From: a virus | Strand: one strand, 5' to 3' | DNA: 64,000 nucleotides | IMG/VR virus record: IMGVR_UViG_3300020202_000001 | Span: 62,001 to 126,000 of that record | In this document: piece by piece, positions 1-64,000 of the stretch | How the letters are laid out: every line of letters starts with the position of its first letter | How positions within the stretch are numbered: the stretch's first letter is position 1 | Notes under the pieces: generated by a model | Told to the model about the DNA's origin: nothing | The model's database searches: none | Seen by the model: the letters and a program-made list of their open reading frames with translations, nothing else | Made by a program: the position numbers and the translations under genes

Positions 1-1
1 G

Positions 2-1252
2 ACGCCGCGGACCGTGAAGGTCGACGAGCGGTACGGGGACGTCAAATACTTCGCCCGCGTCGCCTACCACGCGATGCTGCCGGACGGCGGCCAGGTGTGG
101 GGCGACGGGTACGGGGCCGAGATCACGATGACCGGCGGCCGCATCCGCCTGTCCGCCCCGGGCGGCATCGACGTCACGCCGGGCACGGACTTCAACGTCC
201 TCGCCGGCCGCGACATCAACCTCCGCGCCCTCGAATCGTTCGACGCCTCGGCCGGCAAGAAGGACCTCCGGCTCAAGGGCCAGATGAACGTCCAGATCGT
301 CAGCAACAAGGCCGGCATCCTGCTGGAGAGCAAGGCCCCGACGTTCCTGGCCGAGTTCCGCGACAAGGTCGGCGAGGAGGTCGTCAGCGGCGGGATCGTC
401 CTGAAGGCGAAGGACTCGGCCGTCGTCGCGTACGGCGGCGACGTGTACCTCCGCACGGGCGGGTCCAACCTGCGGGCCGGGCAGATCGTGCTCGACGCCA
501 GCAAGGGCCGCGACACGGTGGCGATCAAGGGCACCACGGTCAACCACTACGCCCGGTCGAGCGTGAACCACTTCGTCGGCCCCGAGGGCGACAGCAGCAC
601 GGTGCGGGCCGCCTACTCGTTCAGCGAGAGCGGGGCCATCATCGACAAGCAGGTGTCGATCGGCGGGCAGCTCGGCGTGCTCGGCGGGGCCGTGTTCGAC
701 GGCGGCATCGTCAACCGCGACGGGTACGGGTCGGTCAACAACAACCCGTTCGTCGGCGACATCCCGGGCAGCGTGATCTCCGAGGCCGCCGGCGCGATCC
801 GCCAGGCGATCGAGGGGCTGAAGAAGGCCGGCAAGGAGTCCCACAAGGCGATGTTCCCGGACTGGCTCTACAAGGAGAAGCAGCCCGGGAACGACGACAC
901 GATCAAGGACCTGGAGTTCTCGTTCCGCGACAAGGAGGGCGGCCAGCAGTACCACGCGACCCAGTTCAAGTTCACCGAGAGCCGCTGGCAGATGATGGCC
1001 CGGCTCGGCGGCGGGTCCGGCGGCAAGGAGTGGGACGAGCCCAAGGTGACGTACCAGGGCCGCGAGCAGCTCCCGTACCCCGGCAAGCAGAAGTGGGAGG
1101 ACGAGCCGACCCTCCTGCAGCTCGACTCGTGGACGATGTTCGACGCGGCCAAGGGGCACGCGAAGGACCGCCCCGGGCCGTACGAGGACCCGAAGCTCGG
1201 CACCCTGACCCCCGTTCCGCCGAAGACCGGCTTCAAGGTCATCGGCGGCTGA
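2..1252 (+). CDS. Tail spike / central baseplate spike protein, C-terminal part (partial)
   Basis: The frame is open from the first bases of the window, so the N-terminus lies outside; a GTG at 14 is in frame but no ribosome site is seen. The visible ~416 residues are rich in short beta repeats with Gly, Asp and Asn turns (residues about 35-240), the pattern of the beta-helical gp5/VgrG-type spike that tips a contractile tail. The C-terminal third is polar, without recognisable domain. It is followed by tail-chaperone and tape-measure genes, which fits a tail location. The spike assignment rests on repeat character and neighbours, not on a diagnostic motif; another baseplate beta-structured protein is possible. 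Confidence 0.5.
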   Translation, partial: TPRTVKVDERYGDVKYFARVAYHAMLPDGGQVWGDGYGAEITMTGGRIRLSAPGGIDVTPGTDFNVLAGRDINLRALESFDASAGKKDLRLKGQMNVQIVSNKAGILLESKAPTFLAEFRDKVGEEVVSGGIVLKAKDSAVVAYGGDVYLRTGGSNLRAGQIVLDASKGRDTVAIKGTTVNHYARSSVNHFVGPEGDSSTVRAAYSFSESGAIIDKQVSIGGQLGVLGGAVFDGGIVNRDGYGSVNNNPFVGDIPGSVISEAAGAIRQAIEGLKKAGKESHKAMFPDWLYKEKQPGNDDTIKDLEFSFRDKEGGQQYHATQFKFTESRWQMMARLGGGSGGKEWDEPKVTYQGREQLPYPGKQKWEDEPTLLQLDSWTMFDAAKGHAKDRPGPYEDPKLGTLTPVPPKTGFKVIGG

Positions 1253-1274
1253 TCCAAAAACCGGTTTTGAGAAG
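1251..1274 (+). repeat. Dispersed AT-rich dyad, copy 1
   Basis: Sequence GATCCAAAAACCGGTTTTGA followed by GAAG. It starts inside the stop codon of the spike gene and ends 15 bases before the next start codon. The centre AAAACCGGTTTT is a perfect 12-bp palindrome. It stands out from the GC-rich surroundings and recurs at eight other sites in the window. Confidence 0.9.
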
Positions 1275-1289
1275 CAAGAGGAGACCCCC

Positions 1290-2525
1290 GTGGCAAAGAG
1301 CGTCCAACTGTCCCCCGGCCCGCGTCCCGGCGTCGCCCCCGTCGCCGCCCCGCCGCCCGTGTCCCAGCCCGTCAACCAGGGCGTGAAGCTGACCGGCCTC
1401 CCGCTGCCGACCGGCCGCGTGTTCGAGGCCCCGGCCGGCATGACGGAGCTGGAGCGAAACCAGCTGAAGCAGGTGGGCTGGGACGGCGGCAAGATCACGC
1501 CGGAGATGCAGGCGGCCGTGCAGGCGATGAACGCCGACGCCCGCGTCCGCCCGCCCGTGCCGATCGACCCGGCGACGCCGGCCGTCGACTTCCAGACCAA
1601 GGACATCAGCGAGCTGCCCCCGGAGGAGCAGCACCGGGCTCGCGCCCAGATCGCCGAGGCCCTGCAGTCCCAGCCGGCCACCGCCCACGTCGGCCAGCAG
1701 CCCCGGCTCCGCACCGGCGAGGTCCAGGCCGTGCAGCCCGGGCCGGCGCTGAACCCGCACGCCCAGAAGGTCGAGGAGGCGAAGATGATCCCGGTGGCGT
1801 ACGGGGAGCCGGCCCGCCCGGCCACCCGCCCGATCCCCGGGGCACCGACCGCCAAGGCCGTGAACCCCAAGGCCGCCAAGCCCGCCGCCCCGCAGTACCC
1901 GGTGGACCCGGCGGAGGCCGCCCGCTCGATCCGCACCGAGGACCCGATCGCCCCGATGGAGAACTGCCCGCACTGCGGGTGGGAGCTGGCCCGGCCGGAC
2001 ATCCCGGAGCCCGACTACACGGAGAAGATGGGCTTCCTGAGCACGCAGATGCTCGGCGACGGCAAGCCGTTCGTGAAGGTGTACGAGCTGCTCGGCGGCA
2101 ACCTGAAGCTGACGTTCCGCACGCTGACGATCCGCGAGGTCGACGCCTGCTACCGCCAGGCCAACCTCGACCGCGACCGGGGCGACGTCGAGAGCCAGTT
2201 CGACTGGACCGAGAAGGTGAACCGCTACCGGCTGTACCTGCAGCTGCAGCGGGTCCAGTCGGACAACTTCGACCACGACCTCCCGGACGGGCTGAGCAAG
2301 CTGACGAACCCGAACGCCGAGGCGTTCTGGGAGTTCCCCGAGGACGAGGAGCAGCCGCTCCGGCTGATCGAGAACTTCTACCTGGAGAACGTGCTGTCGA
2401 GCGAGTCGCTGTGCCGGATCGCCCAGCAGCACTGCGGCCGGTTCAACCGCCTGGTCGCCAAGCTGGAGGCGCAGGTCGACAACGATTCTTTCTGGAAGGC
2501 GACCGGGGAGCAGTCCTCGCAATAG
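1290..2525 (+). CDS. Probable tail assembly chaperone, upstream reading frame
   Basis: 411-aa protein. Residues about 1-215 are low-complexity, rich in Pro, Ala and Gln; a C-P-H-C-G-W zinc-knuckle-like motif sits near residue 229, followed by a helical polar C-terminal domain. The GTG start has a GAGGAG site six bases upstream. It lies two reading frames ahead of the tape-measure gene, the classic place for tail assembly chaperones, whose second product is usually made by a -1 frameshift near the 3' end; the next coding stretch here is in the -1 frame. The chaperone role is inferred from position and frame arrangement. The long Pro-rich N-terminus and zinc motif are unusual for the family, so a structural protein is an alternative. 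Confidence 0.5.
   Translation: MAKSVQLSPGPRPGVAPVAAPPPVSQPVNQGVKLTGLPLPTGRVFEAPAGMTELERNQLKQVGWDGGKITPEMQAAVQAMNADARVRPPVPIDPATPAVDFQTKDISELPPEEQHRARAQIAEALQSQPATAHVGQQPRLRTGEVQAVQPGPALNPHAQKVEEAKMIPVAYGEPARPATRPIPGAPTAKAVNPKAAKPAAPQYPVDPAEAARSIRTEDPIAPMENCPHCGWELARPDIPEPDYTEKMGFLSTQMLGDGKPFVKVYELLGGNLKLTFRTLTIREVDACYRQANLDRDRGDVESQFDWTEKVNRYRLYLQLQRVQSDNFDHDLPDGLSKLTNPNAEAFWEFPEDEEQPLRLIENFYLENVLSSESLCRIAQQHCGRFNRLVAKLEAQVDNDSFWKATGEQSSQ
2484..2495 (+). promoter_or_regulatory. Candidate -1 frameshift site
   Basis: GATTCTTTCTGG lies ten codons before the stop of the upstream frame. In that frame it reads GAT-TCT-TTC-TGG; slipping back one base gives TTC-TTT-CTG and leads into the downstream frame. 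Two adjacent T-ending codons are very unusual in this GC3-rich gene, which suggests selection on the nucleotides. It is not a textbook X-XXY-YYZ heptamer, so the exact slip point is uncertain. Confidence 0.4.
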
Positions 2526-2995
2526 AGGCTGCGGTCGAGGGCGTGGTCGACTTCAGGGTCGCCCGCGTCCTCGACCCGAAGTGGTGGCGGTACCTCAGGG
2601 TGAAGCTCGAAACCCTGGAGCGCCGAGGAAAGGAGAAGGCGGTCAACGCCGCGTTCGCCTACCACCTGGCCCTGGTCGCCAACAGCGGACTGACCGAGGA
2701 GAGCTTCGAGAAGTGTCAGGCGGCGGCGAAGGAGCGGTACTTCGATCTGCTCGGCACGATCCGCCCGTGGGAGGGCAAGAGCTTCGTGGAACGCAAGGCC
2801 GCGGAGTTCAAGGACGCCCGGCAGATGTACATCGACGCGACCGGGTTCGACCCGCTGGACCCGGCGTTCAAGGCGTACGAGGCCCAGCAGATCGAACGGC
2901 TGCTGGCCGGCGAGTTCGACATCGTGGACGAGGACGCCGAGGCCGAAGCGGCCGTGGTCGATCGCCTGCGGGCGAAGATTATGAAGGGAGCGTAA
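2492..2995 (+). CDS. Tail assembly chaperone extension (-1 frame)
   Basis: About 167 residues, helical and charged, starting around V-L-A-I-E-A-A and ending just before the tape-measure start. No ATG occurs near its beginning; a GTG at 2543 is possible but has a poor ribosome site. The likeliest route is a -1 frameshift from the preceding gene to make a long chaperone fusion, as in many tailed phages. The frame is also open far upstream, but that is expected by chance in GC3-rich DNA and is not evidence of coding. Independent initiation remains possible. Confidence 0.5.
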   Translation: MEGDRGAVLAIEAAVEGVVDFRVARVLDPKWWRYLRVKLETLERRGKEKAVNAAFAYHLALVANSGLTEESFEKCQAAAKERYFDLLGTIRPWEGKSFVERKAAEFKDARQMYIDATGFDPLDPAFKAYEAQQIERLLAGEFDIVDEDAEAEAAVVDRLRAKIMKGA

Positions 2996-2998
2996 GAG

Positions 2999-5900
2999 GT
3001 GGCCGAACAACGCGGACAACGCCTGATGCAGATGGCCGGGCAGTACGCGCCGGTCGCCAGCGGCCACCCGTTCACGCCCGACTTCGGGTTCGAGGGCACG
3101 CCCCTCGCCGACAACCCGCTGCTCGGGATGATCCTGCAGCCCATCGTCGGCAACCTGATGGGCAAGATGGGCATGGCCCCGATGGGGCTGAACGACCGCA
3201 ACGTGTTCGACACGCTCTCGAACCAGCGGTTCTACCGCCAGCAGCAGGACGTCCAGCGGCGGATGGCCGCGACCGACCAGGCGAGCTGGATGATGACGCT
3301 GCGGGGGATGGCCCACGTCACCGGTGCCCCGTGGGGTGCCGACCAGATGCGGGCCGCCCGGGGCATGACGGACGCGGCGGTGCACCTCGCGCCGACGCTG
3401 AACATGCTCGCGCCGGAGATCATGGACGAGATGGGCGGGTACCGCGGGTCGGCCGCCGTCATGGCCGCGCGGATGATGATGGCTGGGCGGTACCGCCTCG
3501 ACCCGGTGACCGGCAAGATGGGCCAGGCCCCCGAGCAGGTGGCCGCGCAGGCGCAGAAGCTGTTCGCCGACCTGTACGAGAACGGGAAGTTCAGCGACAT
3601 GCAGGGCGTCTCCGCCGGCCAGCTCGGCACGCTGTACGAGCAGCTGAGCCAGCGGGGGCTGATCGGCGGCAGCACGAAGACCCCGTACGACGAGGTCCGC
3701 GGGCTGGCCCGGAGCGACAAGAAGCTGTTCGACGACGCGCTGGACCGGATCGGGGCCAAGGGCACCGACGCGTCCAAGCTGACCAGCGACCAGCTCGACA
3801 AGCTGACGCTGGACCCGGCCGTGGCGGACAAGCTCCGCGGGTTCGACACCGAGAAGACGAAGAAGAGCCTGCAGGGCTACCTGCACGCGGTCAACGCGAT
3901 CAAGGACATCTTCGGCGACCTCGGGCGGCCGAACGCCCCGATGTCCGAGCTGATCGGCGCGCTGGAGGCGATGACGAACGGGTCGATCGGGCAGATCCAG
4001 CCCGGCCAGCTGAACATGCTGGTGCGGCAGACGCACCAGATCGCCCAGGCCACGGGCGTCAGCAACGACAACGCGATGGCGATGCAGGAGCACCTGAGCG
4101 GCCGGGCGCGGCAGATGGGGCTGGAGCCCGTCTTCGCCGTCACGGCCAACCAGGGCGGCATGGCGTTCGGGGCCGCGTTCCGCCAGCAGGGGCTGGAGCC
4201 GGCGTGGGGCCGGATGAACCCGGACCAGATGACGATGCTCGACGGCCAGCTCCGGCTGAACGCCGCCGCGTCCAAGTCCGCCCAGCGGGCCGGGCTCGCC
4301 CTGCGCCTGAACGAGCGGCTCGGCGGGTTCGACCCGAACTCCGACGCCGGCCGGTACGTCGCCGGGCTGAAGTCGGCCCAGGACACCGGGTACGACTACT
4401 GGATCGACGCCAACGGCGAGAAGCAGTCGCTCAACCTCGACCAGGCGGCGTTCACCCGGATCATGACCGCGACGGGCAAGGTCGACGCCGGCCAGCTCGG
4501 CAGCATGATGGGCCAGAAGTTCGCGAACCGGGAGTACGTCCAGCGGTACGGGGTCGAGGACGTGATCCGCCGGAGCCAGGGCAAGAAGGACGTGCAGCCG
4601 TGGGTCGGCAGCCAGCTGCAGGGCTTCCTGCAGGGCCAGCTCCGGCAGGCGGGCGTCGGCGACAAGGAGGCCCGGGCGTCGGCCGCCGCGATCGCCCAGA
4701 CGGCGGCCGCCGAGATCATGAGCATGGACCCGGCGGACTTCGCCAACAACGAGCGGCGGACGGCGAAGATCGGGGAGATCCTCCAGCGGAACCTCGCCGG
4801 CACCGAGGCGGGCAAGGCGCTGGGCGGGAAGCTCGGCGGGTTCGCCACCTCGACCGGCGAGAGCTTCTACGGGTTCTGGAGCGAGGTCACGCGGCTGAGC
4901 CCCGACTTCAGCTACCTCGGCAACGCTCAGAACATGTTCAACGCGTTCCACGAGACGACGACGACCGCCGGCACCCGCATCCAGACGACCGAGCGGATGA
5001 ACGCCCAGATCAAGACGGCCCTCGCCCCGCTCAACCGGGGCAGCATGGTCCGCCGCGCGATGGGCTACCTGCAGAACGCGAAGGAGGGCGACGCGGACCT
5101 GGCCAAGCTGGTCGCGACGGCCCTCGGCGGCGTGGAGGAGAAGGACGTCCGGGAGGGCGTGCTCCCGCAGTTCGCCGCGATCAAGCGGGAGCAGGAGGCC
5201 CTGGAGCAGCTCCAGCGGCAGCTCGTCAACGAGACCGACCCGACCAAGAAGGCGGAGCTGCGGCGGCAGTTCGAGGGCCGCGTCGCGACGCTGACCAACC
5301 AGGTGAACACGGCGGTCGACAAGCTCGGCCGGATGGGCGTGGTCGAGGGCGGGCTGAGCGTCGCCGACACGACCCGGGCGCTGAACCTGAACGGCCGGTC
5401 GGCCGAGTTCTCGAAGGAGATCGCCGGGCTGTTCACCGCCCCGACGTTCGACGCCGCCGGCAAGCCGGTCGGGCCGCCGGACGCGGTCGAGGTCCGCCGG
5501 CGGTTCGGCGAGTTTTGGAAGACCGAGAGCGGCAAGCTGTTCGGCGAGACGGCCCGCAGCCAGGGGTCGGCCGCGAGCGACGTCGCGCTCAAGCTGCTGA
5601 GCAGCCCCGAGTCGGTCGACCGCCTCGGGCTCGCCGGCGTCAAGCACGCCAAGCAGATCACCGAGTCGAACCAGGAGCTGCTGCGGCTGGCGGCCGTCCA
5701 CACGGGCGGCGACATCGGCAAGCTGGTCGCCGGCGACTTCGCCGCCACGATGCCGGCCAAGGAGCGGGAGGAGGTCGCCGAGCGGGTCCGCCAGCAGGTG
5801 GCCGCCCGCGACAAGGCCGTCAAGGAGATCTACGACCTCCAGCACAGGTCGGGCCGGACGTGGGACGCAAAGGCGACGGCCGCCGAGCTGGGCGTGTCCG

Positions 5901-6706
5901 AGGCCGACGCCCAGCTGGCCCACTCGATGGACCCGACCCAGGTGCGGGCGGCGCTGGCCGCCAAGGACCTGACGGGCGAGGCCCGCGCCCGGGCGGTCGA
6001 GAAGCTCGGCCCGAACGGCGAGGACATGATCCGGGCGGCCGGCGTGTACGAGCGGATGCGGGGCAAGGCGGCGGACGCGATGGCGGCCGAGCACATGGCC
6101 CCGGACAAGATGGCCCGCACCTTCCTGGAGCGGTACGGCGTCACCCCGGGCGAGACGGACGCCGAGCGGGAGCGGCTGCACAGCCTCGGGCGGATGCTCA
6201 AGACCGAGGCCGGGCAGGCCCTCTACTACGGCCTCACCACCGGGCAGGACTACCTCGCCGGCGTCGCCGAGCGGGGCGGGATCAAGGGGGCGAAGGGCGT
6301 CGAGCGGGTCGACGGCCTGTACCGCGAGTACCAGAAGCTCCTGCAGACGCCGGAGGCCGAGAAGGAGGGGGCCGAGCGGGCGTTCCGCGAGAAGTTCAAG
6401 CTCGGGGACAAGGACGACTACGCCCAGTTCCAGCGGGCGATGCAGCTCCAGGTCGAGACGGGCTTCATCCGGTTCGGCGACTCCGGGCTCGGCCAGCGGA
6501 CGGACTTCAACCTGGCGAAGGCGGAGGAGATGCTCGGCCGGAAGCTGGCGACCGGCCAGCTGAACGGCGAGGACAAGAAGGTCAAGGTCGAGTTCCCGAA
6601 CGGGATGACGATCACCGGCCGGCTGAAGGTCGACGGCACGCTCGACGCCCGCACCGAGGGGGCGAACACCCCCGGCGCGAACCACGCGAACACCGGAGGT
6701 AACTGA
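2999..6706 (+). CDS. Tail tape-measure protein
   Basis: 1235-aa, the largest protein of the tail-assembly block, predominantly alpha-helical with long charged stretches and Ala/Gln/Met-rich segments. Near the N-terminus is a Gly/Met-rich patch that could form the hydrophobic segment many tape-measure proteins carry. Length, composition and position right after the probable chaperone pair are typical of the protein that sets tail length and is packed in the tube. The GTG start is four bases after the preceding stop. No lysozyme or peptidase motif was recognised. Its function is inferred from size, composition and synteny. Confidence 0.75.
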   Translation: MAEQRGQRLMQMAGQYAPVASGHPFTPDFGFEGTPLADNPLLGMILQPIVGNLMGKMGMAPMGLNDRNVFDTLSNQRFYRQQQDVQRRMAATDQASWMMTLRGMAHVTGAPWGADQMRAARGMTDAAVHLAPTLNMLAPEIMDEMGGYRGSAAVMAARMMMAGRYRLDPVTGKMGQAPEQVAAQAQKLFADLYENGKFSDMQGVSAGQLGTLYEQLSQRGLIGGSTKTPYDEVRGLARSDKKLFDDALDRIGAKGTDASKLTSDQLDKLTLDPAVADKLRGFDTEKTKKSLQGYLHAVNAIKDIFGDLGRPNAPMSELIGALEAMTNGSIGQIQPGQLNMLVRQTHQIAQATGVSNDNAMAMQEHLSGRARQMGLEPVFAVTANQGGMAFGAAFRQQGLEPAWGRMNPDQMTMLDGQLRLNAAASKSAQRAGLALRLNERLGGFDPNSDAGRYVAGLKSAQDTGYDYWIDANGEKQSLNLDQAAFTRIMTATGKVDAGQLGSMMGQKFANREYVQRYGVEDVIRRSQGKKDVQPWVGSQLQGFLQGQLRQAGVGDKEARASAAAIAQTAAAEIMSMDPADFANNERRTAKIGEILQRNLAGTEAGKALGGKLGGFATSTGESFYGFWSEVTRLSPDFSYLGNAQNMFNAFHETTTTAGTRIQTTERMNAQIKTALAPLNRGSMVRRAMGYLQNAKEGDADLAKLVATALGGVEEKDVREGVLPQFAAIKREQEALEQLQRQLVNETDPTKKAELRRQFEGRVATLTNQVNTAVDKLGRMGVVEGGLSVADTTRALNLNGRSAEFSKEIAGLFTAPTFDAAGKPVGPPDAVEVRRRFGEFWKTESGKLFGETARSQGSAASDVALKLLSSPESVDRLGLAGVKHAKQITESNQELLRLAAVHTGGDIGKLVAGDFAATMPAKEREEVAERVRQQVAARDKAVKEIYDLQHRSGRTWDAKATAAELGVSEADAQLAHSMDPTQVRAALAAKDLTGEARARAVEKLGPNGEDMIRAAGVYERMRGKAADAMAAEHMAPDKMARTFLERYGVTPGETDAERERLHSLGRMLKTEAGQALYYGLTTGQDYLAGVAERGGIKGAKGVERVDGLYREYQKLLQTPEAEKEGAERAFREKFKLGDKDDYAQFQRAMQLQVETGFIRFGDSGLGQRTDFNLAKAEEMLGRKLATGQLNGEDKKVKVEFPNGMTITGRLKVDGTLDARTEGANTPGANHANTGGN

Positions 6707-6708
6707 AC

Positions 6709-7179
6709 ATGCCGATCCTCTTCGACGGAGCCCCGGGCCGCGTGATCGCCCTGCAGGACCCGGCCCTGCAGGGCGTGGTCCCGCTCGTGAAGCCGAACCC
6801 GGCGATCACGTTCCAGGGGCAGAAGAGCCTCATCACCCGGCTGACGATCGCCCAGGAAACGAACCACCAGTTCCTGCACGCGCTCGGCGGCGACATCTTC
6901 ATCTACGTGTTCGGCGACCGCATCGGCCAGCTGACGATCTCCGGCCTGGCCGTCAGCAAGGACTGCGACGGCGGGGGCGACAGCGAGCACGGGTTCGAGA
7001 AGATGCTGAAGTATTACAAGGACAACAAGCTGTCCAAGCGCCGCGAGCCGATGACCGTGATGATCGGGCAGACGCCCGTCACCGGGTTCCTCGGCGGGAT
7101 GACGGGCGGCGTGTTCGACCACAAGCTGCTCCTGATGCAGTGGGACCTGACGCTCTTCCTGCTGCCGGAAAGGGACTGA
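6709..7179 (+). CDS. Small tail protein, unknown (tape-measure adjacent)
   Basis: 156-aa mixed alpha/beta protein starting two bases after the tape-measure stop, with GGAGG upstream of its ATG. The middle contains a short hydrophobic beta segment (residues about 60-75) followed by a basic stretch. In contractile-tail phages the slot between tape measure and hub often holds an LysM-like or gp53/gp48-type baseplate-tube adaptor; nothing in the sequence proves which. It is likely a virion or tail-assembly protein by context. Confidence 0.55.
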   Translation: MPILFDGAPGRVIALQDPALQGVVPLVKPNPAITFQGQKSLITRLTIAQETNHQFLHALGGDIFIYVFGDRIGQLTISGLAVSKDCDGGGDSEHGFEKMLKYYKDNKLSKRREPMTVMIGQTPVTGFLGGMTGGVFDHKLLLMQWDLTLFLLPERD

Positions 7180-7180
7180 C

Positions 7181-7975
7181 GTGTACAACCACCTGCGCAC
7201 GCTGCTGCTGAACCAACACCCCGCCGCCCCCGACTGGGCGATCGGCGAGGAGGCCGTGCCGGCGACGTTCCGGCCGGTCAACCTGCCCGCGTACCTCGAC
7301 GAGGTGCGAGCCAGGCTGTTCGGCGTCGCCCCCGACCGGTCGATGCTGAACTACCGGCTCGCCCAGTACACCCGGCTGCTGCACGCGTCGGCGCTGGGCC
7401 AGTACGTCTACGACCTCGACCCCCGCGTGACGTACCTCGGCACCGACCGCACGGACCTGTTCGGCACGGCCGCGTTCGAGCCGGCCGTCACGCAGACCAA
7501 GGGCCGCCGCCCGCTGGTCGTGCAGGGCGACCCGGCCGCCCCGGACCCGACCGGGCAGTCCTACCACGCGTACCGGATCGAGCAGCTCGACGGCGACACG
7601 ATCTCGGTCGGCGAGGACCACCCGACTTCCAAAAACCGGCTTTTGGATCTCGCGTTCGCCGGCGGGCTGTCGGCCCCGGTGCCGCTCGGTGACAGCGGGT
7701 ACGTCGCCCTGGTCCCGCAGGAGGCGGCCGGCACGCGGTGGCAGGTTACGTTCCACGCCCGCCCGCAGTGGGACCTCGGGCAGATCGCGGCCGCCCTCCG
7801 CGTCAGCGGGGAGCCGACGCTGCTGCAGCTGTTCGGGGCCGCCCCGGCGGAGCCGTTCCTGACGTTCCGCGACCTGTTCTTCGACCACCCGGAGCTGCCG
7901 TACCGCCTCGGCGGCCTGCTGCTCGCGGTGGCCTACCGCTCGGACGCCGTCTGGAGGGCCAATGGCCAGGGATAA
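7181..7975 (+). CDS. Tail/baseplate protein, unknown, carrying an in-frame dyad repeat
   Basis: 264-aa protein; the GTG start lies one base after the preceding stop with AAAGGGA upstream. Residues about 1-60 are helical and the rest is beta-rich. Its C-terminus overlaps the next gene by 14 bases. A copy of the dispersed dyad (7627-7650) is read in frame as a short Thr-Ser-Lys-Asn-Arg-Leu-Leu stretch near residue 152, apparently a loop. Probably a baseplate or tail-hub accessory protein given its neighbours; no family recognised. Confidence 0.6.
   Translation: MYNHLRTLLLNQHPAAPDWAIGEEAVPATFRPVNLPAYLDEVRARLFGVAPDRSMLNYRLAQYTRLLHASALGQYVYDLDPRVTYLGTDRTDLFGTAAFEPAVTQTKGRRPLVVQGDPAAPDPTGQSYHAYRIEQLDGDTISVGEDHPTSKNRLLDLAFAGGLSAPVPLGDSGYVALVPQEAAGTRWQVTFHARPQWDLGQIAAALRVSGEPTLLQLFGAAPAEPFLTFRDLFFDHPELPYRLGGLLLAVAYRSDAVWRANGQG
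7627..7650 (+). repeat. Dispersed AT-rich dyad, copy 2 (inside a gene)
   Basis: TTCCAAAAACCGGCTTTTGG then ATCT. This copy has the best arms, TCCAAAA and TTTTGGA around ACCGGC. Unlike most copies it is inside a coding sequence, in frame, with no start codon nearby. Confidence 0.8.
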
Positions 7976-9656
7976 GAACTACGCGTACACGACGCTGTCC
8001 GAGGAGGCGAGCGTCCGGCTGCGGATCGACGGCTCGGTCGGCGGCGTCGGCGGGGCGGTCGGCTTCGAGGTCGTCAGCGTCACCGGCAGCTTCGCGATCA
8101 ACCAGGTGCCCGAGTGCGTGTGCGTGCTCGCGGTCGGCCGCAACGCCGTCGACGGCCAGCAGCTCGCCAAGATCCACTCGGCCGCCCGGTCGATGAAGCA
8201 GATGGTGAAGGCGAAGGTCTACTTCCGGCCCCGCGGCGAGTTCAAGCCGGACGGGACGGAGTGGCCGCGGGGCGAACAGGTCGTGTTCGACGGGTACTTC
8301 GTCGGCATGAGCTACCAGAAGGTCGGCGGCAAGGTGAACGTCTGCGTGCACCTGATCCACTGGCTCAGCGACCTCGCGTTCAGCTCCAGCCTGTCGAGCG
8401 TCAGCCACGTCTCGAACCCGGGCAGCATGACGTTCCCGGCCGCCCTGGAGCCGATCACGCCCGGCGCGGGCGGCGGCGGGGAGGCCGTGTTCCTGAGCAA
8501 CCTCGTGCCGCACCAGGCGATCGAGCCGCTGATCCAGAGCGACCTGTGGGAGGCGATCAAGGTCCTGATGTGCGGGATGAGCACGTTCGAGGGGTTCAAC
8601 CCGATCTGCGGGGCCGGCGGCATCGGGCTGGAGCAGATCAAGAAGAACGACCGGGCCAAGGAGGCCCTGAAGAAGATCGAGGGGCCGGGCGGCGACTGCA
8701 CGCTGGAGTACAAGTACGGCAAGGCCCTGGCGCTGACGCTCGGGCTGGCCGGGCAGGGGTGGGCCGGCATCGCCCAGGCGATCGGCGAGATCCCGGTCAC
8801 CGGCCTGTGGAACATGACGCTCTGGGACGTGCTGGTCGGCGGGTACTGCCAGCAGTTCGGGCTGATGGTCTGCCCCGGCGTCGACCGGGCGGTCGTCGCC
8901 GCCGACTGCCCCGGGTTCCGCGGCCCGACGTGGCGGGAGATCCCGCCGAACGAGTACGAGTTCACCGACCAGTCGGCCATGCTCCCCCGCCCGCTCCGCG
9001 CCGTCGTGTCGCACGGGGCGTCGTACATGGAGGCCGGGGCGAACTTCTACGCGGCCGCCCAGGGGGTCAGCACCTGCGTCAGCGGCGTGTTCGCCTCGAA
9101 GAGCGTCGAGGACGCGGACGGCGTCGTGATGTACACCCAGGTGCCCCGGTGGGTCGCCGAGATCACGACGAGCGGGGTGAACGCCGGCACGGTGGTCGGG
9201 GCCAAGGACAACAAGCCGATCAAGACGGCCACGACGCCGGACGGCGGGCAGAAGGGGCCGGACAAGCCGCCGGTCGAGATGAAGGACGACGCCCAGAAGG
9301 TGCTGGACAAATACGCCCAGATGGTTTTCATCCGCGAACAGCTGCGCGGGCGTAACGGCACGATCAGTGGTAAACTACGGTTCGACGTCGCCCCGGGCTC
9401 CAAGCTGAAGCTCAAGGGGAGCCCGGAGGTGTTCATCGGCGGCGAGGACGAGCTGGCCGACGACCTGTACGTCGAGGTGAACCGCGTCACCTTCGAGATC
9501 AACTGCGAGGGCCGGCGGGCGGCCACCGCGTTCATGCTCTCGGCCGCGAGGAACGAGACGGAGAACCAAGAGGAGCGGACGAGCACCGCGGAGCACCCGT
9601 TCTACGGCGCGAACGTCCTCAAGGGGTTCCCGCTGCTGCCGGAGCACGACATCTAA
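7962..9656 (+). CDS. Probable baseplate hub protein (gpD/gp27-like)
   Basis: 564-aa protein, beta-rich at both ends with a helical centre (residues about 190-300) rich in hydrophobic residues. Size and place (after the tape measure and two small tail genes, before gp25-like and J-like proteins) match the hub that seats the central spike. Residues about 410-450 are a Pro/Lys/Asp-rich linker. Around 9331-9385 several codons end in A or T, unlike the rest of the gene, including a GGTAAACT that resembles a -10 element. The hub assignment is positional; no catalytic motif is visible. Confidence 0.5.
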   Translation: MARDKNYAYTTLSEEASVRLRIDGSVGGVGGAVGFEVVSVTGSFAINQVPECVCVLAVGRNAVDGQQLAKIHSAARSMKQMVKAKVYFRPRGEFKPDGTEWPRGEQVVFDGYFVGMSYQKVGGKVNVCVHLIHWLSDLAFSSSLSSVSHVSNPGSMTFPAALEPITPGAGGGGEAVFLSNLVPHQAIEPLIQSDLWEAIKVLMCGMSTFEGFNPICGAGGIGLEQIKKNDRAKEALKKIEGPGGDCTLEYKYGKALALTLGLAGQGWAGIAQAIGEIPVTGLWNMTLWDVLVGGYCQQFGLMVCPGVDRAVVAADCPGFRGPTWREIPPNEYEFTDQSAMLPRPLRAVVSHGASYMEAGANFYAAAQGVSTCVSGVFASKSVEDADGVVMYTQVPRWVAEITTSGVNAGTVVGAKDNKPIKTATTPDGGQKGPDKPPVEMKDDAQKVLDKYAQMVFIREQLRGRNGTISGKLRFDVAPGSKLKLKGSPEVFIGGEDELADDLYVEVNRVTFEINCEGRRAATAFMLSAARNETENQEERTSTAEHPFYGANVLKGFPLLPEHDI

Positions 9657-9671
9657 CGCACGGAGGCGTCG

Positions 9672-9908
9672 ATGTGTTTCGTGGACAAGGACGAGCCCGA
9701 GCGGAGCCGCTGGTTCTCGGACGTCGTCATCGTGCTGGCGTGTCTGCTCGTGTTGCCGTTTCTGGCCGTAGGAGGCAAGGATGCCCGGGACTCTGACGAC
9801 CCAAGTCGCCCTACCGAAGCCGCCGTCGTCCGCGACGGAGGAGCCGGACTACGACACGATCTGGAAGGACTGGAAGGCGGCCCCGCCCGACCCGGCGACG
9901 AACGCTAG
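9672..9908 (+). CDS. Small membrane protein, hypothetical
   Basis: 78 aa with GGAGG upstream of its ATG. Residues about 17-34 (V-V-I-V-L-A-C-L-L-V-L-P-F-L) form one likely membrane-spanning helix preceded by an acidic/basic N-terminus. The last ~43 residues overlap the next gene in another frame and look like chance extension. Possibly a single-pass lysis-related or membrane-anchoring protein; the function is unknown. Confidence 0.45.
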   Translation: MCFVDKDEPERSRWFSDVVIVLACLLVLPFLAVGGKDARDSDDPSRPTEAAVVRDGGAGLRHDLEGLEGGPARPGDER

Positions 9909-10539
9909 GACGCTGCGGTCGCTCGACCCGCTGATCGACCGGGCCGCCAAGACCCACGTCGGCGACGTGAACCCGCTCGTGCGGAGCCGGGCTCGCAGCC
10001 TCGCGCTGCAGTCGCTGCAGACGTACGACCCGAACAAGGGCCGGTTCCAGAGCCACTTCTACAACCAGATGCAGGGGCTCAAGCGGTACAGCGCCCAGAC
10101 CGCGCAGGGCGTGCGGGTGCCGGAGCGGGTCGTGCTCGACCGGCGGGCGCTGGACATGGCCGAGGGCGAGCTGCGGGACCGCCTCGGCCGCGACCCGACC
10201 GACGACGAGCTGGCCGACCACAGCGGGTTCAACGTCCGCCGCATCCAGAAGGTCCGGGGGTACAGCCCGGCGATGAGCCAGGGGTACTTCTCGCAGCTCG
10301 GCGAGGACGGCGGCGGGTTCGAGCCGGGCGTGAACCGCAGCACGACGGCGGCGTGGGAGCAGCTGATCCTCGACGACCTGAACCCGGTCGACCGGAAGAT
10401 CTTCGACTACCACCGGCAGGGGATGTCGAACCAGCAGATCGCGGCGAAGCTGCGGCGGAGCGCGGGCCTCATCAGCCAGCGCAAGGCCGTGATCCAGAAG
10501 CTGCTGGACCAGGAGCAGGAACTCAGCCCGTTCCAGTGA
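9781..10539 (+). CDS. Phage sigma factor, sigma-70 family
   Basis: 252 aa. Residues about 55-120 resemble region 2 (A-R-S-L-A-L-Q ... Y-D-P-N-K-G-R-F ... F-Y-N-Q-M); residues 128-160 match region 3 (G-E-L-R-D-R-L-G-R-D-P-T-D-D-E-L-A); residues about 200-245 carry a region-4 helix-turn-helix (M-S-N-Q-Q-I-A-A-K-L ... S-A-G-L-I-S-Q-R). It would direct host RNA polymerase to a phage promoter class, probably late genes. It sits inside the tail operon, so its own synthesis would rise with structural gene expression. Some phages keep their late sigma factor elsewhere; here the linkage to tail genes is notable. Anti-sigma or structural roles are less likely. Confidence 0.75.
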   Translation: MPGTLTTQVALPKPPSSATEEPDYDTIWKDWKAAPPDPATNARTLRSLDPLIDRAAKTHVGDVNPLVRSRARSLALQSLQTYDPNKGRFQSHFYNQMQGLKRYSAQTAQGVRVPERVVLDRRALDMAEGELRDRLGRDPTDDELADHSGFNVRRIQKVRGYSPAMSQGYFSQLGEDGGGFEPGVNRSTTAAWEQLILDDLNPVDRKIFDYHRQGMSNQQIAAKLRRSAGLISQRKAVIQKLLDQEQELSPFQ

Positions 10540-10543
10540 ACCC

Positions 10544-10996
10544 ATGGCACAAGCACAAGCGAAAGCCGACGTCGACCCGAACTTCGAGACCCAGGTCAAG
10601 GAGCTGCAGCAGCAGAACCAGCAGCTGGTGCCCGAGGCCCTGAAGGGCGCGCAGCCGAAGTGGCTGATGCCGAAGAAGGAGGGCTGGAGCGGCGACCTGT
10701 TCGACTGGGAGGGGATGCACAAGGCGTTCAACCGGGACAAGAGCAACGAGGACTTCAAGAAGGCGATCGAGGACGCGAAGAGCCCGGGCACGACCGGCGA
10801 CCTCGCGGTCACGACGACGCAGATCGACATCCTCGCCGTCATGGAGCGGGCGTTCCGCGCCCGGCACACGATGGGCCGCCCCCGGGCCTTCGCCCACGCG
10901 ATGGCACGCCGCAAGGGCCACGGCAACGACAAGGGGCCGCTCGTGCAGTGCCAGCTTGAGTACGTCCGCGGCCTGGTGAAGGAGAGCCGTTCATGA
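10544..10996 (+). CDS. Unknown tail-cluster protein
   Basis: 150 aa, strongly helical and charged, starting four bases after the sigma-factor stop. The N-terminus has a Gln-rich coiled-coil-like stretch (about residues 10-30), the centre is acidic and the C-terminus basic (R-A-F-A-H-A-M-A-R-R-K). It overlaps the gp25-like gene by four bases (ATGA), so the two are translationally coupled. No family recognised; probably a small baseplate or assembly protein. Confidence 0.6.
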   Translation: MAQAQAKADVDPNFETQVKELQQQNQQLVPEALKGAQPKWLMPKKEGWSGDLFDWEGMHKAFNRDKSNEDFKKAIEDAKSPGTTGDLAVTTTQIDILAVMERAFRARHTMGRPRAFAHAMARRKGHGNDKGPLVQCQLEYVRGLVKESRS

Positions 10997-11478
10997 CGAC
11001 GCAGCTCGGGAACGTCGCCGACTACCAGGGCCGCACGGTCGACCTCCTCGCCTTCCAGGGCGTGCGGGCCGCCGGCGAGGCCAAGCTCACGCACGCGCTG
11101 GTCCGGCCCGGCGAGGGCGGCGAGCTGTGCACCGGGCTGCAGAAGCTCGTGCAGCGGTGGCTGATCGAGTTCCTGACGACCCGTGGCACGATGCGGTACC
11201 TCCCGCGCCGGGGGTGCGACTTCGTCGGCCAGCTCCGCCGGAGCGAGCTGCGGACGACGGTGGACGCCACGCAGGCGTTCTACCTGTCCGCCCAGCAGAT
11301 CAAGCTGAACCTGCGGTCGGACGAGACGGCCGACACCCCGGACGACGAGGCGTTCGGGTCGGCGACGCTGGAGTCCCTGACCGTGCTGGCCGACTCGCTG
11401 ACCGTCCGCGTGAACATCACCAGCCTTGCGGGCCGGACCGCGAAGGCGATACTGCCGATCCAGGTGAGGACCGGCTGA
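10993..11478 (+). CDS. Baseplate wedge protein, gp25/gpW-like
   Basis: 161 aa. The family keeps a core in which a GT-x-x-x-x-P-x-x-G type loop follows two helices; here T-R-G-T-M-R-Y-L-P-R-R-G-C-D occupies residues about 62-75, after a helix matching the LVQRWLIEFL segment, and a beta-rich C-terminus follows. gp25-like proteins nucleate the baseplate wedge and sheath. The gene precedes the J-like wedge protein, the usual order in contractile-tail clusters. The GC-rich start is coupled to the previous gene. Confidence 0.65.
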   Translation: MTTQLGNVADYQGRTVDLLAFQGVRAAGEAKLTHALVRPGEGGELCTGLQKLVQRWLIEFLTTRGTMRYLPRRGCDFVGQLRRSELRTTVDATQAFYLSAQQIKLNLRSDETADTPDDEAFGSATLESLTVLADSLTVRVNITSLAGRTAKAILPIQVRTG

Positions 11479-11509
11479 CACGACACACCGTAGCGACAAG
11501 GAGGTCGCG

Positions 11510-11617
11510 ATGACTGCCGCAACGAAGAAGAAGCTCAAGACCCTCAAGGCCAGGCAGGCGAAGCTCCGCAGGGAGATCGCCACGCTCGACCGCCAGATCG
11601 CCAAGATCAAGGGCTGA
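11510..11617 (+). CDS. 35-aa basic coiled-coil miniprotein
   Basis: Short gene with AAGGAGG upstream and an ATG start. The product is Lys/Arg-rich with heptad-like Leu/Ile spacing (K-L-K-T-L-K ... L-R-R-E-I ... L-D-R-Q-I) and would form one helix, probably a dimeric or trimeric coiled coil. It lies between two baseplate genes. Coding is supported by the strong ribosome site and an identical arrangement in the next tiny gene. It may be an assembly cofactor; the function is unknown. Confidence 0.5.
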   Translation: MTAATKKKLKTLKARQAKLRREIATLDRQIAKIKG

Positions 11618-11651
11618 GCGTCCGTCCCCAACCGCCGACAAGGAGGTCCGC

Positions 11652-11774
11652 GTGTCCATGCTTTCCGCTTCCACCGCCCGCTCCGCGATGGCCGCCATGC
11701 TGGCGAAGCAGCAGGCGATCGTCCGCGCGCTCGCGGCCCAGCTCGCGAAGTCCCAGAAGGCCAAGGGCAAGTAA
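11652..11774 (+). CDS. 40-aa Ala/Lys-rich helical miniprotein
   Basis: Starts with GTG five bases after AGGAGG; an in-frame ATG follows two codons later. The product is Ala-, Gln- and Lys-rich with Met and Leu on one face (A-M-L-A-K-Q-Q-A-I-V-R-A-L) and a basic tail. With the preceding 35-aa gene it forms a pair of tiny helical proteins wedged between gp25-like and J-like baseplate genes. The function is unknown. Confidence 0.5.
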   Translation: MSMLSASTARSAMAAMLAKQQAIVRALAAQLAKSQKAKGK

Positions 11775-11789
11775 CAAGGACGTTCACGC

Positions 11790-13442
11790 ATGCCGCTCGA
11801 AATCACCGAACTCGACGCCCTGGACCCCACGCTGGTCGAGCAGTCGCTCGCCCAGACGGCCCAGCGCGTGCAGGAGGCGAACCCGACCCTCGACCTGAAG
11901 CGGGGCGTGTTCCACGATCTGCTCGTCTACCTGCACGCGCTGCTCGACAGCCAGCTCCGGGGCGGGGTCATCAACCGCTACCTGTCGGCCCGGTCGCTGC
12001 TGGACATCCAGGCCGACCCGACGCTCGCGGACCCGCTGGTCGTCGAGCGGGTGCTGAGCAACTTCCGCCTCTCGCGGGGCGAGGGGGCGGCGGCGACCGG
12101 CGAGGTGACGATCGTCATCAACCGGCCGATCAGCGTGACGGTCGGCAGCGGGGCGGTGTTCGTCGCCAACGGCCGGCGGTTCAGCGCGAACTCCGCGTTC
12201 ACCGCCAAGCCCGAGGCGGCCCAGATCAACGGCCCGACCGACCGGCTGCTCACGCGGCTGAACGACGGGAACTACGCGTTCACGATCGACGTGACGGCGG
12301 CCGACGAGGGGACCGAGTCCCTGATCGCCAAGAACACGCTGGTCGTGCCGGTCGCCCAGCCGAACGGGTACGTCACCAGCTACGCGACCAGCGACTTCTC
12401 CGGCGGCCTGAACCCGGAGACGAACACCGAGCTGCTGGAGCGGCTGCAGCTCGGCGTCTCGTGCAAGGCCCCGAGCAACCGGCCGAACATGCAGGCCATG
12501 CTCCGCGACCAGGCGGAGTTCAGCCGCGTCGTCCACAGCTCGATCGTCGGGCACGGCGACGAGGAGATGCTCCGCGACCAGCACACGATCTTCCCGGTCA
12601 GCCTCGGCGGCCGGGCCGACTGGTACGTCCGCACGGTCGAGCGGGTCCAGCGGATGACGCTGAAGAAGACGGCGACGCTCGTGTCGGTCGGCGACGACGG
12701 CACGGGCGTGTGGGCGTTCGGCCTCACGCGGGACGACGCCCCCGGCTTCTACGAGGTCGCGTCCGTCCTGCGGCCCGAGGCGGAGAACGTCGCCGGCACG
12801 CTGCCGATCACGTCCGACGTGCGGGGCGTGGACCTGACCGGCGACGGGTTCGTCCCGGACGTCGAGACGGTGGCCGAGGGGGCGTACACGAGGTACCAGA
12901 CGGCCTCGGTCCGGTTCCACGACGTGGCGACCGACCACGGGGCGCTGACGCCCGGGGCGACGCGGGAGTACGACGTCACGGTCACCGCCCTGCCGCTCGT
13001 CGGCCTGATCCACGACTACGTCACCGACTTCGAGGTGCGGAGCTACGGGAGCGACCTGTTGGTCAAGGCCCCGATCCCGTGCTTCCTCAAGGTCCAGTTC
13101 CGCGTGGCGAAGAACCGCAAGCAGGCGGACCCCGACGTGCTGGCGATCGCCGACGCCGTCGCCCGCGCCGCCAACACGACCGGGTTCACCGGCCGGCTGT
13201 ACGCCGGGCACCTGCAGGACGTGATCGCCGGCTACCTGCAGGACGGGATGAGCGTCGGGTCGATCGACATGTTCGGCCGCATCCGCCACCCTGACGGGAC
13301 CAGCTCGTACGTCCGCGGCGACGAGGTGCTCGTGATCCCGTCCGTCGACGGGGCGATGGTCAGCCCCCGCACCGTGCAGTTCTTCCTGGACCCGGCCGAC
13401 GTCGAGATCCAGGTCAGCACCGAGATCCCCGTGCCCCAGTGA
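11790..13442 (+). CDS. Baseplate wedge protein J-like (gp6 family)
   Basis: 550 aa. N-terminal ~110 residues are helical, including D-L-K-R-G-V-F-H-D-L-L, typical of J-like wedge proteins; a beta-rich central domain (about 100-370) contains the repeated V-T-V-G-S-G-A-V-F type loop seen in the family; the C-terminal third has the D-x-x-V-x-A-I-A-D-A-V-A pattern. J-like proteins build the baseplate ring linking wedges. Location after the gp25-like gene is classical. No missing element is evident. Confidence 0.75.
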   Translation: MPLEITELDALDPTLVEQSLAQTAQRVQEANPTLDLKRGVFHDLLVYLHALLDSQLRGGVINRYLSARSLLDIQADPTLADPLVVERVLSNFRLSRGEGAAATGEVTIVINRPISVTVGSGAVFVANGRRFSANSAFTAKPEAAQINGPTDRLLTRLNDGNYAFTIDVTAADEGTESLIAKNTLVVPVAQPNGYVTSYATSDFSGGLNPETNTELLERLQLGVSCKAPSNRPNMQAMLRDQAEFSRVVHSSIVGHGDEEMLRDQHTIFPVSLGGRADWYVRTVERVQRMTLKKTATLVSVGDDGTGVWAFGLTRDDAPGFYEVASVLRPEAENVAGTLPITSDVRGVDLTGDGFVPDVETVAEGAYTRYQTASVRFHDVATDHGALTPGATREYDVTVTALPLVGLIHDYVTDFEVRSYGSDLLVKAPIPCFLKVQFRVAKNRKQADPDVLAIADAVARAANTTGFTGRLYAGHLQDVIAGYLQDGMSVGSIDMFGRIRHPDGTSSYVRGDEVLVIPSVDGAMVSPRTVQFFLDPADVEIQVSTEIPVPQ

Positions 13443-13453
13443 GGGAGGCCGCC

Positions 13454-13717
13454 GTGCTACGCATCAAGGTCAAGGAGGCGTGCGACTTCATCTCGTTCAC
13501 CGACACCTGTTGCGTCAGCGGCAGCAGCACGCGGACCGAGGGGCAGTTCCCGCTCGGGCACGAGATGGACGCGATGGGCATCAACCGCGACGTCCCCCAG
13601 CGGGGCGTGTCGACGATCTGGGTCGACAACGGCACGCTCCACATGGACCGGTGGCTGGTGCCGAGCGTCGCGGTCGAGGTGCTGGACTTCGTCGGAAACC
13701 CTAGCGAGCGACTCTGA
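13454..13717 (+). CDS. Small beta-rich tail protein, hypothetical
   Basis: 87 aa. The GTG at 13454 is preferred over an in-frame GTG at 13439 because GGGAGG lies five bases upstream of it. The product is a compact Cys-containing beta protein (F-T-D-T-C-C-V-S-G near the N-terminus). It overlaps the next start by one base. Probably a baseplate accessory; no family recognised. Confidence 0.55.
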   Translation: MLRIKVKEACDFISFTDTCCVSGSSTRTEGQFPLGHEMDAMGINRDVPQRGVSTIWVDNGTLHMDRWLVPSVAVEVLDFVGNPSERL

Positions 13718-15258
13718 TGGCAGACTTCAAGTTCCCAGCGTCCACGCTCGACCGGCCCGAGGAGCTGCTGGCCGCCCTCGGCTCCCTCTGGGACAACACG
13801 TACCTCGGGAACGACCTCGTGCTCGCCCTGTGCCGGGCCAAGCTCGCCCAGCAGCGGCAGGCGTACGCGGACGGCCGCGAGCTGGTCGACGCGTGCGGCC
13901 GGCTCGACGTGCCCGTCCACCACACCGAGGAGTGGGTCGAGCTGCGGCTGGAGGAGTCGAAGAAGAACGCCGGCGACTACTCGCTGCTGAAGTTCGGCGA
14001 CCCGGGCGAGTTCGAGCGGGGCGGGGCGGCCGCGTGGGGCGTCCCGACCGCCCGCCCGCTGCACGCCTGGCGGCTGCCGGACGGCGTCGTCGGCGTGCCC
14101 GCGATCTTCAACCGGATCGCCGACCCGTCCCGGTCCCTCGTCGAGGGCGTCGACTACGTCCTGCGGGACGGCCACGTCGTGTTCCGCGACGACCCGTTCG
14201 CCGACGAGCTGGTCCCCAAGGCCAGCGTGTTCGTGCAAAACGTCGAGACGGACCGGACCCTGAGCCTGTGGGGCTTCCGGTGCTCGGTCGACCGCCAGAA
14301 CGTGTACCGGCAGTTCGGGTACGTCCTCGGGCTTCAGCTCCCGAGCAGCGAGCACTACAAGCGGCTCGTCAACGCCCTGTTCGACGCCCTGGTCGAGGGG
14401 TCGACGGGCTCGGCCGTACACGCGGCGTGGTCGGCGATCACCGGCATCCCGCTCGCCGCCGGCGGCGAGACGGTGGAGGCCGTGGTCGCGGAGGCCACCA
14501 GGACCCTCGTCGTGACCGATCGTGCCGTATACGCGGTCCCAGGGGCCTCCACGGTCACCGTAGCGGCGGGGCAGGCCCTGCGAGCCGGCCAGCCGGTCTG
14601 CGACGCCCTCACGTTCCACGAGTTCAACCGAGGTCAGGTGCCGGCACAGATCAGGTCGCTTGCCCTCGGCCGGGGCTTCCTCGCCGCCGGCTACTTCGGC
14701 GACCTCGTGTTCGAGAACAAGGAGGTGCCGCTGGTCGTCGGGGCGGACGCCGAGGGCAACACCCGGCTGAGCTGGCGGCTGACCGGGTGGCCCGGCGACG
14801 TCGAGAAGTTCTTCGACGACCTGCACGAGCGGGGCCTCGCCCGCGGCCAGACGCTCGCCCACCTGCTCGACCGCCGCCCGGCCGGCGCGCGGGACACGGA
14901 GCCGACCGCCGGTGCCCTGCCGGCGACGATCAACCCGTTCGGGTTCCTCTGCCGGAACGTCCTGCGGAACAACGTCTTCGTCGTCCGGGTCCGCGTGGCG
15001 GCCACCACGGGCGGGGTCGGGACGGCGGCGGCCAAGTTCCTCCGCCGCGTCGTGCCGCCGCAGACGGCCATGATCGTCCTGGCCGAATTGGAGCTGGCCG
15101 ACGACGCGGTTATCATGGACGGACCGGCCACCGAGACCCGCCCCGGCTACGAAGAGGCCCTGAAGCTCTTCCTGGGCATGTCGTTGTCGGAGACGATCAG
15201 CCCGAACCTGGTCACGGAAGACCTGCAGTTCCGCCAGATCCGCGGACGCTGCCAGTGA
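13717..15258 (+). CDS. Large baseplate/tail structural protein, unknown
   Basis: 513 aa. The helical N-terminal region (1-110) resembles a wedge-attachment domain; residues about 115-210 are beta-rich with a V-D-Y-V-L-R-D-G-H-V-V-F motif seen in several phage structural proteins; the remainder is mixed. It follows the J-like wedge gene, where phages place the gp7/gpI-type wedge partner, and is probably that functional equivalent. Near 14500-14660 codon use briefly relaxes (several A- or T-ending codons). Assignment is by context. Confidence 0.5.
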   Translation: MADFKFPASTLDRPEELLAALGSLWDNTYLGNDLVLALCRAKLAQQRQAYADGRELVDACGRLDVPVHHTEEWVELRLEESKKNAGDYSLLKFGDPGEFERGGAAAWGVPTARPLHAWRLPDGVVGVPAIFNRIADPSRSLVEGVDYVLRDGHVVFRDDPFADELVPKASVFVQNVETDRTLSLWGFRCSVDRQNVYRQFGYVLGLQLPSSEHYKRLVNALFDALVEGSTGSAVHAAWSAITGIPLAAGGETVEAVVAEATRTLVVTDRAVYAVPGASTVTVAAGQALRAGQPVCDALTFHEFNRGQVPAQIRSLALGRGFLAAGYFGDLVFENKEVPLVVGADAEGNTRLSWRLTGWPGDVEKFFDDLHERGLARGQTLAHLLDRRPAGARDTEPTAGALPATINPFGFLCRNVLRNNVFVVRVRVAATTGGVGTAAAKFLRRVVPPQTAMIVLAELELADDAVIMDGPATETRPGYEEALKLFLGMSLSETISPNLVTEDLQFRQIRGRCQ

Positions 15259-15271
15259 AAGGACTCACGCG

Positions 15272-15940
15272 ATGCGAGATTTCATCCTCGGCCCCGCCGC
15301 CATCAAGGGCCGGGTCCGCCTCTACCAGGTCGCCGGCCACCCCGGCACGCAGACGCTCCACAAGGTGCAGGGCGAGAGCGTCGACCCGAACGCGCTCCCG
15401 TTCGTCCAGCTCCCCGGCGAGTGGAACGGCAACCCGGGCTGGAGCCACAACGACATCCTGTACGACTGGGCCTCGATCGTCAGCCGCCAGCTCGCGGACG
15501 GCGGCACCGCGTACCGCATCGGCGGCATGTACATCGAGTACAAGAACGTCGCCAGCCCGAACGACGCGGTGGCCGCCCCGGCGTTCGACCGCACGGGCGG
15601 CATCGGCTACTACAACGGGCTCGCCGGCAGCCCCGACGTGGACTACCTCCGCGTCCCGCTGATCGCGGCCGTGCGGTCCAGCTCCGACCCCGAGCTGTTC
15701 CCGGACGGCAACCGCGTCACGTTCTTCGCCCAGACGCAGGGCGTGGTCGGCGTGCACGGGCGGGCGTTCAGCGACGTCGTGAACTCGAAGGTGTACGGGG
15801 CCGCCCTGGTGGCGATCCCGGACGCCGCCGACCGCACGAAGGACCTCGTGCTGAGCCGCCTGTACGTCCCGGCGAACAAGCAGCAGGTGAAGCTCGCGAC
15901 CAGCCAGATCGGCCCCGAGTGGGAAATCACGCTGGGATAG
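15272..15940 (+). CDS. Virion structural protein, hypothetical
   Basis: 222 aa, all-beta in appearance with many Gly/Asn/Pro turns and few charged helices. AAAGGA precedes the ATG. It closes the first tail block: a hairpin and a dyad repeat follow. Could be a fibre-attachment or baseplate peripheral protein; no family motif seen. Confidence 0.55.
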   Translation: MRDFILGPAAIKGRVRLYQVAGHPGTQTLHKVQGESVDPNALPFVQLPGEWNGNPGWSHNDILYDWASIVSRQLADGGTAYRIGGMYIEYKNVASPNDAVAAPAFDRTGGIGYYNGLAGSPDVDYLRVPLIAAVRSSSDPELFPDGNRVTFFAQTQGVVGVHGRAFSDVVNSKVYGAALVAIPDAADRTKDLVLSRLYVPANKQQVKLATSQIGPEWEITLG

Positions 15941-15945
15941 GAACA

Positions 15946-15969
15946 CCGATACTTCCGCGCAAGTGTCGG
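15946..15969 (+). terminator. Terminator-like hairpin
   Basis: Stem CCGATACTT / AAGTGTCGG (9 pairs, one G-U) around a six-base CCGCGC loop, just after the 222-aa gene and directly abutting dyad repeat copy 3. There is no uridine run, so it may be an attenuator or processing site rather than an efficient intrinsic terminator. Confidence 0.45.
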
Positions 15970-15993
15970 GATCTAAAAACCAGTTTTGAGATC
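15970..15993 (+). repeat. Dispersed AT-rich dyad, copy 3
   Basis: GATCTAAAAACCAGTTTTGA then GATC. The ten-base arms GATCTAAAAA and TTTTGAGATC pair at nine positions around CCAG, the most symmetric flanks of all copies. It lies 29 bases before the next start codon. Confidence 0.9.
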
Positions 15994-16022
15994 GCCAAGG
16001 ACGGCGACAGGAAAGGTCAAGG

Positions 16023-17840
16023 ATGGCCACGCCGAACCCGCTCGACTTCAACGACTTCATCCAGCTGATCCGCAACGGGGAGCCGCTCGACGCCGGCGTC
16101 CCGAACCGGCCGCTGTCCGCCATCGACGCGCGGACCCGCTACCTGTGGGACGTGCTCAACGCGTCGTTCATCGGGTCGACGGTGTTCGCCCGGCAGGTGA
16201 CGACGGCCCCGGACGTGCTGGTCGGCGAGCCGGTCTACTACAACGCCGCGACCAGCCGGTTCGAGCGGGCGATCGCGGGCGTGGAGTTCGACGCCCAGAC
16301 GTCCGGCCTCGTCGCCAGCGCCGCCGGGCAGGCGTGGGGCGTGGTCTTCAAGAAGATCAACAGCACGCTCTGCGACCTCCTGCTGTTCGGGTACGCGAAG
16401 CTGGACATCACCCCGGCCCTGCAGGCGGGCGAGACGATCCGGCCGTCGACCTACTACCTGTCCCGGACCAGCGCCGGCAAGCTCGTCTCGGGCCGCCAGC
16501 CGATCGCGGTGCCGATCCTCCGCACGAGCGGCGACGGGTACGTGTTCGTCAACCCGCAGTGGGACGACCTGACGAAGCACACGCACCTGCGGTTCCGCCT
16601 CAAGCCCCGCCCGGCCGGCACGCACGTCCCGCCCGCCCCCGGGGCGCGGCACGTCGTCACGAACCCGAACCCGGCCGTCGAGGGGTGGCTGCCGGCGAAC
16701 CACGCGAGCTTCAACGGCAAGGCGTGCTTCAACGCCAAGTTCGGCTACAACATCGCCGCCAACCCCGCCCTCCGCCAGGCGTGGCCGCCGCTCCCGCCGG
16801 AGAACGCCGTGCTCGTCAAGAGCGGCGTGATGGTGCCGGACGGCGACCAGGGCCTCGTCGTGTTCGACCGCAACGGCATCTGGTGGCTCAGCGACTGCAA
16901 CGACACCGTCCCGTGGCCCGCCGACCTGTCGACGGAGTTCGAGGCCGTGTCCGAGTCGCTGGAGGTCAGCATCACGCCGGACGACTGCCCGTACGTCGAC
17001 CGGATGCGGCTCGACCTGTTCTTCAGCAAGTTCGAGTTCCTGACCGACCAGACCGTCGTCACCAGCCTGACGACCCGCGACGAGCGGATCTCGATCTTCT
17101 GCGAGGGCGGCGACCCGCTCGTGCCCAAGCACGTCGGCCCGCTGGAGATCAGGCTGAACCTGGAGTTCCTGTCGGACGACGCGGACCCGGGCGGCCACCT
17201 CGCGCTGAAGGAGTGGGACGCCGAGGCCGGCAAGTTCCACCGCGGCCCGGTCGCCACCGCCGTCTACGCGAAGAGCGCCGGCGTCACGCTGACCAGCGAC
17301 GCCCAGACCCAGGCCACGATCGGCGGGGTCGCCCGCACGCTGCACCACGGCCGCGTCGGCATCGACCTCGACACGGCGGACGACCGCGAGATCTTCCCGG
17401 ACCTGGTCCGCCTCGGCGGCGACGGGGCGACCGAGGAGTTCGTCAACAACGTCATGTACCTCGGGTTCGAGGCGGGCGAGCAGAAGTCGCTCCGCGCCCG
17501 GTTCCAGGTGCCGTCCACGCTCGCGCTGGTCAACCCGACGCTGACGCTCAAGCTCCGCGTCATGGGGCTGGCGGCCGGGGCGGTGCCGAACCTGACCGTG
17601 ACGTTCCGCCGGGTGCCGGCGGCGAACGCCCCGGCGAACCTGCCCACGGTCGACTCGCCGCTGACGATCGCGACCGGGTTCACGGCCGCCCAGGCCAAGC
17701 AGTACATCGACCGGGCCGGCACCGCCGTGGCGGTCGCGGCGGGCGACGAGGTGTTCGTCACCGTCCTCCGCGGCGCGGGCGACGGGTACCCGGGCGAGGT
17801 GGGCCTGCTGCGGATCTCCGGCGTGCTCGCCGCCGCCTAA
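16023..17840 (+). CDS. Tail fibre-region structural protein, unknown
   Basis: 605 aa. N-terminal helix (N-P-L-D-F-N-D-F-I-Q-L-I-R-N-G-E) followed by long beta-rich regions; the stretch around residues 190-220 is Pro/Gly-rich. It opens the adsorption block, upstream of proteins sharing a common N-terminal motif, and is itself headed by a dyad repeat. It could be the protein that anchors fibres to the baseplate. No catalytic motif seen. Confidence 0.5.
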   Translation: MATPNPLDFNDFIQLIRNGEPLDAGVPNRPLSAIDARTRYLWDVLNASFIGSTVFARQVTTAPDVLVGEPVYYNAATSRFERAIAGVEFDAQTSGLVASAAGQAWGVVFKKINSTLCDLLLFGYAKLDITPALQAGETIRPSTYYLSRTSAGKLVSGRQPIAVPILRTSGDGYVFVNPQWDDLTKHTHLRFRLKPRPAGTHVPPAPGARHVVTNPNPAVEGWLPANHASFNGKACFNAKFGYNIAANPALRQAWPPLPPENAVLVKSGVMVPDGDQGLVVFDRNGIWWLSDCNDTVPWPADLSTEFEAVSESLEVSITPDDCPYVDRMRLDLFFSKFEFLTDQTVVTSLTTRDERISIFCEGGDPLVPKHVGPLEIRLNLEFLSDDADPGGHLALKEWDAEAGKFHRGPVATAVYAKSAGVTLTSDAQTQATIGGVARTLHHGRVGIDLDTADDREIFPDLVRLGGDGATEEFVNNVMYLGFEAGEQKSLRARFQVPSTLALVNPTLTLKLRVMGLAAGAVPNLTVTFRRVPAANAPANLPTVDSPLTIATGFTAAQAKQYIDRAGTAVAVAAGDEVFVTVLRGAGDGYPGEVGLLRISGVLAAA

Positions 17841-17854
17841 CCGAGAGGGCAAGG

Positions 17855-18808
17855 ATGCCGACCGCGATTTGGAACCTGGAGTGGCTGAACGCCAACGCCC
17901 AGCGGCGTTACCCGCTGACCGAGGACTCGTCCGGCCGGGACGCCAGCGGGAGCTTCGCGCTCCCCGCGTCGTTCCTGCTGGAGCTGGACATGCCGATCCA
18001 CCAGGGGCTGAACGTCACCCCGGCCCGGTTCTTCCTCCGCCAGCTCAGCGTCGACTCGGCCGGCTTCCTGCTCGTGATCGGCTACCAGCCGACCAGCGGC
18101 AGCGCGGTGAACGTGGCGACGGCCCTCGTGCCCCGGGGGACGCACCAGCCGGGCAACGTGTACGCCCTCGGCGGGATCAACTCGTACGCGGACACGGTGG
18201 GCAAGGTCGTCGTCGGCCGGCTCGACGAGATGGAGGAGCAGCCCTCGGGCCTCTTCCAGTTCTCGTTCGAGGACGCCCGGATCGAGCCCGACTGCGTCCG
18301 CCCGATCGTCCGGGGCGTCAGCAGCCTCTCGGTCGTCAGCGGCACGAGCGTCGGCCCCCGGATGTACGGGGACATCGAGCTGGTCGCCGGCGACAACATC
18401 CAGCTCGTGCCGATCGTCGCGACCGGCCAGAACCCGCAGATCCGCATCAGCGCGATCAAGGGCGAGGGGCTGGCCGAGGAGTGCGTGTGCATCGGCGACG
18501 AGGACGCCCCCTGCATCAAGCGGATCAACGGCATCCCGCCCACGGCGGACGGCAACTTCACGTTCCTCGGCAACGCCTGCCTCACGGTCGAGGGCGTGAA
18601 GAACGGGATCAAGCTGAACGACGTGTGCTCCGAGCCGTGCTGCGGGTGCGAGGAGCTGGAGGCGATCACCCGCCAGCTCGAAGCGTTCGGGTCCAAGGCC
18701 GCCACGCTGGAGGGGTTCGTGAACCGCCTGCAGTCCGAGGTGACGGCGATGGACATGGTCGTGCTCGGGAGCAAGACCGGCGACCGGGGCTGCGTGCAGT
18801 GCGGGTGA
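17855..18808 (+). CDS. Tail fibre family protein A (N-x-N-x-x-R-x-Y-P motif)
   Basis: 317 aa. Starts W-N-L-E-W-L-N-A-N-A-Q-R-R-Y-P-L, a motif shared with three later genes in the block. A second shared motif, I-K-R-I-N-G-I-P-P-T-A-D-G-N-F, sits near residue 227, followed by a Cys cluster (C-S-E-P-C-C-G-C). The C-terminus is a short coiled coil. ATG with AGAGGGC upstream. Likely a virion protein of the fibre or collar; shared motifs suggest a common docking site. Confidence 0.55.
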   Translation: MPTAIWNLEWLNANAQRRYPLTEDSSGRDASGSFALPASFLLELDMPIHQGLNVTPARFFLRQLSVDSAGFLLVIGYQPTSGSAVNVATALVPRGTHQPGNVYALGGINSYADTVGKVVVGRLDEMEEQPSGLFQFSFEDARIEPDCVRPIVRGVSSLSVVSGTSVGPRMYGDIELVAGDNIQLVPIVATGQNPQIRISAIKGEGLAEECVCIGDEDAPCIKRINGIPPTADGNFTFLGNACLTVEGVKNGIKLNDVCSEPCCGCEELEAITRQLEAFGSKAATLEGFVNRLQSEVTAMDMVVLGSKTGDRGCVQCG

Positions 18809-18812
18809 CGGC

Positions 18813-20297
18813 ATGGCGAACGACTTTCAAACCCTCGCGGTCAACCAGCTCGCGGCCACCGGCTACGGGGCGGACTACCCGTTCGCCAAGGCACCGCCCG
18901 AGTGGAAGTACATGTTCGGCGACCTGTGGTTCAGCTACCCGGACGACGCGTGCGAGCTGGAGCTGCCGCTCCGCATCGGCGCGATCTCCGACGCCCTGAT
19001 CCCGGGCAACCTGAACCTGGAGATCCGCGACGCCGCCGGCACGACCGTGTTCAACACCGCCGCGGCGACGCGGACGTCCAACGCCTGGGGCAAGAACCTC
19101 GTCACGTACAGCTACAAGCAGGGCGAGTTCAGCCTCCGCCTGACCCAGCGGCTCCAGCCGCCGCCGTGGGAGCCCGACCTGCAGTGGCCCGCCGGCGGCG
19201 TCCTCGGCGAGGAGGGCACGCTCGACGCCCGGACGTACCAGCGGCTCCCGAAGCGGGTCCGCTCGATCGTCGTCGGGCTCACGACGTTCACCGGCAGCGA
19301 CCTCCGGCTCGTCGAGGGCTACAACATGAGCCTGACCACGCCGCCCGTCGCCAACGCGGACGGCGGCCGCCGCGTCAGCCGGGTCATGCTCCGCGCCCGC
19401 CCCGGCGACGGCCTCGGGCGGCCGGACGGGTGCGACGACGCCGAGATCGCCATCCAGCGGATCAACACGGTCCCGCCGACCAAGGGCGGGGACTTCGTCG
19501 TCGACACCGAGGGGTGCTACCGCATCCAGCGGCCGGTCACGGTCACCGGCACGGCCCCCCGCACGGTCGCGGTCGCCGTGCCGGCGGCCCTGCAGATCTT
19601 CAACGACTGCGGCCCGTGCTGCCCGTGCGACGACTTCGTCCGCACCTACGAGGGCATCCGCCGGCTGTTCTACCGCTACCAGACGATGGGCGAGAAGGCG
19701 GAGGCGACCCGCGACACGTTCCTCGACAACATCGAGCGGTGGGAGCTGCAGCGGGCGTGCCGGGAGCTGCAGACGGCCAAGCTCGTGCTCCAGGCCGAGC
19801 GGGGCGGCATCCTGTTCGTCGGCGGCGTCCACTGCAACATGACCAAGTGCTGCTCGGTCCCGCTCCTGCTGCGGACCACGTTCGAGTATTTCCAGAACGG
19901 GTCGCCGGCCGGCGTCCAGCCGACAGAGCTGAAGTGCAAGGAGACCAAGCGGTCCGGCACGGACACGAACTACGACGAGGTCGACTACCAGCCCGTCCAG
20001 AACTGGCCCGTGATCGACCACCCGTTCGGGCTCGCCGACCCGATGGCCCAGAGCCGGTTCCGCACGCGGCTGAAGTTCCCGGCCGGCGGGGCCGACAGCG
20101 TGCGGGTGACGTTCAGCGTCCACATGCCCGACATCTTCGAGGCGGTGTCCGGCGACCGGTGCGCGCTGCCCGTCGTCGAGCCGCCGGCCGAGGTGGCCGC
20201 GATCTGGGCGAGCAAGCCGCCCCCGTTCCCGGCCCGGGCGATCGTCCAGAAAGTGTCGCCGGTGTCGATGACCGCCGGGTGCGGAGCCTGCCCATGA
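18813..20297 (+). CDS. Tail fibre family protein B
   Basis: 494 aa. The N-terminus carries a weaker form of the family motif (G-A-D-Y-P-F); around residue 215 is I-Q-R-I-N-T-V-P-P-T-K-G-G-D-F followed by C-G-P-C-C-P-C, clearly homologous to the same region of the preceding protein. A helical segment follows, then a beta-rich C-terminus. It overlaps the next gene by four bases (ATGA). Virion role inferred from the family and position. Confidence 0.55.
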   Translation: MANDFQTLAVNQLAATGYGADYPFAKAPPEWKYMFGDLWFSYPDDACELELPLRIGAISDALIPGNLNLEIRDAAGTTVFNTAAATRTSNAWGKNLVTYSYKQGEFSLRLTQRLQPPPWEPDLQWPAGGVLGEEGTLDARTYQRLPKRVRSIVVGLTTFTGSDLRLVEGYNMSLTTPPVANADGGRRVSRVMLRARPGDGLGRPDGCDDAEIAIQRINTVPPTKGGDFVVDTEGCYRIQRPVTVTGTAPRTVAVAVPAALQIFNDCGPCCPCDDFVRTYEGIRRLFYRYQTMGEKAEATRDTFLDNIERWELQRACRELQTAKLVLQAERGGILFVGGVHCNMTKCCSVPLLLRTTFEYFQNGSPAGVQPTELKCKETKRSGTDTNYDEVDYQPVQNWPVIDHPFGLADPMAQSRFRTRLKFPAGGADSVRVTFSVHMPDIFEAVSGDRCALPVVEPPAEVAAIWASKPPPFPARAIVQKVSPVSMTAGCGACP

Positions 20298-22408
20298 GCG
20301 TACGCAACCTCCACTGGTACAACGCCAACGCCACCCGCGGCTACCCGCTGGCCGACCAGGCCACGAGCGTCTCGGCCGGCGGCGTCGCCCTCCCGCCCGG
20401 CGTCCTCGTCGACCTGAACCTGCGGTACCCCCGCACGCTCGGGCCGTACGTCTTCGTCTCGGCCGTGGCCGTGACGCCGACGCTGGTCAGCGTGACGATC
20501 CAGGCCGCCACGGACCCGGACGACCCGAGCACGTACGCCCCGGTCGCCGCCTTCTCCGCCCGCCGCGAGACGGTCGAGGAGCGGCGGCAGTACGCCCTGC
20601 AGCCTCAGTACCCCGGCGTCGGCGGGTGGGTCGTGTTCGGCTCCGGGATCGACGAGCCCTACACCGGCCGGTTCGACGCCCGGGGCGGCCTGCTCGCGCC
20701 GCGAGCCGCACGCGGGTACCGCCCGCTGCCGGTGACGAGCCTCGGGCTGCTGCACGACGCGACCCCGCTGACCGGGATCGTGAACGTCCGGGGCGAGCAG
20801 CCGGTCGAGGTGTCGCGGGGCGAGCGGGAGATCGCCGGCATCCTGCGGGACGTGGTCGTGATCGGGCTCGTGCAGCCGACCGCCGACGCCACGCTGCTGA
20901 CCGAGCAGCAGAGCGTGTTCGAGCGGTTCGCCGGCCCGTGCGGCAAGCGGCCGGAGAGCGGCAACTGCGGCGACCGGGCTCCGGTCGAGTTCATCAACGC
21001 CGTCCCGCCGAACTGCGAGGGGAAGATCTTCATCGAGTTCCGCGGGTGCGCGAGGATCGCCCGGGTGACCGGGGAGTGCGGCATCGTCATCGACTGCGGC
21101 CTCGGGCTGATCGACGCGTGCGTGACCGACCAGCTCCCCGAGCCGACCGGCAAGCTGGAGAACGAGTACCCCGACGAGTGCATCGAGAGCGAGAGCGAGG
21201 ACCCGGTCGTGTCCGAGAGCGTCGGCCCCCAGCCGCCGTACATCTCCGAGGAGTCGGACTCGGCCCCGGTGCCCGGCGTCTACCCGTACGTCGACACGTT
21301 CGACGACGGCACGGCGTCCGGGTGGGAGACCGTCGCCGGCACGTTCTCGTTCGTCACGAACGACAGCCCCAGCCAGCCGGCGGACGGGGTGAAGTTCCTC
21401 GGGCAGGACAACGCCACGCAGGGCAACTGGGTCGGGACGTACGGGGCGGACGGCAACGTCATCGCCACGCACACGAACAGCCCGCCGGCCGGCACGACCG
21501 TGAGCGTGACCGGGAACTTCGTCTTCAACGGCTGGCCGGACGACGCCGGCGACCCCCGGCTCCTGCAGTTCGGCGTCGGCCGCGTCGCGGACGTCTGGTA
21601 CACCACGGGCGGCCCCGGCACGGCCTTCGACGTCAGCGTCACCGTGGCGGCCGGGCAGAAGAAGGCCGCGTCGCTCTACTTCTGCGACTACGACGCGTGC
21701 GCGACGTTCACGCCCCGGTCGCTCACCGTCGAGCTGCGGGACGCGGCGACCAACGCCGTCCTCGACACCCGGAGCGTCGCGAACTACCAGAACGGCGTGT
21801 GGCTGCGGTGGCAGATCTCCGGGGCGGTCAAGTTCCGCGTCATCTGCACCGCCGCGTGCAACGCCGTGATGAACGGCATCTTCTTCGACCCGGCCGTCCG
21901 CCGGAGCCGGAGCACGGCGGGCGGGGCGTCGGACCGGAACGTGACGCTATACCGCGGGTTCGAGTCGGCGGCGGTCGGCAAGAAGTACCGGACGGCCGTG
22001 CGGCTGCGGAGCGGCGGGTCGCGGCGGAACGCCGGCCTGGTCCTGAACTACCGGCCCGCACCGGACTTCAGCGGCCGGTCCGTCTACCACGTCGCCGAGA
22101 TCGACTACGACTCCCAGCAGTTCCGCATCAGCTACTTCAACGGGGCGAAGCTGCTGCCGACCGCCGCCGTCGCCCAGCTGACGAACCTGCAGCTCGACCG
22201 CTGGTACCAGCTCGACGTGGAGACGGCGACGTCGGGCGGCTTCGTGGAGATCTCCGCGACGCTGACGTCGCTGGAGGGCCTCGGAGCCGGCCTGATGGCG
22301 TCGCTGTCGCTGGAGACGTCCCAGTACACCCCGGACACGGGCAAGGTCGGGTTCCACGCGGACCGGGCGGTGTCCGAGTTCTCGTACCTCAAAATCGAAG
22401 AGGCGTAA
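20294..22408 (+). CDS. Tail fibre family protein C with carbohydrate-binding-like C-terminus
   Basis: 704 aa. Starts with N-L-H-W-Y-N-A-N-A-T-R-G-Y-P-L. Residues about 230-275 have the family motif F-I-N-A-V-P-P-N-C-E-G-K with Cys pairs; a Glu/Ser-rich linker (about 285-330) leads to two beta-sandwich-looking domains (roughly 335-530 and 540-704) with D-T-F-D-D-G-T-A-S-G-W near the start and W-Y-Q-L-D-V-E near the end, reminiscent of laminin-G or carbohydrate-binding folds. Possible receptor binder. Sugar binding is an inference from fold-like pattern only. Confidence 0.55.
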   Translation: MSVRNLHWYNANATRGYPLADQATSVSAGGVALPPGVLVDLNLRYPRTLGPYVFVSAVAVTPTLVSVTIQAATDPDDPSTYAPVAAFSARRETVEERRQYALQPQYPGVGGWVVFGSGIDEPYTGRFDARGGLLAPRAARGYRPLPVTSLGLLHDATPLTGIVNVRGEQPVEVSRGEREIAGILRDVVVIGLVQPTADATLLTEQQSVFERFAGPCGKRPESGNCGDRAPVEFINAVPPNCEGKIFIEFRGCARIARVTGECGIVIDCGLGLIDACVTDQLPEPTGKLENEYPDECIESESEDPVVSESVGPQPPYISEESDSAPVPGVYPYVDTFDDGTASGWETVAGTFSFVTNDSPSQPADGVKFLGQDNATQGNWVGTYGADGNVIATHTNSPPAGTTVSVTGNFVFNGWPDDAGDPRLLQFGVGRVADVWYTTGGPGTAFDVSVTVAAGQKKAASLYFCDYDACATFTPRSLTVELRDAATNAVLDTRSVANYQNGVWLRWQISGAVKFRVICTAACNAVMNGIFFDPAVRRSRSTAGGASDRNVTLYRGFESAAVGKKYRTAVRLRSGGSRRNAGLVLNYRPAPDFSGRSVYHVAEIDYDSQQFRISYFNGAKLLPTAAVAQLTNLQLDRWYQLDVETATSGGFVEISATLTSLEGLGAGLMASLSLETSQYTPDTGKVGFHADRAVSEFSYLKIEEA

Positions 22409-22409
22409 C

Positions 22410-23237
22410 GTGGCAGAACGCATCCAGTTCCCCCAGTGGCGGGCCGAGCACGAGCCGACGCGGTACCCGTTCGCCTCGGAGGCCACGCTGACCAACGGCG
22501 AGCAGTTCCTGCCCGCCGGCACGCTGCTGGACGCCTGCCTGTACCCGATCGGCGGCGGGGCGGACCTGTACCTGTCGGCCGTCGTCGTCGACCACGACCG
22601 GGTCACGGTCTTCTTCGGCGACGCGGCGGACGCCCGCCTGTGCTCCGGGTCGTTCGACCTGGTCTCGCCGCCGGACACGGTCCCGCTGGTCGACGCGTTC
22701 GGGCGGTCGGCCGGGCTGCTGGTCAGCGAGTCGTCCCGGCTCGGGCTGTTCGGGGCGTGGGGCCTCGGGACGTTCGCGTTCGAGGCCGAGCAGACGCCGC
22801 TGGCCGCGACCGTGTGCTTCCCACAGCCGGCGGTCGGCGTGCGGGGCATCCGCGTCCCGGACGGCACGGTCCTGACCGGCGACGTGTGGTTCGTCGGCGA
22901 GGACGGCGTCGTGCTCCGCAAGGAGACGGTCGAGGTCCCGCCCGAGAGGTGCGGCCCGGCCAGGGCGTACACGGTGATCCGCGTCGACGTCGTGGGCGAC
23001 CCGCTGTTCCGCCGCCGGCTGTGCACGCCGACCGACCTGTTCGAGACGCCGCGGTACGTCCAGTCGATCGTATTCAGCGACGGCCGCCAGGTGGTCGAGT
23101 GCGGCCCCGGCCCGTACGGCGACGTGAAGGTCACGGTGAACAACGACCTCGCGGCCGACACGGTGCTCCGCGTCCACCCGACCGAGGCGGGGACGAAGAT
23201 CGGCGTGGTCGGGTCGCTGATGAAGAGCGTGCGGTGA
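22410..23237 (+). CDS. Tail fibre family protein D
   Basis: 275 aa, GTG start one base after the previous stop with GAAGAGG upstream. The N-terminus E-P-T-R-Y-P-F-A-S-E-A-T is the family motif in a shorter form; the rest is beta-rich and lacks the I-N-x-V-P-P region and Cys cluster of its neighbours. Likely a virion protein with the same docking N-terminus. Confidence 0.5.
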   Translation: MAERIQFPQWRAEHEPTRYPFASEATLTNGEQFLPAGTLLDACLYPIGGGADLYLSAVVVDHDRVTVFFGDAADARLCSGSFDLVSPPDTVPLVDAFGRSAGLLVSESSRLGLFGAWGLGTFAFEAEQTPLAATVCFPQPAVGVRGIRVPDGTVLTGDVWFVGEDGVVLRKETVEVPPERCGPARAYTVIRVDVVGDPLFRRRLCTPTDLFETPRYVQSIVFSDGRQVVECGPGPYGDVKVTVNNDLAADTVLRVHPTEAGTKIGVVGSLMKSVR

Positions 23238-23259
23238 TCTAAAAACCGGATTTTGAATC
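23236..23259 (+). repeat. Dispersed AT-rich dyad, copy 4 (occupies the ribosome-site position)
   Basis: GATCTAAAAACCGGATTTTG then AATC, starting in the stop codon of the preceding gene and ending exactly at the ATG of the next. It leaves no Shine-Dalgarno sequence, so translation of that gene must rely on coupling or on the element itself. Confidence 0.9.
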
Positions 23260-24696
23260 ATGGCCAAGCCAGGCTTCTACAACGACAACCGCAACCGGGC
23301 CTTCCCGTTCGTGAAGGGCACGGTCGGGGACCTGTTGGCCGCCGCGGACACGGTTGCCGCCCTGCCGGCCGCCACGGTCGTCGACGCCGGGTTCGTCCTC
23401 GGCCTGCGGTCCGGGTTCATCGACGGCGTCCACAAGATCCGGCTGGAGAAGGTCCGCCGCGTCGGCGACGACGTGTACTTCGACTTCGCCTCCGACGCGC
23501 CGGCGCTGGTCGGCAAGCCGCTCACGTTCCACCGGTCGGCCGCGTCGGCCGAGGAGTACGAGACCGAGCACGTCGAGGTGCTGGACGAGGGGTACGTGAT
23601 CGTCAGCGCGGTGTCCCAGTCGGTCAGCGAGGGCGACCCGACGCCGGTCAACTGCGGGTGCATCCAGCTCGGCAAGAGCGGCAGCTTCGTCCCGAGCTGC
23701 ACGGGCACGATGCGGCTGTTCCTGAACGACGACAACTTCGCGGACAACAAGGGGTCGTTCACCGTCACGATCAACGGCGAGACGTTCGTCGTCCCGTCGA
23801 CCGAGCCGAACGGCGTGCCCGGCCCCGACGTCATCGCCGGCCAGACGTACGCCTACACGGCCAGCGGGCTCGTGGAGTTCGACGAGCGGCAGGGCGTGAA
23901 GCGGATGTGCGACCCGGACGGGCCGACGAGCGAGTCGATCAAGTACGGCATCCCCGGCGAGCACCCGTGCCCCGGGCTGGTCGAGTGGTCGCTGGTCGGG
24001 AAGCTGACCGGCAGCCCGGTCGTGACCCCGCCGCCGCCCACGACCACGCCGTCCGAGACGTGCGAGGGCGAGCCCCTGTGGGGCGGGTACCTCGTGACCG
24101 GCCGGCTGGCGGACCTCCTGACCGTGCTCCCGGGCGACGGGGAGGTGACCGGGGCGGTCGGGGCGGGCCTGGTCGAGCCCGCGCTGGTCCAGAACGACGC
24201 CAACTCGTACATCGGCAGCGTGAACGTCGGCAACGCGGACCGCACGCGGGTGGACGCTCCCGGCGACTGCCCGCCGTTGACCTGGCCCCACGACACCGGC
24301 GAAGATGTGATCTTCGTCAACGCGAGCTGCCTGCGGGGCGACATCCGGTTCAAGCCCGGGTACAACGCGATCGTCCGGCAGGAGTCGGACACGAACCTGC
24401 TGATCTTCGGTGCCGAGGTCGGGGCCGGCGAGGGCCAGCCGTGCGACCAGGTGCCGCTGTTCGACGGGGAGGTGCCGCCGGCCGGGAGCGCCCTGCTGGA
24501 GGGCGGCCCCCGGTGCAACGAGGTGATCCGCTCGATCAACGGCGTGGGCGGCAAGTTCGCCGCGCTGCTGGGCGGGACGGGCGTCACCGTGACGCAGCTG
24601 CCGGCGTCGAACAAGGTCGTCGTCGACGTGAACATGGGCGGGCTTGCGGCGTGCTTCGCGTCGAGCGAGTTCTCGGAAGTGTCGGAAACGCTGTAG
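23260..24696 (+). CDS. Tail fibre family protein E
   Basis: 478 aa. The N-terminus is [13 protein letters not shown], the family motif; a later [11 protein letters not shown] (near residue 425) echoes the shared I-N-x-V motif. Beta-rich with a Pro/Thr linker around residue 250. It starts with ATG immediately after a dyad repeat and has no Shine-Dalgarno. Fourth clear member of the fibre family and the last before the collagen-like fibre. Confidence 0.55.
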
Positions 24697-24745
24697 TACC
24701 ACCGGCGGCCAAGGACGGCCGTCGCACCAGACACGGAGGTCTGTC

Positions 24746-27700
24746 ATGCCGGTCCCCTGCACGGGCTCCACGCCCGGCGTCTTCACGCCGAGCGGCACGG
24801 TCCACACGATCGAGACCGACATCACGAAGGGCACCCCCGTGTACTTCGCCGGGGGCATGTCGTTCCCCGCCGGCCGGTACCGGATCAAGTACCTCCGCGG
24901 CTGCCTGAAGTTCCGCCACGACTTCGACTGGGGCGTCGACACGACGTTCAAGGTCAGCGTCGACCCCGGCAGCGGGGCCACGGACATCGGCCAGGCCCCG
25001 GGCGTCGAGAACCGGCTGCCGAAGGTGAACCACCAGGGCGACGGGTCCAACCCGAACGCCAAGATCCGCGGCAAGGGCTGGCCGACGAAGGGCGAGGCCG
25101 AGGCGGCCAACCAGAACGCCCCGCCGTTCGAGTTCAACCACGGCGGCGGCAAGATCGGCGTGCGGCTGGCCGACAGCCCGTACTCGGACAACATCAGCGG
25201 CAAGCCGAGCCCGAAGTACACGCTCCAGCTCCTGGAGCCGTGCACGGTCCCGATCCCGCCCGGCGTCCCGCCCGAGACGCCCGAGGTCACGATCGTCACC
25301 TACCCGCCCACGCCGGAGGCGTTCCCCCGCGCCCGCGTGAAGTGCGGCGTGCCCGAGGTGCCGGGCATCCCCCAGCTGCCGATCATCAACGTCTGCATCG
25401 TGCCGCCCGCCCCGCAGCCGATCCTGGCGTGCCCGGAGCCGGTGGTGAACATCCCGCCGCCCGAGCAGGCGATCCCGTGCCCGCAGATCCAGGTCGGGGC
25501 GTCGTTCGAGGTGAAGGTCGGGCCGCCGTCCGTCACGCTGACCACGACCTCGACCAACACGACCGACGCGTGCGGCGACGCGACGTGCGGCACGCAGATG
25601 CACTTCGCGTTCCAGCTGCCGCCGACGCCGCAGATCCCCTGCCCGCAGATCACCGTGCAGTCCCAGACGACGGTGACGCCGGGCAACCCCGACGCCACGG
25701 TCACGGTGGAGACGCTCCCGGGCGGCCCGCCGGACCCGTGCCGGTTCAAGTTCAACTTCGCGTTCCAGCTCCCCCCGCCGCCGCCGTGCCCGCAGATCGA
25801 GGCGGAGTACACGTCGACGACGACCGAGGGCGACCCGTCCGCGAGCGTGACGGTCACGAAGACCGCGGACGACCCGTGCCGCTACCTGTTCAACTTCGCG
25901 TTCCAGATGCCGCCCGCCCCGCAGTGCCCGGAGATCGAGGCCGAGGCCACGACCACGGTCACCGAGGGCAGCCCGTCCGCGAGCGTCGAGGTCACGAAGG
26001 AGAGCGATGACCCGTGTAAGTACAAGTTCGCGTTCGCGTTCCAACTTCCACCGGCCCCTCAAGTTCCCTGCCCGCAAATCGAGGCTACATCTACCACGAC
26101 GGTCACCGAGGGCAGCCCCTCCGCCAGCGTCGAGGTGACCAAGGAGTCGGACAACCCGTGCTCCTACAAGTTCTCGTTCGCGTTCCAGCTTCCGCCCGCC
26201 CCGCAGGCACCGCAGTGCCCGACGATCACGGGCAGCGCGTCGGCGACCAGCACCGAGGGCGAGGCCAGCGCCAGCCTCGACGTGCAGAAGACGGGCGACG
26301 ACCCCTGCGCGTACAGCTTCACGTTCGCGTTCCAGGTCCCCAAGGGGCCGCAGGGGCCGTACGGCCCGACCGGGCCGTGCCCCCAGGTGACGGCGTCGGC
26401 GTCGGCGACCACCACGGAGGGCGACGCAGCCAGCGCCTCCGTCGAGGTCAGCGAGCAGTCCGGCTGCCACAAGGTGTTCACGTTCGCGTTCCAGCTCCCC
26501 AAGGGGCCGCAGGGTCCGCAGGGGCCGACCGGCCCGCAGGGGCCGCGCGGGTACCAGGGTCCGCAGGGTCCGACCGGCCCGCAGGGCAGCACCGGGCCGC
26601 AGGGGCCGACCGGCCCGCAAGGCATGACGGGGGCACAGGGTCCTCAGGGGCGTACCGGCCCGCAGGGTCCGACCGGCCCGCAGGGGGCGGACGGCGTCTG
26701 CCCGCAGTGCCCGCCCGGCGCTCAGGGTCCGACCGGGCCACAGGGTCCGACCGGCCCGATGGGTGCTCAGGGTGCCGTGGGCGCTCAAGGTGCCCCCGGC
26801 CCGCAGGGTGCCACGGGGGCGACCGGGGCGACCGGCCCGCAAGGCCCGACCGGGCCGACCGGCGCGACCGGTGCGACCGGCGACACGCCCGACGTCGGCT
26901 TCGCAACCACCGCCAACGCACTGCCGCACGGCTCGCCGCCGACCGCAGACGTCATCCCGTTCAGCGGCGGGCCGCAGAACCCGGTCTTCCTCATCACGTT
27001 CGGCATCCCCGAAGGTGCCCAAGGCGCGACCGGCCCCCAAGGCCCGACCGGCCCGCAAGGCACGACCGGGGCGACAGGGGCCACCGGCGACACGGGACCG
27101 CAGGGTCCGACCGGCCCGACCGGTGCGACCGGCGACGTCGGTCCCCAAGGGCCGACCGGCCCGCAAGGAGCTACCGGCGCGACGGGTGCTACGGGCGAAG
27201 TTGGGCCACAGGGTCCGACCGGCGCTACGGGTGCGACCGGTGATGTCGGTCCGCAGGGTCCGACCGGCCCGCAGGGAGCCACTGGCGCGACGGGTGCCAC
27301 GGGCGAGATCGGACCTCAAGGCTCGACGGGTGCCACCGGCCCGCAAGGCCCCACGGGTCCGACCGGCGCGACGGGTGCCACGCCCGAGATGGCCCTGACC
27401 TCGACGGCGAACACGCTGCCGGCCGGGTCGGCGGCGACGGCCACCGTCTCGCAGACGGCCGGCGGGCCGCAGAACCCGACGTTCGAGTTCACCTTCGGCA
27501 TCCCCGAGGGTGCCGCCGGGGCGACGGGCTCCCAAGGTTCCACCGGCCCGCAAGGTCCCACGGGTCCGACCGGCGGCACGGGCGACATGGGTCCGCAGGG
27601 ACCGACCGGTGCCACCGGCGCTCAAGGGGCGACGGGGCCACAGGGTCCGACCGGCCCGCAGGGTGCGACCGGGGCGACGGGTTCGATGGGTCCGCAGGGT

Positions 27701-29158
27701 CCGACCGGGCCGACCGGGCCGACCGGCGCGAACGGTGCTGACGGCGCTGTCGGACCGCAAGGCCCGACCGGCCCGCAAGGAGCGACCGGCGCAACGGGCG
27801 AGACGGGGCCAGCCGGCCCGGCTTCGGTCGGCGAGACCGGCCCGCAAGGCCCGGCAGGCGCGACGGGTGCCACCGGCGCTCAGGGCAGCGTGGGTGCAAC
27901 GGGTCCGCAGGGACCGACCGGTGCCACCGGCTCGACGGGCTCGCAAGGGCCGATCGGGCCGACCGGGTTCCAGGGCGGCACCGGCGCTTCCGGCCCGCAA
28001 GGCCCCACCGGTGCCACCGGTGCCACGGGTGCCCAAGGCCAGAACGGCTCGACCGGGCCGCAGGGTCCGACCGGAGCAACGGGCGCGACCGGGCTCCAGG
28101 GTCCGACCGGCCCGAGCGGGCAACAGGGCTCGCAGGGTTACCAGGGTCCGACCGGTCCGGTCGGCCCGCAGGGCAGCACGGGTGCCACCGGCGCGACCGG
28201 TGCCCAAGGCCAGAACGGCTCGACAGGTCCGCAAGGCCCCACCGGCCCGAGCGGCCAGCAGGGATCGCAAGGCGTCCAAGGTCCGGCGGGTCCGACCGGG
28301 CCGCAGGGTGCCACCGGTGCGACCGGCGCGACCGGACCGCAGGGTTCGCCGGGTGCCACCGGCCCACAGGGTCCGACCGGGGCGACCGGCCAGACGGGTC
28401 CCCAAGGCCCGATGGGTCCCACCGGTTACCAGGGCGGCATGGGGGCGACGGGTGCCACCGGCGCGCAGGGTCCGATGGGCTACACCGGAAGCACCGGCGC
28501 TCAGGGTCCGGTGGGGCCGAGCGGTGCTCAGGGTCCGATGGGCTACACCGGCAGCACCGGGGCTCAAGGCCCGATGGGGCCGAGCGGCTACAACGGCAGC
28601 GACGGGCCGCAGGGTCCGATGGGGCCGAGCGGCCAGCAAGGGCCGCAGGGCCAGCAGGGCATGATCGGGCCGCAGGGTCCGACCGGCTCGACCGGCAGCA
28701 ACGGCGCGGACGGCCCGCAGGGGCCGAGCGGTCCGACCGGCCCGCAGGGCGGCAAGACGGCGATCGTCGCGATCGACGGCAAGTACCGCGGCCTGTTCTG
28801 CACGGAAGGCCCGGAGGTCTGGTTCCAGGACTTCGTGGACGTCGAGGTCGAGATCGACGAGTGCGGGTGCGGCACGACGCGGCACCCGATCGACCCGCTG
28901 TTCATCAAGGCGTGCGAGCCGGGCTCGATCCGCGTCGCGTCCCACGCCGTCGACGCGCTCGGGCTGTCGTGCTCGTTCCTCGACGGCGGCGTGATCGTCG
29001 TCGCGGTGAACGAGGCGGTCGGTGCCAAGCGGGCGACGGCCGTCGTCGGCCTGGTCGGCGTCCGCAAGGGCTTCGCCAAGGTCCGGTTCCCCGAGTACAG
29101 CGAGGCCCAGTTCAAGGCGAACACCGCCTTCTACCAGTCGGCGTACACCCATGGCTAA
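24746..29158 (+). CDS. Modular collagen-like tail fibre
   Basis: 1470 aa; ATG with GGAGGT upstream. Domains: a globular N-terminus (1-170), a Pro/Val-rich stretch to about 240, then seven ~50-residue repeats (about 241-585) of the form C-P-x-I ... T-E-G-x-x-S-A-S-V-x-V ... C-x-Y-x-F-x-F-A-F-Q; Gly-X-Y collagen repeats with G-P-Q-G-P-T from about 585 to 1336, interrupted twice (residues about 712-760 and 878-925) by shortened copies of the same repeat ending F-G-I-P-E-G-A; a 134-residue C-terminal globular domain with a C-G-C-G motif. Such F-x-I-P-x-G junctions typically precede collagen triple helices in phage and bacterial fibres. It should be a trimeric, elongated host-binding fibre. It overlaps the following glycosyltransferase by eight bases. 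Confidence 0.85.
26500..28752 (+). repeat. Gly-X-Y (collagen) coding repeat
   Basis: About 2.2 kb of imperfect nine-base units, mostly GGT/GGC-CCN-CAN and GGN-GCN-ACN, encoding G-P-Q and G-A-T triplets. Codon choice for Gly alternates GGT and GGC here, unlike the rest of the genome where GGC/GGG dominate, which probably limits recombination between units. Confidence 0.85.
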
Positions 29159-31157
29159 GCGTCGCCTCATCCTCGACCACCGGTTCGCGCTGGGCGACAC
29201 CGTCCTGATGACCGCCCTCGTGCGGGACATCCAGGCGGCGTACCCCGGCTACTTCGAGATCCTCGTCGACACGCACTGCCGGGAGGTGTGGACCAACAAC
29301 CCGCACGCCCGGCTGCTGCGCGGCGACCAGACCTCGACGATGCCGACGACGCGGGTGGACATCTCCTACGCCAACGGCATCCACGCCGCCGGCCGGGGGC
29401 AGCGGGTCCACATGCTGTCGTGGTTCCACCGCGACTTCGCGACGAAGACGGGGATGGAGCTGGAGCCGCTGCTGCCCAAGGGCGACCTCCACCTGACGGC
29501 CGAGGAGAGCAAGCCGCTGGTCGACGGCCGGTACTGGCTGGTGCTCGCCGGCGGCAAGCTGGACATCACCTGCAAGTGGTGGCTGCCCGAGCGGTGGCAG
29601 GAGGTCGTCGACAAGCTGGCGGCCGAGGGGATCTCGTGCGTCCAGGCGGGGGCGACGTTCCGCGAGCACCGCCACCCGAGCCTGTCGAACGTCCTGAACC
29701 TGCTCGGGCAGTACCCGGACGCCCGGCAGTTCATGAACCTCGTCATGCACGCCGAGGGCGTCATGTGCCCGGTCACCTCGGCCATGCACATCGCCGCCTG
29801 CTACGACAAGCCGTGCGTCGTCCTCTCGGGCGGCCGCGAGGAGCCGTGGTGGGAGAGCTACACGAACGCGTACAAGGCGTTCGGCCCGCGGTGCGCCCCG
29901 GTCGCGACCGAGCACCGCTTCCTTCACACGATGGGCCTGCTAGACTGCTGCAAGAAGAAGGGCTGCTGGAAGCACCGCACGGTGCCGCTGGGCAACCAGG
30001 ACCGTTGGGACGGCCCCGAGCGTCGGTGCCAGCTCCCGGTGATCCTCCCGCACGCCAGCACGCCGAAGTGCCTGGAGATGATCTCCAGCGACCACGTTGT
30101 CGAGGCAGTCATGAGCTACTACGAGAACGGGGAGATCCCGCCGATCGGCCAGGCGAAGGGCTTCACGCGAAAGCCGCTGCCGCCGATCGCAGTGAACACG
30201 GAAGACGAGTTGGACCGGGCGGTCGACACTGACCTACCGGTGCGGTCGTTCAAGATCCCGCACGTCCCGGGCCTGAGCCCCGCCGCGGTGCGGACGCAGG
30301 TGGCGGCCGAGCGGGAGTTCTACAACGCCGCCCTCGGCGAGCCGTTCGACCCGCAGATCCAAAAACCGGTTTTGAGAACCATCCCCCAGCCGTCGATGAT
30401 CGACCACCCGCTGATCGGCGGGAAGCTCACGGTCTGCGTGCTGTGCTTCGGCGACCACACCGAGCTGGCCAAGAGCTGCATCGGCTCGATCCTCGACACG
30501 CTGCCGGCGGAGAACCTCGACCTCCGCATCGGGCTGAACGCCGTGTCCCAGGCGACCATGGACTACGTCATGGGCCTCGACGTGCCGATCGGGCTGACGA
30601 TCCACGCCGAGAACGCCAAGAAGTACCCGGCCATGCGGGAGATGTTCAACGACGGCGCGAACCCGATCACGACGAAGTACGTCGTCTGGTTCGACGACGA
30701 CGCGAAGGTCGTGGACCCGTCGATGTGGTCGCAGCTCTGCCAGACGATCGTGGCGAACCACCCGCTCGGCAGCCGGCTCTACGGCCCGACGTTCATCCAC
30801 GACCTCCAGATGTACGCCAAGGGCGGCCGCGACCCGCTCGCGTGGTTCCGGTCCGCCCCGTGGTTCCGGGGGCGGGGGCTGAAGGTCCGCGGCCGCGGGC
30901 AGGAGGCCCCGAACGGCACGGTGATCGACTTCGCCGCCGGCTGGTTCTGGGCGATCGCGACCGAGACGATCAAGGCCGCCAACGTCCCGTGCCCCCGGCT
31001 GAACCACAACGGCGGCGACATCACGATCGGCGAGCAGGTGCACCAGGCCGGCTACAAGGTGAAGGGCTTCAACAAGGACAAGGCCCTGGTCTGGTGCCCC
31101 ACGAAGGAGGGCGGCGGCCGGCGGGGCTACTCGGAGGCGTTCCCGTGGGCGTCGTGA
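29151..31157 (+). CDS. GT9-GT2 glycosyltransferase fusion
   Basis: 668 aa. Residues 1-330 match the GT9 heptosyltransferase pattern: an N-terminal [12 protein letters not shown] loop, a central L-A-G-G-K segment, and a late [17 protein letters not shown] motif. Residues about 425-668 look like a GT2/GT-A domain: [14 protein letters not shown] at the start and V-V-W-F-D-D-D-A-K with the metal-binding Asp triplet. The ~95-residue linker contains a dyad repeat read in frame. The ATG overlaps the collagen-like fibre stop, so the two are coupled. It may glycosylate the fibre or modify host polysaccharide. Acceptor and donor are unknown. Confidence 0.75.
30356..30379 (+). repeat. Dispersed AT-rich dyad, copy 5 (in the GT linker)
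   Basis: GATCCAAAAACCGGTTTTGA then GAAC, in frame as I-Q-K-P-V-L-R-T between the two glycosyltransferase domains. Nearly identical to copy 1. Its position exactly between domains suggests a former intergenic site. Confidence 0.9.
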
Positions 31158-31171
31158 AGGACGGGCCGCCG

Positions 31172-31498
31172 ATGGCCCTCGACCACAACCTCCTGTACCA
31201 GATGGTGACCGACCCGGCGTTCTTCCGCCGGGTGCCGGTCCTGTTCTTCATGAAGGAGCAGGCGGAGGCGTGCGCGGCGGCGTTCGCGGCCGGCGAGTGC
31301 GGCGGGTGCGGGGCGACCGGGGCCATGGGGCCGGCGATGGCCACGTTCGTCCGCACGCTGATCTCGACCCAGCGGGACGCCCCGGAGATGCTCGACCCGC
31401 TGGTCGCGTACATCGCGGAGCGACGCGGCTACCGCCCGAGGCCCGTCCGCGTGTACTATAGAGTGGGCACGGATGCCCCGCAGCGAATCGAGTTCTGA
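31172..31498 (+). CDS. Small Cys-pair protein, paralogue 1
   Basis: 108 aa; ATG at 31172 follows GAAGGA, though an in-frame GTG at 31154 overlapping the previous stop is possible. A C-G-G-C motif sits near residue 45, and the C-terminus is P-V-R-V-Y-Y-R-V-G-T-D-A-P-Q-R-I-E-F, closely like the end of the 102-aa protein at 31968. A TACTATA stretch near the 3' end (31454) could be a -10 element for the next gene. Likely a small virion or adaptor protein; function unknown. Confidence 0.55.
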   Translation: MALDHNLLYQMVTDPAFFRRVPVLFFMKEQAEACAAAFAAGECGGCGATGAMGPAMATFVRTLISTQRDAPEMLDPLVAYIAERRGYRPRPVRVYYRVGTDAPQRIEF

Positions 31499-31515
31499 CG
31501 CCGGGAGGGCCAAGG

Positions 31516-31947
31516 ATGGCCAGGTACATCAAGCTGACCCGCTCCGAGATCAAAGAGGTCAACCACTACCACATCCGGGGCTTCCGCATCCGCGTCGAGG
31601 CGAGCGACGCCGTGGGCATGCCGAACGAGGTGTTCGTGTACGCCCGGCACCCGCCCAACCCGCACACCGGCGAGGTCGTCGACGAGTTCCTGACCGTCGC
31701 GAGCTTCCCCGACCTGGCCGAGTACCCGGCGAACGACCCGGACCCGACCAAGGCGTTCCCGTTCCTGCGCAAGAGCTTCATCGAGTTGGACGTCCGCTCG
31801 ATGAAGGACGTCGAGAACATCTGGCGGCTCGTCGTCGAGCTGGTGTGCTTCCTGCGGGCAGCCCTGAACCGGGCCGACCAGCTGGTCGTCGCCGAGACGG
31901 TCGACTGCGGCCAGCCGCCCGAGTCCGAGTCCAGCGCGTCCGTCTAA
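31516..31947 (+). CDS. Hypothetical protein of the fibre block
   Basis: 143 aa; ATG with GGGAGG upstream (spacing seven). Beta-rich N-terminal half, helical C-terminal half (V-E-N-I-W-R-L-V-V-E-L-V-C-F-L-R-A). The final residues are Ser/Glu-rich. It is flanked by two paralogous small Cys-pair proteins and may belong to the same structural set. No family recognised. Confidence 0.55.
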   Translation: MARYIKLTRSEIKEVNHYHIRGFRIRVEASDAVGMPNEVFVYARHPPNPHTGEVVDEFLTVASFPDLAEYPANDPDPTKAFPFLRKSFIELDVRSMKDVENIWRLVVELVCFLRAALNRADQLVVAETVDCGQPPESESSASV

Positions 31948-31967
31948 TCGCAAGGAGGCGATTGAAC

Positions 31968-32276
31968 ATGGCCGACACCGAACCCCGACACAAGCTGTAC
32001 GTCCTGGAGGAGGGTGCCCTCACCGCCCTGGCGAGCGACGAGAAGTTCCTCAAGGAGTTCCCGTTCCTGCGGTCCCTGAAGTCCGTGCCGAAGGCCGGGT
32101 GCGGGACGTGCGGCGGGAGCAACAACCAGCGGGCGAGCGCGTACACCTCGGCCAAGGCGGCGATCGCCGGCATGGGCCAGGACAAGAAGCGGAAGCTCAA
32201 GCAGATGCTCAGCGCCAAGCACGTCCGGGTCGTGTACACGACCGGGAGCGGAAAACCGACCCAGCTGACGTTCTAA
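31968..32276 (+). CDS. Small Cys-pair protein, paralogue 2
   Basis: 102 aa with a strong AAGGAGG site. C-G-T-C near residue 44 and the C-terminal H-V-R-V-V-Y-T-T-G-S-G-K-P match the layout of the 108-aa protein upstream; both also share D-x-x-F-x-x-x-x-P-x-L in the N-terminal third. It is the last gene before the large non-coding gap. A small virion protein binding a metal is plausible but unproven. Confidence 0.55.
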   Translation: MADTEPRHKLYVLEEGALTALASDEKFLKEFPFLRSLKSVPKAGCGTCGGSNNQRASAYTSAKAAIAGMGQDKKRKLKQMLSAKHVRVVYTTGSGKPTQLTF

Positions 32277-32305
32277 AGAACCGCCGCAAACGCGTCAGAA
32301 TAGTT

Positions 32306-32513
32306 GAGCGGATCTTACTTACCGCTCGGCAGCAGGCCACGCGACGTCCGCCTCCCGAAAGGGATCGGACGCCGCACCCTCCCCGCCATCGACCCCGACG
32401 CGACAGCCACCCGGCGACCCCTCACGGGGCCGCGCGAGTTCCTGATCGACTGTCGGCGGACGATGAGCGGGGAGGGCGAGTAGGTATCGGTCGGCGTCGC
32501 CGGCCTTTTCCTT
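32306..32513 (+). ncRNA. Candidate structured non-coding RNA
   Basis: The 300-base gap between genes (32277-32582) has no convincing reading frame. It can fold as: hairpin 1, GAGCGG 32306-32311 with CCGCTC 32322-32327; hairpin 2, CGTCCG 32345-32350 with CGGACG 32366-32371, extended by TCCC/GGGA and closed by a GAAA tetraloop; a 15-bp long-range stem 32377-32391 with 32461-32476 (one bulged A); inside it CGACAG 32401-32406 with CTGTCG 32450-32455 and CCCC/GGGG 32418-32429 around TCAC. A terminator follows. No tRNA or known riboswitch pattern was recognised. GC-rich DNA forms stems easily, but the 15-bp closure is hard to get by chance. Confidence 0.5.
32489..32513 (+). terminator. Intrinsic terminator
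   Basis: GGTCGGC, loop GTC, GCCGGCC (one G-U pair), then TTTTCCTT. It ends the candidate RNA and separates it from the following gene. Confidence 0.7.
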
Positions 32514-32534
32514 AGCGGTCGCGGCGGGTAGGAT
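32506..32534 (+). promoter_or_regulatory. Possible promoter for the 142-aa gene
   Basis: TAGGAT at 32529 is a good -10 in this GC-rich context; the -35 region (TTTTCC, 17 bases upstream) is weak and overlaps the terminator. It would start transcription about 40 bases before the gene at 32583. Confidence 0.35.
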
Positions 32535-32582
32535 GCCCGCCTGGGTTCCCAACACAGTGTCCACGAACAGAAGGAGCTACCC

Positions 32583-33011
32583 GTGGCCAAGACCACAACC
32601 AAGCGTGCGCCGGTCCCCCTCCCCGAAGTCGACGAGGCCCCGGCCGCCGCGGACAACCCGTGGCGGTGCGAGGAGATGCCGGTCGTCGTGCTCGAAGCCG
32701 AGTGCGCGTTCTCGGCCGACAACGCCAAGGCGACGATCGTCGTCGAGCACGAGGGCACCGACTTCCCCCGGGCGATCGAGGAGCTGGGCTCGACCGCCAG
32801 CCGCAACCTCGCGATCTCGTACGCCAGCGCCGCCGGCGTCGGCGACGCCCGGCTGAACGGCAACATCGAGGGGCCGTACGCCGTCAACGAGGAGGGCACG
32901 CCGCTCGAAGAGGTCAAGGGTCCGGGCGGCAAGCCTTACCCGCCCCAGCACCCGAAGATGCAGCCGTACCGGTACCGGGCCAACGTGCCCGTGTGCCGCA
33001 AGCTCGTCTGA
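32583..33011 (+). CDS. Hypothetical protein after the RNA gap
   Basis: 142 aa; GTG start with AGAAGGAG upstream. Acidic N-terminus, then a beta-rich core with V-V-V-L-E-A-E-C-A-F-S and a Gly/Pro-rich C-terminal third. It is the first gene after the candidate ncRNA and terminator, so probably the head of a new transcript. Family not recognised; a virion protein is possible. Confidence 0.55.
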   Translation: MAKTTTKRAPVPLPEVDEAPAAADNPWRCEEMPVVVLEAECAFSADNAKATIVVEHEGTDFPRAIEELGSTASRNLAISYASAAGVGDARLNGNIEGPYAVNEEGTPLEEVKGPGGKPYPPQHPKMQPYRYRANVPVCRKLV

Positions 33012-33025
33012 CGCAACACCCGCCC

Positions 33026-33622
33026 ATGAACGAACCGACCAGCAGGCCGAGCCGCAAAGAGCTGCTCGGCCTGCTCCATTCGGTGGAGCCCAAGACGTTC
33101 TCGATCCTCTGCCGGTCCCTCGGGATCTCGACGGTGGACGAGTACGCCCCGCTTCCCACCGTAGCCGTGCTGCAAATCGCCGCCTACGACTGGATGACGT
33201 CGACCGACGTCCTCTCGTCCGACAACAAGCTGATCCTCCTGCTCTCGACGCCGGACCGGTTCGAGAGCGTGGCCCGGCTGTTCGAGCAGGAGGAGGCGGA
33301 CGGGCGGTACACGCCCCGCATCCTCGCGATCAACGACTACCGGTACGCCGTGTTCGGCCCGGTCCCGCAGGACCGCCTGCAGGGGTCGTTGAACATGTTC
33401 TTCGACGTGAAGGAAGAGCAGTGGCTGCCCGTGATGCCCCAGCAGGCCCTGACGACCGTCGCCTGCGACCTGAACGTGCTGTTGCTCCGACTCTTCGCTA
33501 GAATGGAGGCGTTCCGCCAACATCAACGCGAGGGCAAGGATGCCGCAACATCAGACGCAGTCGTACGGGGAGGTCAGCAAGCTGCCGCCGAAGGTGGCCC
33601 CGGGCCACGCGAAGGCCCGTGA
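33026..33622 (+). CDS. Hypothetical protein
   Basis: 198 aa. Helical and hydrophobic-patterned up to about residue 170, then a low-complexity tail that overlaps the next gene by 83 bases in another frame and probably carries little information. No Shine-Dalgarno is clear. A TAGAAT at 33499 inside it could be the -10 for the following gene. Function unknown. Confidence 0.5.
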   Translation: MNEPTSRPSRKELLGLLHSVEPKTFSILCRSLGISTVDEYAPLPTVAVLQIAAYDWMTSTDVLSSDNKLILLLSTPDRFESVARLFEQEEADGRYTPRILAINDYRYAVFGPVPQDRLQGSLNMFFDVKEEQWLPVMPQQALTTVACDLNVLLLRLFARMEAFRQHQREGKDAATSDAVVRGGQQAAAEGGPGPREGP

Positions 33623-34274
33623 GGTGTGGGCCAGCCCCGAGAGCTACGCCACGACCCTGCTGGTCCTGTTCGTGGACCGGTACGGGACCGAGGGGCTGGA
33701 GTGGCACCCCGAGACGATCGCCATGCAGGTCGGCCAGGACTTCGCGGTCGAGGTGCCGCGGGTCAACATGGACCGGCTGCTGGCGGCGATCACGCTGGTG
33801 ACGACGGACTACTTCTACAAGCGGCTGTCGGTCTTCAACGACACCTGCAACGTCCTGAGCGGCGACGACTTCAACCCGGGCGTGTACCAGCCGGCCGACG
33901 CGGCCGACTGCGCGTGGGGCACGACCGAGGCCCTGCTCATCTGCCCGCCGGACGAGGAGGAGCCGTTCACGGACGAGATCCGCCACTACGTCGGCCGCAT
34001 CCTGCGGGCCGAGGGCTACGTGCAGGCACCGGACATCCTCCGCATCGCCCTCGACGCCGACCTCTCCGACCAGGTGAGGGACACGTTCGCGGACGACCCG
34101 GAGATGTTCCAGGCCCTGCACGAGAGCCAGACCGCCAAGACGCAGGAGTGCGAGCAGCTGATCCGGGAGAACCTGGAGCGGCTGCTCACCCAGATCGAGC
34201 AGCTGCCGCTCGTCACGGGCAGCGCCGACCAGCTCCGCGACAAGCTCCGGCAGAACATCCGGCCCGGAGCTTGA
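33540..34274 (+). CDS. Hypothetical helical protein
   Basis: 244 aa; ATG with GAGGGCAAGG upstream. Helix-rich with Trp/Tyr and acidic clusters; residues about 180-244 form a Gln/Glu/Leu coiled-coil-like region. Its TGA stop lies within the TTGACA of the next promoter. Probably belongs with the preceding gene; no family recognised. Confidence 0.55.
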   Translation: MPQHQTQSYGEVSKLPPKVAPGHAKAREVWASPESYATTLLVLFVDRYGTEGLEWHPETIAMQVGQDFAVEVPRVNMDRLLAAITLVTTDYFYKRLSVFNDTCNVLSGDDFNPGVYQPADAADCAWGTTEALLICPPDEEEPFTDEIRHYVGRILRAEGYVQAPDILRIALDADLSDQVRDTFADDPEMFQALHESQTAKTQECEQLIRENLERLLTQIEQLPLVTGSADQLRDKLRQNIRPGA

Positions 34275-34298
34275 CACTTTCCCCCGTTCGGGTATTCC
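34271..34298 (+). promoter_or_regulatory. Promoter of the polymerase-fragment / AAA+ cassette
   Basis: TTGACA (34271-34276), 16-base spacer, TATTCC (34293-34298); a 71-base leader leads to the first cassette gene. The spacer contains CCCCCGTTCGGGT (34281-34293), identical to a 13-mer inside the minus-strand promoter at 60794-60823 and nearly identical to one at 50262. This shared motif is a candidate operator. Confidence 0.6.
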
Positions 34299-34344
34299 AC
34301 GCACCCAAGGTTTCCATTCAACGTACGATAAGGAGTAGCGACCC

Positions 34345-34800
34345 ATGACCATGACCGCCCGCGAGCCGAACCTCCAGAACGTCCCCGTCCCGCTCACCGA
34401 CGCCCAACGGGTCGAGAGCGGGCGGATTCGCCTGATGTTCGGCGACCCCAAGCCGGTGCTGCTGACGGCAGACTACTCGGCCGTCGAGCTGCGGCTGCTC
34501 GCCCACGCGTCCGTCCACGGCGTCGACGCCCTCGACCCGCAGGCCGCCAAGGCCCGCGACGACGAGGACGAGGACGAGGAGGACGACGAGGACGATGACG
34601 ACGGCGACCTCCTCGACGACGACGAGGAGGACGAGGACGAGGAGGACGACGAAGACGACGACCTCGACGACGACGAGGATGACGACCTCGACGACGACGA
34701 GGACGACGATCTCGATGACGACGACGAGGACGACGACGACTTCGACGACGACGAAGACGACGAGGACGACGAAGACGACCTCGACGATGACGACGAGTAG
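34345..34800 (+). CDS. DNA polymerase A motif-A fragment fused to an Asp/Glu repeat tail
   Basis: 151 aa. Residues 6-14 (R-E-P-N-L-Q-N-V-P) and 39-56 (L-L-T-A-D-Y-S-A-V-E-L-R-L-L-A-H-A-S) match the family-A DNA polymerase palm, including motif A with its catalytic Asp (Asp43) and the D-Y-S-x-x-E-L-R signature. Everything else of a polymerase is missing: no motif B, motif C or exonuclease. From residue 72 to the end the protein is almost only Asp and Glu in D-D-E-D-type repeats. AAGGAG lies 11 bases upstream. It cannot be an active polymerase alone. It could be a split-polymerase piece, a DNA-mimic decoy, or a relic captured by an acidic tail. The next genes form one transcript with it. Confidence 0.8.
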   Translation: MTMTAREPNLQNVPVPLTDAQRVESGRIRLMFGDPKPVLLTADYSAVELRLLAHASVHGVDALDPQAAKARDDEDEDEEDDEDDDDGDLLDDDEEDEDEEDDEDDDLDDDEDDDLDDDEDDDLDDDDEDDDDFDDDEDDEDDEDDLDDDDE

Positions 34801-34815
34801 AGGAAGAGGAGAGCC

Positions 34816-35073
34816 TTGCTTCTAGTCGAAGGGACCATCCCCATCCACCCCGTGACCACGGCGGCCGCGACGGCCGACCCCAAGGAAGCGGCCCGACGCT
34901 TCCTCGCCGAACACCCGACCGCCCGGCTTGAGAGCATCGGCGGCAAGATCGTTCGGGGGGTGTGCCAGCGCTGCGGCACCCCGGTCATGGAAGACACGAA
35001 GGGCCACGCGTACGACCCCGAGACCGAGGCGTACACCTGCCCGAGCTGCAACCAAGGAGACAACCGGCCATGA
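34816..35073 (+). CDS. Zinc-ribbon protein
   Basis: 85 aa. Two Cys pairs, C-Q-R-C near residue 50 and C-P-S-C near residue 76, about 25 residues apart, form a rubredoxin-like zinc ribbon. The N-terminus (residues 1-40) is a basic/hydrophobic helix without motif. The TTG start follows an AAGAGGAGAG site. It overlaps the DUF1257-like gene by four bases (ATGA). Probably binds nucleic acid or a protein partner within the cassette. Confidence 0.6.
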   Translation: MLLVEGTIPIHPVTTAAATADPKEAARRFLAEHPTARLESIGGKIVRGVCQRCGTPVMEDTKGHAYDPETEAYTCPSCNQGDNRP

Positions 35074-35591
35074 GCCATGTGACCAGCTTCGAGCCCGACG
35101 AGAAGGACCAGCAGATCCGGGACCTCCCGGCCCTGGCTCGCGCCGCCGAGCGGTGCGGCCTGGAGTTCCGCGAGGGCCAGACCAGCTTCCACACCTGGGC
35201 CACCGACCACGGCCGCCTCGTCGGCGACTGGCCGGTCCCGCAGGGGTACACCCAGGCCGACATCGTGGGCGGGCAGTGCCTGCACGCGATGGGCATCCCC
35301 GGCAAGAAGGGCGTCCGCGGGACCGAGGGCTACGAGATCGGCATCGTCGAGAGCAAGAAGAACCCCGGCACCTACAGCATGCTCTTCGACTTCTTCAGCA
35401 GCTCGCTCTCCAGCAAGGTGAGCAGCGGCGCGAAGGACGCGAAGGGGAACGTGAAGCCCGACAAGCTCCACATGTTCTACCAGATCGAGGCGGCCCGCAC
35501 GGTCGCCAAGGCCAAGGGGTTCTCGTTCCAGGAGATCCCGCAGCCGGACGGCTCGATCACGGTGAAGTGCGGCAAGTCCGCCACGTTCTGA
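35070..35591 (+). CDS. DUF1257-like (Ycf35-related) protein
   Basis: 173 aa. Begins M-S-H-V-T-S-F, followed by a helix-beta pattern with I-R-D-L-P-A-L-A-R-A-A-E-R-C-G-L-E-F near residues 17-34 and Y-E-I-G-I-V-E-S ... G-T-Y-S-M-L-F-D-F-F near 88-108, closely reminiscent of DUF1257 proteins, which start M-S-H-F and end with a Y-x-I-G-x-V ... Y-x-L-V-x-D pattern. In cyanobacteria and planctomycetes such genes commonly sit beside a Ycf46-type AAA+ ATPase and a small DUF2997 protein, exactly as here. Biochemical role unknown; the match is by pattern and context. Confidence 0.6.
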   Translation: MSHVTSFEPDEKDQQIRDLPALARAAERCGLEFREGQTSFHTWATDHGRLVGDWPVPQGYTQADIVGGQCLHAMGIPGKKGVRGTEGYEIGIVESKKNPGTYSMLFDFFSSSLSSKVSSGAKDAKGNVKPDKLHMFYQIEAARTVAKAKGFSFQEIPQPDGSITVKCGKSATF

Positions 35592-35617
35592 GCGGCCACG
35601 GCCGCGGCACCCCGGTA

Positions 35618-35641
35618 GATCCCAAAACCGGTTTTTAGAAG
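35618..35641 (+). repeat. Dispersed AT-rich dyad, copy 6
   Basis: GATCCCAAAACCGGTTTTTA then GAAG: the A and T runs are shifted by one relative to copy 1, keeping the dyad. It lies between the DUF1257-like and DUF2997-like genes, 11 bases before the next GTG; the ribosome site GAGGAG overlaps its end. A short GCGGCC/GGCCGC hairpin precedes it. Confidence 0.85.
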
Positions 35642-35652
35642 AGGAGCACCCC

Positions 35653-35865
35653 GTGGAAGGTCCCCACATCCTGATGAAGTTCGCGATCGGCAAGCCGGTC
35701 GAGGTCCGCGTGAACGGCGTGAAGGGCTCGGCGTGCCGGGCGTTCTCCAAGCCGTTCGAGGACGCGATCGGCGGCAAGGTCGTCGCCGACGTCCCCACCG
35801 CCGAGATGACTCAGCCCGCGACGGTCGGGGCCGAGGTCAAGGCCGGCGGCGGCAAGACGTTCTGA
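35653..35865 (+). CDS. DUF2997-like small protein
   Basis: 70 aa. The stretch V-E-V-R-V-N-G-V-K-G-S-A-C-R-A-F (residues 17-32) followed by F-E-D-A-I-G-G-K-V matches the DUF2997 pattern in which a beta-strand with V-x-G-x-x-G-x-x-C precedes a helix ending E-x-A-L-G. Such proteins accompany DUF1257 and Ycf46-like ATPases. The GTG start has a good GAGGAG site. Presumably a ubiquitin-like or adaptor-sized partner; function unknown. Confidence 0.6.
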   Translation: MEGPHILMKFAIGKPVEVRVNGVKGSACRAFSKPFEDAIGGKVVADVPTAEMTQPATVGAEVKAGGGKTF

Positions 35866-35911
35866 CCCCACGACCCGCGCGAGACGTACCCGACGACGAC
35901 GACGACACCAC

Positions 35912-35940
35912 GCCGGCCCCGGGCTCCACCTGGGGCCGGC
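35912..35940 (+). terminator. Hairpin between DUF2997-like and AAA+ genes
   Basis: GCCGGCCCC / GGGGCCGGC, nine perfect pairs around an 11-base loop, followed by TCGCTTCCCG rather than a T run. It may lower transcription into the ATPase gene or stabilise the upstream mRNA. Confidence 0.55.
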
Positions 35941-35965
35941 TCGCTTCCCGAAGGTAAGTAAGCAC

Positions 35966-37549
35966 ATGGCTCGACTGAAAAAGGAAATCAAGGAGGCCAT
36001 CGCGGCCGCCTTCAGCGGAATCTGGATCAACAGCTACGAGCACGAGGACGCCCTCGCCGCCATCTCCGAGGCGTGCAAGGAGCACACCTGGCAGCTCATC
36101 ACCTGGGACCCGGAGTTCGGCGTCCGCAGCCCCGAGGACAAGAACCCGACCCCGAGCGACGACGAGCCGAACCCGGCGATCGCCCTCCACCAGCTGCTGA
36201 AGCTGGACACGGAGGAGAACCGGGCGATCCTCGTGCTTCGCAACGTGCTGCCGTACCTGGCCAGCGCCGAGGGCCGCGTCGGCAGCCCGCGGTTCCTGCA
36301 GGTCCTGCAGCGGACGATCGAGCAGGGAGCCCAGGACGGGCACCACGTCGTCATCCTCTCCTACGACAACCTCGCGGTGCCGCGCGAGCTGGAGAAGATG
36401 GTCTACATCATCGACCACGACCTCCCCGACGCCGAGGAGCTGCACGACCTGATGGCGTCGGTCGAGGACAACGAGGCCAAGCTCCCGGCCAAGGACAGCC
36501 CCGAGGCCAAGCTGCTGACCGACGCGGCGGCCGGGCTCACGCGGCTGGAGGCCCTCGGGGCGTTCAGCAAGAGCAAGGCGAAGCACCGCATGCTCAAGCC
36601 CGACGTGCTCTGGGAGCTGAAGGCGAAGATGCTCCAGAAGACCGGGCTGCTGGAGATGCTGACGAAGAAGACGGTCGCGGCGAACGACACGCCGATCGGC
36701 TTCTCGATGCTCGGCGGCCTGAACGTGCTCAAGGGCTTCTGCAAGAACATGTTCGACAGCCCGAACCGCAGCAAGAAGGTCCGGCCGCTCGGCGTCATGC
36801 TGGTCGGCCCGTCCGGCACGGGCAAGTCCGCGTTCGCCACCAGCCTCGGCGACGAGATCGGGTGGCCGACCGTGCGGCTCGACCCGGGCAAGCTGATGGG
36901 CAGCCTGGTCGGCGACACGGAGGCGAACACGCGGCGTGCCCTGAAGACGATCGACGCGATGAGCCCGTGCGTCCTGATGGTCGACGAGGTCGAGAAGGCC
37001 CTGGCCGGCAGCGGCGGCGGTGCCCACGACAGCGGCGTCGGTGCCCGCCTGCTCGGGTCGCTGCTGACGTGGATGAACGACCACACGAGCGAGGTCTTCA
37101 TCATCATGACCTCGAACGACATCACCGGGCTGCCGCCGGAGTTCACCCGGGCCGAGCGGTTCGACGGCATCTTCTTCCTCGACCTCCCGGGCAAGGAGCA
37201 GCGGGAGATGGTGTGGGACATCTACACCACCTACTACGCCAAGCACGGGCTGACGAAGGAGATGATCGCCGAGCGGCCGGACGACGAGAACTGGACGCCG
37301 GCGGAGATCAAGGCGAACTGCCGGCTGGCGACGCTGCACAACACGACGCTCAAGGAGGCGTCGAAGTTCATCGTCCCGGTGTACAAGACGAGCAAGGAGA
37401 AGATCGTCGCCCTGCAGCAGTGGGCGACGAACCGCACGCTCAGCTCCGACTACCCGGGGATGTACGACATCAACGGGCCGAAGAAGCTGGTCACGACGAT
37501 GGAGGAGGGTGCCCCCGCCCGCCCCCGCCGCCGCGTCACGCGGGCGTAA
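35966..37549 (+). CDS. Ycf46-like AAA+ ATPase
   Basis: 527 aa. An N-terminal half without motif (helical, with W-D-P-E-F at residues 48-52) precedes an AAA+ domain with Walker A G-P-S-G-T-G-K-S (281-288), Walker B V-L-M-V-D-E-V (336-342), sensor-1-like I-M-T-S-N-D-I and an R-F-D-x-I-F-F-L-D-L-P element. The order and spacing match Ycf46-type AAA+ proteins of cyanobacteria, plastids and planctomycetes, whose neighbours are DUF1257 and DUF2997. ATP-dependent remodelling of an unknown partner is likely. ATG start; GAAGG is 13 bases upstream. A hairpin follows the gene. Confidence 0.8.
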   Translation: MARLKKEIKEAIAAAFSGIWINSYEHEDALAAISEACKEHTWQLITWDPEFGVRSPEDKNPTPSDDEPNPAIALHQLLKLDTEENRAILVLRNVLPYLASAEGRVGSPRFLQVLQRTIEQGAQDGHHVVILSYDNLAVPRELEKMVYIIDHDLPDAEELHDLMASVEDNEAKLPAKDSPEAKLLTDAAAGLTRLEALGAFSKSKAKHRMLKPDVLWELKAKMLQKTGLLEMLTKKTVAANDTPIGFSMLGGLNVLKGFCKNMFDSPNRSKKVRPLGVMLVGPSGTGKSAFATSLGDEIGWPTVRLDPGKLMGSLVGDTEANTRRALKTIDAMSPCVLMVDEVEKALAGSGGGAHDSGVGARLLGSLLTWMNDHTSEVFIIMTSNDITGLPPEFTRAERFDGIFFLDLPGKEQREMVWDIYTTYYAKHGLTKEMIAERPDDENWTPAEIKANCRLATLHNTTLKEASKFIVPVYKTSKEKIVALQQWATNRTLSSDYPGMYDINGPKKLVTTMEEGAPARPRRRVTRA

Positions 37550-37590
37550 CCACACGCGACCGAACGACAGGTAGCCCTGTCAAGGAAGAC

Positions 37591-37620
37591 GGGCCACGGC
37601 GCACCACCGCGCCGTGGCCC
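37591..37620 (+). terminator. Strong terminator-like hairpin
   Basis: GGGCCACGGCGC / GCGCCGTGGCCC, 12 perfect pairs around ACCACC, closing the AAA+ cassette. No T run follows, so termination may need Rho or the hairpin may act as an mRNA end-protector. Confidence 0.6.
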
Positions 37621-37645
37621 GCTGCGTTAGCAGACGGAGACCGTG

Positions 37646-39202
37646 ATGACGATGACGGCCAAGAAGCCGCTACCCAGGCTGGCCCCCGAGGGGCCAACCC
37701 AGAAACCACAACAGAGCGACGCGGACCGCCAGCGGAAGGCCCGCGTCGCCAAGCTCGCGAGCGAGGTGGCGACCACCACCGCCGAGAACGACGTGACCCT
37801 GACCCAGGCCGAGGTCAGCGAGGCGATCGAGATCTGCCGGGGCGTGTACAAGCTCCGCGGCGAGGACGGCCTGCAGCAGCTGAAGGGCGCGAAGATCACC
37901 GGCCGCGTCCTGATCGGGAAGCACCGGGAGCACGGCAACAGCGTCGAGGCGATGCTGCAGTCGCTGTTCCCGTCGTTGTTCGACAAGGTCGCCGGCGTCG
38001 ACGTGGACGCCGAGGCCAAGAAGCTGATGGCCGAGTGCGGGGCCGTGAAGATCACCTGGTCCTGGTTCCGCACCGGGATCAAGGTCGACAAGGCCTCGAA
38101 GGCGGCCATGGCGACGGCGGCCGGCACGACCGACAGCGGGTTCAGCGCGAACAAGCGGCTGATGGGCTCCACCCACCCGACGATCAAGGAGGCGAACGAG
38201 CTGCGGGGCCGGATCACCGGCTACGTCCGCGGGATCTCGCTCCCGGTCACGAAGCTCGGGGAGGCCGGCGGCAAGAAGAAGGAGGGCGGCGTCGTCCTGA
38301 TCCGCAAGAAGGACCTCGCCGACTTCGAGGAGCGGATGACCGCGTTCATCGCCGAGCTGAAGACGATGGAGCAGAAGGTCAACGACGCGATGCCCTCGAT
38401 CAAGGAGGCGGACCGCCAGCGGCTCGGCGAGCTGTTCAAGGAGGGCGACTACCCGCCGGCCGTGCAGCTCCGCATGGGGTACTACGCGGTCAACCTCGAA
38501 CCGCCGGCGTACCTGGAGAAGTTCGCCCCGAAGATGTTCGAGCGGGAGCGGCGGAAGGCCGAGGGCTGGTGGCAGGGCGTGTACGAGAACGCCGCCGCCG
38601 AGTTCATGGAGGAGTTCAAGGCGGTCATCGGCACCTGGGTCGAGGCCCTCGGCCCGATCGTCAAGATCTACCCGGACGAGGAGCACAAGCTCGCCCGGCT
38701 GAGCGGGGCGGAGGTCCGCCAGCGGATCACGAACAAGGAGGACCCCGACGTCCCGGTCGGCAAGGTGCAGCTCGTCGTCCGGTACAAGAAGCCGGGCGAC
38801 AAGAACATCACGGAGGAGACGCTCGCGCCGATGACGACGGCCGAGTACGCGGACCTGAAGCCGAACGAGACGGCCGACAAGTGCCGGACGTTCAAGAACA
38901 GCACGGTCGAGAACCTGCTCGACATGGTGACGAAGTTCCGCACGCTCGGGGCGACGATCTCCGCGAGCAAGGACTTCGCCGGGCTGGTGGACGAGATCGA
39001 GTCCCAGGTGAAGAAGGCCGGCAACAAGGCCGTCGACATCGGGGACGAGCTGCGGGTCAGCAAGAGCTTCCGCGGCACGATCCACGCCCTGATGCAGCAG
39101 GCGTCGGACAAGCTCGCCGGCGAGATCCAGACGTTCACCAAGCGGCGTCGCAAGGTGGACACGACCATCATGGCCGACGACCAGGTCGAGGCCGAGGAGT
39201 AG
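37646..39202 (+). CDS. Large helical protein, unknown
   Basis: 518 aa. Mostly alpha-helical; residues about 35-90 have a heptad-like pattern, and residues about 210-330 contain repeated acidic/basic helices around E-G-W-W-Q-G-V-Y-E-N-A-A. ATG at 37646 (six bases after GGAG) is preferred over an in-frame GTG three bases earlier. No catalytic motif recognised. It follows the AAA+ cassette after a hairpin and may start a new transcript. DUF3150-like proteins were considered but the match is not convincing. Confidence 0.55.
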   Translation: MTMTAKKPLPRLAPEGPTQKPQQSDADRQRKARVAKLASEVATTTAENDVTLTQAEVSEAIEICRGVYKLRGEDGLQQLKGAKITGRVLIGKHREHGNSVEAMLQSLFPSLFDKVAGVDVDAEAKKLMAECGAVKITWSWFRTGIKVDKASKAAMATAAGTTDSGFSANKRLMGSTHPTIKEANELRGRITGYVRGISLPVTKLGEAGGKKKEGGVVLIRKKDLADFEERMTAFIAELKTMEQKVNDAMPSIKEADRQRLGELFKEGDYPPAVQLRMGYYAVNLEPPAYLEKFAPKMFERERRKAEGWWQGVYENAAAEFMEEFKAVIGTWVEALGPIVKIYPDEEHKLARLSGAEVRQRITNKEDPDVPVGKVQLVVRYKKPGDKNITEETLAPMTTAEYADLKPNETADKCRTFKNSTVENLLDMVTKFRTLGATISASKDFAGLVDEIESQVKKAGNKAVDIGDELRVSKSFRGTIHALMQQASDKLAGEIQTFTKRRRKVDTTIMADDQVEAEE

Positions 39203-39208
39203 CACGCG

Positions 39209-39877
39209 ATGTTCCCGACGCGAGGCAGCGACTGGCTGGACTACCCGCCCCAAGGGCTGGCGTGGGTGAAGCACGTCACCCGCCCATCGGACCTGAACCT
39301 GAACGAGTCGGGCGGGTACGCCTTCTCGTTGACGTTCAGCAACTTCGACAAGAAGGTCCTGATGGGGCCGGACGACTTCCTGCTGGTCGCCGCACAGGAG
39401 GACAACCCGGCCGCCGACACCGGCGCGCCGGGTGGTCCTCCGCGTCGGTACCGCTTCGTGCTCGTCAGCGGGAAGGTGACGCGGGACTTCGACGACAAGG
39501 ACGTGATCTCGCCCGTGCGGGACCACGACATCCGGGTCGCGTACCAGAAGGCCCTGCAGGCCGGGATCGTGCCCGAGCACAAGGTGCAGAGCGGGCGGCA
39601 CAACCAGATCTACCAGATGGCGGTGTACTGCTACATGCACTACCACGCCAACGGACACCCGGCGGCCGTGCCGGCGAAGGCGAAGAAGTTCGTCCCGCCC
39701 AAGGCCGTCGTCCCGTTCCCCGGCCTGGCCCGAAAGAAGCGACGCATCGACGTCGGCCTGCTGGCCGACGAGGACCGGGACGACCCGGCCGAGGAGACGA
39801 AGAAGGAGCGGCCGCGTGGCCAAGCGAAAGCCGGCAGGCGGAAGCCCCGCCGACCCCCGCCCGACTACCGACTGTGA
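39209..39877 (+). CDS. Hypothetical protein
   Basis: 222 aa; GAGGAG precedes the ATG. The N-terminal half is beta-rich with W-L-D-Y-P-P-Q-G; a central conserved-looking stretch H-N-Q-I-Y-Q-M-A-V-Y-C-Y-M-H-Y-H (about residues 131-146) is rich in His and Tyr and could bind metal or nucleic acid. The Arg/Lys/Pro-rich tail overlaps the next gene by 62 bases. Family not recognised. Confidence 0.55.
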   Translation: MFPTRGSDWLDYPPQGLAWVKHVTRPSDLNLNESGGYAFSLTFSNFDKKVLMGPDDFLLVAAQEDNPAADTGAPGGPPRRYRFVLVSGKVTRDFDDKDVISPVRDHDIRVAYQKALQAGIVPEHKVQSGRHNQIYQMAVYCYMHYHANGHPAAVPAKAKKFVPPKAVVPFPGLARKKRRIDVGLLADEDRDDPAEETKKERPRGQAKAGRRKPRRPPPDYRL

Positions 39878-40430
39878 GAAGCCGGGGGCGTCGCCGTGCA
39901 AGCAGTGCCCGTTCAAGAAGACGAGCATGCGGGGCTACACCGGCCCGCACAAGCACTTCGTCGAGATCCTCCAGATCGTCCACAAGGACGGGAAGTTCCC
40001 CTGCCACATGCGGGTGAACGCGATCCTGGAGAAGGCCCGCGAGAAGCGGGGGCGGGCGGAGGGCGAGGAGACGAAGAAGGAGTTCGACAAGGCGTGGGAC
40101 AAGGCCCCGTTCTGCACGGGAGCCCTGGCCTACGCCAACAACACCTGCAAGCTCGTGCGGCACCCCTCCGGTGCCCCGCACGCCGACCGGATCGGCGAGC
40201 GTGACGACGTGTTCCAAGACGCCGTGGAGGCCCAGGTCTACCACCACGGCGAACGCGACGTCCGCGAGATCATGTTCGGCCACAAGCTCCCGGTGAAGAC
40301 CGTCCGGGACTGGGTCAAGCGAAAGGCGAAGACCGATGCAGAAGATCAGCGAGGACGACGCGGTCAACAAGCTGACCAACTGGGCACGAAACGTCGCGGA
40401 CCTCGACGACCTCGCACGCGAGGTCAGTGA
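39816..40430 (+). CDS. Cys/His phage protein with C-P-F-K motif
   Basis: 204 aa, GTG start, AAGGAG upstream. A C-K-Q-C-P-F-K motif (near residue 28) with a later C-H (near 63) and two more Cys (near 98 and 109) forms a small zinc-binding domain like that of common phage proteins of unknown function that begin C-x-x-C-P-x-R. The C-terminal ~35 residues overlap the next gene in another frame. Its role is unknown; nucleic-acid binding is plausible. Confidence 0.55.
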   Translation: MAKRKPAGGSPADPRPTTDCEKPGASPCKQCPFKKTSMRGYTGPHKHFVEILQIVHKDGKFPCHMRVNAILEKAREKRGRAEGEETKKEFDKAWDKAPFCTGALAYANNTCKLVRHPSGAPHADRIGERDDVFQDAVEAQVYHHGERDVREIMFGHKLPVKTVRDWVKRKAKTDAEDQRGRRGQQADQLGTKRRGPRRPRTRGQ

Positions 40431-40548
40431 GATCACGACGGACGGCCCGGTCGTGGTGGTCGGCGGCGACGGCACGGAGAGCGACGTCTTCAAGGACGGC
40501 GTCCGCGTCGAGGAGGACGAAGGGAAGAAGCCCGATGGCGGCGAGTAA
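40336..40548 (+). CDS. Small acidic hypothetical protein
   Basis: 70 aa, acidic, with a helix-strand pattern (V-N-K-L-T-N-W ... V-V-V-V-G-G-D-G). It starts inside the preceding gene and overlaps the following one by 14 bases. The reading frame has normal codon usage for the window, supporting coding. Function unknown. Confidence 0.5.
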   Translation: MQKISEDDAVNKLTNWARNVADLDDLAREVSEITTDGPVVVVGGDGTESDVFKDGVRVEEDEGKKPDGGE

Positions 40549-40747
40549 GGCTCAGCTGCAGACGGCCGCGAGGCTGCGGAAAGAAGGGTTCAACAAGTCC
40601 CGGGTGTCCGACACGCCCAGGTACGTTCGCGTCGGCTGCGACCAGTGCCAAGCCATGGTCGTCAACAACGTCGCGATCCACGAGGCCGGCTGCCCGAACG
40701 AGCGGCGGTCGAGGAGGAACGACGACGATGAGTACGACACGGACTGA
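40535..40747 (+). CDS. Small zinc-finger protein
   Basis: 70 aa. C-D-Q-C near residue 35 and H-E-A-G-C near residue 49 give a C2HC-type treble-clef or zinc-finger pattern, preceded by a basic helix. It overlaps the YkgJ-like gene by 20 bases. It could bind nucleic acid. ATG follows GAAGGGAAG. Confidence 0.55.
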   Translation: MAASKAQLQTAARLRKEGFNKSRVSDTPRYVRVGCDQCQAMVVNNVAIHEAGCPNERRSRRNDDDEYDTD

Positions 40748-41264
40748 GTTCGGCTTCGAGCGGACGAAGTGCGGGTGCCGCAAGTGCAGCATCAACTGCG
40801 AGCACATCCCCGGCTTCCTCGTGCCGGCCGACGTCCCGCGGATCGCGGCGAAGCTCGGGTACACCGACCTGGGCAAGTTCGCCGAGGAGAACCTGCGGGC
40901 GTCGCCGGGCTGGAAGATCGGGATGCGGGACAACCGCACCGGCGAGGTGACGGGGGCCATCCGGCTCCCGACGCTCGTGCCGGCCCGCCAGGAGAACGGG
41001 CACTGCAAGTTCCTCAAGGAGGGGCGGTGCCAGATCCACGACGTGGCCCCGTACGGGTGCGCGTTCTTCGACGAGCACATGACCGACCCCGAGGGCGACC
41101 GCCGATCGCAGGCGGCCCTGATGGCGGTGGCCGAGGACAACGACGCCGAGGGCGACTACCACCTGCTGGGGCACTACCTCCGCAGCAAGGGGCTCGACGC
41201 CCCGGGACCCGAGGTGACGCGGCCGAGGCTGTACCTGGCCCGGCTGCTGGAAGGCCTGACCTGA
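40728..41264 (+). CDS. YkgJ-like cysteine-cluster protein
   Basis: 178 aa. Cys pattern C-G-C-R-K-C-S-I-N-C near residue 15 and C-K-F-L-K-E-G-R-C-Q-I-H ... P-Y-G-C near 92-111 matches the YkgJ family (Fe-S or zinc cluster proteins). Residues between are helical. In phages and bacteria the family's role is unclear; a redox or metal-storage function is often proposed. The ATG overlaps the previous gene. Confidence 0.7.
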   Translation: MSTTRTEFGFERTKCGCRKCSINCEHIPGFLVPADVPRIAAKLGYTDLGKFAEENLRASPGWKIGMRDNRTGEVTGAIRLPTLVPARQENGHCKFLKEGRCQIHDVAPYGCAFFDEHMTDPEGDRRSQAALMAVAEDNDAEGDYHLLGHYLRSKGLDAPGPEVTRPRLYLARLLEGLT

Positions 41265-41626
41265 TGGCGAAGATCACCAACCACCACTTCACGGCCGAGG
41301 TCCGCGACGGCTGCATCCGCGTGAGCGACAGGGCCGGGGTGGAGTGCTTCACGGCCCGGGCGGTCATGCACCCCAACAGCTCGCACACCCGCCCGGGCTG
41401 GGCGGTGGTGGCGGGCAAGCTGACGTGGCCGAGCATCCCGCGGCACGAGCTGTACACGATGCTGGCGGCGTTCGGGTTCCTCGCCGGCCAGCGGAAGAAG
41501 CTGACCAACGCGGGAGCCCGGGCCGGCGGCTTCGACCTGGGCCAGCCGCTGGTGACGAACGGCAACGTCAAGGAGCCCGACGAGGACGACGACCATGAGC
41601 AAAGCGAAGAGGGGGCCGAGGGGTAA
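41264..41626 (+). CDS. Hypothetical protein
   Basis: 120 aa. Starts on the base where the preceding stop ends (TGATG), so translation is coupled. Basic N-terminal half, a W-A-V-V-A-G-K-L-T-W-P stretch, and an acidic tail that overlaps the next gene by 32 bases. No family recognised. Confidence 0.5.
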   Translation: MAKITNHHFTAEVRDGCIRVSDRAGVECFTARAVMHPNSSHTRPGWAVVAGKLTWPSIPRHELYTMLAAFGFLAGQRKKLTNAGARAGGFDLGQPLVTNGNVKEPDEDDDHEQSEEGAEG

Positions 41627-41996
41627 CGTCGGGACGGCACCGCCGCCCGCCGGCAAACCCGGCCCCAAGCCGCGGTACATCATCAACACGGGGAGCCAGC
41701 TGCCCGGCTGGTTCTCCGACAAGACCCCGGACAGCCCGGTCACGAACCCGGGCCTCGCGACGCAGTTCTTCCACAAGGAGGCCTGCGCCGCCGAGGGCCG
41801 GCTCCGCCGCATCGGGTTCAAGGGAGCCACGATCGAGCCGGTGCGGCCGTGGTACCACGTCATGTCCGCCCTCTCGAATCACTTCACGATCGAGGAGGCG
41901 GTCGAGGCAAGGAAGAAGTGCGACAACCCCGCCAGCGACATCCTGCTCTACGAGCCGGACGGCGAGGGCGGGTGGACGTACAGGAAGGTCGGCTGA
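41595..41996 (+). CDS. Hypothetical protein
   Basis: 133 aa with basic Gly/Pro-rich N-terminus and a mixed C-terminus containing W-Y-H-V-M-S-A-L-S-N-H-F near residue 79. ATG with weak GAGGACGACGACC upstream. One base separates its stop from the membrane protein that follows. Function unknown. Confidence 0.5.
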   Translation: MSKAKRGPRGNVGTAPPPAGKPGPKPRYIINTGSQLPGWFSDKTPDSPVTNPGLATQFFHKEACAAEGRLRRIGFKGATIEPVRPWYHVMSALSNHFTIEEAVEARKKCDNPASDILLYEPDGEGGWTYRKVG

Positions 41997-41997
41997 G

Positions 41998-42201
41998 ATG
42001 AGCATCCGCAGACGCGACCCACGCAGCTTCTACCAGGGCCTGTTCTTCTCGGCCCTCGGCATCAGCGTCGGGACGATCGCCGGCGTCAAGGTGGACCCGA
42101 ACTACAACTGGATGAACGTCGCCTTCGGCGTCGGCGTCTGGCTGGCGTTCGCCGGCCTGCTGTGGTTCCTGTTCATGAAACGAACCAGGCCCAATGGCTG
42201 A
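41998..42201 (+). CDS. Small two-helix membrane protein
   Basis: 67 aa. Two hydrophobic segments, about residues 13-30 and 41-60 (V-G-V-W-L-A-F-A-G-L-L-W-F-L-F), separated by a short polar loop; positively charged N-terminus (R-R-R) and C-terminus (K-R-T-R), so both ends probably face the cytoplasm. Size and topology would suit a holin or a membrane-modulating protein, but no endolysin lies beside it, so this is only a possibility. Confidence 0.55.
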   Translation: MSIRRRDPRSFYQGLFFSALGISVGTIAGVKVDPNYNWMNVAFGVGVWLAFAGLLWFLFMKRTRPNG

Positions 42202-42550
42202 CGAGATCGTCATCAACTTCGGGCTGGGCGGCACCGTGCGTGCCGTCCACGACGACGACTACCCCTTCATGGAGGTGCACGGGTGTGCGCCTCCGCGGAG
42301 GGCGTCGCACGTCGAACCGATCCAGTCCGGCCCGCACGCGGGCTGGTGGCACGTCGACATGACCCCGCTCGGGGACGGCTTCGCGTACTGCCTGTGGCCC
42401 CCGCTGCGGACCCGCAAGGAAGCCCTCGCCGTCGAGGTCGAGCACGTACAAGCGAGGTGGGTCAATGGCCAAGGGAAAGAACCCCAAGGCGAAGCAGCCC
42501 AAGACGTTCGTCCAGCGGGTGACGGCGTGGACGCGGGGCAACCTGAGTAA
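42194..42550 (+). CDS. Hypothetical protein
   Basis: 118 aa; the first ~90 residues look like a compact beta protein with aromatic residues (G-W-W-H-V-D-M) and Cys, and the last ~28 overlap the next gene in another frame, giving a low-information tail. Overlaps the membrane-protein gene by eight bases. Function unknown. Confidence 0.5.
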   Translation: MADEIVINFGLGGTVRAVHDDDYPFMEVHGCAPPRRASHVEPIQSGPHAGWWHVDMTPLGDGFAYCLWPPLRTRKEALAVEVEHVQARWVNGQGKEPQGEAAQDVRPAGDGVDAGQPE

Positions 42551-43082
42551 GGGCCGGGCGGACGTCACGCGGGACAAGGACCTGGTGGCGGCCGCCCGGG
42601 CGTCGTGGCAGTCGTTCTCGAACGCCCGGCCCCGGACGGCGTCGCTGACGCTGTCCGGCGTCATCACGCTCCACCAGATCTACGAGCTGGGCGAGATCTT
42701 CAACGGGTCGAGCGGCAACCCCGCCCTCGACATCGTCGACACGCTGGCGCTGGAGGAGCACCTGAAGGTCGACCAGCTGGCGGACGGGATCGTCAAGGCC
42801 CTGCTCGGGCCGGCGATCGACAGCGACAAGGGCGTCACGCCGACCGGCGTGAAGGCCAAGGCGATCCTGAACGTCGTGTTCGGCGACGGCGACGACCCGA
42901 GGGAGACCGCCCTCAAGGCGATCGCCGGCGTCGGGCTCGACAACGCGACCGTGTGCCTCGGCATGGTGCTGATGCTCAACGGCGTCCGCGAGCACGGCCG
43001 TACGTTCGCGTACGGCGAGCTGGCGGACGTGCTCGGGGCGACGCGGTACCTGATCGAGAAGACCGGCAAGGAAACCACATGA
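42465..43082 (+). CDS. Hypothetical helical protein
   Basis: 205 aa. Basic N-terminus (K-G-K-N-P-K-A-K-Q-P-K), then helical with an I-A-G-V-G-L-D-N-A-T-V-C-L-G-M-V-L-M-L segment that is moderately hydrophobic. Stop overlaps the next start (ATGA). No catalytic motif. It could be a DNA-associated or structural protein; unknown. Confidence 0.5.
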   Translation: MAKGKNPKAKQPKTFVQRVTAWTRGNLSKGRADVTRDKDLVAAARASWQSFSNARPRTASLTLSGVITLHQIYELGEIFNGSSGNPALDIVDTLALEEHLKVDQLADGIVKALLGPAIDSDKGVTPTGVKAKAILNVVFGDGDDPRETALKAIAGVGLDNATVCLGMVLMLNGVREHGRTFAYGELADVLGATRYLIEKTGKETT

Positions 43083-43729
43083 CCGACACCAACACCACCG
43101 CCGCGACGGCGGAACCGATGAAGACCAACAACGAGCAGACGACGATCGAGCCGCTGCCCGACCCGCTGGAGTTCGTGCGGCGGGCCGTCTACTCGTACCT
43201 GCCGGCCCACATCAACAAGCGGTGGGGCGAGGGCCTCCACGGCCTGCGGTTCACCGACACCGGCATGGCCCGCGCGTGCCAGATCTTCGGGTGGATCACG
43301 GGCATCGCGTCCGTGCCCGACGAGCCGGACTCGCTGGCGCTGAAGTTCGCCCGGCAGGCGGCGGCGGACATCTGCAAGCAGTTCGACTGGCTCGCCTGCT
43401 ACGGCGGGCACCTGGTCGACCCGTTCGTGGGCGAGGACCCGAACCCGCGGCGGTACGACGTCAAGACGCCCCGCTACATCGTAGAGCTGGGCGACGACGG
43501 CGGCATCAACGGGTTCAGCGTCCTCTGGCTGGTCGCGGTCCACCCGGACCACCAGAACGTCGCCGACCGGCAGTACGTGGCGAAGTACGACGAGCGGTTC
43601 CCCCGCGGGCCGGCGTACCGCTACACCCGCAGCATGAACGGCGGCCTCCTGTACCACGGCCCGGCGGCCGGGGAGCAGTGGGCCGTCAACCTGACCGGCG
43701 GCGGGGGCCTCTGGTCGATCCACACGTAG
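43079..43729 (+). CDS. Hypothetical protein
   Basis: 216 aa, coupled to the preceding gene. Thr/Ala-rich N-terminal 30 residues, then mixed alpha/beta with H-G-L-R-F-T-D-T-G-M and a C-terminal beta region containing H-P-D-H-Q-N-V-A-D. Several conserved-looking His and Asp residues might bind metal. No family recognised. Confidence 0.55.
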   Translation: MTDTNTTAATAEPMKTNNEQTTIEPLPDPLEFVRRAVYSYLPAHINKRWGEGLHGLRFTDTGMARACQIFGWITGIASVPDEPDSLALKFARQAAADICKQFDWLACYGGHLVDPFVGEDPNPRRYDVKTPRYIVELGDDGGINGFSVLWLVAVHPDHQNVADRQYVAKYDERFPRGPAYRYTRSMNGGLLYHGPAAGEQWAVNLTGGGGLWSIHT

Positions 43730-43735
43730 GCACCC

Positions 43736-44107
43736 ATGGCCGAAGCGTTGAGGTACTACAAGGACTGCGTCAACCACGACGACCGCGACGTCGAGCTGCT
43801 AAACGACTGCGTGGAGCGCGAGCGGGAGATCTCCCGCCGGACGTTCCTGAAGTACGTCGACTCGGCCAGCCTCCACGACGTCGAGCGGAAGCTCGGGTAC
43901 GAGAACGCGCCGGCGAAGGGCCTGATGATGGCGGGCGACTACCACGTCCGCTATCACCGGAGCACCTACGCCGGCCACCCGTGCGTGTACTTCGTGCACA
44001 GCGCGATCGAGCACCTGTTCCTCCCGCCGGCCGCGATCGCGGAACTGGAGAAGCGGTTCAGCAGGAAGAGCGGCCAGCTCGAACTGGCCAGGAGCTGTCA
44101 ACGATGA
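43736..44107 (+). CDS. Hypothetical helical protein
   Basis: 123 aa, charged, helical, with Y-Y-K-D-C-V-N-H-D-D-R-D-V-E near the N-terminus and a Leu-rich C-terminal helix. It starts six bases after the previous stop with no strong ribosome site and overlaps the next gene by four bases (ATGA). Function unknown. Confidence 0.5.
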   Translation: MAEALRYYKDCVNHDDRDVELLNDCVEREREISRRTFLKYVDSASLHDVERKLGYENAPAKGLMMAGDYHVRYHRSTYAGHPCVYFVHSAIEHLFLPPAAIAELEKRFSRKSGQLELARSCQR

Positions 44108-45180
44108 CCGAGCTGACCATCAGCGGGCAACGACCCAAGCGCGTCAACGACTTCAACAAGAACCTCACGGTCGAGACGTCGACCGACCCGGACCCCGAGG
44201 CCGGGTGCGGGTGCGGGGAGAACTGCAACCGCAGCCCCGGCGACGCGTGCCCGATCGCGGAGATGCCCGTCTGGGAGGTCCTCTTCCCGGGCTTCGACGG
44301 CGGCACGGACGCGACCGACAACCTCGTGAAGTGGGTGAAGGCGGCGACGGCCCGACAGGTCGGCCTGTACCTCGCCCGCCACCACCCGACGAAGGCCCTC
44401 GACTGCAAGGTCCTGCCCACGGACCTGAACGTCGGGTTCGGCGAGGGGCTCGACCTGGTGATCGACCAGGAGGGCGACGAGTGGGTCGGCGGGCTGCTGC
44501 AGGACGTGGACCCGCGGCCCGGGGCCGGCGGCACGCTGTGGAAGCTCGGCGACCAGATGCGGGACCGGCGGATGGAGAACCTCGACGAGCAGATCGTCGC
44601 CCGGTTCCTCGACCCCGAGCCGATCTCGCTGAAGGAGTACAACGAGCTGCGGACGAACAGCTACGGGTACAAGCTGCTCTACCCGAAGCTGGACGACGAG
44701 GCGCTGGCCGCCGCCGTCGAGAACACGCTGAAGAACTGCGAGCCCGGCCACCCGTACACGCCGGCCGGCAGCTACGACAAGGCAATGGTGCAGGACTTCG
44801 GGCCGATCCTGCTCAAGCGGCTCAAGGCCGACCTGGAGCGGACGAAGAGCGTGGCGACGACCGGCGACCGCATCCGGGTCGGGTTCCGCAACGACACCGT
44901 CCACGAGGTCACGGTCACGCTCGACCTCGGGCTCAGCCTCCTGTTCAGCGTCTCGCTCGACCGCGGCGAGGTGCTATCGGGGCCGAGGCTCGTCCACGCG
45001 ATGATGTCCAACGCGCACGACTACCTGGGCGTGCTGCTGTCATCGGGCGAGTACACGGCCGAGAAGTTCCCCAGCGACGAGGAAGGCGTGCCCGACCACA
45101 TGATCGACTTCGAGATCGTGGACGCGTACGCCGAGACCAAGGGTGCCCCGAAGGTGAACGTGGTGCCCAAGGAAGGATGA
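44104..45180 (+). CDS. Hypothetical protein with Cys-rich N-terminus
   Basis: 358 aa. Residues 37-52 hold five Cys (C-G-C-G-E-N-C ... C-P-I), a probable metal site; the rest is mixed alpha/beta and acidic, with no catalytic motif recognised. Its stop overlaps the start of the next gene (ATGA). Probably cytoplasmic; function unknown. Confidence 0.5.
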   Translation: MTELTISGQRPKRVNDFNKNLTVETSTDPDPEAGCGCGENCNRSPGDACPIAEMPVWEVLFPGFDGGTDATDNLVKWVKAATARQVGLYLARHHPTKALDCKVLPTDLNVGFGEGLDLVIDQEGDEWVGGLLQDVDPRPGAGGTLWKLGDQMRDRRMENLDEQIVARFLDPEPISLKEYNELRTNSYGYKLLYPKLDDEALAAAVENTLKNCEPGHPYTPAGSYDKAMVQDFGPILLKRLKADLERTKSVATTGDRIRVGFRNDTVHEVTVTLDLGLSLLFSVSLDRGEVLSGPRLVHAMMSNAHDYLGVLLSSGEYTAEKFPSDEEGVPDHMIDFEIVDAYAETKGAPKVNVVPKEG

Positions 45181-45437
45181 CCGTGCGGTTCTGCAACCAC
45201 TGCGAGGAGCCGGTCCTCGACTTCGAGGAGGCGCGGACCATCAACAACATCCCACGCGGCATCCACCTGGAGTGCCTGATCCGCGGCGTGTCCGGTTCCG
45301 TGGGCCACCAGCGCGGCCAGTGCGAGTGCCACGGGATCACGGACACGAGCGAGGAGGGCATGACCCGCCGCGAGGCGGCCAAGGCCGCGTACGAGGAGTG
45401 GAAGCAACGCAACCCGCCCGCCGAGCAGTGGGCGTGA
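45177..45437 (+). CDS. Treble-clef zinc-finger protein
   Basis: 86 aa. C-N-H-C near residue 6 and H-L-E-C near residue 30 form a C2HC pair of the treble-clef type seen in small phage nuclease-accessory proteins; a further C-E-C-H occurs near residue 49. Helical C-terminus. Its TGA forms the start of dyad copy 7. Role unknown. Confidence 0.55.
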   Translation: MTVRFCNHCEEPVLDFEEARTINNIPRGIHLECLIRGVSGSVGHQRGQCECHGITDTSEEGMTRREAAKAAYEEWKQRNPPAEQWA

Positions 45438-45460
45438 ATCCAAAAACCGGTTTTGAGAAG
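45437..45460 (+). repeat. Dispersed AT-rich dyad, copy 7
   Basis: AATCCAAAAACCGGTTTTGA then GAAG, beginning in the preceding stop codon; the following GAAGGAGG ribosome site overlaps its end, and the next GTG lies eight bases on. Same layout as copy 1. Confidence 0.9.
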
Positions 45461-45468
45461 GAGGCACC

Positions 45469-45888
45469 GTGACCGAGTCGGAGTTCCACGCCCAGCGGCG
45501 GATGTTCGCGATCGTCCACCACGAGGTTAAGATCGCGGCGGCCGGCGACAGGCGTTCCCACCGCGAGTGGTTCATGGCCGAGGGGTGGATCTCCGCACAG
45601 CCGGGCTGCACCGGCATGCAGGACCACGTCCGCGGCTACTACCTCGACGGCCAGCTGGTGATGTACAAGCGGACGGACGGCGACGACTTCAGCCACTTCG
45701 GGGTCGCCCACCTGCTGACGGTGGAGCACCTCCGGGAGCTGAAGGAGAAGCTCGCGATCCCCGACGACGCCGAGGTCTGGGTCGGCGCGAAGCCGGACCA
45801 GGCCGGCAAGGTCTGGCGGGGTCACGCCCGGCTGGGCCGCGACTTCGCCCACGCGGTCCAGACGCTCGAACGATTCAAGAAGGAGTGA
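45469..45888 (+). CDS. Hypothetical protein headed by a dyad repeat
   Basis: 139 aa, GTG start with GAAGGAGG overlapping the dyad. Mixed alpha/beta; H-H-E-V-K and several Trp/Tyr residues; the C-terminus is a basic helix. No family recognised. The repeat upstream suggests it shares regulation with other dyad-headed genes. Confidence 0.5.
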   Translation: MTESEFHAQRRMFAIVHHEVKIAAAGDRRSHREWFMAEGWISAQPGCTGMQDHVRGYYLDGQLVMYKRTDGDDFSHFGVAHLLTVEHLRELKEKLAIPDDAEVWVGAKPDQAGKVWRGHARLGRDFAHAVQTLERFKKE

Positions 45889-45890
45889 CC

Positions 45891-47054
45891 TTGGCCGAGA
45901 AGAAGGAGAACAAGCCCCGCATCTGGGTGCCGGAGGTGGAGGGGCAGCTCGTCTGCTGCCACCACAACGGCTTCCGGGTCGGCCGGCTGACGCAGCTGAA
46001 GTACGACCCCAACACGAAGCAGGTGATCGAGATCCGCATCGCCACCTACGGCGGCGACGAGCACGTCAACCAGGGCTACAACGGCCCCGAGGCGACGCTC
46101 ACCGACCGCCGGCACTTCGTCTCGACCGGCCAGCACATCGTGTGCGGCATGCTCCTCGGGAAGACCGACATCCAGCACCTCGACGACGTGGTGACGGAGG
46201 TGGTCGAGGGGACCCGGGAGCTGCGCAAGCCCGAGATCATCCACATGCCCAAACCGGACAAAACGACGCGGTCAGCACCCGCGAAGCAGGCTCAACAGGA
46301 GAAACCCGACAAAACGGAAGCCGCCCCACCCAAGCGGCAGCCGCGCCAGGCCCCGCCAGACGCCCCAGGAGCGACGAAGAAGGCCCGGGAGGTGTCCACG
46401 GAGCCCCCGAAGGCCGGAAAGGCCCAGAGGCAGCCCCGCAAGCCCGTCCCGGAGGCACCGGTGGACCTCGAAGCGGAGGTCGAGGGCTGGGACACGGACG
46501 CGGACGCCGAGGTGGCGGCCGAGGCCGACGCCCAGGAGGACCAAGGCCCCGGGGCGGACGACCTCGACTTCGAGGAGGACCCCGCCCCGCAGCGGCTCGT
46601 GCCGGCCGACGACGTCGACCCGAAGGCGATCCCGCCGCTCGTGAAGATCCAGACGACCGTGCAGGACGAGCTGCTGACCGAGCGGCTGGCGGCCGTGCTG
46701 AAGGCGAACCCGAAGCTGATGAAGGAGTCGAGCGCCCCGGGCGAGCCCCGGTGGGACGTGAAGTGCCCGGACGGGGCGACGCTCGACATCGGCGGGTACG
46801 GGCCGGAGCCGCGCGAGAAGCACAAGCCGGTGAAGGCGACCGTGCTCCACGTCGTCGGGTACACCCCGCCGCCGAAGGAGGGCCGGGCACCGGGCGGCGG
46901 GTTCATGGGCTCGACCATGCCGGCCGCGCTGGTGCACGGGTCCGTCCGCCAGCTCTGCAAGAAATACGAGACCGAGGCCCCCAAGGCCCCGGCCAAGCCG
47001 CTGCCCAAGCTCGACCTGAGCGGCGACGACGACGACTACTTCAAGGAGACGTGA
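45891..47054 (+). CDS. Hypothetical protein with disordered linker
   Basis: 387 aa, TTG start with AAGGAG upstream. An N-terminal ~110-residue beta-rich domain (C-C-H-H-N-G-F near the start), a long Lys/Pro/Ala then Asp/Glu-rich disordered segment (about 120-235), and a C-terminal ~120-residue domain with G-G-G-F-M-G-S-T-M-P-A-A-L-V. The following ligase gene also starts with TTG. Possibly a replication or repair accessory protein by context, not by motif. Confidence 0.5.
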   Translation: MAEKKENKPRIWVPEVEGQLVCCHHNGFRVGRLTQLKYDPNTKQVIEIRIATYGGDEHVNQGYNGPEATLTDRRHFVSTGQHIVCGMLLGKTDIQHLDDVVTEVVEGTRELRKPEIIHMPKPDKTTRSAPAKQAQQEKPDKTEAAPPKRQPRQAPPDAPGATKKAREVSTEPPKAGKAQRQPRKPVPEAPVDLEAEVEGWDTDADAEVAAEADAQEDQGPGADDLDFEEDPAPQRLVPADDVDPKAIPPLVKIQTTVQDELLTERLAAVLKANPKLMKESSAPGEPRWDVKCPDGATLDIGGYGPEPREKHKPVKATVLHVVGYTPPPKEGRAPGGGFMGSTMPAALVHGSVRQLCKKYETEAPKAPAKPLPKLDLSGDDDDYFKET

Positions 47055-47057
47055 GCC

Positions 47058-48209
47058 TTGGCGACGAAGACCATGCCCGAAACCGGGCTCCCCGTGCTGT
47101 ACAGCCGGCGGAGCGACAAGAAGATCCAGACCTGGCGCATCGAGGTCGACCCCGCCGGCCGGTTCCGCGTCCACAGCGGGATCGAGGACGGCAAGACCGT
47201 CACCAGCGAGTGGACCCAGTGCGTCGGGAAGAACCCTGGCAAGAAGAACGCGACGACGCCCCAGCAGCAGGCGGAGCTGGAGGCCCGCGCCCTGTGGAAG
47301 AAGAAGCAGGACGAGGGCTACAAGGTGAACGTCGCCGACGTGGACGTCCAGACGGCCTTCTGGCCGATGCTGGCCGAGCACTACGACGACTTCCCCGAGC
47401 TGGTGAAGGCCGCGTTCGCGGCGGGCGAGACCGTGATGTGCCAGCCGAAGCTGGACGGCATGCGGTGCGTGACCCGCCTCGACGGGATGTGGAGCCGCAA
47501 CGGCAAGCCGGTGCCGTCCGCCCCGCACGTCTACGAGGCCCTGTCCAAGCAGCTCCGGCACTACGCCCAGGTGACGTTCGACGGGGAGCTGTACGCGGAC
47601 AAGTTCGCGGACGACTTCAACAAGATCATCTCGCTGGCGAAGAAGGGCAAGCCGAAGCCGGCCGACCTGGCCGAGTCGGCCGAGCACCTGCAGTACCACG
47701 TCTACGACGCCCACTCGGCGGCCCTGCCCGACCGGCCGTTCTCGAAGCGGCACGCGTTCCTCCGCGACGTGGTCGAGCTGGTGAACCACCCCGCGATCGT
47801 GCTCGTCGAGACGGTCGTCGCCCAGGACATGGAGCACATCGAGACGCTCTTCGGGCAGTGGCGGGCGAAGGGGTACGAGGGGGCGATGATCCGCCTCGAC
47901 CGGCCGTACGAGAACAAGCGGTCCCGGAGCCTGCTGAAGTTCAAGCAGTTCGTCGAGGAGGAGTTCAAGGTCGTCGACGTGATCGAGGGCGTCGGCAACA
48001 AGTCCGGGATGGCGGGCGCGCTGGAGTTCAAGACCGCGGCGGGGCGTAAGTTCACCGCCGCGATCATGGGCAACCGCGCGTTCTTCCGAAAGCTCCTCGC
48101 CGACAAGAAGAACGTGAAGGGCAAGGTCGCCACGGTGCAGTTCCAGAACTACACCCCGGACGGGAGCCCCCGGTTCCCGTGCGTCAAGGCGATCCGCGAC
48201 TACGAGTAG
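47058..48209 (+). CDS. ATP-dependent DNA ligase
   Basis: 383 aa, TTG start. Nucleotidyltransferase motifs: I, K-L-D-G-M-R with catalytic Lys131; III-like F-D-G-E-L-Y; IV, E-G-A-M-I-R; V, L-L-K-F-K. The C-terminal OB-fold region follows. Residues 1-115 form an extra N-terminal domain with W-x-I-E-V-D ... G-K-N-x-G-K-K-N-A-T-T-P-Q-Q-Q-A-E, a WGR-like module found on several large-virus and phage ligases. It seals nicks during replication, recombination or repair. Length fits phage ligases. Well-supported by the complete motif set. Confidence 0.9.
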   Translation: MATKTMPETGLPVLYSRRSDKKIQTWRIEVDPAGRFRVHSGIEDGKTVTSEWTQCVGKNPGKKNATTPQQQAELEARALWKKKQDEGYKVNVADVDVQTAFWPMLAEHYDDFPELVKAAFAAGETVMCQPKLDGMRCVTRLDGMWSRNGKPVPSAPHVYEALSKQLRHYAQVTFDGELYADKFADDFNKIISLAKKGKPKPADLAESAEHLQYHVYDAHSAALPDRPFSKRHAFLRDVVELVNHPAIVLVETVVAQDMEHIETLFGQWRAKGYEGAMIRLDRPYENKRSRSLLKFKQFVEEEFKVVDVIEGVGNKSGMAGALEFKTAAGRKFTAAIMGNRAFFRKLLADKKNVKGKVATVQFQNYTPDGSPRFPCVKAIRDYE

Positions 48210-48216
48210 GGACGCC

Positions 48217-48828
48217 ATGGCGAAGACGATGATGTGGCAGGGCGGCCTGAAGCCCGTGCCGCCGGAGGTGCGCGACAAGCCTCCGGCGGTGCGGGCCGCC
48301 GCCATGCAGCAGAAGTTCGGACACAACAACCCGCCGTACCCGCCGCCCGGCTTCGGCCGGGAGATGATGGAGCGGCGGAAGCGGAACGTCTGGCCCAAGC
48401 TCGACAAGCTCCCGAGCCCGCCGCCCGGCGTGGCCGAGGGCAAGTACAAGGGCCTGAAGGTCTACACGGGCGACGGCACGCAGTACGGCCGGGCCAACGG
48501 CACCACCTTCCCCTGTTCGATGGAGGGGTGTCGGGGCAGCCGGGTCGTCGTCGTGTGGTCGGACGGCAAGATGAGCTACCCCTGCGGGAAGGGGCTCGTC
48601 GAGTACAAGGACGGCTGGAGGATCAACGATGGCACGGTCAGCAGTGGCGAGCCTGCTACGCCGGAAGGAGCTGTACAAGCTGCTCCCGAGCAAGCTGCAG
48701 GAGATCTACCGGCGGCTGACGGGGGAGACGCTGGAGATCGCGAAGGCGTCGCTGATCGAGAAGATCCTGGAGGCGGAGGCGAAGAACCCGCTGCAGGACC
48801 GGCCGGTCAGGTTCCAGGCGATCGCTGA
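48217..48828 (+). CDS. Hypothetical protein (Cys-pair)
   Basis: 203 aa; residues 1-137 look coding: basic Pro-rich N-terminus, then a small beta domain with G-R-A-N-G-T-T-F-P-C and C-G-K-G-L-V that may bind zinc with C-R-G. The last ~66 residues overlap the next gene in another frame (200 bases) and appear to be chance extension. It directly follows the ligase. Confidence 0.45.
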   Translation: MAKTMMWQGGLKPVPPEVRDKPPAVRAAAMQQKFGHNNPPYPPPGFGREMMERRKRNVWPKLDKLPSPPPGVAEGKYKGLKVYTGDGTQYGRANGTTFPCSMEGCRGSRVVVVWSDGKMSYPCGKGLVEYKDGWRINDGTVSSGEPATPEGAVQAAPEQAAGDLPAADGGDAGDREGVADREDPGGGGEEPAAGPAGQVPGDR

Positions 48829-49039
48829 CGCCGTCCGCGACGCGCTGTGCGAGTGCGACAAGGAGGACACCCGCGACCTCGCGGACGTCCTCCGGTCGGT
48901 GCTCGAACCGATCCGCGCCAGCGGGAAGGCGCTGGAGGTCGCGACGTTCGGCGGCGACGGCTACCACCTGACGCTCAGCAGCACGGCGGAACGCCTCGGC
49001 GAGATCGCCGAGAACCTCGCCGAGAACGGGATGCCCTGA
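48629..49039 (+). CDS. Hypothetical helical protein
   Basis: 136 aa, helix-rich and charged (R-R-K-E-L-Y-K-L-L-P-S-K-L-Q-E-I-Y-R-R-L), C-terminus with L-G-E-I-A-E-N-L-A-E-N. GGAGG lies nine bases upstream of the ATG. It starts within the previous gene, but codon usage supports this frame. Function unknown. Confidence 0.5.
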   Translation: MARSAVASLLRRKELYKLLPSKLQEIYRRLTGETLEIAKASLIEKILEAEAKNPLQDRPVRFQAIADAVRDALCECDKEDTRDLADVLRSVLEPIRASGKALEVATFGGDGYHLTLSSTAERLGEIAENLAENGMP

Positions 49040-49042
49040 CAC

Positions 49043-49522
49043 ATGGAACTGAACACCGCTATCATCACCTGGTGCGATCGCACGCTGAACCCGCGGCCCG
49101 GCTACTACGCCGGACGCGGACCCAAGCGGGGCGACCTGAACGACAAGCACCTCCAGCAGCTGTGGGCCGGCATCAAGAAGGACTTCGGCGACGAGCAGGC
49201 GGCCGAGTTCGTGAAGATGGTCGCGGACCTGAAGGACATGAGCGCCACGGCGTTCCTCGTGTCCATGGAGCACTTCTGGGCTCACGGCCTGAAGTGGACC
49301 GGCCGCGAGCAGGAGCCGGGCGACGGCAACACGATGTCCGCCCGGGGCGACGATCGGTTCACCGAGGGCATGTGCGTCATCGCCTCCGTCCTCGGCCGGC
49401 AGAACTCGTCGCCCGAGCAAGAGGCGTTCGAGTCCTACAACATCAAGGCCCCGTTCCTGCGACGGCACGGAGTCGAGATCGAGCCGCCAGCCCTCGGCGG
49501 CGAAGTCTTCGGGTACCGATGA
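49043..49522 (+). CDS. Hypothetical protein
   Basis: 159 aa, mixed alpha/beta with Trp-rich and His residues (H-F-W-A-H-G-L-K-W). Stop overlaps the start of the kinase-like gene (ATGA). A short spacing of three bases follows the previous stop. No family recognised. Confidence 0.5.
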   Translation: MELNTAIITWCDRTLNPRPGYYAGRGPKRGDLNDKHLQQLWAGIKKDFGDEQAAEFVKMVADLKDMSATAFLVSMEHFWAHGLKWTGREQEPGDGNTMSARGDDRFTEGMCVIASVLGRQNSSPEQEAFESYNIKAPFLRRHGVEIEPPALGGEVFGYR

Positions 49523-50454
49523 AGAAACCCAGGCCGAAGCGACGCCTCGACATCCCCACGGTCTCCGGCAAGTTCGGGACCGGGGCGACGGTGTGGGGCG
49601 CGAAGCACGAGTACACGGTCGGGAAGCTGGTCGGACAGACCACGACGAGCGACCTGTACCTCGCGACCCCCGGCGTCGGCGACCCCGCCTTCATCAAGAT
49701 CGTCCGCGACCCGGACGACAACGACCTCGCCGAGCGTGAGGTCGAGATCCTGAGCCACGTCTACCCCCGCGTCTGGGCGGAGGGCAAGAAGTACCTGCCC
49801 CAGCTCGTCGAGGTCGTCGACGTGTCGGACGAGGACGGCAAGCGGAAGGCGCTCGTCTTCCCGTACGACCCGCGGTTCTACTCGCTGGCCGAGGTGCTGG
49901 CCGAGTACCCGCAGGGCGTCGAGCCGAAGCACGCGGCGTGGATGATTAACCGGATGCTGGAGGCGATCCACTTCGCCAACTACACGGCCGGCGTCGTCCA
50001 CGGGGCGCTGCTGCCCCACAACTTCCACGTCCACGCCGACACGCACGCCGGGCTGATGACCGAGTGGTCGTTCGCGGCCCGCGACGCGTACGAGGTTCAC
50101 GACGGCTCGGGCACGAACCTGAAGCCGGGCGAGGACGTCGTCGCGGTCGACGACGCGTACCAGGCGTGGTACCCGCCGGAGGTGCTGAAGAAGGAGCCGC
50201 ACAACTTCTCGGTCGACCTGTGGATGATGAGCAAGTGTGCGATCCAGCTGTTGGGCGGTGACCCCCTTTCGGGTAAGCTGCCCGCGTCGGTGCCGAAGCC
50301 GATCGCCGGGTTCCTGCGGTACATCACGCTCCAGCAGGACCCGTCGAAGCGGCCGCAGGAGGCCCTCAAGCTCCACGACGAGTTCGGCGACATCTGCAAG
50401 CAGGTGTTTGGCCCCAAGAAGTTCCACAAGTTCCACATGCCGCCGCGGGCGTAA
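49519..50454 (+). CDS. Protein kinase-like pseudoenzyme
   Basis: 311 aa with a protein-kinase fold pattern: glycine-loop-like V-G-Q-T-T-T-S-D-L-Y-L-A (residues 35-46), F-I-K-I-V with the Lys in the VAIK position, A-E-R-E-V-E-I-L as helix C, and Y-T-A-G-V-V-H-G-A-L-L-P-H-N where a kinase has H-R-D-x-K-x-x-N. The catalytic Asp is missing and there is no D-F-G, so it should be inactive. W-Y-P-P-E-V-L resembles the A-P-E motif. It precedes a vWA gene; a dyad repeat and a promoter-like motif lie between. Regulatory scaffold role inferred. Confidence 0.7.
   Translation: MKKPRPKRRLDIPTVSGKFGTGATVWGAKHEYTVGKLVGQTTTSDLYLATPGVGDPAFIKIVRDPDDNDLAEREVEILSHVYPRVWAEGKKYLPQLVEVVDVSDEDGKRKALVFPYDPRFYSLAEVLAEYPQGVEPKHAAWMINRMLEAIHFANYTAGVVHGALLPHNFHVHADTHAGLMTEWSFAARDAYEVHDGSGTNLKPGEDVVAVDDAYQAWYPPEVLKKEPHNFSVDLWMMSKCAIQLLGGDPLSGKLPASVPKPIAGFLRYITLQQDPSKRPQEALKLHDEFGDICKQVFGPKKFHKFHMPPRA
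50251..50279 (+). promoter_or_regulatory. Promoter-like site inside the pseudokinase gene
   Basis: TTGGGC, 17-base spacer, TAAGCT. The spacer and -10 contain CCCCCTTTCGGGTA (50262-50275), differing by one base from the motif in the promoter at 34271. It would direct transcription of the vWA gene about 240 bases downstream. The -10 is weak. Confidence 0.4.
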
Positions 50455-50464
50455 CCGCGGGGCA

Positions 50465-50488
50465 GTTCCAAAAACCGGTTTTGAGATC
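50465..50488 (+). repeat. Dispersed AT-rich dyad, copy 8
   Basis: GTTCCAAAAACCGGTTTTGA then GATC, ten bases after the pseudokinase stop and 30 bases before the vWA start. A CCGCGG/CCGCGG hairpin spans the upstream stop. Confidence 0.9.
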
Positions 50489-50518
50489 CGGTAGTGTCCG
50501 TCAGAAGGAGTCCCACCC

Positions 50519-51493
50519 ATGGGCGGTAGCAACTTTTCCTCCGAAGCGTACGCCACGAAGTCCGTCCTCCGCGCCAGCGCCGGCGTCGCGGGCCGGTCCA
50601 CGATGCACACCAAGGCCGTCAGCGAGGGCAAGGCCCCGGCGCTGCACGACAAGATGAGCCCGATGGGCGTGAAGGTCCGCGAGAGCCGCGACAGCGCCGT
50701 GCACCCGAACAGCACGGGCGTGATCTTCCTGCTCGACGTCACGGGCAGCATGGGCCAGGTGCCCGTGCAGATCCAGAAGCACCTGCCGGTCCTGCCCGAG
50801 ACGCTCGTCAAGGGCGGGCACCTGCCCGACGCCGCGATCATGATGATGGCGGTCGGCGACGCCTACTGCGACACGGTCCCGCTCCAGGTCGGGCAGTTCG
50901 AGTCCGGCAACGAGATGGACGAGGACCTCGACCGCCTCTACATCGAGGGCGGCGGGAGCCCCGGCCACATGGGCGGCCACGAGAGCTACGAGCTGGGCAT
51001 GTACTTCGCCGCCCGGCACACCGCGATGGACTGCCTGGAGAAGCGGAACCGCAAGGGCTACCTCTTCATCGCGTGCGACGAGATGCCGTACGACGTCGTC
51101 AAGCGCGACCAGGTCAAGCGGATCATGGGGCCGACCGCCGAGATCGAGGCGGACATCCCGCTCGACGAGATCGTCGCGGAGCTGAAGAAGAAGTTCCACG
51201 TCTACGTCCTGATCGCGCCGACCGCGTCCGGCCAGCAGCCCGCCGTCCGCCAGCGGTGGCAACAGCTGTTCGGCGAGAACGTCATCATGCTCCCCAGCGC
51301 CGAGCAGACGGCGAAGCTCGTGGCCGACTGCATCGCGGCCAACGAGGAGGCGATCGGCAAGGGCCAGGTCTTCGCGACGGCGGACGACGACGCCGGCGGC
51401 GACGACGCGGACGCCGACGACCACGGCAGCGGTGGCACGGCCACCGCCACCAAGCCCGCCGTGAAGAAGCCCGGCAAGGCCAAGCGGCTGTAA
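50519..51493 (+). CDS. vWA-domain protein
   Basis: 324 aa. Residues about 66-260 form a von Willebrand factor A domain: beta-strand G-V-I-F-L-L-D followed by the MIDAS D-x-T-x-S-x type motif D-V-T-G-S-M-G (Asp73), later I-M-M-M-A-V-G-D and Y-L-F-I-A-C-D-E. The MIDAS differs from D-x-S-x-S only by T for S. The C-terminal ~40 residues are Asp/Ala/Lys-rich and disordered. Start ATG with AAGGAG upstream. vWA proteins usually bind partners through a metal; its neighbour is a pseudokinase, recalling vWA-kinase operons, and a Ycf46-type ATPase is encoded 13 kb upstream. Confidence 0.8.
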   Translation: MGGSNFSSEAYATKSVLRASAGVAGRSTMHTKAVSEGKAPALHDKMSPMGVKVRESRDSAVHPNSTGVIFLLDVTGSMGQVPVQIQKHLPVLPETLVKGGHLPDAAIMMMAVGDAYCDTVPLQVGQFESGNEMDEDLDRLYIEGGGSPGHMGGHESYELGMYFAARHTAMDCLEKRNRKGYLFIACDEMPYDVVKRDQVKRIMGPTAEIEADIPLDEIVAELKKKFHVYVLIAPTASGQQPAVRQRWQQLFGENVIMLPSAEQTAKLVADCIAANEEAIGKGQVFATADDDAGGDDADADDHGSGGTATATKPAVKKPGKAKRL

Positions 51494-51523
51494 CCGCGAC
51501 CCGCACCGTAACCCCGTAACCAC

Positions 51524-51552
51524 AGGAGGCCCCGGCGGAGACGCCGGGGCCT
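51524..51552 (+). terminator. Hairpin between vWA and PurA-like genes, with embedded ribosome site
   Basis: AGGCCCCGGCG / CGCCGGGGCCT, 11 perfect pairs around GAGA (51527-51552), followed by ACCCTTT then ATG. An AGGAGG (51524-51529) overlaps the 5' edge, 30 bases before the start codon. The hairpin may terminate vWA transcription or shorten the Shine-Dalgarno to start distance of the next gene. Confidence 0.65.
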
Positions 51553-51559
51553 ACCCTTT

Positions 51560-53056
51560 ATGCAGCAGACGAAGGTTTACGTCGTTGTCGATCTGGGCTT
51601 CGGTGACGCCGGCAAGGGCACGGTCGTGGACTACCTGGTCCGCACGCGCAAGGCCGGCACCGTGGTCCGATTCAACGGCGGGGCACAGGCGGCCCACAAC
51701 GTGACGCTCCCGGACGGCCGGCGGCACCCGTTCAGCCAGTTCGGCAGCGGGACGTTCGTGCCGGGCGTGAAGACGTACCTCACCGAGGACGTCCTGTTCG
51801 ACCCCAACTCCCTGCTCGGCGAGGAGGCCGCCCTGCAGGCGCTGGGCGTGACCGACGCGTTCGAGCGGTTCGCGGTGCACGAGGAGTGCCTCGTCGTCAC
51901 CCCGTTCCACCGGACGGCCAACCGGCTGCGGGAGGTGGCCCGCGGCGACAAGCCGCACGGGAGCTGCGGGATGGGCATCGGCGAGGCGATGTCCGACGCC
52001 ACCGGCCGCGACAAGGTCGCGATCCGCGTCAAGGACCTACTGCTGCCCGCCGACGAGCTGCGGCGGAAGCTGGAGTGGGTGCGGCAGTACAACGAGGGCA
52101 AGGCGCTCGTCTACTACCCGAAGTACAAGGAGCACCAGCTGGGGCAGGGCCTCGACCCATCGGCCGTCGAGTGGTTCCTCGACCAGTGCCGCCGCGTGGC
52201 GGACCTGGTGACGATCGCCGATGACGCGTACGAGGACAAGCACGTCTTCAACTGCGACAGCGACCAAGTCGTCGTGTGCGAGGGAGCACAGGGCGTCCTG
52301 CTCGACGAGCACTACGGGTTCCACCCCTACACGACGTGGAGCACGGTGACCCCGCACCGGGTGCTGGAGAAGATCCGCGAGGCGAACTACATCACCGGCA
52401 CGGTCGGCGGCGAGGTCGAGCGGGTCGGCGTGACGCGGGCGTACCAGACGCGGCACGGGGCCGGGCCGTTCCCGACGTGGGAGCGGGGCGGCAAGGCGTG
52501 GGAGCACCTCGGTGCCCCCGACGCCAACAAGGAGCACGAGTGGCAGGGCAAGTTCCGCGTGGGCTGGCTCGACACCGTGCTCCTGCGGTACGCGATCGAG
52601 GCGTGCAGCGTGCCGTGGTCGACGCAGACGATCGACTGGCTGGCCGTGACGTGCCTCGACCGGCTGCACGGGGCGTTCCCGCAGGTGCCGGTCTGCACGC
52701 ACTACGTCCAGTACCGGGCGGACGCGAAGAAGGTCAGGCACCTGCCGGTCGCCCGCCGGCCCACGCTCGGCGGGCAGGAGATCCTCACGGAGTTCCTGAT
52801 GGGTGCCCAGCCGAGCCAGTTCCCCCGGTTCGACGTGAGCTACCAGGCGGTCGACTACGACCACCTGCTGCCGTACATCGAGCAGCAGGTGGGCGTCCCG
52901 GTGGGGCTCTCCAGCCGGGGGCCGACGTGGCAGGACAAGCTCGAACACGAGGCGTGGGTCGTGCACGGGATTTACGGCAAGACGAAGGTGAAACATGGGC
53001 CTGAAGAAGTCGGTCGAAATCCTGGCGAAACTCAACTTCAGTTCCGAACGCCTTAG
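51560..53056 (+). CDS. purA: Adenylosuccinate synthetase homologue
   Basis: 498 aa. G-F-G-D-A-G-K-G (residues 13-20) is the phosphate-binding loop with catalytic Asp16; G-G-A-Q-A-A-H with His46 matches the second catalytic residue; V-V-V-C-E-G-A-Q-G-V-L-L-D and T-W-S-T-V-T-P fit later substrate motifs. PurA makes adenylosuccinate from IMP, aspartate and GTP. Phage PurZ enzymes that make 2-aminoadenine precursors replace this Asp with Ser, so the retained Asp argues for PurA-type chemistry, but the loops are divergent and the real substrate is open. The last ~20 residues overlap the next gene. Confidence 0.8.
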   Translation: MQQTKVYVVVDLGFGDAGKGTVVDYLVRTRKAGTVVRFNGGAQAAHNVTLPDGRRHPFSQFGSGTFVPGVKTYLTEDVLFDPNSLLGEEAALQALGVTDAFERFAVHEECLVVTPFHRTANRLREVARGDKPHGSCGMGIGEAMSDATGRDKVAIRVKDLLLPADELRRKLEWVRQYNEGKALVYYPKYKEHQLGQGLDPSAVEWFLDQCRRVADLVTIADDAYEDKHVFNCDSDQVVVCEGAQGVLLDEHYGFHPYTTWSTVTPHRVLEKIREANYITGTVGGEVERVGVTRAYQTRHGAGPFPTWERGGKAWEHLGAPDANKEHEWQGKFRVGWLDTVLLRYAIEACSVPWSTQTIDWLAVTCLDRLHGAFPQVPVCTHYVQYRADAKKVRHLPVARRPTLGGQEILTEFLMGAQPSQFPRFDVSYQAVDYDHLLPYIEQQVGVPVGLSSRGPTWQDKLEHEAWVVHGIYGKTKVKHGPEEVGRNPGETQLQFRTP

Positions 53057-53444
53057 GCGGGCCGTGTGCCACGCCCTGGCGACGGACTACTACAGCGAGG
53101 CCGGCATCGTCGACCGGTTCGAGCTGTACCACATCGCGGTCTGGTACGTCGAGGACAGCCACCAGCCGACCCTCGACGAGTTCGACGAAGAGTTGCAACA
53201 GAAGGCCGCACGCATCGTGCGGCGATTGGTCCCGGAGCTACGACATGGCAAAGGAAACGCGAAACTTTCGGATGCACCCCAAGCTGCTGATGGACGTCAT
53301 CAAGCGGCAGGCCGGCACGCTGTCCAAGGCCATCCTCGAAGGCGTGATGAACGCCGAGGACGCAAGGGCGAAGAAGGTCAGCATCTCGCTGACAGAGGAC
53401 AGCCTCGTGATCGAGGACGACGGCGAAGGGTTCAAAAGCCGTGA
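52995..53444 (+). CDS. Hypothetical helical protein
   Basis: 149 aa; residues 1-84 are a compact helical domain (F-S-S-E-R-L-R-R-A-V-C-H-A-L-A), but the last ~65 residues overlap the GHKL gene in another frame and look like chance extension. It starts inside the PurA-like gene. A true stop could be hidden by a sequence error near 53240, or the overlap may be real. Function unknown. Confidence 0.4.
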   Translation: MGLKKSVEILAKLNFSSERLRRAVCHALATDYYSEAGIVDRFELYHIAVWYVEDSHQPTLDEFDEELQQKAARIVRRLVPELRHGKGNAKLSDAPQAADGRHQAAGRHAVQGHPRRRDERRGRKGEEGQHLADRGQPRDRGRRRRVQKP

Positions 53445-54948
53445 CACGATCGTGAAGTTCTTCGAGGTGTTCGGGCAGCCGCACGACGCCTCGGAGGGCA
53501 AGAAGTTCGGGACGTTCCGCATGGGCCGCGGCCAGCTGTTCGCCTTCGGGTCGAACGAGTGGCAGACCGGCACCTACCGGATGCACGTCGACATCAACGA
53601 GAAGGGCCTCGACTACGACCTGGAGACGGACGCCAAGAAGGTGCCCGGCTGCCGGATCGAGATCAAGCTGTACGAGCCGATCGGCCTGTCGGGCGTCGCC
53701 GACGTACGGCGGGACCTGGAGCTGTGGTGCAAGTGGGTGTACCCGTGCCGGGTGTACTTCAACGGCGACATGATCTCCAACAACCCCGAGCTGGGGAAGT
53801 GGACGGACCGCACGCCCGAGGCGTTCGTCAACCTGAAGGAGAAGGGGTCGCTCGTCGTCTACAACCTCGGCGTGTACGTCTGCGAGTTCCCGGCCCACAA
53901 GTTCGGCACCGGCGGCGAGGTCGTCTCGAAGCAGCAGCTGCGGGTGAACTTCGCCCGCAACGACATCCAATCGGACTGCCCGGTCTGGCGGAAGGTCAAG
54001 CCGTTCATCGACCAGCGGGCGAGCGAGCGGGTGAAGGACAAGAAGAGCCTCAACGACGACGAGCGCCAGCGGCTCGCCGACAAGCTCCGCCGGGGAGAGA
54101 TGGAGGGCGACGAGGCGAGCCGGCAGCTCCGGCTGTTCACCGCCGTCACCGGCCGGCACTTCGCGGCCGACGACCTGATCGACGCCCACGGGTACAAGGC
54201 GTTCTCGGTGGCCCCGAAGGGCGACCGCACCGGGGAGCTGGTCATGAACCGCGGGCTGGCGTTCGTCTTCGCGACGCAGACGCTGGAGCGGTTCGAGTGC
54301 ACCGGCGTGCCCGAGCTGCTGGAGTGGGTCGCCAAGACGTTCGCCCGCGACTACGAGACGCAGTGGGCGTGCAAGAAGCCCTACAAGCCGTTCGAGGAGC
54401 TGCGGAAGGGCCTGAGCGACGACTACACGATCCTCGACGAGAACGAGCTGACGCCGAAGGAGCTGCTCTGGCTCCGGCTGCTCGAAGCCAAGGCCGACCT
54501 CCTCTGCACCGAGGGCCGCGGGTGCTACTCCAGTTGGCGGGGCGCGAGCGCCCGCAAGCTGATGATCGGGCTGACCGACGCGGCCCACGGGTGGACCGAC
54601 GCGTCGACGTACGTCGCGATCAACCGGAAGTGGCTGCTGAAGCGCGAGCCCGACGTGGCGGGCATCACGGACGTCGGCATGCTGCTGATCCACGAGGCGT
54701 GCCACCACACGCCCGACCTCGAAGAGCACGACCACGACCAGGAGTTCTTCGAGGAGTACCACGACATGACGCACCTCTGCCTGTCGAAGTTCGTGTCGTC
54801 CGCGTTGGCGTACGTCCCGAAGGTCGCGGAGCAGACGGGCCAGAAGCTGGCGAAGAAGCAACTGAAGGCGATCGACAAGGCCGCCGAGGCCGGACGGTCC
54901 GCCGGGAAACTTGAGCGGTCGGTCGCCGCTCGGCAAGGCAAGAGCTGA
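53245..54948 (+). CDS. GHKL ATPase-metallopeptidase fusion
   Basis: 567 aa. Residues about 20-160 form a GHKL (Hsp90/MutL/histidine-kinase type) ATP-binding domain: N-box M-N-A-E-D-A-R-A-K-K with Asn36, G1 box V-I-E-D-D-G-E-G-F, G2-like F-G-T-F-R-M-G-R-G-Q, and G-C-R-I-E-I-K-L. The C-terminal part has L-L-I-H-E-A-C-H-H (HExxH at residues 483-487) followed by an acidic/His stretch D-H-D-Q-E-F-F-E-E-Y-H, typical of zinc metallopeptidases. ATP-dependent conformational change coupled to proteolysis is an inference. No membrane segment; probably cytoplasmic. Confidence 0.75.
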   Translation: MAKETRNFRMHPKLLMDVIKRQAGTLSKAILEGVMNAEDARAKKVSISLTEDSLVIEDDGEGFKSRDTIVKFFEVFGQPHDASEGKKFGTFRMGRGQLFAFGSNEWQTGTYRMHVDINEKGLDYDLETDAKKVPGCRIEIKLYEPIGLSGVADVRRDLELWCKWVYPCRVYFNGDMISNNPELGKWTDRTPEAFVNLKEKGSLVVYNLGVYVCEFPAHKFGTGGEVVSKQQLRVNFARNDIQSDCPVWRKVKPFIDQRASERVKDKKSLNDDERQRLADKLRRGEMEGDEASRQLRLFTAVTGRHFAADDLIDAHGYKAFSVAPKGDRTGELVMNRGLAFVFATQTLERFECTGVPELLEWVAKTFARDYETQWACKKPYKPFEELRKGLSDDYTILDENELTPKELLWLRLLEAKADLLCTEGRGCYSSWRGASARKLMIGLTDAAHGWTDASTYVAINRKWLLKREPDVAGITDVGMLLIHEACHHTPDLEEHDHDQEFFEEYHDMTHLCLSKFVSSALAYVPKVAEQTGQKLAKKQLKAIDKAAEAGRSAGKLERSVAARQGKS

Positions 54949-55499
54949 TGGAACCCTGGCAGGGGCTCACGCCCAAGCACCGCCCGTACCAGGGCGGCAA
55001 GGTACTGGTGGACCTACTCAACGCGATCCGGCCGCCCGAGGGGCCGACGCACGAGCCGGACCGGTACTGGTCGTCGAGGATCGCCAAGCAGGACCCGCCC
55101 GCCCACGGGCTGCGGAATTGGACCGTGCTGAAGTACGCGAAGTCGGACCCGAAGAAGCCGTTCCACGTCGGCCGCTGGGACAGCTTCCGGCTGGCCCAGT
55201 ACGACTTCGTGCACGAGGACTGCGTCGAGGACAAGTACCACGTCACCGTCCACGACGACACCGGGCGGAAGTGGGGCGGCGGCGTCCGCATGGAGGTCAC
55301 GGACCGCAAGCTCCGCGGCCGGTTCACCGTCACCGTGGAGCTGAAGCACCACGAGAACGGCCAGTGGTCGCAGCCGACGTACAACTTCGGCGGCCGCAGC
55401 GCCTGGAAGGACGAGGACGTCGCGCGGCTGACGAAGCTGCTCGACTACGCCCGCGAGCTGGGCGACCGCGAGCTGCGGTTCCAGCGCAAGAAGAAGTGA
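54948..55499 (+). CDS. Hypothetical protein after the GHKL fusion
   Basis: 183 aa; its ATG shares the last base of the GHKL stop (TGATGG), so translation is coupled. Rich in Trp, Tyr and charged residues with a beta-sandwich-like middle (Y-H-V-T-V-H-D-D-T-G) and a basic tail ending K-K-K. It may be a partner of the GHKL-peptidase fusion. A hairpin terminator follows. No family recognised. Confidence 0.55.
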   Translation: MEPWQGLTPKHRPYQGGKVLVDLLNAIRPPEGPTHEPDRYWSSRIAKQDPPAHGLRNWTVLKYAKSDPKKPFHVGRWDSFRLAQYDFVHEDCVEDKYHVTVHDDTGRKWGGGVRMEVTDRKLRGRFTVTVELKHHENGQWSQPTYNFGGRSAWKDEDVARLTKLLDYARELGDRELRFQRKKK

Positions 55500-55518
55500 G
55501 ACGCTCCACGGTACGCAC

Positions 55519-55548
55519 AGGCCCGCCGTCCCCCGAGGCGGCGGGCCT
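55519..55548 (+). terminator. Terminator-like hairpin after the GHKL operon
   Basis: AGGCCCGCCG / CGGCGGGCCT, ten perfect pairs around a ten-base loop. Only TTG follows, and that TTG begins the next promoter. Confidence 0.6.
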
Positions 55549-55575
55549 TGCGTGGTGGGGCCGGGCCGGTAAACT
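55548..55575 (+). promoter_or_regulatory. Promoter for the 83-aa gene
   Basis: TTGCGT (55548-55553), 16-base spacer, TAAACT (55570-55575), about 30 bases before the start codon. The -35 overlaps the last base of the preceding hairpin. Confidence 0.6.
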
Positions 55576-55604
55576 GAGGCCTCATCGGTCAAGGAGGACC
55601 TCAC

Positions 55605-55856
55605 ATGAACGCACTGCTGTTACCGGCTCTCGGGCTCACCGGGGCGATCGCGTTGTTCGCGGTGGCCTCGAAAGGAGGGACGGCGGCGGCACCTGTCGTC
55701 CCGTTCGACGACCGCAAGGCTAACCCGGCGTGGCTCCGCAGGGAGGACGACCTGGAGTACCTGAACCCGCTCTTCGGCACGGGCAAGAAGGCCAAGGGCA
55801 AGCACCGGTCCCCTCCCGCCGGCGTCCGCCATTCGCAACGTCGCCGCCGGCGATAA
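55605..55856 (+). CDS. Small protein with N-terminal membrane/signal helix
   Basis: 83 aa; AAGGAGG before the ATG. Residues about 3-22 (L-L-L-P-A-L-G-L-T-G-A-I-A-L-F-A-V-A) are hydrophobic and followed by A-A-A-P, either a signal peptide or a membrane anchor; the basic C-terminus (R-R-R-R-R) would stay cytoplasmic if anchored. It has its own promoter and terminator, so it is a monocistronic unit. Function unknown. Confidence 0.55.
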   Translation: MNALLLPALGLTGAIALFAVASKGGTAAAPVVPFDDRKANPAWLRREDDLEYLNPLFGTGKKAKGKHRSPPAGVRHSQRRRRR

Positions 55857-55876
55857 CCCCACGTCCCCCGCCGTAC

Positions 55877-55906
55877 CGCCCGGGCCTGCCCAGCCCGGGC
55901 GTTTTC
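55877..55906 (+). terminator. Intrinsic terminator
   Basis: CGCCCGGGC / GCCCGGGCG, nine perfect pairs around CTGCCCA, followed by TTTTC. The clearest Rho-independent terminator in the window. Confidence 0.85.
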
Positions 55907-55919
55907 ATGGAGGGCACGG

Positions 55920-56348
55920 ATGCCACCGCCACTGACGAAGAAGCAGCGGAGCCGCAAGCAGGAGATCAGCGCCGAGTACGCCGAGCTGCTGCTCGCGATG
56001 CAGGAGGCCTGCGAGGCGACGGGCCGCGACTTCAAGACCGAGATGAAACAACTGGTCCGGGTGTGGATGAAGTTCTACTCGCCGGACACGCTACCACCGG
56101 AGGTACCGCAGGATGTCGGATACGGACCCGCCGCCCGGACTGGCGGCGCTGGAGGCCGAGCGGGACGGCTACTCGCCCTGGTACAGGGAGCTGGACTGGC
56201 CGGCGAAGCGGCAGGTGCAGTCGATCCAGTGGGACCTGATCCAGGCCGGCTGGGCGACGCTGACCTTCCCCTACCGGAACGCGATGGCGTGCTGGGTGGA
56301 GGCGTGCCGCCGGTTCCGCACGGGCAACGCGACGAACAAGCCGCCTGA
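55920..56348 (+). CDS. Hypothetical basic helical protein
   Basis: 142 aa; residues 1-63 (K-K-Q-R-S-R-K-Q-E-I-S-A-E-Y) form a basic helical domain, and the rest overlaps the next gene by 236 bases in another frame with low-complexity Gly/Ala content. GAGGGC lies seven bases upstream. The real protein may be much shorter than the reading frame. Function unknown. Confidence 0.45.
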   Translation: MPPPLTKKQRSRKQEISAEYAELLLAMQEACEATGRDFKTEMKQLVRVWMKFYSPDTLPPEVPQDVGYGPAARTGGAGGRAGRLLALVQGAGLAGEAAGAVDPVGPDPGRLGDADLPLPERDGVLGGGVPPVPHGQRDEQAA

Positions 56349-56409
56349 GCCGACCGCAGTGGTCGTCTCCGCGCGGCGACTCAACCGCCTGACGAAGTGG
56401 GACGCATAA
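56113..56409 (+). CDS. Hypothetical protein
   Basis: 98 aa, Trp- and Arg-rich, with W-Y-R-E-L-D-W-P-A-K-R-Q-V in the middle; the helical C-terminus ends at the start of the PP-loop enzyme. Codon usage favours this frame over the overlapping one. No family recognised. Confidence 0.5.
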   Translation: MSDTDPPPGLAALEAERDGYSPWYRELDWPAKRQVQSIQWDLIQAGWATLTFPYRNAMACWVEACRRFRTGNATNKPPEPTAVVVSARRLNRLTKWDA

Positions 56410-57890
56410 TGGGCGCTGTCAAGACGAAGGACCTGACCCGCGAGGTGCTGCTCCGGCAGCTGACGAAGATCTCCAAGCTGCGGAAGCGGGACCCGCTCGT
56501 GATCCTGAGCCACGGGCTCGGCGTCGAGACGGCCGCGATCTGGAAGCGGTGGGTCGAGGAGCCCGAGACCCGCCCGTTCAAGAGCTGGGACCGGCTGATC
56601 GTGGTGACCGCCCAGGTCGGCCACGAGCACGCCGAGACCGTGAAGCTGATGGAGGAGCACCAGCTCCCCGAGATGAAGCGGCTGGGCGTGCGGTTCGTCG
56701 AGGTGGCCCGCCGCGGGCACCTGGAGGCGGACGGGATCGTCGTGCTGCAGGACACGCGGGCACCGGAGAAGCTCCACCCCGAGGGGTACTACAAGCTCGG
56801 CGACGAGCTGAAGCACGCCGGCACGGTCCCGCAGTACAGCGGCGAGCACCGCTGCGCGTTGAAGTTCAAAGCCTTCGTCATCGAGACGTGGATGGCGTAC
56901 GAGTTCCGGGGCGACGAGTCCCGGCCGGTCGTCCACGTCTGGGGCTACAACGCCGGGGAGCTGGGCCGCACGGCCAAGAGCGAGAAGTACGTCAGGCAGC
57001 ACAACAAGGACCGCGAGAAGCCGGCCGGCAAGGGGCAGGCCCCGCTCGTCGTGTTCGGGTTCAACAGCGAGGAGCTGGGCCGCGTCGAGCGGTCGCGGAA
57101 GTACGACGGCCCGACCCGCACCGGGCACTACCCGCTGATCGAGTGGGGCTGGGGCCGCCCGGAGTGCCTGGCGTACCTGACCGGGCACTACAAGGTGCTG
57201 TGGATCAAGAGCGCGTGCGGGTTCTGCCCGTTCAACGAGGAGGCGTACAAGGTCACGCAGATCGGCATCGACCGGTTCCGTCGCGACCCCGACGCCACGG
57301 TGGACGGGCTGTTCGTCGAGTTCGTGTCGCTCAGCCTCAACCCCAAGGGCCAGCTCTACCGGGACCGGACGATGGCGTCGGTCGTGGAGGGCGACCCGAA
57401 GCTCGCCCACGTCTGGCGGGCGTTCCAGGCCCGGCTCGACGCCGAGAAGTGGGGCCTGTACCTCGTGCAGCGGATCTTCACGCTCGACCCCCGGCAGACG
57501 CACGTCCGCATGCTGGCGGGCAAGCCGCCCAAGGCCGGCGTCGCGCGGGCGGTGAAGCTGCTGGACGGGAACCTGACCCGGGCGCAGGCGATCGAGGCCC
57601 TCGAACAGTGCGAGATCGAGAGCCTGGCCCACGGGATGCCGGGCGAGGTCGTGACCCGGGAGAAGGGCCTCCACGGCATCGAGTACGTGTACCTGCACAA
57701 GCGGCGGGACTACTACCCGGCCGTCGAGTGCTTCTACGTCGTCTGCCCGGCCGTCGTCGCCGACAAGGTGCGGGGGCCGTGGGAGACGTTCGAGCGGCGG
57801 TTCAAGTCAGCGCTGGCCGCCAAGCGGCCTAAGGCTAAGGTCCTGCCCAAGCTGGTGATCGAGGCCGACGACGACATCTACTTCCGCTGA
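56409..57890 (+). CDS. PP-loop (PAPS reductase-like) enzyme
   Basis: 493 aa. N-terminal L-V-I-L-S-H-G-L-G-V-E-T-A-A-I-W (residues about 29-44) is an altered ATP-pyrophosphatase loop of the S-G-G-x-D-S type; L-I-V-V-T-A-Q-V-G-H-E follows as the second strand, and a C-G-F-C-P-F motif sits near residue 275. This layout matches PAPS reductase/DndC/QueC-like PP-loop proteins, many of which adenylate sulfate or nucleobases. The altered loop (H for G, V-E-T) leaves activity open. A role in nucleotide or DNA modification is inferred. ATG at 56409 overlaps the previous stop. Confidence 0.65.
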   Translation: MGAVKTKDLTREVLLRQLTKISKLRKRDPLVILSHGLGVETAAIWKRWVEEPETRPFKSWDRLIVVTAQVGHEHAETVKLMEEHQLPEMKRLGVRFVEVARRGHLEADGIVVLQDTRAPEKLHPEGYYKLGDELKHAGTVPQYSGEHRCALKFKAFVIETWMAYEFRGDESRPVVHVWGYNAGELGRTAKSEKYVRQHNKDREKPAGKGQAPLVVFGFNSEELGRVERSRKYDGPTRTGHYPLIEWGWGRPECLAYLTGHYKVLWIKSACGFCPFNEEAYKVTQIGIDRFRRDPDATVDGLFVEFVSLSLNPKGQLYRDRTMASVVEGDPKLAHVWRAFQARLDAEKWGLYLVQRIFTLDPRQTHVRMLAGKPPKAGVARAVKLLDGNLTRAQAIEALEQCEIESLAHGMPGEVVTREKGLHGIEYVYLHKRRDYYPAVECFYVVCPAVVADKVRGPWETFERRFKSALAAKRPKAKVLPKLVIEADDDIYFR

Positions 57891-58270
57891 TGGCACTACC
57901 CTTCAGGACGACCGTCCCGGTCGCCAACGTGAACCGCGACGGCTTCAGGGGCGAGCGCCCGCTCCACATCGTCGGCCTGTCCGGCGGCGGGGAGCTGGTG
58001 ATCTGGCTCGGCGACAAGGACGGGCCGGACTGCGGCCGCCTGTTCGTCGAAGCCACGCCGCGCGGGTACCGGGTCGAGTTCTACAAGCCCAACGAGGACG
58101 GCGGCAACGCGATCCTGTCGATCGAGTCCGACGCCGCCCACTGCACGATCTCGGCCGACACCGACGAGCTGCGTGACATCGACGTCGTCACGACCGCCCC
58201 GCCGGTGCGGCTGCGATCGGGGAAGCGGCGGATCGAGACGCTGCCGCCGGACGCACCCGAGGTCAAATGA
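57890..58270 (+). CDS. Hypothetical beta-rich protein
   Basis: 126 aa, mostly beta strands with G-L-S-G-G-G-E-L-V-I-W-L and C-terminal basic residues. It starts on the last base of the PP-loop gene stop and overlaps the next gene by four bases (ATGA), forming a tight operon. Function unknown. Confidence 0.5.
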   Translation: MALPFRTTVPVANVNRDGFRGERPLHIVGLSGGGELVIWLGDKDGPDCGRLFVEATPRGYRVEFYKPNEDGGNAILSIESDAAHCTISADTDELRDIDVVTTAPPVRLRSGKRRIETLPPDAPEVK

Positions 58271-58494
58271 AGCAAGGCACGCTCCCCTTCCCCAAGCCCA
58301 AGCGGGAGAAGCGGGTCAACCTGAACCTCAACGAGCGGCACGTCCTGATCCACGTCATGTCCAACACGGGCACGATGTTGACGGCGAGCGTGCTGGCACG
58401 GACCGTCGCGCGGCTGATCCAGAAGAAGCTGCTCGACGCCGAAGGCAAGATCACGGAGGCCGGGCGTCAGTGGTACGCCCGGCGGAGAGTCTGA
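58267..58494 (+). CDS. Small winged-helix-like protein
   Basis: 75 aa, basic, with a helix-turn-helix-like arrangement (H-V-L-I-H-V-M-S-N-T-G-T-M-L-T-A-S-V-L-A-R) and a beta-wing-like K-L-L-D-A-E-G-K-I-T-E-A-G. Could be a transcriptional regulator; this rests on pattern only. Overlaps the preceding gene. Confidence 0.45.
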   Translation: MKQGTLPFPKPKREKRVNLNLNERHVLIHVMSNTGTMLTASVLARTVARLIQKKLLDAEGKITEAGRQWYARRRV

Positions 58495-58496
58495 AC

Positions 58497-58859
58497 ATGG
58501 AGCACCCGAACACGGTCGACCTGACCGGCCCGTCCAAGTCTTACATCCACGGCACGATCGAGGGGGACCTGTGGATGGGCGGCAAGGGCACGATGAGTTT
58601 CAACGTCACGCTCGACGAGGGCGACGACATCGCCGACGTCGCCGAGGCGCTGAAGAAGCAGCGGTTCGGCGACTTCCAATCGGGCAGCGTGCAGATCCGC
58701 TTCGCTGCCGTCACGACGGTGTGGCGGCCGGACCCGCAGACGGAGGTGAAGCGGACGGTGGAGCTGACGCCCGGCATGCCCGAGGTGGCCGACCTCTTCA
58801 CCGACGAGCGTCGTGAAGAGTGGGCGGAGGCCCACCCGGAGGAGGCGACCCCCGCGTGA
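58497..58859 (+). CDS. Hypothetical protein
   Basis: 120 aa, acidic, with a beta/alpha pattern (I-E-G-D-L-W-M-G-G-K-G-T) and a C-terminal acidic helix. ATG follows the previous stop by two bases; stop overlaps the next start (GTGA). Function unknown. Confidence 0.5.
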   Translation: MEHPNTVDLTGPSKSYIHGTIEGDLWMGGKGTMSFNVTLDEGDDIADVAEALKKQRFGDFQSGSVQIRFAAVTTVWRPDPQTEVKRTVELTPGMPEVADLFTDERREEWAEAHPEEATPA

Positions 58860-59026
58860 AGCACCTCATCGTCTTCCTGTGGATCATCAACCCGCGGCGT
58901 GCCGCGGGCTGGCGTGACTTCTACGACAGGTGCGTCGACTGGTGGGCCGGGACCCGCTGGGCCGACTCCATGACGTGGCCCGAACTCGTGCGGGCCGTCG
59001 AGGCGTGGGACGGGTGGCCGCTATGA
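58856..59026 (+). CDS. Small Trp-rich protein
   Basis: 56 aa; GTG start inside the previous stop. Trp-rich (W-I-I-N, A-G-W-R, V-D-W-W-A-G-T-R-W) with a hydrophobic N-terminal segment (H-L-I-V-F-L-W-I-I) that may associate with membrane. Overlaps the next gene by four bases. Function unknown. Confidence 0.5.
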   Translation: MKHLIVFLWIINPRRAAGWRDFYDRCVDWWAGTRWADSMTWPELVRAVEAWDGWPL

Positions 59027-59148
59027 CGTTCTTCGCGTTCTGCGACAAACACAAAACGACGGCGGCGGAGCGGAAGGAGTTGGCCTGGTACCTGGCCTTC
59101 CTTCGGCTCCGCCGCACGATCGAGGCGTTGGCCCTGATCCGGGTCTAG
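59023..59148 (+). CDS. 41-aa helical miniprotein
   Basis: Helical, Lys/Arg/Leu-rich (E-R-K-E-L-A-W-Y-L-A-F-L-R-L-R-R). Last gene of the PP-loop operon, coupled through ATGA. Its stop overlaps by four bases with the stop of the only minus-strand gene in the window, so the two transcripts converge. Function unknown. Confidence 0.5.
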   Translation: MTFFAFCDKHKTTAAERKELAWYLAFLRLRRTIEALALIRV

Positions 59149-60746
59149 TCGTGCCCGGTGCACCGCTCGTAGCGGATCTTCGCGGGGGTGCCGTCCCGCT
59201 TCATCGGGTTGACGATCTTGACCGCGTTCTTCTTGATGTCGACCCGCGGGCCGGCACCGCCGCCCTGGAAGACGAACGTGTCGCCGTCGTCCAGGATGGT
59301 GAAGTTGCTGATGACGAGGTTGTGCAGCCGCCAGTTGTCACGCTCGTCGCCGGCGTCGTCGCGCTCGTAGTTGCGGGCACCGACGTGACCACCCTCGTCC
59401 TTGGCCGGGGCGAGGTGGCCGCTGCACCAGTCGATGAGCGTGTCCTTCGTCTCGTTGACGTCCCACGGGTACGAGTAGCAGTGGAGCCCTTGGCAGCTCT
59501 TGTAGATGAAGTTGAACTCCCGCAGCTCGGCCTCGGTGACGACGGCCTTGCCGTAGGTGTCCGACAGCACGCCGGCCTCGCGGCACAGGGCGATCTTGTC
59601 GTCCATCCCGTTGCTCTTGTCGGTGGAGATCTCGATCTTGTCCCCGGCGGCCGTCCACAGCCGCTTGGGGTCGGCCAGCGTCATGCGGTCGGTGACGCAG
59701 AGGATCATCACCCAGTTCGAGTTGTTGATGTCGCCCCAGCGGGAGGCGTTCTTGCCGTTGCGGATGATGCAGCGGATGTAGAGGGCCGCGTTCGTGCGGG
59801 TCGACTTGCCCTCGCCCGCCCCGTCGCGGTGCCCCTCGTAGTTGCACCCCTCCGTCTCGCAGTCCCAGAAGATCGAGCGGTCGTGCTTGCCGCCGATGCC
59901 CGCAGCCCCGCCGCGCAGGCTCTTCACGCGACGCATGCGGCCGTCGCTCCCGTCCCAGGCGATGTTCACGCCGGCCCCGTCGATCACCAGGCCGTCCGTG
60001 AGGTGCCAGCCGGTGCCGGGCTGGAACATGCCGTTCTTGTTGTCCGGCCCCTTCTTGCCGCCGGTCTTCTTGCCGTCGATCTTGAAGCCGGCCAGGCGGA
60101 CGTTCTTCGCGCCGCGGTGGGCGAAGATCTTCCCGCCCGTGACCTCGAACACCATCTCGCCGTCCTTGCACAGGATGTCGACGTCGTGCTCGGGGTCGAA
60201 GACCGGGTAGTGCCCGGGCTTCGCGAGGAACTTGCCCTTCTTGCCGGTGAAGTTATACCCCGGCTCCACCGTGGTACGATCCCCGGTGTCCGGCGGCGGG
60301 ACCTCGACCTTGAACTCCTCGGGGTCGGCGACGTTGGAGAACTCGGAGTAGCGGGTCACCCCGTCGAGCCCGACCTTCACGCCGCGGACCTTGTACGCGT
60401 ACGGCACGTCCTTCTGAATGGGGAGGCGTTCTTCCCAGAGCGACGCGCCGGCGGGGGCGGTTCCCACGAGCTGCCAGCGTTCGACGCCGTCCGTGACGTC
60501 GTCGTCCCGCCAGACCTCGAACGTCGTGGGCAGCCGGCCGGAGTTGGCCGGGGCCGTGAAGACCAGCTCGACCAGCAGCCCGGTGCCCTCGGCTTCGAGG
60601 CGTGCCTGGAGGTCGGTCGGCTGGACGGGCAGCTCGGGCTGGGGCAGATCGGTCCCCAGCTCGGCGGCCACCTGGTTGATCGCCAGCAGCTGCTGGCCGA
60701 TCGCCTGCGTTGCGGTGTGCAACATCGCGACGTGTGCTCTGCTCAT
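59145..60746 (-). CDS. Beta-helix protein with FN3-like domain (sole minus-strand gene)
   Basis: 533 aa. Start chosen at 60746, where GAGAGGA precedes the ATG and a promoter lies upstream. Residues 1-55 are helical; about 60-165 have the strand and W-x-x-V/Y-x-Y-x-V pattern of a fibronectin type III domain; from about 180 to the end are short G/N/D-turn repeats (e.g. V-R-L-A-G-F-K-I-D-G, G-L-V-I-D-G-A-G-V-N-I-A-W-D-G) typical of a right-handed beta-helix, as in pectate lyases and phage tailspikes. It could be a host-polysaccharide depolymerase or an adhesin. It is expressed separately from the tail operon. Confidence 0.7.
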   Translation of the reverse strand: MSRAHVAMLHTATQAIGQQLLAINQVAAELGTDLPQPELPVQPTDLQARLEAEGTGLLVELVFTAPANSGRLPTTFEVWRDDDVTDGVERWQLVGTAPAGASLWEERLPIQKDVPYAYKVRGVKVGLDGVTRYSEFSNVADPEEFKVEVPPPDTGDRTTVEPGYNFTGKKGKFLAKPGHYPVFDPEHDVDILCKDGEMVFEVTGGKIFAHRGAKNVRLAGFKIDGKKTGGKKGPDNKNGMFQPGTGWHLTDGLVIDGAGVNIAWDGSDGRMRRVKSLRGGAAGIGGKHDRSIFWDCETEGCNYEGHRDGAGEGKSTRTNAALYIRCIIRNGKNASRWGDINNSNWVMILCVTDRMTLADPKRLWTAAGDKIEISTDKSNGMDDKIALCREAGVLSDTYGKAVVTEAELREFNFIYKSCQGLHCYSYPWDVNETKDTLIDWCSGHLAPAKDEGGHVGARNYERDDAGDERDNWRLHNLVISNFTILDDGDTFVFQGGGAGPRVDIKKNAVKIVNPMKRDGTPAKIRYERCTGHD

Positions 60747-60793
60747 TCGCGTCCTCTCGTTGTGAACCCACACTCGTACTTTACGTTGCGCTG

Positions 60794-60823
60794 AGGATAC
60801 CGTCCCCCGTTCGGGTGTTGCAA
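60794..60823 (-). promoter_or_regulatory. Promoter of the minus-strand beta-helix gene
   Basis: On the minus strand, TTGCAA, 18-base spacer, TATCCT, about 48 bases before the ATG. The spacer holds the complement of CCCCCGTTCGGGT (60804-60816), identical to the motif in the promoter at 34271. Confidence 0.65.
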
Positions 60824-60835
60824 GCCCGGGGCCGA

Positions 60836-60859
60836 GATCCAAAAACCAGTTTTGAGATC
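60836..60859 (+). repeat. Dispersed AT-rich dyad, copy 9
   Basis: GATCCAAAAACCAGTTTTGA then GATC, between the divergent promoter and the secreted-protein gene, ten bases before its ATG. A GAGATCGGAGA stretch overlapping its 3' end supplies the ribosome site. Confidence 0.9.
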
Positions 60860-60869
60860 GGAGACCACC

Positions 60870-61499
60870 ATGAAGACCAAAACCCTCGCCCTCTGCGTCG
60901 CCCTCCTCGCCCTCGCCGCCGTCGCCCTCGCCCAGGAGACGAAGCCGGCCGCCCCGCCGCACTACGGGATCAAGAGCCCGGACGCCCTGAACGCCTTCCG
61001 GGCGTTCGAGACGGCGGAGCGGGTCGCCCGCAGCGACTACTTCCGGGCCACCGACGAGGGCCGCACCAAGCTCGTCGCCGCCCTGACCGCGTCGATGGAC
61101 CGGGCCACCAAGGCCGGCAACCTCGACGAGGCCGTGCGGCTCCGCGACGCGATCGCCGACCTGAAGGCGGGCAACGCCCCGGCCAAGGGCGAGGCGAACG
61201 GCGGCGGCAAGAAGGAGAAGGGCCGCACGGCCGAGCAGCTGACGAAGACGCTGATCGGCACGAAGTGGGAGAAGTCGGCCCCGGGCGAGCGGCCGTTCGT
61301 CGTCACGCTCCACGAGGACATGACGGCGACGACCTCGCACCACAACTTCCAAGGCACCTGGGTGGCCGTGAACGGCAACACGGTCCGCTTCTCCGTCTCG
61401 ATGAACGGGTGCGGCGGACAGACGATGACGGTCTCGCCGGACGGCAAGCAGCTGTTGCTTCCCGGCGGCAAGGCCGACTTCAAGTTCAAGGACAAGTGA
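60870..61499 (+). CDS. Secreted protein with signal peptide
   Basis: 209 aa. Residues 1-22 are a classic signal peptide (K-T-K-T-L-A-L-C-V-A-L-L-A-L-A-A-V-A-L-A, cleaved near A-Q-E). The mature part has an N-terminal helix (F-R-A-F-E-T-A-E-R-V-A-R-S), a Gly/Lys linker (about 110-120) and a C-terminal beta-sandwich-like domain (G-T-W-V-A-V-N-G-N-T-V-R). Similar small secreted proteins are common in planctomycetes. In a phage it may be a moron that changes the infected cell's envelope. Preceded by dyad copy 9. Confidence 0.65.
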   Translation: MKTKTLALCVALLALAAVALAQETKPAAPPHYGIKSPDALNAFRAFETAERVARSDYFRATDEGRTKLVAALTASMDRATKAGNLDEAVRLRDAIADLKAGNAPAKGEANGGGKKEKGRTAEQLTKTLIGTKWEKSAPGERPFVVTLHEDMTATTSHHNFQGTWVAVNGNTVRFSVSMNGCGGQTMTVSPDGKQLLLPGGKADFKFKDK

Positions 61500-61506
61500 C
61501 AGACCT

Positions 61507-62010
61507 ATGCCCAAGCTGACGAAAGAGATGATCGAGCACGTCGAGGCCGAGTGCCTCATGCTGCTCTCGGCGGAACGCGACTGCTACCACACCTGGCGGA
61601 CCTCGGGCCGGATCGACGCCTACCCGGTCTCCGGGTGGGAGACGGCCGCCGGCCGCACCGGCGGCTACTACAGCGAGGCGTTCGGCATCATGCGGGCGCT
61701 CGTGTCGCTGGGGTACTGCTACTTCGGCCCGAACGCCGGCGGCGACCAGATCGACCAGACGGACCTGAACGCCAACCGGTGGTTCGACCGGCTGAAGGAC
61801 GTGGTGATCGCCAAGGAGATCGAGCTGGCTCCGAAGCCGGGGGAGCCCGGGATCAAGGAGGCGTACGCGTTCTACAACGAGGCGTTCATCCGGCGGACCA
61901 GCAAGCTGTTCCCGGCCCAGCGCCAGGCCCTGCGGCGGGCGGCCGAACGGGCGGCCCGCATGGGTCCCCACGACATCCACGACCCGGGCGACGAGCTTGG
62001 GCTGAAGTGA
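61507..62010 (+). CDS. Hypothetical protein
   Basis: 167 aa, helical with many Tyr and charged residues (C-Y-H-T-W-R-T-S-G-R-I-D-A-Y); a G-Y-C-Y-F-G-P-N-A-G-G-D-Q sits near residue 78. It lies between the secreted-protein and sigma-factor genes; no ribosome site clearly precedes it. Function unknown. Confidence 0.5.
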   Translation: MPKLTKEMIEHVEAECLMLLSAERDCYHTWRTSGRIDAYPVSGWETAAGRTGGYYSEAFGIMRALVSLGYCYFGPNAGGDQIDQTDLNANRWFDRLKDVVIAKEIELAPKPGEPGIKEAYAFYNEAFIRRTSKLFPAQRQALRRAAERAARMGPHDIHDPGDELGLK

Positions 62011-62017
62011 GGGCCGC

Positions 62018-62776
62018 ATGCCCCTGCCCGCACTGGACGCCGTCGACCGCGAGTTCCGCCGCCCACTACACTCGTTCTTCGCGAGGCGGGTGGGCGGCGG
62101 CAACGCGGACGACGCGGTGCAAGACACGCTCCTGCAGCTCCACCGGATCGCAGACCGGTACGACCCCGCGGTCCCGCTGAGCAAGTGGGTCTTCGGGGTC
62201 GCCAAGAACATCGCGAAGCGGGTCAACCGCTCGCGCGGAAGGCACTACATGGCCAGCATCAACGGAAACGGAAACCCCAACAGCGACAGGACCGGCGTCA
62301 TCGACCCGGTCGACGAGAAGGTGCGGTCGCCGCACGACAACACGATCGCCGAGGAGCTGAAGGCGAAGATCCGCGCCGTCATCCACCAGCTGCCCGACGA
62401 CATGCAGAACGTGGTGAACCTCCACCTGCTGCAGGGGTTCTCGCAGAAGGAGACGGCGAAGCGGCTGAAGTGGGGCGACACGAAGGTCTACAACACGATG
62501 AAGAAGGCCCGGCCGCTGCTCGCCGAGCGGTTCCAGGTCGAGCTGCCCGAGACGTGGCAGGCCCGGGTCCGGGCGGGGGCCAAGGCGCGGCGAGGTCGGG
62601 CGGCGGCGACGCCCCCGCCGAGGTCGCACAAGAAGGGCGGCCGCGTCGCGGCCCTGCTCGCGAGCGTGCCGCCACCGCCGCTCCCCGCCGCCGGCCCGCT
62701 CCCGGTGCCGACGATGGTGAGCACCCTGAAGGAGATCGCCCACCACGCCGCGGCGCTGGCGAGGCTGTTGGAGTAG
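62018..62776 (+). CDS. ECF-type sigma factor
   Basis: 252 aa. Region 2 (residues about 15-75): L-H-S-F-F-A-R-R-V-G-G-G-N-A-D-D-A-V-Q-D and W-V-F-G-V-A-K-N-I-A-K-R; region 4 (about 125-170): L-P-D-D-M-Q-N-V-V-N-L-H ... G-F-S-Q-K-E-T-A-K-R-L-K-W-G-D-T-K-V helix-turn-helix. A ~70-residue Pro/Ala/Arg-rich tail follows, longer than usual. It should direct a second promoter class. Together with the sigma factor at 9781 this element encodes two specificity factors. Confidence 0.8.
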   Translation: MPLPALDAVDREFRRPLHSFFARRVGGGNADDAVQDTLLQLHRIADRYDPAVPLSKWVFGVAKNIAKRVNRSRGRHYMASINGNGNPNSDRTGVIDPVDEKVRSPHDNTIAEELKAKIRAVIHQLPDDMQNVVNLHLLQGFSQKETAKRLKWGDTKVYNTMKKARPLLAERFQVELPETWQARVRAGAKARRGRAAATPPPRSHKKGGRVAALLASVPPPPLPAAGPLPVPTMVSTLKEIAHHAAALARLLE

Positions 62777-62780
62777 CCGC

Positions 62781-63320
62781 ATGCCCGACCTCCCCGCCAT
62801 CGACAGCTGGGTGCGCGTCCAGACGCCCTACCGGGGCATCTGGGAGGGTCGCGTCACGCGGCACGCACGCGCGCCCGGCTGTTTCTTCTTCATGCCGAAG
62901 CGGATCAACAACCAAGACCTACCGGCGGGGCACTACGAGAGCCTGAACGAAGCCAGGGCCTTCGCCGTCGACATCGTCGAGGAGAAGGACCTCCCGTGGC
63001 TCCAGCCGGCCCCGCCGCCGGAGGAGGACGAGCCGGTCCCGCCGATCGAGGTGCCGGAGCCGGCGAGGCTGTGGAACGCCCAGAGCCACACGAAGAGCAC
63101 GCCCAGCCCGAAGCGGAAGGTCGTGCCCCGGCACCCGGTCGTCGTGGACGCCGGCGAGGACCCGCCCAAGCCAGTCGAGGCGGTGATCCCGCCGGAACTC
63201 AAGGCTGAAGAGCCGCCGCCGGCACCGCAGAAGCGGGCGAGGCGTCGGATCGACGACCTGCACGAAGGCCCAACCGATGGCCAAGACGAAACAGGGCCAC
63301 AAGGCCCGTCCAATCCGTAA
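62781..63320 (+). CDS. Hypothetical Pro-rich protein
   Basis: 179 aa. N-terminal ~60 residues form a small beta domain (V-R-V-Q-T-P-Y-R-G-I-W-E-G); the rest is Pro/Glu/Lys-rich and disordered. Its 3' end overlaps the next gene by 44 bases. Possibly a scaffold; no family recognised. Confidence 0.5.
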   Translation: MPDLPAIDSWVRVQTPYRGIWEGRVTRHARAPGCFFFMPKRINNQDLPAGHYESLNEARAFAVDIVEEKDLPWLQPAPPPEEDEPVPPIEVPEPARLWNAQSHTKSTPSPKRKVVPRHPVVVDAGEDPPKPVEAVIPPELKAEEPPPAPQKRARRRIDDLHEGPTDGQDETGPQGPSNP

Positions 63321-64000
63321 ACCCAGCAAGCCCCTCCCGATCCCCAAGGTCAACGCGCTGCGTCAGGCCCTGGCGACGCCGGCGTGGGGCAAGTACCGCA
63401 ACGTGACGTTCCGCGACGTGGTCAAGGTCGACCTGGCGTGGATTCACTGGCTGTACCGCCAGAAGCGGACGCTCGGCGAGATCCGCGACCCGAGCTTCCT
63501 GACGCTCGCGCTGATCTGCAAGCACTACCCGCTCGGCGTCGACGACGAGGCGGAGCGGGAGCTGGCCAAGGGCAAGCTGCTGGCCGAGGAGCCGGGCGAC
63601 GAGTCCCGCGACGAGGACGACGTCGACGAGGGCAGCCTGCCCGGCGAGAACGGCGACGACGACGAGGAGGATGACGACGACTTCGACGAGTCCGAGGACG
63701 ACGACGAAGACGACGACGACGAGGACGACGTGCCGATCACGACGGCCGCCTCGCCGGGCCGCCGCCCGCCCCCGCCGCACGACCCGGTCGCCGAAGCGAT
63801 GCAGGCGAAGATCGCCCTGGTGCAGGGCTGCTTCATGTACGGCGTCGACTCCGACCTCCGCGACGAGCTGGACGTGCTGCGGGAGTTCACCAAGCTCCGG
63901 CTCGTGTTCCTCCGGCCCGGCAACGACCCGCCCGGCGTGGTGCGGGGGACGAAGACGCGGGTGGCCGTGCTCGACATGCCCGGGTACCTGTGCTTCCTGC
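63277..64000 (+). CDS. Acidic-repeat protein with GKYR/exonuclease-X-like module (partial, 3' end missing)
   Basis: At least 241 aa, running off the window. Residues about 33-70, W-G-K-Y-R-N-V-T-F-R-D-V ... D-L-A-W-I-H-W-L, resemble the small G-K-Y-x-G-x-T-F-x-x-V ... Y-L-x-W-L module of exodeoxyribonuclease-X-like C-termini. A stretch around residues 106-152 is almost pure Asp/Glu, like the tail of the polymerase-fragment protein at 34345. A helical region follows. The start overlaps the previous gene. Possibly nucleic-acid interacting. Confidence 0.55.
   Translation, partial: MAKTKQGHKARPIRKPSKPLPIPKVNALRQALATPAWGKYRNVTFRDVVKVDLAWIHWLYRQKRTLGEIRDPSFLTLALICKHYPLGVDDEAERELAKGKLLAEEPGDESRDEDDVDEGSLPGENGDDDEEDDDDFDESEDDDEDDDDEDDVPITTAASPGRRPPPPHDPVAEAMQAKIALVQGCFMYGVDSDLRDELDVLREFTKLRLVFLRPGNDPPGVVRGTKTRVAVLDMPGYLCFL

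What the first reader, a model, noticed from the sequence alone, without database searches (positions are those of the whole stretch)
34271..37620. Phage-borne cassette of polymerase fragment, zinc ribbon, DUF1257-like, DUF2997-like and Ycf46-type AAA+
Five genes lie between a TTGACA promoter and a 12-bp hairpin. The last three match a trio (AAA+ Ycf46-type, DUF1257, DUF2997) that co-occurs in cyanobacteria and planctomycetes; its function is poorly understood. Finding it as a promoter-bounded unit with a polymerase fragment in a phage-like element suggests a portable NTP-dependent system, perhaps for host takeover or defence.
Basis: partly seen in the sequence, partly recalled or inferred. 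Interest (0 to 1): 0.8.

Follow-up and report, generated by a model that had tools for sequence, protein, structure and literature searches.

The report
Phage-borne AAA+ ATPase partner-gene module
A large bacterial virus carries a conserved set of five genes around a protein-remodelling ATPase; the same set recurs in many viruses, plasmids and Planctomycete chromosomes and often sits beside genes that look like a bacterial ubiquitin system, which hints at what these uncharacterised proteins do.

Summary
The DUF1257–DUF2997–AAA+ trio is real and lies in a 224-kb phage record, but the five-gene cassette as drawn is not a unit. Profiles trained only on cellular loci each pick one ORF in the whole virus: DUF1257 at 35070-35591 (3.9e-9), DUF2997 at 35653-35865 (3e-4), AAA+ at 35966-37549 (3e-164). 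They also pick two genes outside the finding: DUF3150 at 37643-39202 (6.7e-37) and a small conserved protein at 42194-42550 (2.5e-9). This set recurs on one strand in Planctomycetota, delta-proteobacterial and Nitrospirota loci, plasmids and dozens of viruses. The polymerase stub and zinc ribbon are not conserved, no promoter is supported, and the hairpin lies inside the conserved unit. In 10 Planctomycetota loci and one viral contig the module sits beside ubiquitin-like, E2/RING-like, JAB/JAMM and E1-like (ThiF) genes; 16 of 21 E2/RING genes found lie within 8 kb of the ATPase against about 0.1 expected. The virus itself has no detected Ubl genes. Best reading: a p97/Cdc48-like, mobile-element-borne protein-remodelling machine with dedicated adaptors; its target is unknown. 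Defence or host takeover is untested. The trio is already annotated in known phages and plasmids; the Ubl linkage appears undescribed in the literature I could search.

The parts
35070..35591 (+). DUF1257 (Ycf35-like) protein, 173 aa, starts MSH
   Evidence: Profile from cellular loci only: E 3.9e-9, sole good hit in the virus; 46/60 homologues hit PF06868; AF2 model pLDDT 79.6, no confident PDB match
35653..35865 (+). DUF2997 protein, 70 aa, with the family's invariant Cys (C28)
   Evidence: PF11211 E 6.2e-9 above cut-off; Cys invariant in 65 aligned homologues; beta-beta-alpha then disorder, low-confidence model
35966..37549 (+). AAA+ ATPase, 527 aa: N-terminal region without a detectable Walker motif, C-terminal active AAA domain (Walker A GPSGTGKS, Walker B MVDEVE, sensor-1 N, Arg-finger residues R395/R398)
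   Evidence: PF00004 E 4e-24; phrog_8638 5e-83; alignments; profile best matches in PDB are Cdc48/VCP
37590..37621 (.). perfect 13-bp inverted repeat, 6-nt loop, between AAA+ and DUF3150 genes; no T-run follows
37643..39202 (+). divergent DUF3150-family protein, 519 aa
   Evidence: Profile from cellular loci only: E 6.7e-37; PF11348 above cut-off in relatives' records L016, L018, L022, L046, L073 but not in this virus
42194..42550 (+). fam9, small conserved protein of the module (118 aa), unknown family
   Evidence: Profile from cellular loci only: E 2.5e-9
34345..34800 (+). NOT part of the conserved unit: 56-aa piece of a family-A DNA polymerase (motif A) followed by an 82-aa tail with 72 D/E
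34816..35073 (+). NOT part of the conserved unit: 85-aa zinc-ribbon-like protein (2 CxxC)

Best explanation
The locus encodes a mobile-element-borne protein-remodelling module. An AAA+ ATPase of the Cdc48/p97-like classic AAA clade would form an ATP-driven ring that unfolds or dismantles a protein complex. DUF1257, DUF2997 (with an invariant Cys), DUF3150 and fam9 would be its dedicated adaptors or substrates. In a subset of Planctomycetota loci and one viral contig the module is paired with Ubl, E2/RING-like, JAB and E1-like genes, so there the substrates may be marked or released by Ubl conjugation; this phage has only the remodelling arm. Shown: the genes, their conserved co-occurrence and order, the intact AAA motifs, and the linkage to Ubl genes in relatives. 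Inferred: physical complex, unfolding activity, adaptor roles, and the target (unknown).
For: Five profiles trained without any virus each pick one ORF in the 224-kb record, clustered at 35.0-42.6 kb. Cellular loci: 50/62 have DUF1257, 50/62 DUF2997, 47/62 DUF3150, 37/62 fam9. In 23 MAG genomes, 34/39 close AAA homologues have DUF2997 within 2.5 kb, against 1/15 for the more distant paralogues. Annotated plasmid CP114559.1 carries AAA-DUF1257-DUF2997-DUF3150-hypothetical. The AAA profile's best PDB matches are Cdc48/VCP, with intact Walker A/B, sensor-1 and Arg finger. Ubl link: ThiF 1.7e-25 and 3e-26; JAMM motif and Rpn11/CSN5 matches at E 0.006 to 0.02; 16/21 E2/RING genes within 8 kb of the AAA, about 0.1 expected; among 9 hits not used to define the family, 4 are linked against 0.05 expected. 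A cyanobacterial plasmid puts the trio beside Hsp70/GrpE.
Against: No biochemical data. The window's virus has no ThiF or Prok-JAB and no hits to the locus-built Ubl/E2 profiles, so the Ubl link does not apply directly to it. Only 16 of 39 close AAA copies have an E2/RING neighbour. The E2 label rests on the THPHV...C-x-G motif only; no solved E2 was matched. The ThiS and JAB Pfam hits are below their cut-offs. The DUF1257 model matches no known fold. The AAA N-terminal region could not be shown to be a second AAA domain (hhalign probability 6%).
Confidence: 0.5

Rival explanations
1. A conflict module (anti-host or anti-competitor defence) carried by phages and mobile elements.
For: Borne by phages, plasmids and loci with recombinases; linked in relatives to Ubl conjugation genes, and some bacterial Ubl systems are antiviral (own knowledge of Bil/Bub work); PADLOC AAA hits include IetA, 2e-17.
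Against: The IetA hits cover only the generic AAA core; no DUF member has a significant PADLOC hit; no toxin or nuclease is a constant member of the module.
Confidence: 0.2
2. A replication or partition accessory: the ATPase remodels the element's own replisome or segregation complexes.
For: HJ05-like phages have a replication-initiator-like gene next, and some related viral loci have fam21, whose profile also picks this virus's DNA polymerase, further downstream; ParB-like genes lie near the module in 7 delta-proteobacterial/Nitrospirota loci and in Catdawg; Planctomycetota loci often carry a TOPRIM/OLD-like gene.
Against: These neighbours change between groups while the DUF genes stay; the window has none adjacent.
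Confidence: 0.2
3. A redox or Fe-S-linked regulator, as the cyanobacterial setting suggests (DUF2997-ycf35-fed7 cluster).
For: PMC4284462 reports duf2997-ycf35-fed7; a Paenibacillus plasmid has AAA-DUF1257-DUF2997-4Fe-4S protein; the DUF2997 Cys is invariant.
Against: No ferredoxin or Fe-S gene was found as a constant member of the viral or Planctomycetota modules.
Confidence: 0.1
4. One reading: polymerase stub, zinc ribbon and trio form one regulated operon with a shared function.
For: Same strand, small gaps, a good ribosome-binding site before the stub.
Against: No stub or ribbon in the five nearest relatives; the ten viral relatives of the stub all lie in long polymerase-like frames; no promoter at threshold.
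Confidence: 0.05

Closest known systems
Rhizobium phage RHph_I4 (MN988552) AAA - hypothetical - DUF1257 - DUF2997
   Same: Same three families, co-directional, annotated in GenBank
   Different: Order AAA first; a ~212-aa protein sits between AAA and DUF1257; no DUF3150 detected
Candidatus Manganitrophus plasmid CP114559.1 AAA-DUF1257-DUF2997-DUF3150-hypothetical
   Same: Four named families of the module, with a small hypothetical protein next, all adjacent
   Different: Order AAA first; on a plasmid, with JAB-domain and Fic genes nearby
Planctomycetota loci L091-L152
   Same: Same gene order as the window (DUF1257-DUF2997-AAA-DUF3150-fam9), AAA about 40-46% identical
   Different: Ten also carry Ubl, E2/RING-like, JAB and E1 genes, and some a serine recombinase or TOPRIM-like gene
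Corndogvirus (mycobacteriophage Catdawg) AAA lineage
   Same: Homologous AAA, about 28% identical
   Different: Partners are fam5/fam7; fam5 never occurs with DUF1257 (0 of 22)
Bacterial Ubl/E1/E2/JAB operon types of Iyer et al. 2006 (PMC1779556)
   Same: E1-like, E2-like, JAB and Ub-like genes together, as in the Planctomycetota subset
   Different: A text search of that paper finds no AAA or Ycf genes; this virus lacks the Ubl part

Membership tests
DUF1257 (PF06868) | Match to the Pfam model | tested here: not met
   Window protein: no Pfam hit at E<=1; no hit in the virus by the genome search
DUF1257 (PF06868) | Membership through homologues | tested here: met
   46/60 aligned homologues hit PF06868; cellular-only profile picks the window ORF at 3.9e-9; MSH-type start in 82 of 91
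DUF2997 (PF11211) | Pfam match above cut-off and invariant Cys | tested here: met
   36.0 bits against 24.1; Cys invariant
Classic AAA ATPase, p97/Cdc48-like | Walker A/B, sensor-1, Arg finger; nearest profile relatives | tested here: met
Classic AAA ATPase, p97/Cdc48-like | Second, N-terminal AAA domain | tested here: inconclusive
   hhalign N versus C half: probability 6%, E 0.006
Ycf46 | Orthology to cyanobacterial/plastid Ycf46 | not tested
   No Ycf46 sequence was compared directly; a cyanobacterial plasmid AAA with DUF1257/DUF2997 matches at 30%
DUF3150 (PF11348) | Pfam match | tested here: not met
   No PF11348 hit in the window's virus
DUF3150 (PF11348) | Membership through homologues | tested here: met
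   fam4 genes in five relatives' records are above the PF11348 cut-off; window ORF in fam4 at 6.7e-37 with a cellular-only profile
Bacterial Ubl conjugation system | Ubl, E1, E2 and JAB genes present | tested here: not met
   None in the window's virus; the record may be incomplete
Known anti-phage defence system | System-specific PADLOC models | tested here: not met
   Only generic AAA hits; nothing significant for the DUF proteins
DNA polymerase A (34345-34800) | Complete palm with motifs A, B and C | tested here: not met
   Only profile positions 122-171 of 381 match

The most novel reading that the evidence does not exclude
DUF1257/DUF2997/AAA/DUF3150 is the unfoldase-and-adaptor arm of a bacterial ubiquitin-like pathway (a functional analogue of p97 with its cofactors); phages carry a stripped form to act on, or borrow, host Ubl-modified proteins, and the plastid/cyanobacterial Ycf46-Ycf35 proteins descend from the same machine.
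Probability: 0.2. Interest if true: 0.85.

Novelty: new variant of a known kind. Interest (0 to 1): 0.58.

Why it matters
DUF1257 (Ycf35), DUF2997 and DUF3150 lack an assigned function although Ycf35 and Ycf46 are plastid and cyanobacterial genes. Tying them into one conserved module with a Cdc48-like ATPase, and finding that module beside E1/E2-RING/JAB/Ubl genes in Planctomycetota and one virus, gives a concrete, testable hypothesis for the whole set: a bacterial and phage segregase that may work with ubiquitin-like tags.

Tried and rejected
PolA stub as a copy of the virus's own polymerase: rejected as a recent copy; that gene lies at about 170.7-174.2 kb, with only weak protein similarity (E 0.05) and no useful DNA similarity. 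Stub in viral contigs: ten relatives, all inside open frames of 591-1032 aa. A search of Planctomycetota genomes for the stub's source failed on the handle and was not repeated. Single-sequence scans of IMG/VR with the window AAA and DUF1257 proteins found nothing; alignments were needed. Fold search of the DUF1257 model: best Foldseek E 0.5, VIA Z 4.5, uninformative. The DUF2997 model was too poor to search. fam4 versus fam5 and the ~212-aa phage protein: no homology shown. E2-like proteins against PDB: only RING-like Zn regions and helical proteins, no E2. Literature: three open papers name DUF1257 or DUF2997 and none DUF3150; the 2011 Burroughs paper on prokaryotic RING/Ub systems is not held, so an earlier description of the Ubl link cannot be excluded.

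Full report
Observation. Pfam supports a DNA polymerase A piece in 34345-34800 (E 8e-10, residues 4-56, positions 122-171 of 381), DUF2997 in 35653-35865 (E 6e-9, above cut-off) and an AAA domain in 35966-37549 (E 4e-24); the 173-aa protein at 35070-35591 has no direct Pfam hit. The window lies in a 224,418-bp IMG/VR virus record with a baseplate-wedge gene and, elsewhere, ribonucleotide reductase, thymidylate synthase, DNA polymerase, primase, helicase and RNA-polymerase-beta-like genes. phrog_2, tried as a terminase family, found nothing.

The DUF1257 call holds by homology. A profile iterated over loci recruited the window protein together with some 40 others. Of 60 aligned homologues 46 match PF06868, best 3.6e-15. 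A profile trained only on cellular loci finds the window ORF as the single good hit among 3340 ORFs of the virus, E 3.9e-9. Of 91 homologues with a complete N-terminus, 82 begin (M/V/L/I)-S-H.

The unit is larger and different from the one described. The AAA profile brought 80 viral loci and 65 loci from bacterial genomes. The five nearest viral relatives keep DUF1257-DUF2997-AAA and then a homologue of window 37643-39202; none has the polymerase stub or the zinc ribbon. The 37643 family is DUF3150: PF11348 is exceeded in the records of five relatives, and the window ORF scores 6.7e-37 with the cellular-only profile. A further small family, fam9, is at 42194-42550 in the window (2.5e-9). Of 62 cellular loci, 50 have DUF1257, 50 DUF2997, 47 DUF3150 and 37 fam9; many contigs are short. 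Among 78 viral loci, 31 have both DUF1257 and DUF2997, and 17 also DUF3150. Another 22 have fam5 instead, never with DUF1257. An independently annotated plasmid shows AAA-DUF1257-DUF2997-DUF3150-hypothetical side by side. The trio therefore pre-exists in public annotation, also in phage RHph_I4 and on cyanobacterial and Paenibacillus plasmids.

Promoter and hairpin. No sigma-70-type site reaches the scan threshold between 33 and 43 kb. The 13-bp perfect hairpin at 37590-37621 is real and not expected by chance, but no T-run follows and it lies between AAA and DUF3150, so it does not bound the module.

The polymerase stub. Its 56 residues match motif A only, and an 82-residue tail follows of which 72 are D or E. 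It is not a recent copy of the virus's own polymerase. Its ten viral relatives are all in open frames of 591-1032 aa. I treat it as a lineage-specific gene that happens to lie upstream.

Context in cells. In Planctomycetota the module often has four further genes beside it: a small protein with weak ThiS similarity (0.003), a Cys-rich protein with a THPHV...C-x-G motif like that of E2 enzymes plus CxxC repeats, a JAMM-motif protein whose profile matches Rpn11 and CSN5 in the PDB (E 0.006 to 0.02), and a ThiF/E1-like protein (1.7e-25, 3e-26). All four occur in ten Planctomycetota loci and in viral contig L079. Nine of the ten records are titled as Planctomycetota; L104 is titled Emcibacter, yet its locus is of the Planctomycetota type. 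Across 23 genomes, 16 of 21 E2/RING-like genes lie within 8 kb of a close AAA homologue against about 0.1 expected; leaving out hits seen while defining the family, 4 of 9 against 0.05. The window's virus has none of the four. Eleven of the 65 chromosomal loci also carry a serine recombinase in the stretch held, most of them upstream of the AAA, and several delta-proteobacterial loci a gene that I read as a terminase.

Mechanism. The AAA profile's nearest solved relatives are Cdc48/VCP and the ATPase motifs are intact. I therefore propose an ATP-driven remodelling ring with DUF1257, DUF2997, DUF3150 and fam9 as adaptors or substrates (0.5). Coupling to Ubl conjugation is suggested by linkage in a subset only (0.2 as a general function). 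Complex formation, unfolding and targets are inferred. Rivals are conflict/defence, replication/partition, and redox/Fe-S roles.

Limits. The E2 assignment rests on a motif; DUF1257 gave no fold match; the DUF2997 model is poor; Ycf46 orthology was not tested. The literature search covers open papers only.

Noticed in passing
window 51560-53056: Adenylosuccinate synthetase family gene (PF00709, 8e-64) in a phage genome. It keeps the GDAGKG Asp, so it cannot be called a PurZ (2-aminoadenine genome) enzyme from this alone.
   Followed up: no
L079 (IMGVR_UViG_3300031949_000005, 167,640 bp), 1080-11492: A viral contig with Ubl, E2/RING-like, JAB and E1-like genes upstream of AAA, DUF3150 and DUF1257 genes, so the Ubl pairing also occurs in a virus.
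   Followed up: partly
window 34345-34800: Polymerase motif-A stub with an 82-aa tail that is 88% D/E; origin unknown, possibly captured from a host-like PolI.
   Followed up: partly
L002 and some of L020-L059 (AAA loci of the Corndogvirus type): A second AAA lineage whose constant partners are fam5 and fam7, never DUF1257; function unknown.
   Followed up: partly
L091-L152, cluster 2 (for example L104:7102-7944): TOPRIM/OLD-like gene recurrent beside the module in Planctomycetota; no Pfam hit.
   Followed up: no
window 62018-62776: ECF-type sigma factor (PF04542 3e-8, PF08281 2e-7) in the phage record.
   Followed up: no
L178 (Pseudanabaena plasmid NZ_CP112875.1): DUF1257, DUF2997 and AAA genes close to grpE and an Hsp70 gene.
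   Followed up: no

Follow-up and report, generated by a model that had tools for sequence, protein, structure and literature searches.

Features of the window

The window analysed here, a stretch of 64,000 nucleotides, corresponds to bases 62,001-126,000 of a virus record of 224,418 bp, in which coding sequence accounts for 91% and intergenic DNA for about 9%. Sequence matches to PHROG and Pfam families (polymerase, ribonucleotide reductase, AAA, tubulin-like and sigma-like proteins), together with the relatives of its terminase, show that the virus is a large tailed bacterial phage. Among cultured phages, the terminase comparison gave relatives at about 30% identity or less, and a query with the adenylosuccinate synthetase found no viral relatives. 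The phage encodes two sigma-like proteins and its record contains a tubulin/FtsZ-like gene, while no tRNAs were found in the window. Gene starts are approximate, as the gene calls come from a simple script based on codon usage. The features around three copies of a GC-rich element, hereafter motif A, are as follows (window positions):

34271..34298, plus strand: motif A promoter 1, TTGACA (34271-34276) and TATTCC (34293-34298) separated by 16 bp; the spacer holds CCCCCGTTCGGG (34281-34292)
34345..34800, plus strand: 151-aa DNA polymerase A motif fragment ending in an acidic tail, served by promoter 1
49519..50454, plus strand: kinase-like gene enclosing site 2
50251..50279, plus strand: motif A site 2, TTGGGC (50251-50256) and TAAGCT (50274-50279) separated by 17 bp; the spacer holds CCCCCTTTCGGG
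50519..51493, plus strand: gene following both site 2 and the 50468 copy of motif B, phrog_2971 of unknown function (E=4e-51)
59145..60746, minus strand: gene read from promoter 3, judged beta-helix-like by eye; its start was set at the ATG that follows GAGAGGA
60794..60823, minus strand: motif A promoter 3, TTGCAA (60823-60818) and TATCCT (60799-60794) separated by 18 bp; the spacer carries CACCCGAACGGGGGACGG

Promoters 1 and 3 are both intergenic and lie about 50 bp from the start codon of the gene they precede. The polymerase fragment downstream of promoter 1 matches PF00476 over residues 4-56 (E=8e-10) and phrog_17, and the gene read from promoter 3 has no Pfam match. Neither does the gene at 50519..51493, so that the von Willebrand label given to it in the sequence-only reading is unconfirmed. 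The kinase-like gene, in a longer reading from 48847, matches a phrog_3043 kinase (E=4e-21), with Pkinase below the cut-off.

A family of GC-rich dyads at promoters

The 13-mer CCCCCGTTCGGGT occurs exactly on the plus strand at 34281-34293 and 60804-60816, and its variant CCCCCTTTCGGGT at 50262-50274, just where the sequence-only reading had placed them. These three copies compare with 0.01 expected in the window, a number of three being reached in 0 of 100 shuffles. The whole record holds six copies against none for the reversed-pattern control, the remaining ones being intergenic at record positions 5223, 19447 and 187467. With two mismatches allowed, the count becomes an ordinary one (9 vs 6.6 expected). 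The 13-mers are part of a wider dyad, CCCCC-N4-GGGGG, which constitutes motif A; the core CCCGttCGGG initially proposed was right in being a dyad, but too narrow. All five perfect copies of the wider form (record 1071, 11796, 144645, 152321 and 179930) are intergenic. In intergenic DNA, the dyad was found 18 times with at most one mismatch and five times exactly, whereas the mirror pattern GGGGGNNNNCCCCC gave four and none.

A fixed pattern combining dyad and promoter hexamers was matched at six intergenic positions, vs 0.025 in 200 dinucleotide shuffles (maximum 1), and with up to two mismatches it was found nine times in intergenic DNA and once in 204 kb of coding DNA. The promoter score was also higher at dyad sites than at random intergenic positions (medians of 9.8 and 4.0, p=2e-10), a comparison based on 22 motif A sites listed by eye; this list, of 21-22 sites depending on its use, is hand-made throughout. 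Strong promoters without the dyad also exist in the phage. We conclude that GC-rich dyads built into promoters form a genuine family in this phage.

The position of the dyad relative to the hexamers is not constant. It lies inside the spacer at record 1071, 5223, 11796, 47551, 96281, 122804, 152321, 179930 and 206555, over the -35 at 4090, 33791, 144645 and 198061, and directly past a -10-like hexamer at 19446 and 187467. Hexamers can be read around all three copies in the window, as had been claimed, but the rule that copies always sit between hexamers does not hold for the record, and one of the three, site 2, is intragenic. Site 2 lies in frame within the coding sequence 49519-50454, is the only promoter-dyad found in coding DNA, and contains CTT, a rare codon that makes up 1.3% of those for Leu. 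Permuting synonymous codons yields 0.17 such sites where one is observed; statistically, site 2 is therefore indistinguishable from chance and we leave it undecided. The genes downstream of motif A include a tandem CsrA, the ribonucleotide reductase small chain, the polymerase-A fragment and a ParB-like protein. A regulon joining three cassettes, those of the polymerase fragment, the gene after site 2 and the beta-helix-like gene, had been suggested; what emerges is a recurring, regulon-sized set of promoter-embedded dyads, larger and more mixed than those three.

Motif A is nearly restricted to this phage. In its relatives it is absent or nearly so, with isolated look-alikes in two of them (G300 and G303), and for this reason it has no support from conservation. 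The sole viral contig hit, L027, is not clearly a relative.

A regularly spaced palindrome, motif B

Motif A is adjoined by a second palindrome, motif B (TCAAAACCGGTTTTGA), first seen as CCAAAAACC(G/A)GTTTTGAGAT, of which the window holds nine copies with none expected:

1254..1274, plus strand: motif B copy
7629..7649, plus strand: weak motif B copy, 3 mismatches, in coding DNA
15973..15993, plus strand: motif B copy
23236..23256, minus strand: weak motif B copy, 3 mismatches
30359..30379, plus strand: motif B copy in coding DNA
35618..35638, minus strand: motif B copy
45440..45460, plus strand: motif B copy
50468..50488, plus strand: motif B copy, 30 bp before the gene at 50519 and 206 bp past motif A site 2
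60839..60859, plus strand: motif B copy, 23 bp from motif A site 3 and directly before the gene at 60870

Counting the 14-bp core with up to 2 mismatches, we found 31 sites in the record, 28 of them intergenic, distributed over the whole genome at about one every 7 kb. Their spacing is far more even than that of random intergenic draws (CV 0.43 vs 1.23, p=2e-4), and many of them lie 14-40 bp before start codons. The core is palindromic; ahead of plus-strand genes, its flanks are seen in either orientation. On the hand-made list of motif A sites, 8 of 21 have a motif B copy within 80 bp, vs 3.0 expected (p=0.007). The exact 19-mer of motif B was not found in viral contigs.

A ParB-like protein as candidate binder

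A motif B copy lies upstream of a gene that is located outside the window:

record 180009-180902: ParB-like gene, 297 aa

Homologues of this gene are present in all six relatives compared (G300, G303, G002, G001, G301 and G302), and none was found in cultured phages at the threshold used. The predicted structure of the protein (mean pLDDT 82.6, pTM 0.50) has as its top 12 structural matches only DNA-binding domains of Noc, Spo0J and ParB (Z 8.2-10.6), the best being Noc 7nfu with Z 10.6 over 102 residues. Other comparisons point the same way, with Spo0J ranking first in a profile search (E=0.002), Pfam HTH_ParB just under the cut-off (E=4e-4), and ParB chains placed first by Foldseek as well as by a sequence profile, at weak E-values. 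The predicted fold thus contains a ParB-type helix-turn-helix DNA-binding domain. The N-terminal CTPase domain of ParB is absent: the structural matches begin at about residues 117-143 of ParB, after that domain, and in the 297-aa model residues 1-42 form helices only. From the palindromes located at its gene and the prospective search described below, we consider that motif B is probably read by this ParB/Noc-type protein.

Lineage-specific palindromes in relatives

When palindromes were counted de novo, five relatives each proved to have a dominant one of their own, different from the others:

G300: AAAAAGTACTTTTT
G303: CTCAAA-N6-TTTGAG
G002: CAAAA-N4-TTTTG, with CCGT at the centre
G001: TTCATC-N4-GATGAA
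G301: TAGAA-N6-TTCTA

Another palindrome of the relatives is TTAAAATCCGGATTTTAA. No dominant palindrome was found in the 52-kb G302. Spacing is regular in G300, G301 and G303, which makes four phages including that of motif B; regularity was not found in G002, where the palindrome counted with two mismatches has 11 copies, 3 of them in coding DNA. Directly upstream of the ParB-like gene, a lineage-specific palindrome is present in 7 of 14 cases (G000, G300, G303, G002, L093, L096 and L149), that of G300 being a perfect 24-bp palindrome, and is not evident in G301, G302, G001, L105, L106, L131 and L156. The palindrome lying ahead of the gene in the distant relatives L096 and L149 was then used for a prospective search of whole records, which gave 14 and 15 copies in these two. 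It was also found 12, 7, 6, 6 and 5 times in five further records, some of which are closely related to L096 or L149, and not at all in one more, the control giving 0 throughout. The network persists among relatives while the sequence of its site changes.

Possible roles of the two motifs

The joint explanation that we favour, with a probability of about 0.55, is that motif A is a promoter operator and that motif B forms a separate lattice bound by a ParB/Noc-type protein. Motif A would be a dyad operator placed in or against a subset of sigma70-like promoters, where a putative dimeric regulator, encoded by the phage or by the host, would bind and exclude RNA polymerase, bringing a dozen or more dispersed genes under common control. 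A repressor operator fits better than a fixed part of the promoter, because the position of the dyad varies around the hexamers. Known operators overlapping sigma70 promoters are similar in being dyads of the size of a protein site, at varying positions over the hexamers of dispersed genes; motif A differs from them in having no assigned repressor, and C5-N4-G5 matched nothing with which it was compared. As for motif B, the ParB-like protein would bind its copies, including the one upstream of its own gene, with autoregulation as a result. Transcription control across the phage with such autoregulation is the role that we favour, genome organisation being the alternative. Regular spacing of the sites is not demanded by a transcription model.

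Other readings of motif A were weighed. It is rather unlikely that the motif belongs to promoter recognition itself, its TCGGG half beside the -10 acting as an extended -10 or discriminator that a host or phage sigma factor would read, with the left C-tract incidental or structural. The two sigma-like proteins of the phage count for this, as does the intergenic enrichment of CGGGTANNNT in this phage (7 vs 1.25), G300 (6 vs 1.8) and G301 (5 vs 1.3), and it is this mild enrichment of CGGG directly before the -10 in the latter two that keeps the reading open; however, unlike a fixed promoter element, the dyad is also found covering the -35 or beyond the -10, and in its full form it is enriched in this phage only. 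Less probable still is that the phage has borrowed the operator of a host regulator, for instance of a CsoR-like protein reading G-tracts, in order to sense the state of its host. CsoR-type operators are typically dyads of C and G tracts located between promoter hexamers, as motif A often is, and differ from it in that the phage record has no CsoR family protein: PF02583 is absent from it and present in 8 of 14 control genomes. This speaks against a phage-encoded CsoR and leaves room for one encoded by the host. A host promoter class is nevertheless poorly compatible with the rarity of the strict promoter-dyad pattern, which has only 17 matches in 84,980 genomes. Four of these are one repeat in a single Planctomycetota genome, and no other of the 294 genomes of that phylum has the pattern; the only Rfam match nearby was Acido-Lenti-1. 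It seems very improbable that motif A is a hairpin promoter, with its 5-bp stem and short loop, such as the virion RNA polymerase of phage N4 recognises; C5-N4-G5 could extrude as a small hairpin, but the dyads are flanked by sigma70-like hexamers that N4 hairpin promoters do not need, and no virion polymerase was seen among the genes examined. Equally hard to credit is a by-product of GC-rich composition, to which the ordinary 13-mer count at two mismatches and the compatibility of site 2 alone with chance would lend themselves, against the shuffle tests on both 13-mers and promoter-embedded dyads and the lack of intergenic enrichment of the mirror pattern.

That motif B is mainly a lattice for genome organisation or segregation, similar to parS or Noc sites, and not a transcription operator, is possible though on the unlikely side. 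The regular spacing over whole genomes in four phages, the ParB/Noc-type fold of the candidate binder and the tubulin/FtsZ-like gene argue for it, while the clustering of sites shortly before start codons is what regulation predicts, and the phage protein lacks the CTPase domain responsible for ParB spreading. Noc and Spo0J (ParB) of Bacillus and Staphylococcus share with the candidate the fold of the DNA-binding domain, and with motif B palindromic sites across the chromosome, but the core of the Noc consensus is identical in two species (PMC5540599), whereas the phage palindrome differs between relatives. KorB of plasmid RK2 likewise combines a ParB-type DNA-binding domain with several dispersed palindromic operators, and offers long-range silencing as a possible role; it is, however, a CTPase clamp (PMC11790492), and the phage network is larger. 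The stoperators of Cluster A mycobacteriophages also resemble motif B, with more than 20 sites per phage genome, many of them in the short gaps between genes, one located at the gene of the regulator, and sequences that drift with the regulator between related phages (PMC6550527, PMC9283540). A stoperator is an asymmetric 13-mer that occurs in a single orientation and is recognised by a monomer (PMC6550527, PMC9283540); motif B is dispersed and chiefly intergenic like them, but palindromic, with flanks in both orientations and a ParB-like candidate protein. By analogy, the motif B network would resemble stoperators or KorB operators and be a member of neither canonical ParB systems nor stoperators, the missing CTPase domain arguing against the former assignment and the palindrome in both orientations against the latter.

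Implications for jumbo phages

The coordination of genes over 200 kb in jumbo phages is little understood, and our literature search yielded no account of genome-wide sites of the ParB type in them. We tentatively propose that an uncultured jumbo-phage family may mark its genome with a lineage-specific palindrome about every 5-15 kb, the predicted reader of which would be a stand-alone ParB-type protein devoid of CTPase domain. Such a lattice could serve silencing, organisation or segregation, and its specificity may shift so that co-infecting phages ignore each other's sites. Motif A defines a set of promoters that can be tested through transcript mapping, and motif B provides a predicted protein-site pair whose site differs across several relatives, so that ParB-type recognition and the purpose of even spacing could be addressed using a single small protein and short DNA probes. 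Control across a whole phage genome would thereby be tied to the ParB/Noc/KorB family, for which networks of sites have been described in plasmids and chromosomes.

Repeats in other genomes

In G002, a relative of the phage (sequence pieces L022 to L026), a ~30-bp repeat, TCATGCC-TCCCGGGGGCTTCGTACCCGGAGA, is present in ~15 intergenic copies, which lie close to starts and can form a hairpin; none was seen in the window's phage. A Planctomycetota genome has four copies of a ~250-bp intergenic repeat (L034, L036, L041 and L043) that contains TTGACA-dyad-TACTCT, and Acido-Lenti-1 RNA is found near two of them.

Metabolic and structural genes

Window 34345-34800, short family A DNA polymerase fragment
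Window 51560-53056, gene related to adenylosuccinate synthetase and similar to PHROG 1211 (2-aminoadenine pathway)
Window 24746-29158, large gene with extended collagen-like Gly-X-Y repeats (25784-28800)
Record 205001-206140 (L015:1-1140), Tubulin/FtsZ-like gene

The polymerase fragment comprises only the motif-A region of the family A enzyme and ends in a long acidic stretch of Asp/Glu, although the phage also has a gene for a complete polymerase that is joined to a uracil-DNA-glycosylase-like domain (record 170701-174174). The adenylosuccinate-synthetase relative, which retains the Asp of GFGDAGKG, may be PurZ or PurA. A site of the motif B palindrome (record 204834) lies closely upstream of the Tubulin/FtsZ-like gene, and G002 has one at the corresponding place (position 78660).

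Candidate regulators

Window 9781-10539 and 62018-62776, two sigma-factor-like genes
L007:7193-7480, LuxR-type helix-turn-helix gene (PF00196)
Record 206203-206550 (L015:1203-1550), response-regulator receiver domain gene
Record 11238-11729 (L007:11238-11729), minus strand, two-CsrA-domain gene

Of the two sigma-factor-like proteins, the first has region 3 with HTH_38 and the second has regions 2 and 4; they are possibly phage-specific transcription factors. The LuxR-type protein stands alone at 95 residues; it is one possible regulator of motif A, the CCCCC-N4-GGGGG dyad. The receiver protein is devoid of an output domain, and its gene immediately precedes a motif A promoter (record 206555). 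Another gene encodes two CsrA domains in tandem in a single phage protein. A perfect motif A dyad is located in the promoter ahead of it, and its product is a phage-encoded RNA-binding regulator.

Follow-up and report, generated by a model that had tools for sequence, protein, structure and literature searches.

A phage gene that joins a fragment of family-A DNA polymerase to an acidic repeat tail

Background

Why should a small gene of a large phage carry the motif A region of a family-A DNA polymerase and then, in place of the rest of the enzyme, a tail of nearly pure aspartate and glutamate? The gene, g090, lies in the window analysed here, a stretch of 64,000 bases corresponding to bases 62001-126000 of a phage record of 224,418 bases with 69% G+C and about 238 predicted genes by our own gene calling. 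Elsewhere the window encodes a 1470-aa collagen-repeat protein (24746-29158; PF01391, E 2e-90), probably a fibre.

We describe the coding signals of g090, the origin of its two parts and the setting of the gene in related phages. Since the virus has a complete polymerase of its own, the likeliest reading of g090 is a young accessory gene and not a working part of a polymerase.

Results and Discussion

Coding signals and composition of g090

A first-pass annotation of the locus gave the coordinates, the frame, the polymerase part and the acidic part of g090 as the sequence and the list of open reading frames have them (Table 1), and it was also right that the gene, which runs from ATG to TAG, is no frameshifted polA, the acidic tail being in frame with the head. 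Of the two signals that the annotation assigned to the gene, the ribosome site is present; a promoter scan found none, the TTGACA box at 34271-34276 overlapping the preceding stop codon and being followed merely by TATTCC as a -10 element. The gene sits within a run of co-directional genes, with tight spacing to those on either side.

Table 1. Features of the g090 locus (window positions) and the complete polymerase of the same record (record positions)
Feature	Position	Strand	Basis
g089, conserved gene, left border of the slot	33540..34274	+	tblastn: ten related records have orthologues of 38-49% identity
Shine-Dalgarno AAGGAG, 9 nt ahead of the g090 ATG	34330..34335	+	sequence
g090, chimeric gene, PolA segment and acidic tail, 151 aa	34345..34800	+	ORF list; codon-usage score 112 (own gene calling)
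PolA-derived segment of g090, residues 4-56, EPNLQN...IR..F...LLTADYSAVELRLLAHAS	34354..34512	+	PF00476 columns 122-171, E 7.9e-10; alignment
Asp/Glu tail of g090, residues 72-151, degenerate 9-nt/24-nt GAC-GAG repeat with Leu/Phe at intervals	34558..34797	+	tandem repeats; codon count
g091, Zn-ribbon-like, right border of the slot, orthologue in G017	34816..35073	+	tblastn 39%, E 3e-13; weak zinc-ribbon Pfam matches
g092, conserved cassette gene	35070..35591	+	kept in G017 and other relatives
g093, DUF2997	35653..35865	+	PF11211 E 6e-9
g094, AAA ATPase of the conserved cassette	35966..37549	+	PF00004 E 4e-24; phrog_8638 E 5e-83
Complete PolA, 1157 aa	G000:C1:170701-174174		PF00476 match, own motif A

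The G+C content of the head by codon position is 0.76/0.44/0.96, against 0.67/0.45/0.96 for the genome. Because its third-position value (0.957) matches that of the phage (0.963) and lies above the range of 0.65-0.92 in the polA genes sampled as possible donors, the head appears from codon usage to be translated and adapted to its present genome. The tail has to be judged differently: a GAN repeat lacks stops in every forward frame, so that an open frame here is weak evidence by itself, and what favours the Asp/Glu frame is that the head shares it, that a ribosome site precedes the gene and that third positions are biased. In that frame, 72 of the 81 residues from 71 to 151 (89%) are acidic, and no 80-aa stretch elsewhere in the predicted proteome of the record is as acidic as the tail (0.90, the next being 0.71); this part of the product is probably a disordered polyanion. 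Just downstream of the complete polymerase gene, a 717-aa protein (G000:C1:175018-177171; L009:9018-11171) has a long Asp/Lys-rich, low-complexity C-terminus and reaches 71% Asp/Glu over its most acidic 80 residues.

The head and its source

The match of the head to Pfam DNA_pol_A (PF00476, 381 columns) scores 38.7 bits, above the curated cut-off of 34.3, the PHROG DNA polymerase family is matched at E 4e-5, and a profile built from PolA segments recovers g090 from the six-frame translation of the record at E 1.5e-14; on these sequence matches the likeness to PolA is not due to chance. Solved structures of DNA polymerase I also match g090 by sequence (best E 4.5e-6). The alignment places the catalytic Asp at D43 and the motif-A Glu at E48, and between residues 8 and 54 the head retains 23 of the 25 columns that are conserved to at least 80% among 27 PolA segments, the two changes being V13 (for I) and A46 (for Q). 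The profile match and the alignment thus bear out the earlier description of a separate small gene that holds the PNLQN/motif A segment of a family-A polymerase and retains the catalytic Asp. The Pfam match ends at column 171; motifs B and C, the fingers, the thumb and the rest of the palm are absent, and g090 has no other Pfam match and no PADLOC match.

The same record encodes a complete PolA with motif A (VEADFIGAEL), a motif B-like sequence and motif C (QIHDAV), and because of this the fragment is, as far as sequence tells, providing nothing that the phage is missing. The ~300-residue N-terminal extension of this PolA looks, by eye only, to be of the uracil-DNA-glycosylase type. Besides the complete enzyme and g090, no further piece of a family-A polymerase was found in the record by PF00476 and six-frame profile searches. 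The first-pass annotation had named a complete polA with a matching internal copy, and a lack of short homologues, as what would tell against its own reading: the complete gene is there and keeps motif A, the resident PolA is a poor match to the fragment, and no syntenic short homologue occurs in the relatives.

The fragment aligns to bacterial PolA segments with scores of up to 128, to the PolA of related phages with at most 50 and to the phage's own PolA with 41, where the best local alignment has just 10 identities in 24 positions; an origin as a copy of the resident gene was rejected on that score and those identities. The nearest sequences found are the full-length PolA of Phycisphaerales (65%), those of other bacteria and a phage PolA of another type (57%). 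Its start, REPNLQNVPxP, resembles the phage type and the part reading LLTADYS..ELRLLAH fits either, so the donor may have been a bacterial PolA or that of another phage, a choice that 50 residues do not fix.

Predicted structure

With the 27 PolA segments in the alignment, AlphaFold2 gives g090 no confident fold (pLDDT 57, pTM 0.26), and the same segment taken from a genuine PolA is itself only moderately confident (pLDDT 71, pTM 0.43). The best-predicted part is the helix following motif A, and the motif-A strand forms in neither model. Given the low confidence and the missing strand, these models make it unlikely that the head is an independent domain.

A variable slot in related phages

The large terminase led to 35 related loci in IMG/VR, where the AAA and PolA proteins, used as queries, detected no relatives, and about 30 phage records were reached in this way, of which 29 were searched. 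The PolA family is present in 20 of these 29, almost always as a frame of 1064-1250 aa. In relative G031 (L210, G031:C1:134500-143500) the PolA frame extends to 1892 aa and has intein-like insertions at two places, just behind the PNLQN region and ahead of motif B. In G001 (L208, G001:C1:33000-40000) an interruption of about 1 kb, containing an HNH endonuclease-like ORF, lies close to motif B of polA.

The genes around g090 are conserved. The order g084-g089, slot, g091-g095 is kept in G017 (identities of 49% for g089, 46% for g092 and 42-46% for g094), that of g089 and the AAA gene is also kept in several other relatives, and g094 has matches in 19 of the 29 records. The cassette of DUF2997 and AAA ATPase genes (35653-37549) is kept in many related phages and its ATPase resembles the PADLOC IetA models (E 2e-17); g092 has no Pfam match and presumably resembles DUF1257/Ycf35. 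The slot between g089 and g091 holds two unrelated ORFs in G017, signal-peptide-like proteins in G016, G020, G021 and G033, a Zn-finger-like protein in G008 and basic-tailed proteins in G015, G019 and G022. Slot proteins of 121-162 aa from three relatives (L184:567-947, L189 and L190) share a short domain at the N-terminus and carry a basic tail of Lys, Pro and Ala. A PHROGs search of the slot proteins returned nothing, and in none of the about 30 related records does this slot contain g090 or a PolA fragment. Since the content of the slot differs between lineages while g089 and g091-g094 stay, g090 is, from these gene orders, the occupant of a variable slot with lineage-dependent contents.

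Searches for other short forms

Scans of IMG/VR with 8-mers of the fragment found full-length polA only. Two pattern scans of the same collection, in which some codons were fixed and which were therefore not exhaustive, gave one false positive each: a prohead protease for motif A followed by an acidic run, and a full-length polA for an ATG-started PNLQN. Among the matches listed for 246 Planctomycetota genomes, which are the strongest, all are full-length PolA, a result uninformative on short forms. The relatives gave no match to the 71-aa head in a search run without a positive control, and our literature search found no paper on stand-alone PolA fragments.

Short-form orthologues were found in the slot of no related phage in this collection, which may lack near relatives of the record, and a single, non-orthologous fragment was found in G033. 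This is an 81-aa gene on the minus strand (L170:1480-1725; G033:C1:73981-74226) that matches PF00476 columns 117-150 at E 5e-12 and lies among small genes, overlapping its neighbours by a few bases in the manner of an operon. Like g090 it is a small phage gene carrying PF00476 columns outside polA; unlike g090 it stands at a locus other than the slot, stops before motif A, has no acidic tail and begins with an N-terminus of its own, which has no relative among the phage records. The sequence common to the two is EPNLQN and a few residues. Under uniform placement the overlap in columns would have a probability of about 8%, and a higher one given detection bias, the PNLQN segment being among the easiest of PolA to detect. 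The overlap hints, at the sequence level, that this segment of PolA is useful, and it is the main reason against dismissing a function for it, though it could be chance.

Comparison with known systems

Phage accessory ('moron') genes are small and lineage-specific, lie in variable slots between conserved genes and have their own ribosome sites. In all of these respects g090 is alike, and it differs in being partly recognisable as a polymerase fragment. Acidic C-terminal tails are known from the phage replication proteins T7 gp2.5 and T4 gp32; g090 shares the tail with these, which here makes up most of the protein, and has no detectable OB-fold domain. With family-A polymerases (PF00476) it has in common 50 columns around PNLQN and motif A, including the catalytic Asp and the nearby Glu; beyond the motifs and subdomains listed above it also lacks the exonuclease, and its 80-residue acidic tail has no counterpart in them. 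Split phage polymerases, such as the intein-containing PolB of phage MIJ3 (PMC6892783) and the PolIII alpha of jumbo phages (PMC7824862), likewise place a portion of a polymerase in a gene of its own, but their pieces make one enzyme, whereas here PolA is whole and no complementary piece was found.

Alternative explanations

Five other readings of g090 were weighed. That it is a dead relic, in which a scrap of PolA and a simple repeat were left open by accident, is a minority view that we take seriously: orthologues were not found in the relatives, no forward frame of the GAN repeat contains a stop and no confident fold is predicted, but the good ribosome site, the genome-like codon-position bias of the head, the tight spacing to the flanking genes and the retained PolA columns all speak for a gene. 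We are more doubtful that the PNLQN/motif-A peptide binds a partner of the host or phage family-A polymerase, or a defence protein that senses PolA, with the tail blocking or presenting it. The invariant polymerase residues are retained and the gene in G033 has an overlapping segment inside an operon with overlapping junctions; yet that overlap is of the size given above for an easily detected segment, the two genes have little sequence in common and stand at different loci, no independent fold is predicted and most relatives are without any such gene. A decoy, titrator or DNA-mimic role, as put forward in the first-pass annotation, is thus possible from the sequence, if weakly supported, and the broader proposal that large phages of this group repeatedly domesticate a foreign PNLQN/motif-A peptide as a small binder of a PolA partner or PolA-sensing defence, with the acidic tail as the effector here, seems to us unlikely.

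It is less probable again that g090 is the scar of ectopic intein or intron homing, in which a mobile element targeting the PNLQN region moved flanking polA sequence. In viral contig L016 a phage polA contains an intein that ends in FIVHN directly ahead of CREPNLQN, an intein in G031 lies just after its PPVQN version of PNLQN, and the G001 polA carries its HNH-containing insert at motif B; together these make the polA region a homing target. The fragment, however, differs in type from the resident polA, and no endonuclease or intein remnant occurs among the genes neighbouring g090 or the G033 gene; for want of an endonuclease beside g090 this remains a minor rival. An assembly artefact at the GAN repeat is very improbable, for although repeats provoke misassembly and the record comes from metagenomic data (IMG/VR), relatives share the gene order on both flanks, which argues against it, and the PolA piece begins with its own ribosome site and ATG and not with the missing upstream part of polA. 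Scarcely credible, finally, is the trans-acting polymerase subdomain of the first-pass annotation, or half of a split polymerase: the catalytic Asp and motif-A Glu are retained, but the resident PolA is complete, no complementary fragment was found in the record, and the head has no confident fold alone, even the genuine segment of the same size being predicted only moderately well.

A proposed origin from a captured scrap and an expanded repeat

The reading that we prefer, at about an even chance, is that g090 is a lineage-specific chimeric accessory gene, made of a captured PolA scrap and a GAC/GAG-repeat tail, that occupies a variable cargo slot in the genome of a large phage. Through illegitimate recombination the phage would have gained a stretch of ~50 residues, from PNLQN to motif A, of a foreign family-A polymerase, and this stretch would have been joined to the GAC/GAG repeat, expanded by slippage into the polyanionic tail of 80 residues. 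Translation probably starts from the gene's own ribosome site, within the co-directional run, as the site and the codon bias suggest. Known polymerase chemistry implies that a protein without motifs B and C, fingers and thumb would have no polymerase activity. If g090 acts at all, it would most likely do so by binding to basic surfaces of proteins as a disordered, acidic polypeptide; its activity would reside in the tail, with the PolA piece serving as an inert leader or as a weak targeting element.

Three findings count against this accessory-gene reading. Keeping 23 of the 25 conserved columns goes beyond what an inert leader would require, except after a recent capture; recent capture fits poorly with the adapted codon usage, and a second stand-alone gene with an overlapping segment exists in G033.

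Conclusions

The observation that prompted the polymerase-centred interpretation of g090 is real, and that interpretation exceeds the evidence; the gene illustrates how readily a motif match in a small ORF is over-read as part of an enzyme. It offers a readable case of a new phage gene built from a scrap of an essential enzyme and a simple repeat, in a slot that comparison makes visible. If the fragment is functional, it would be a polymerase-derived peptide serving as a binding module.
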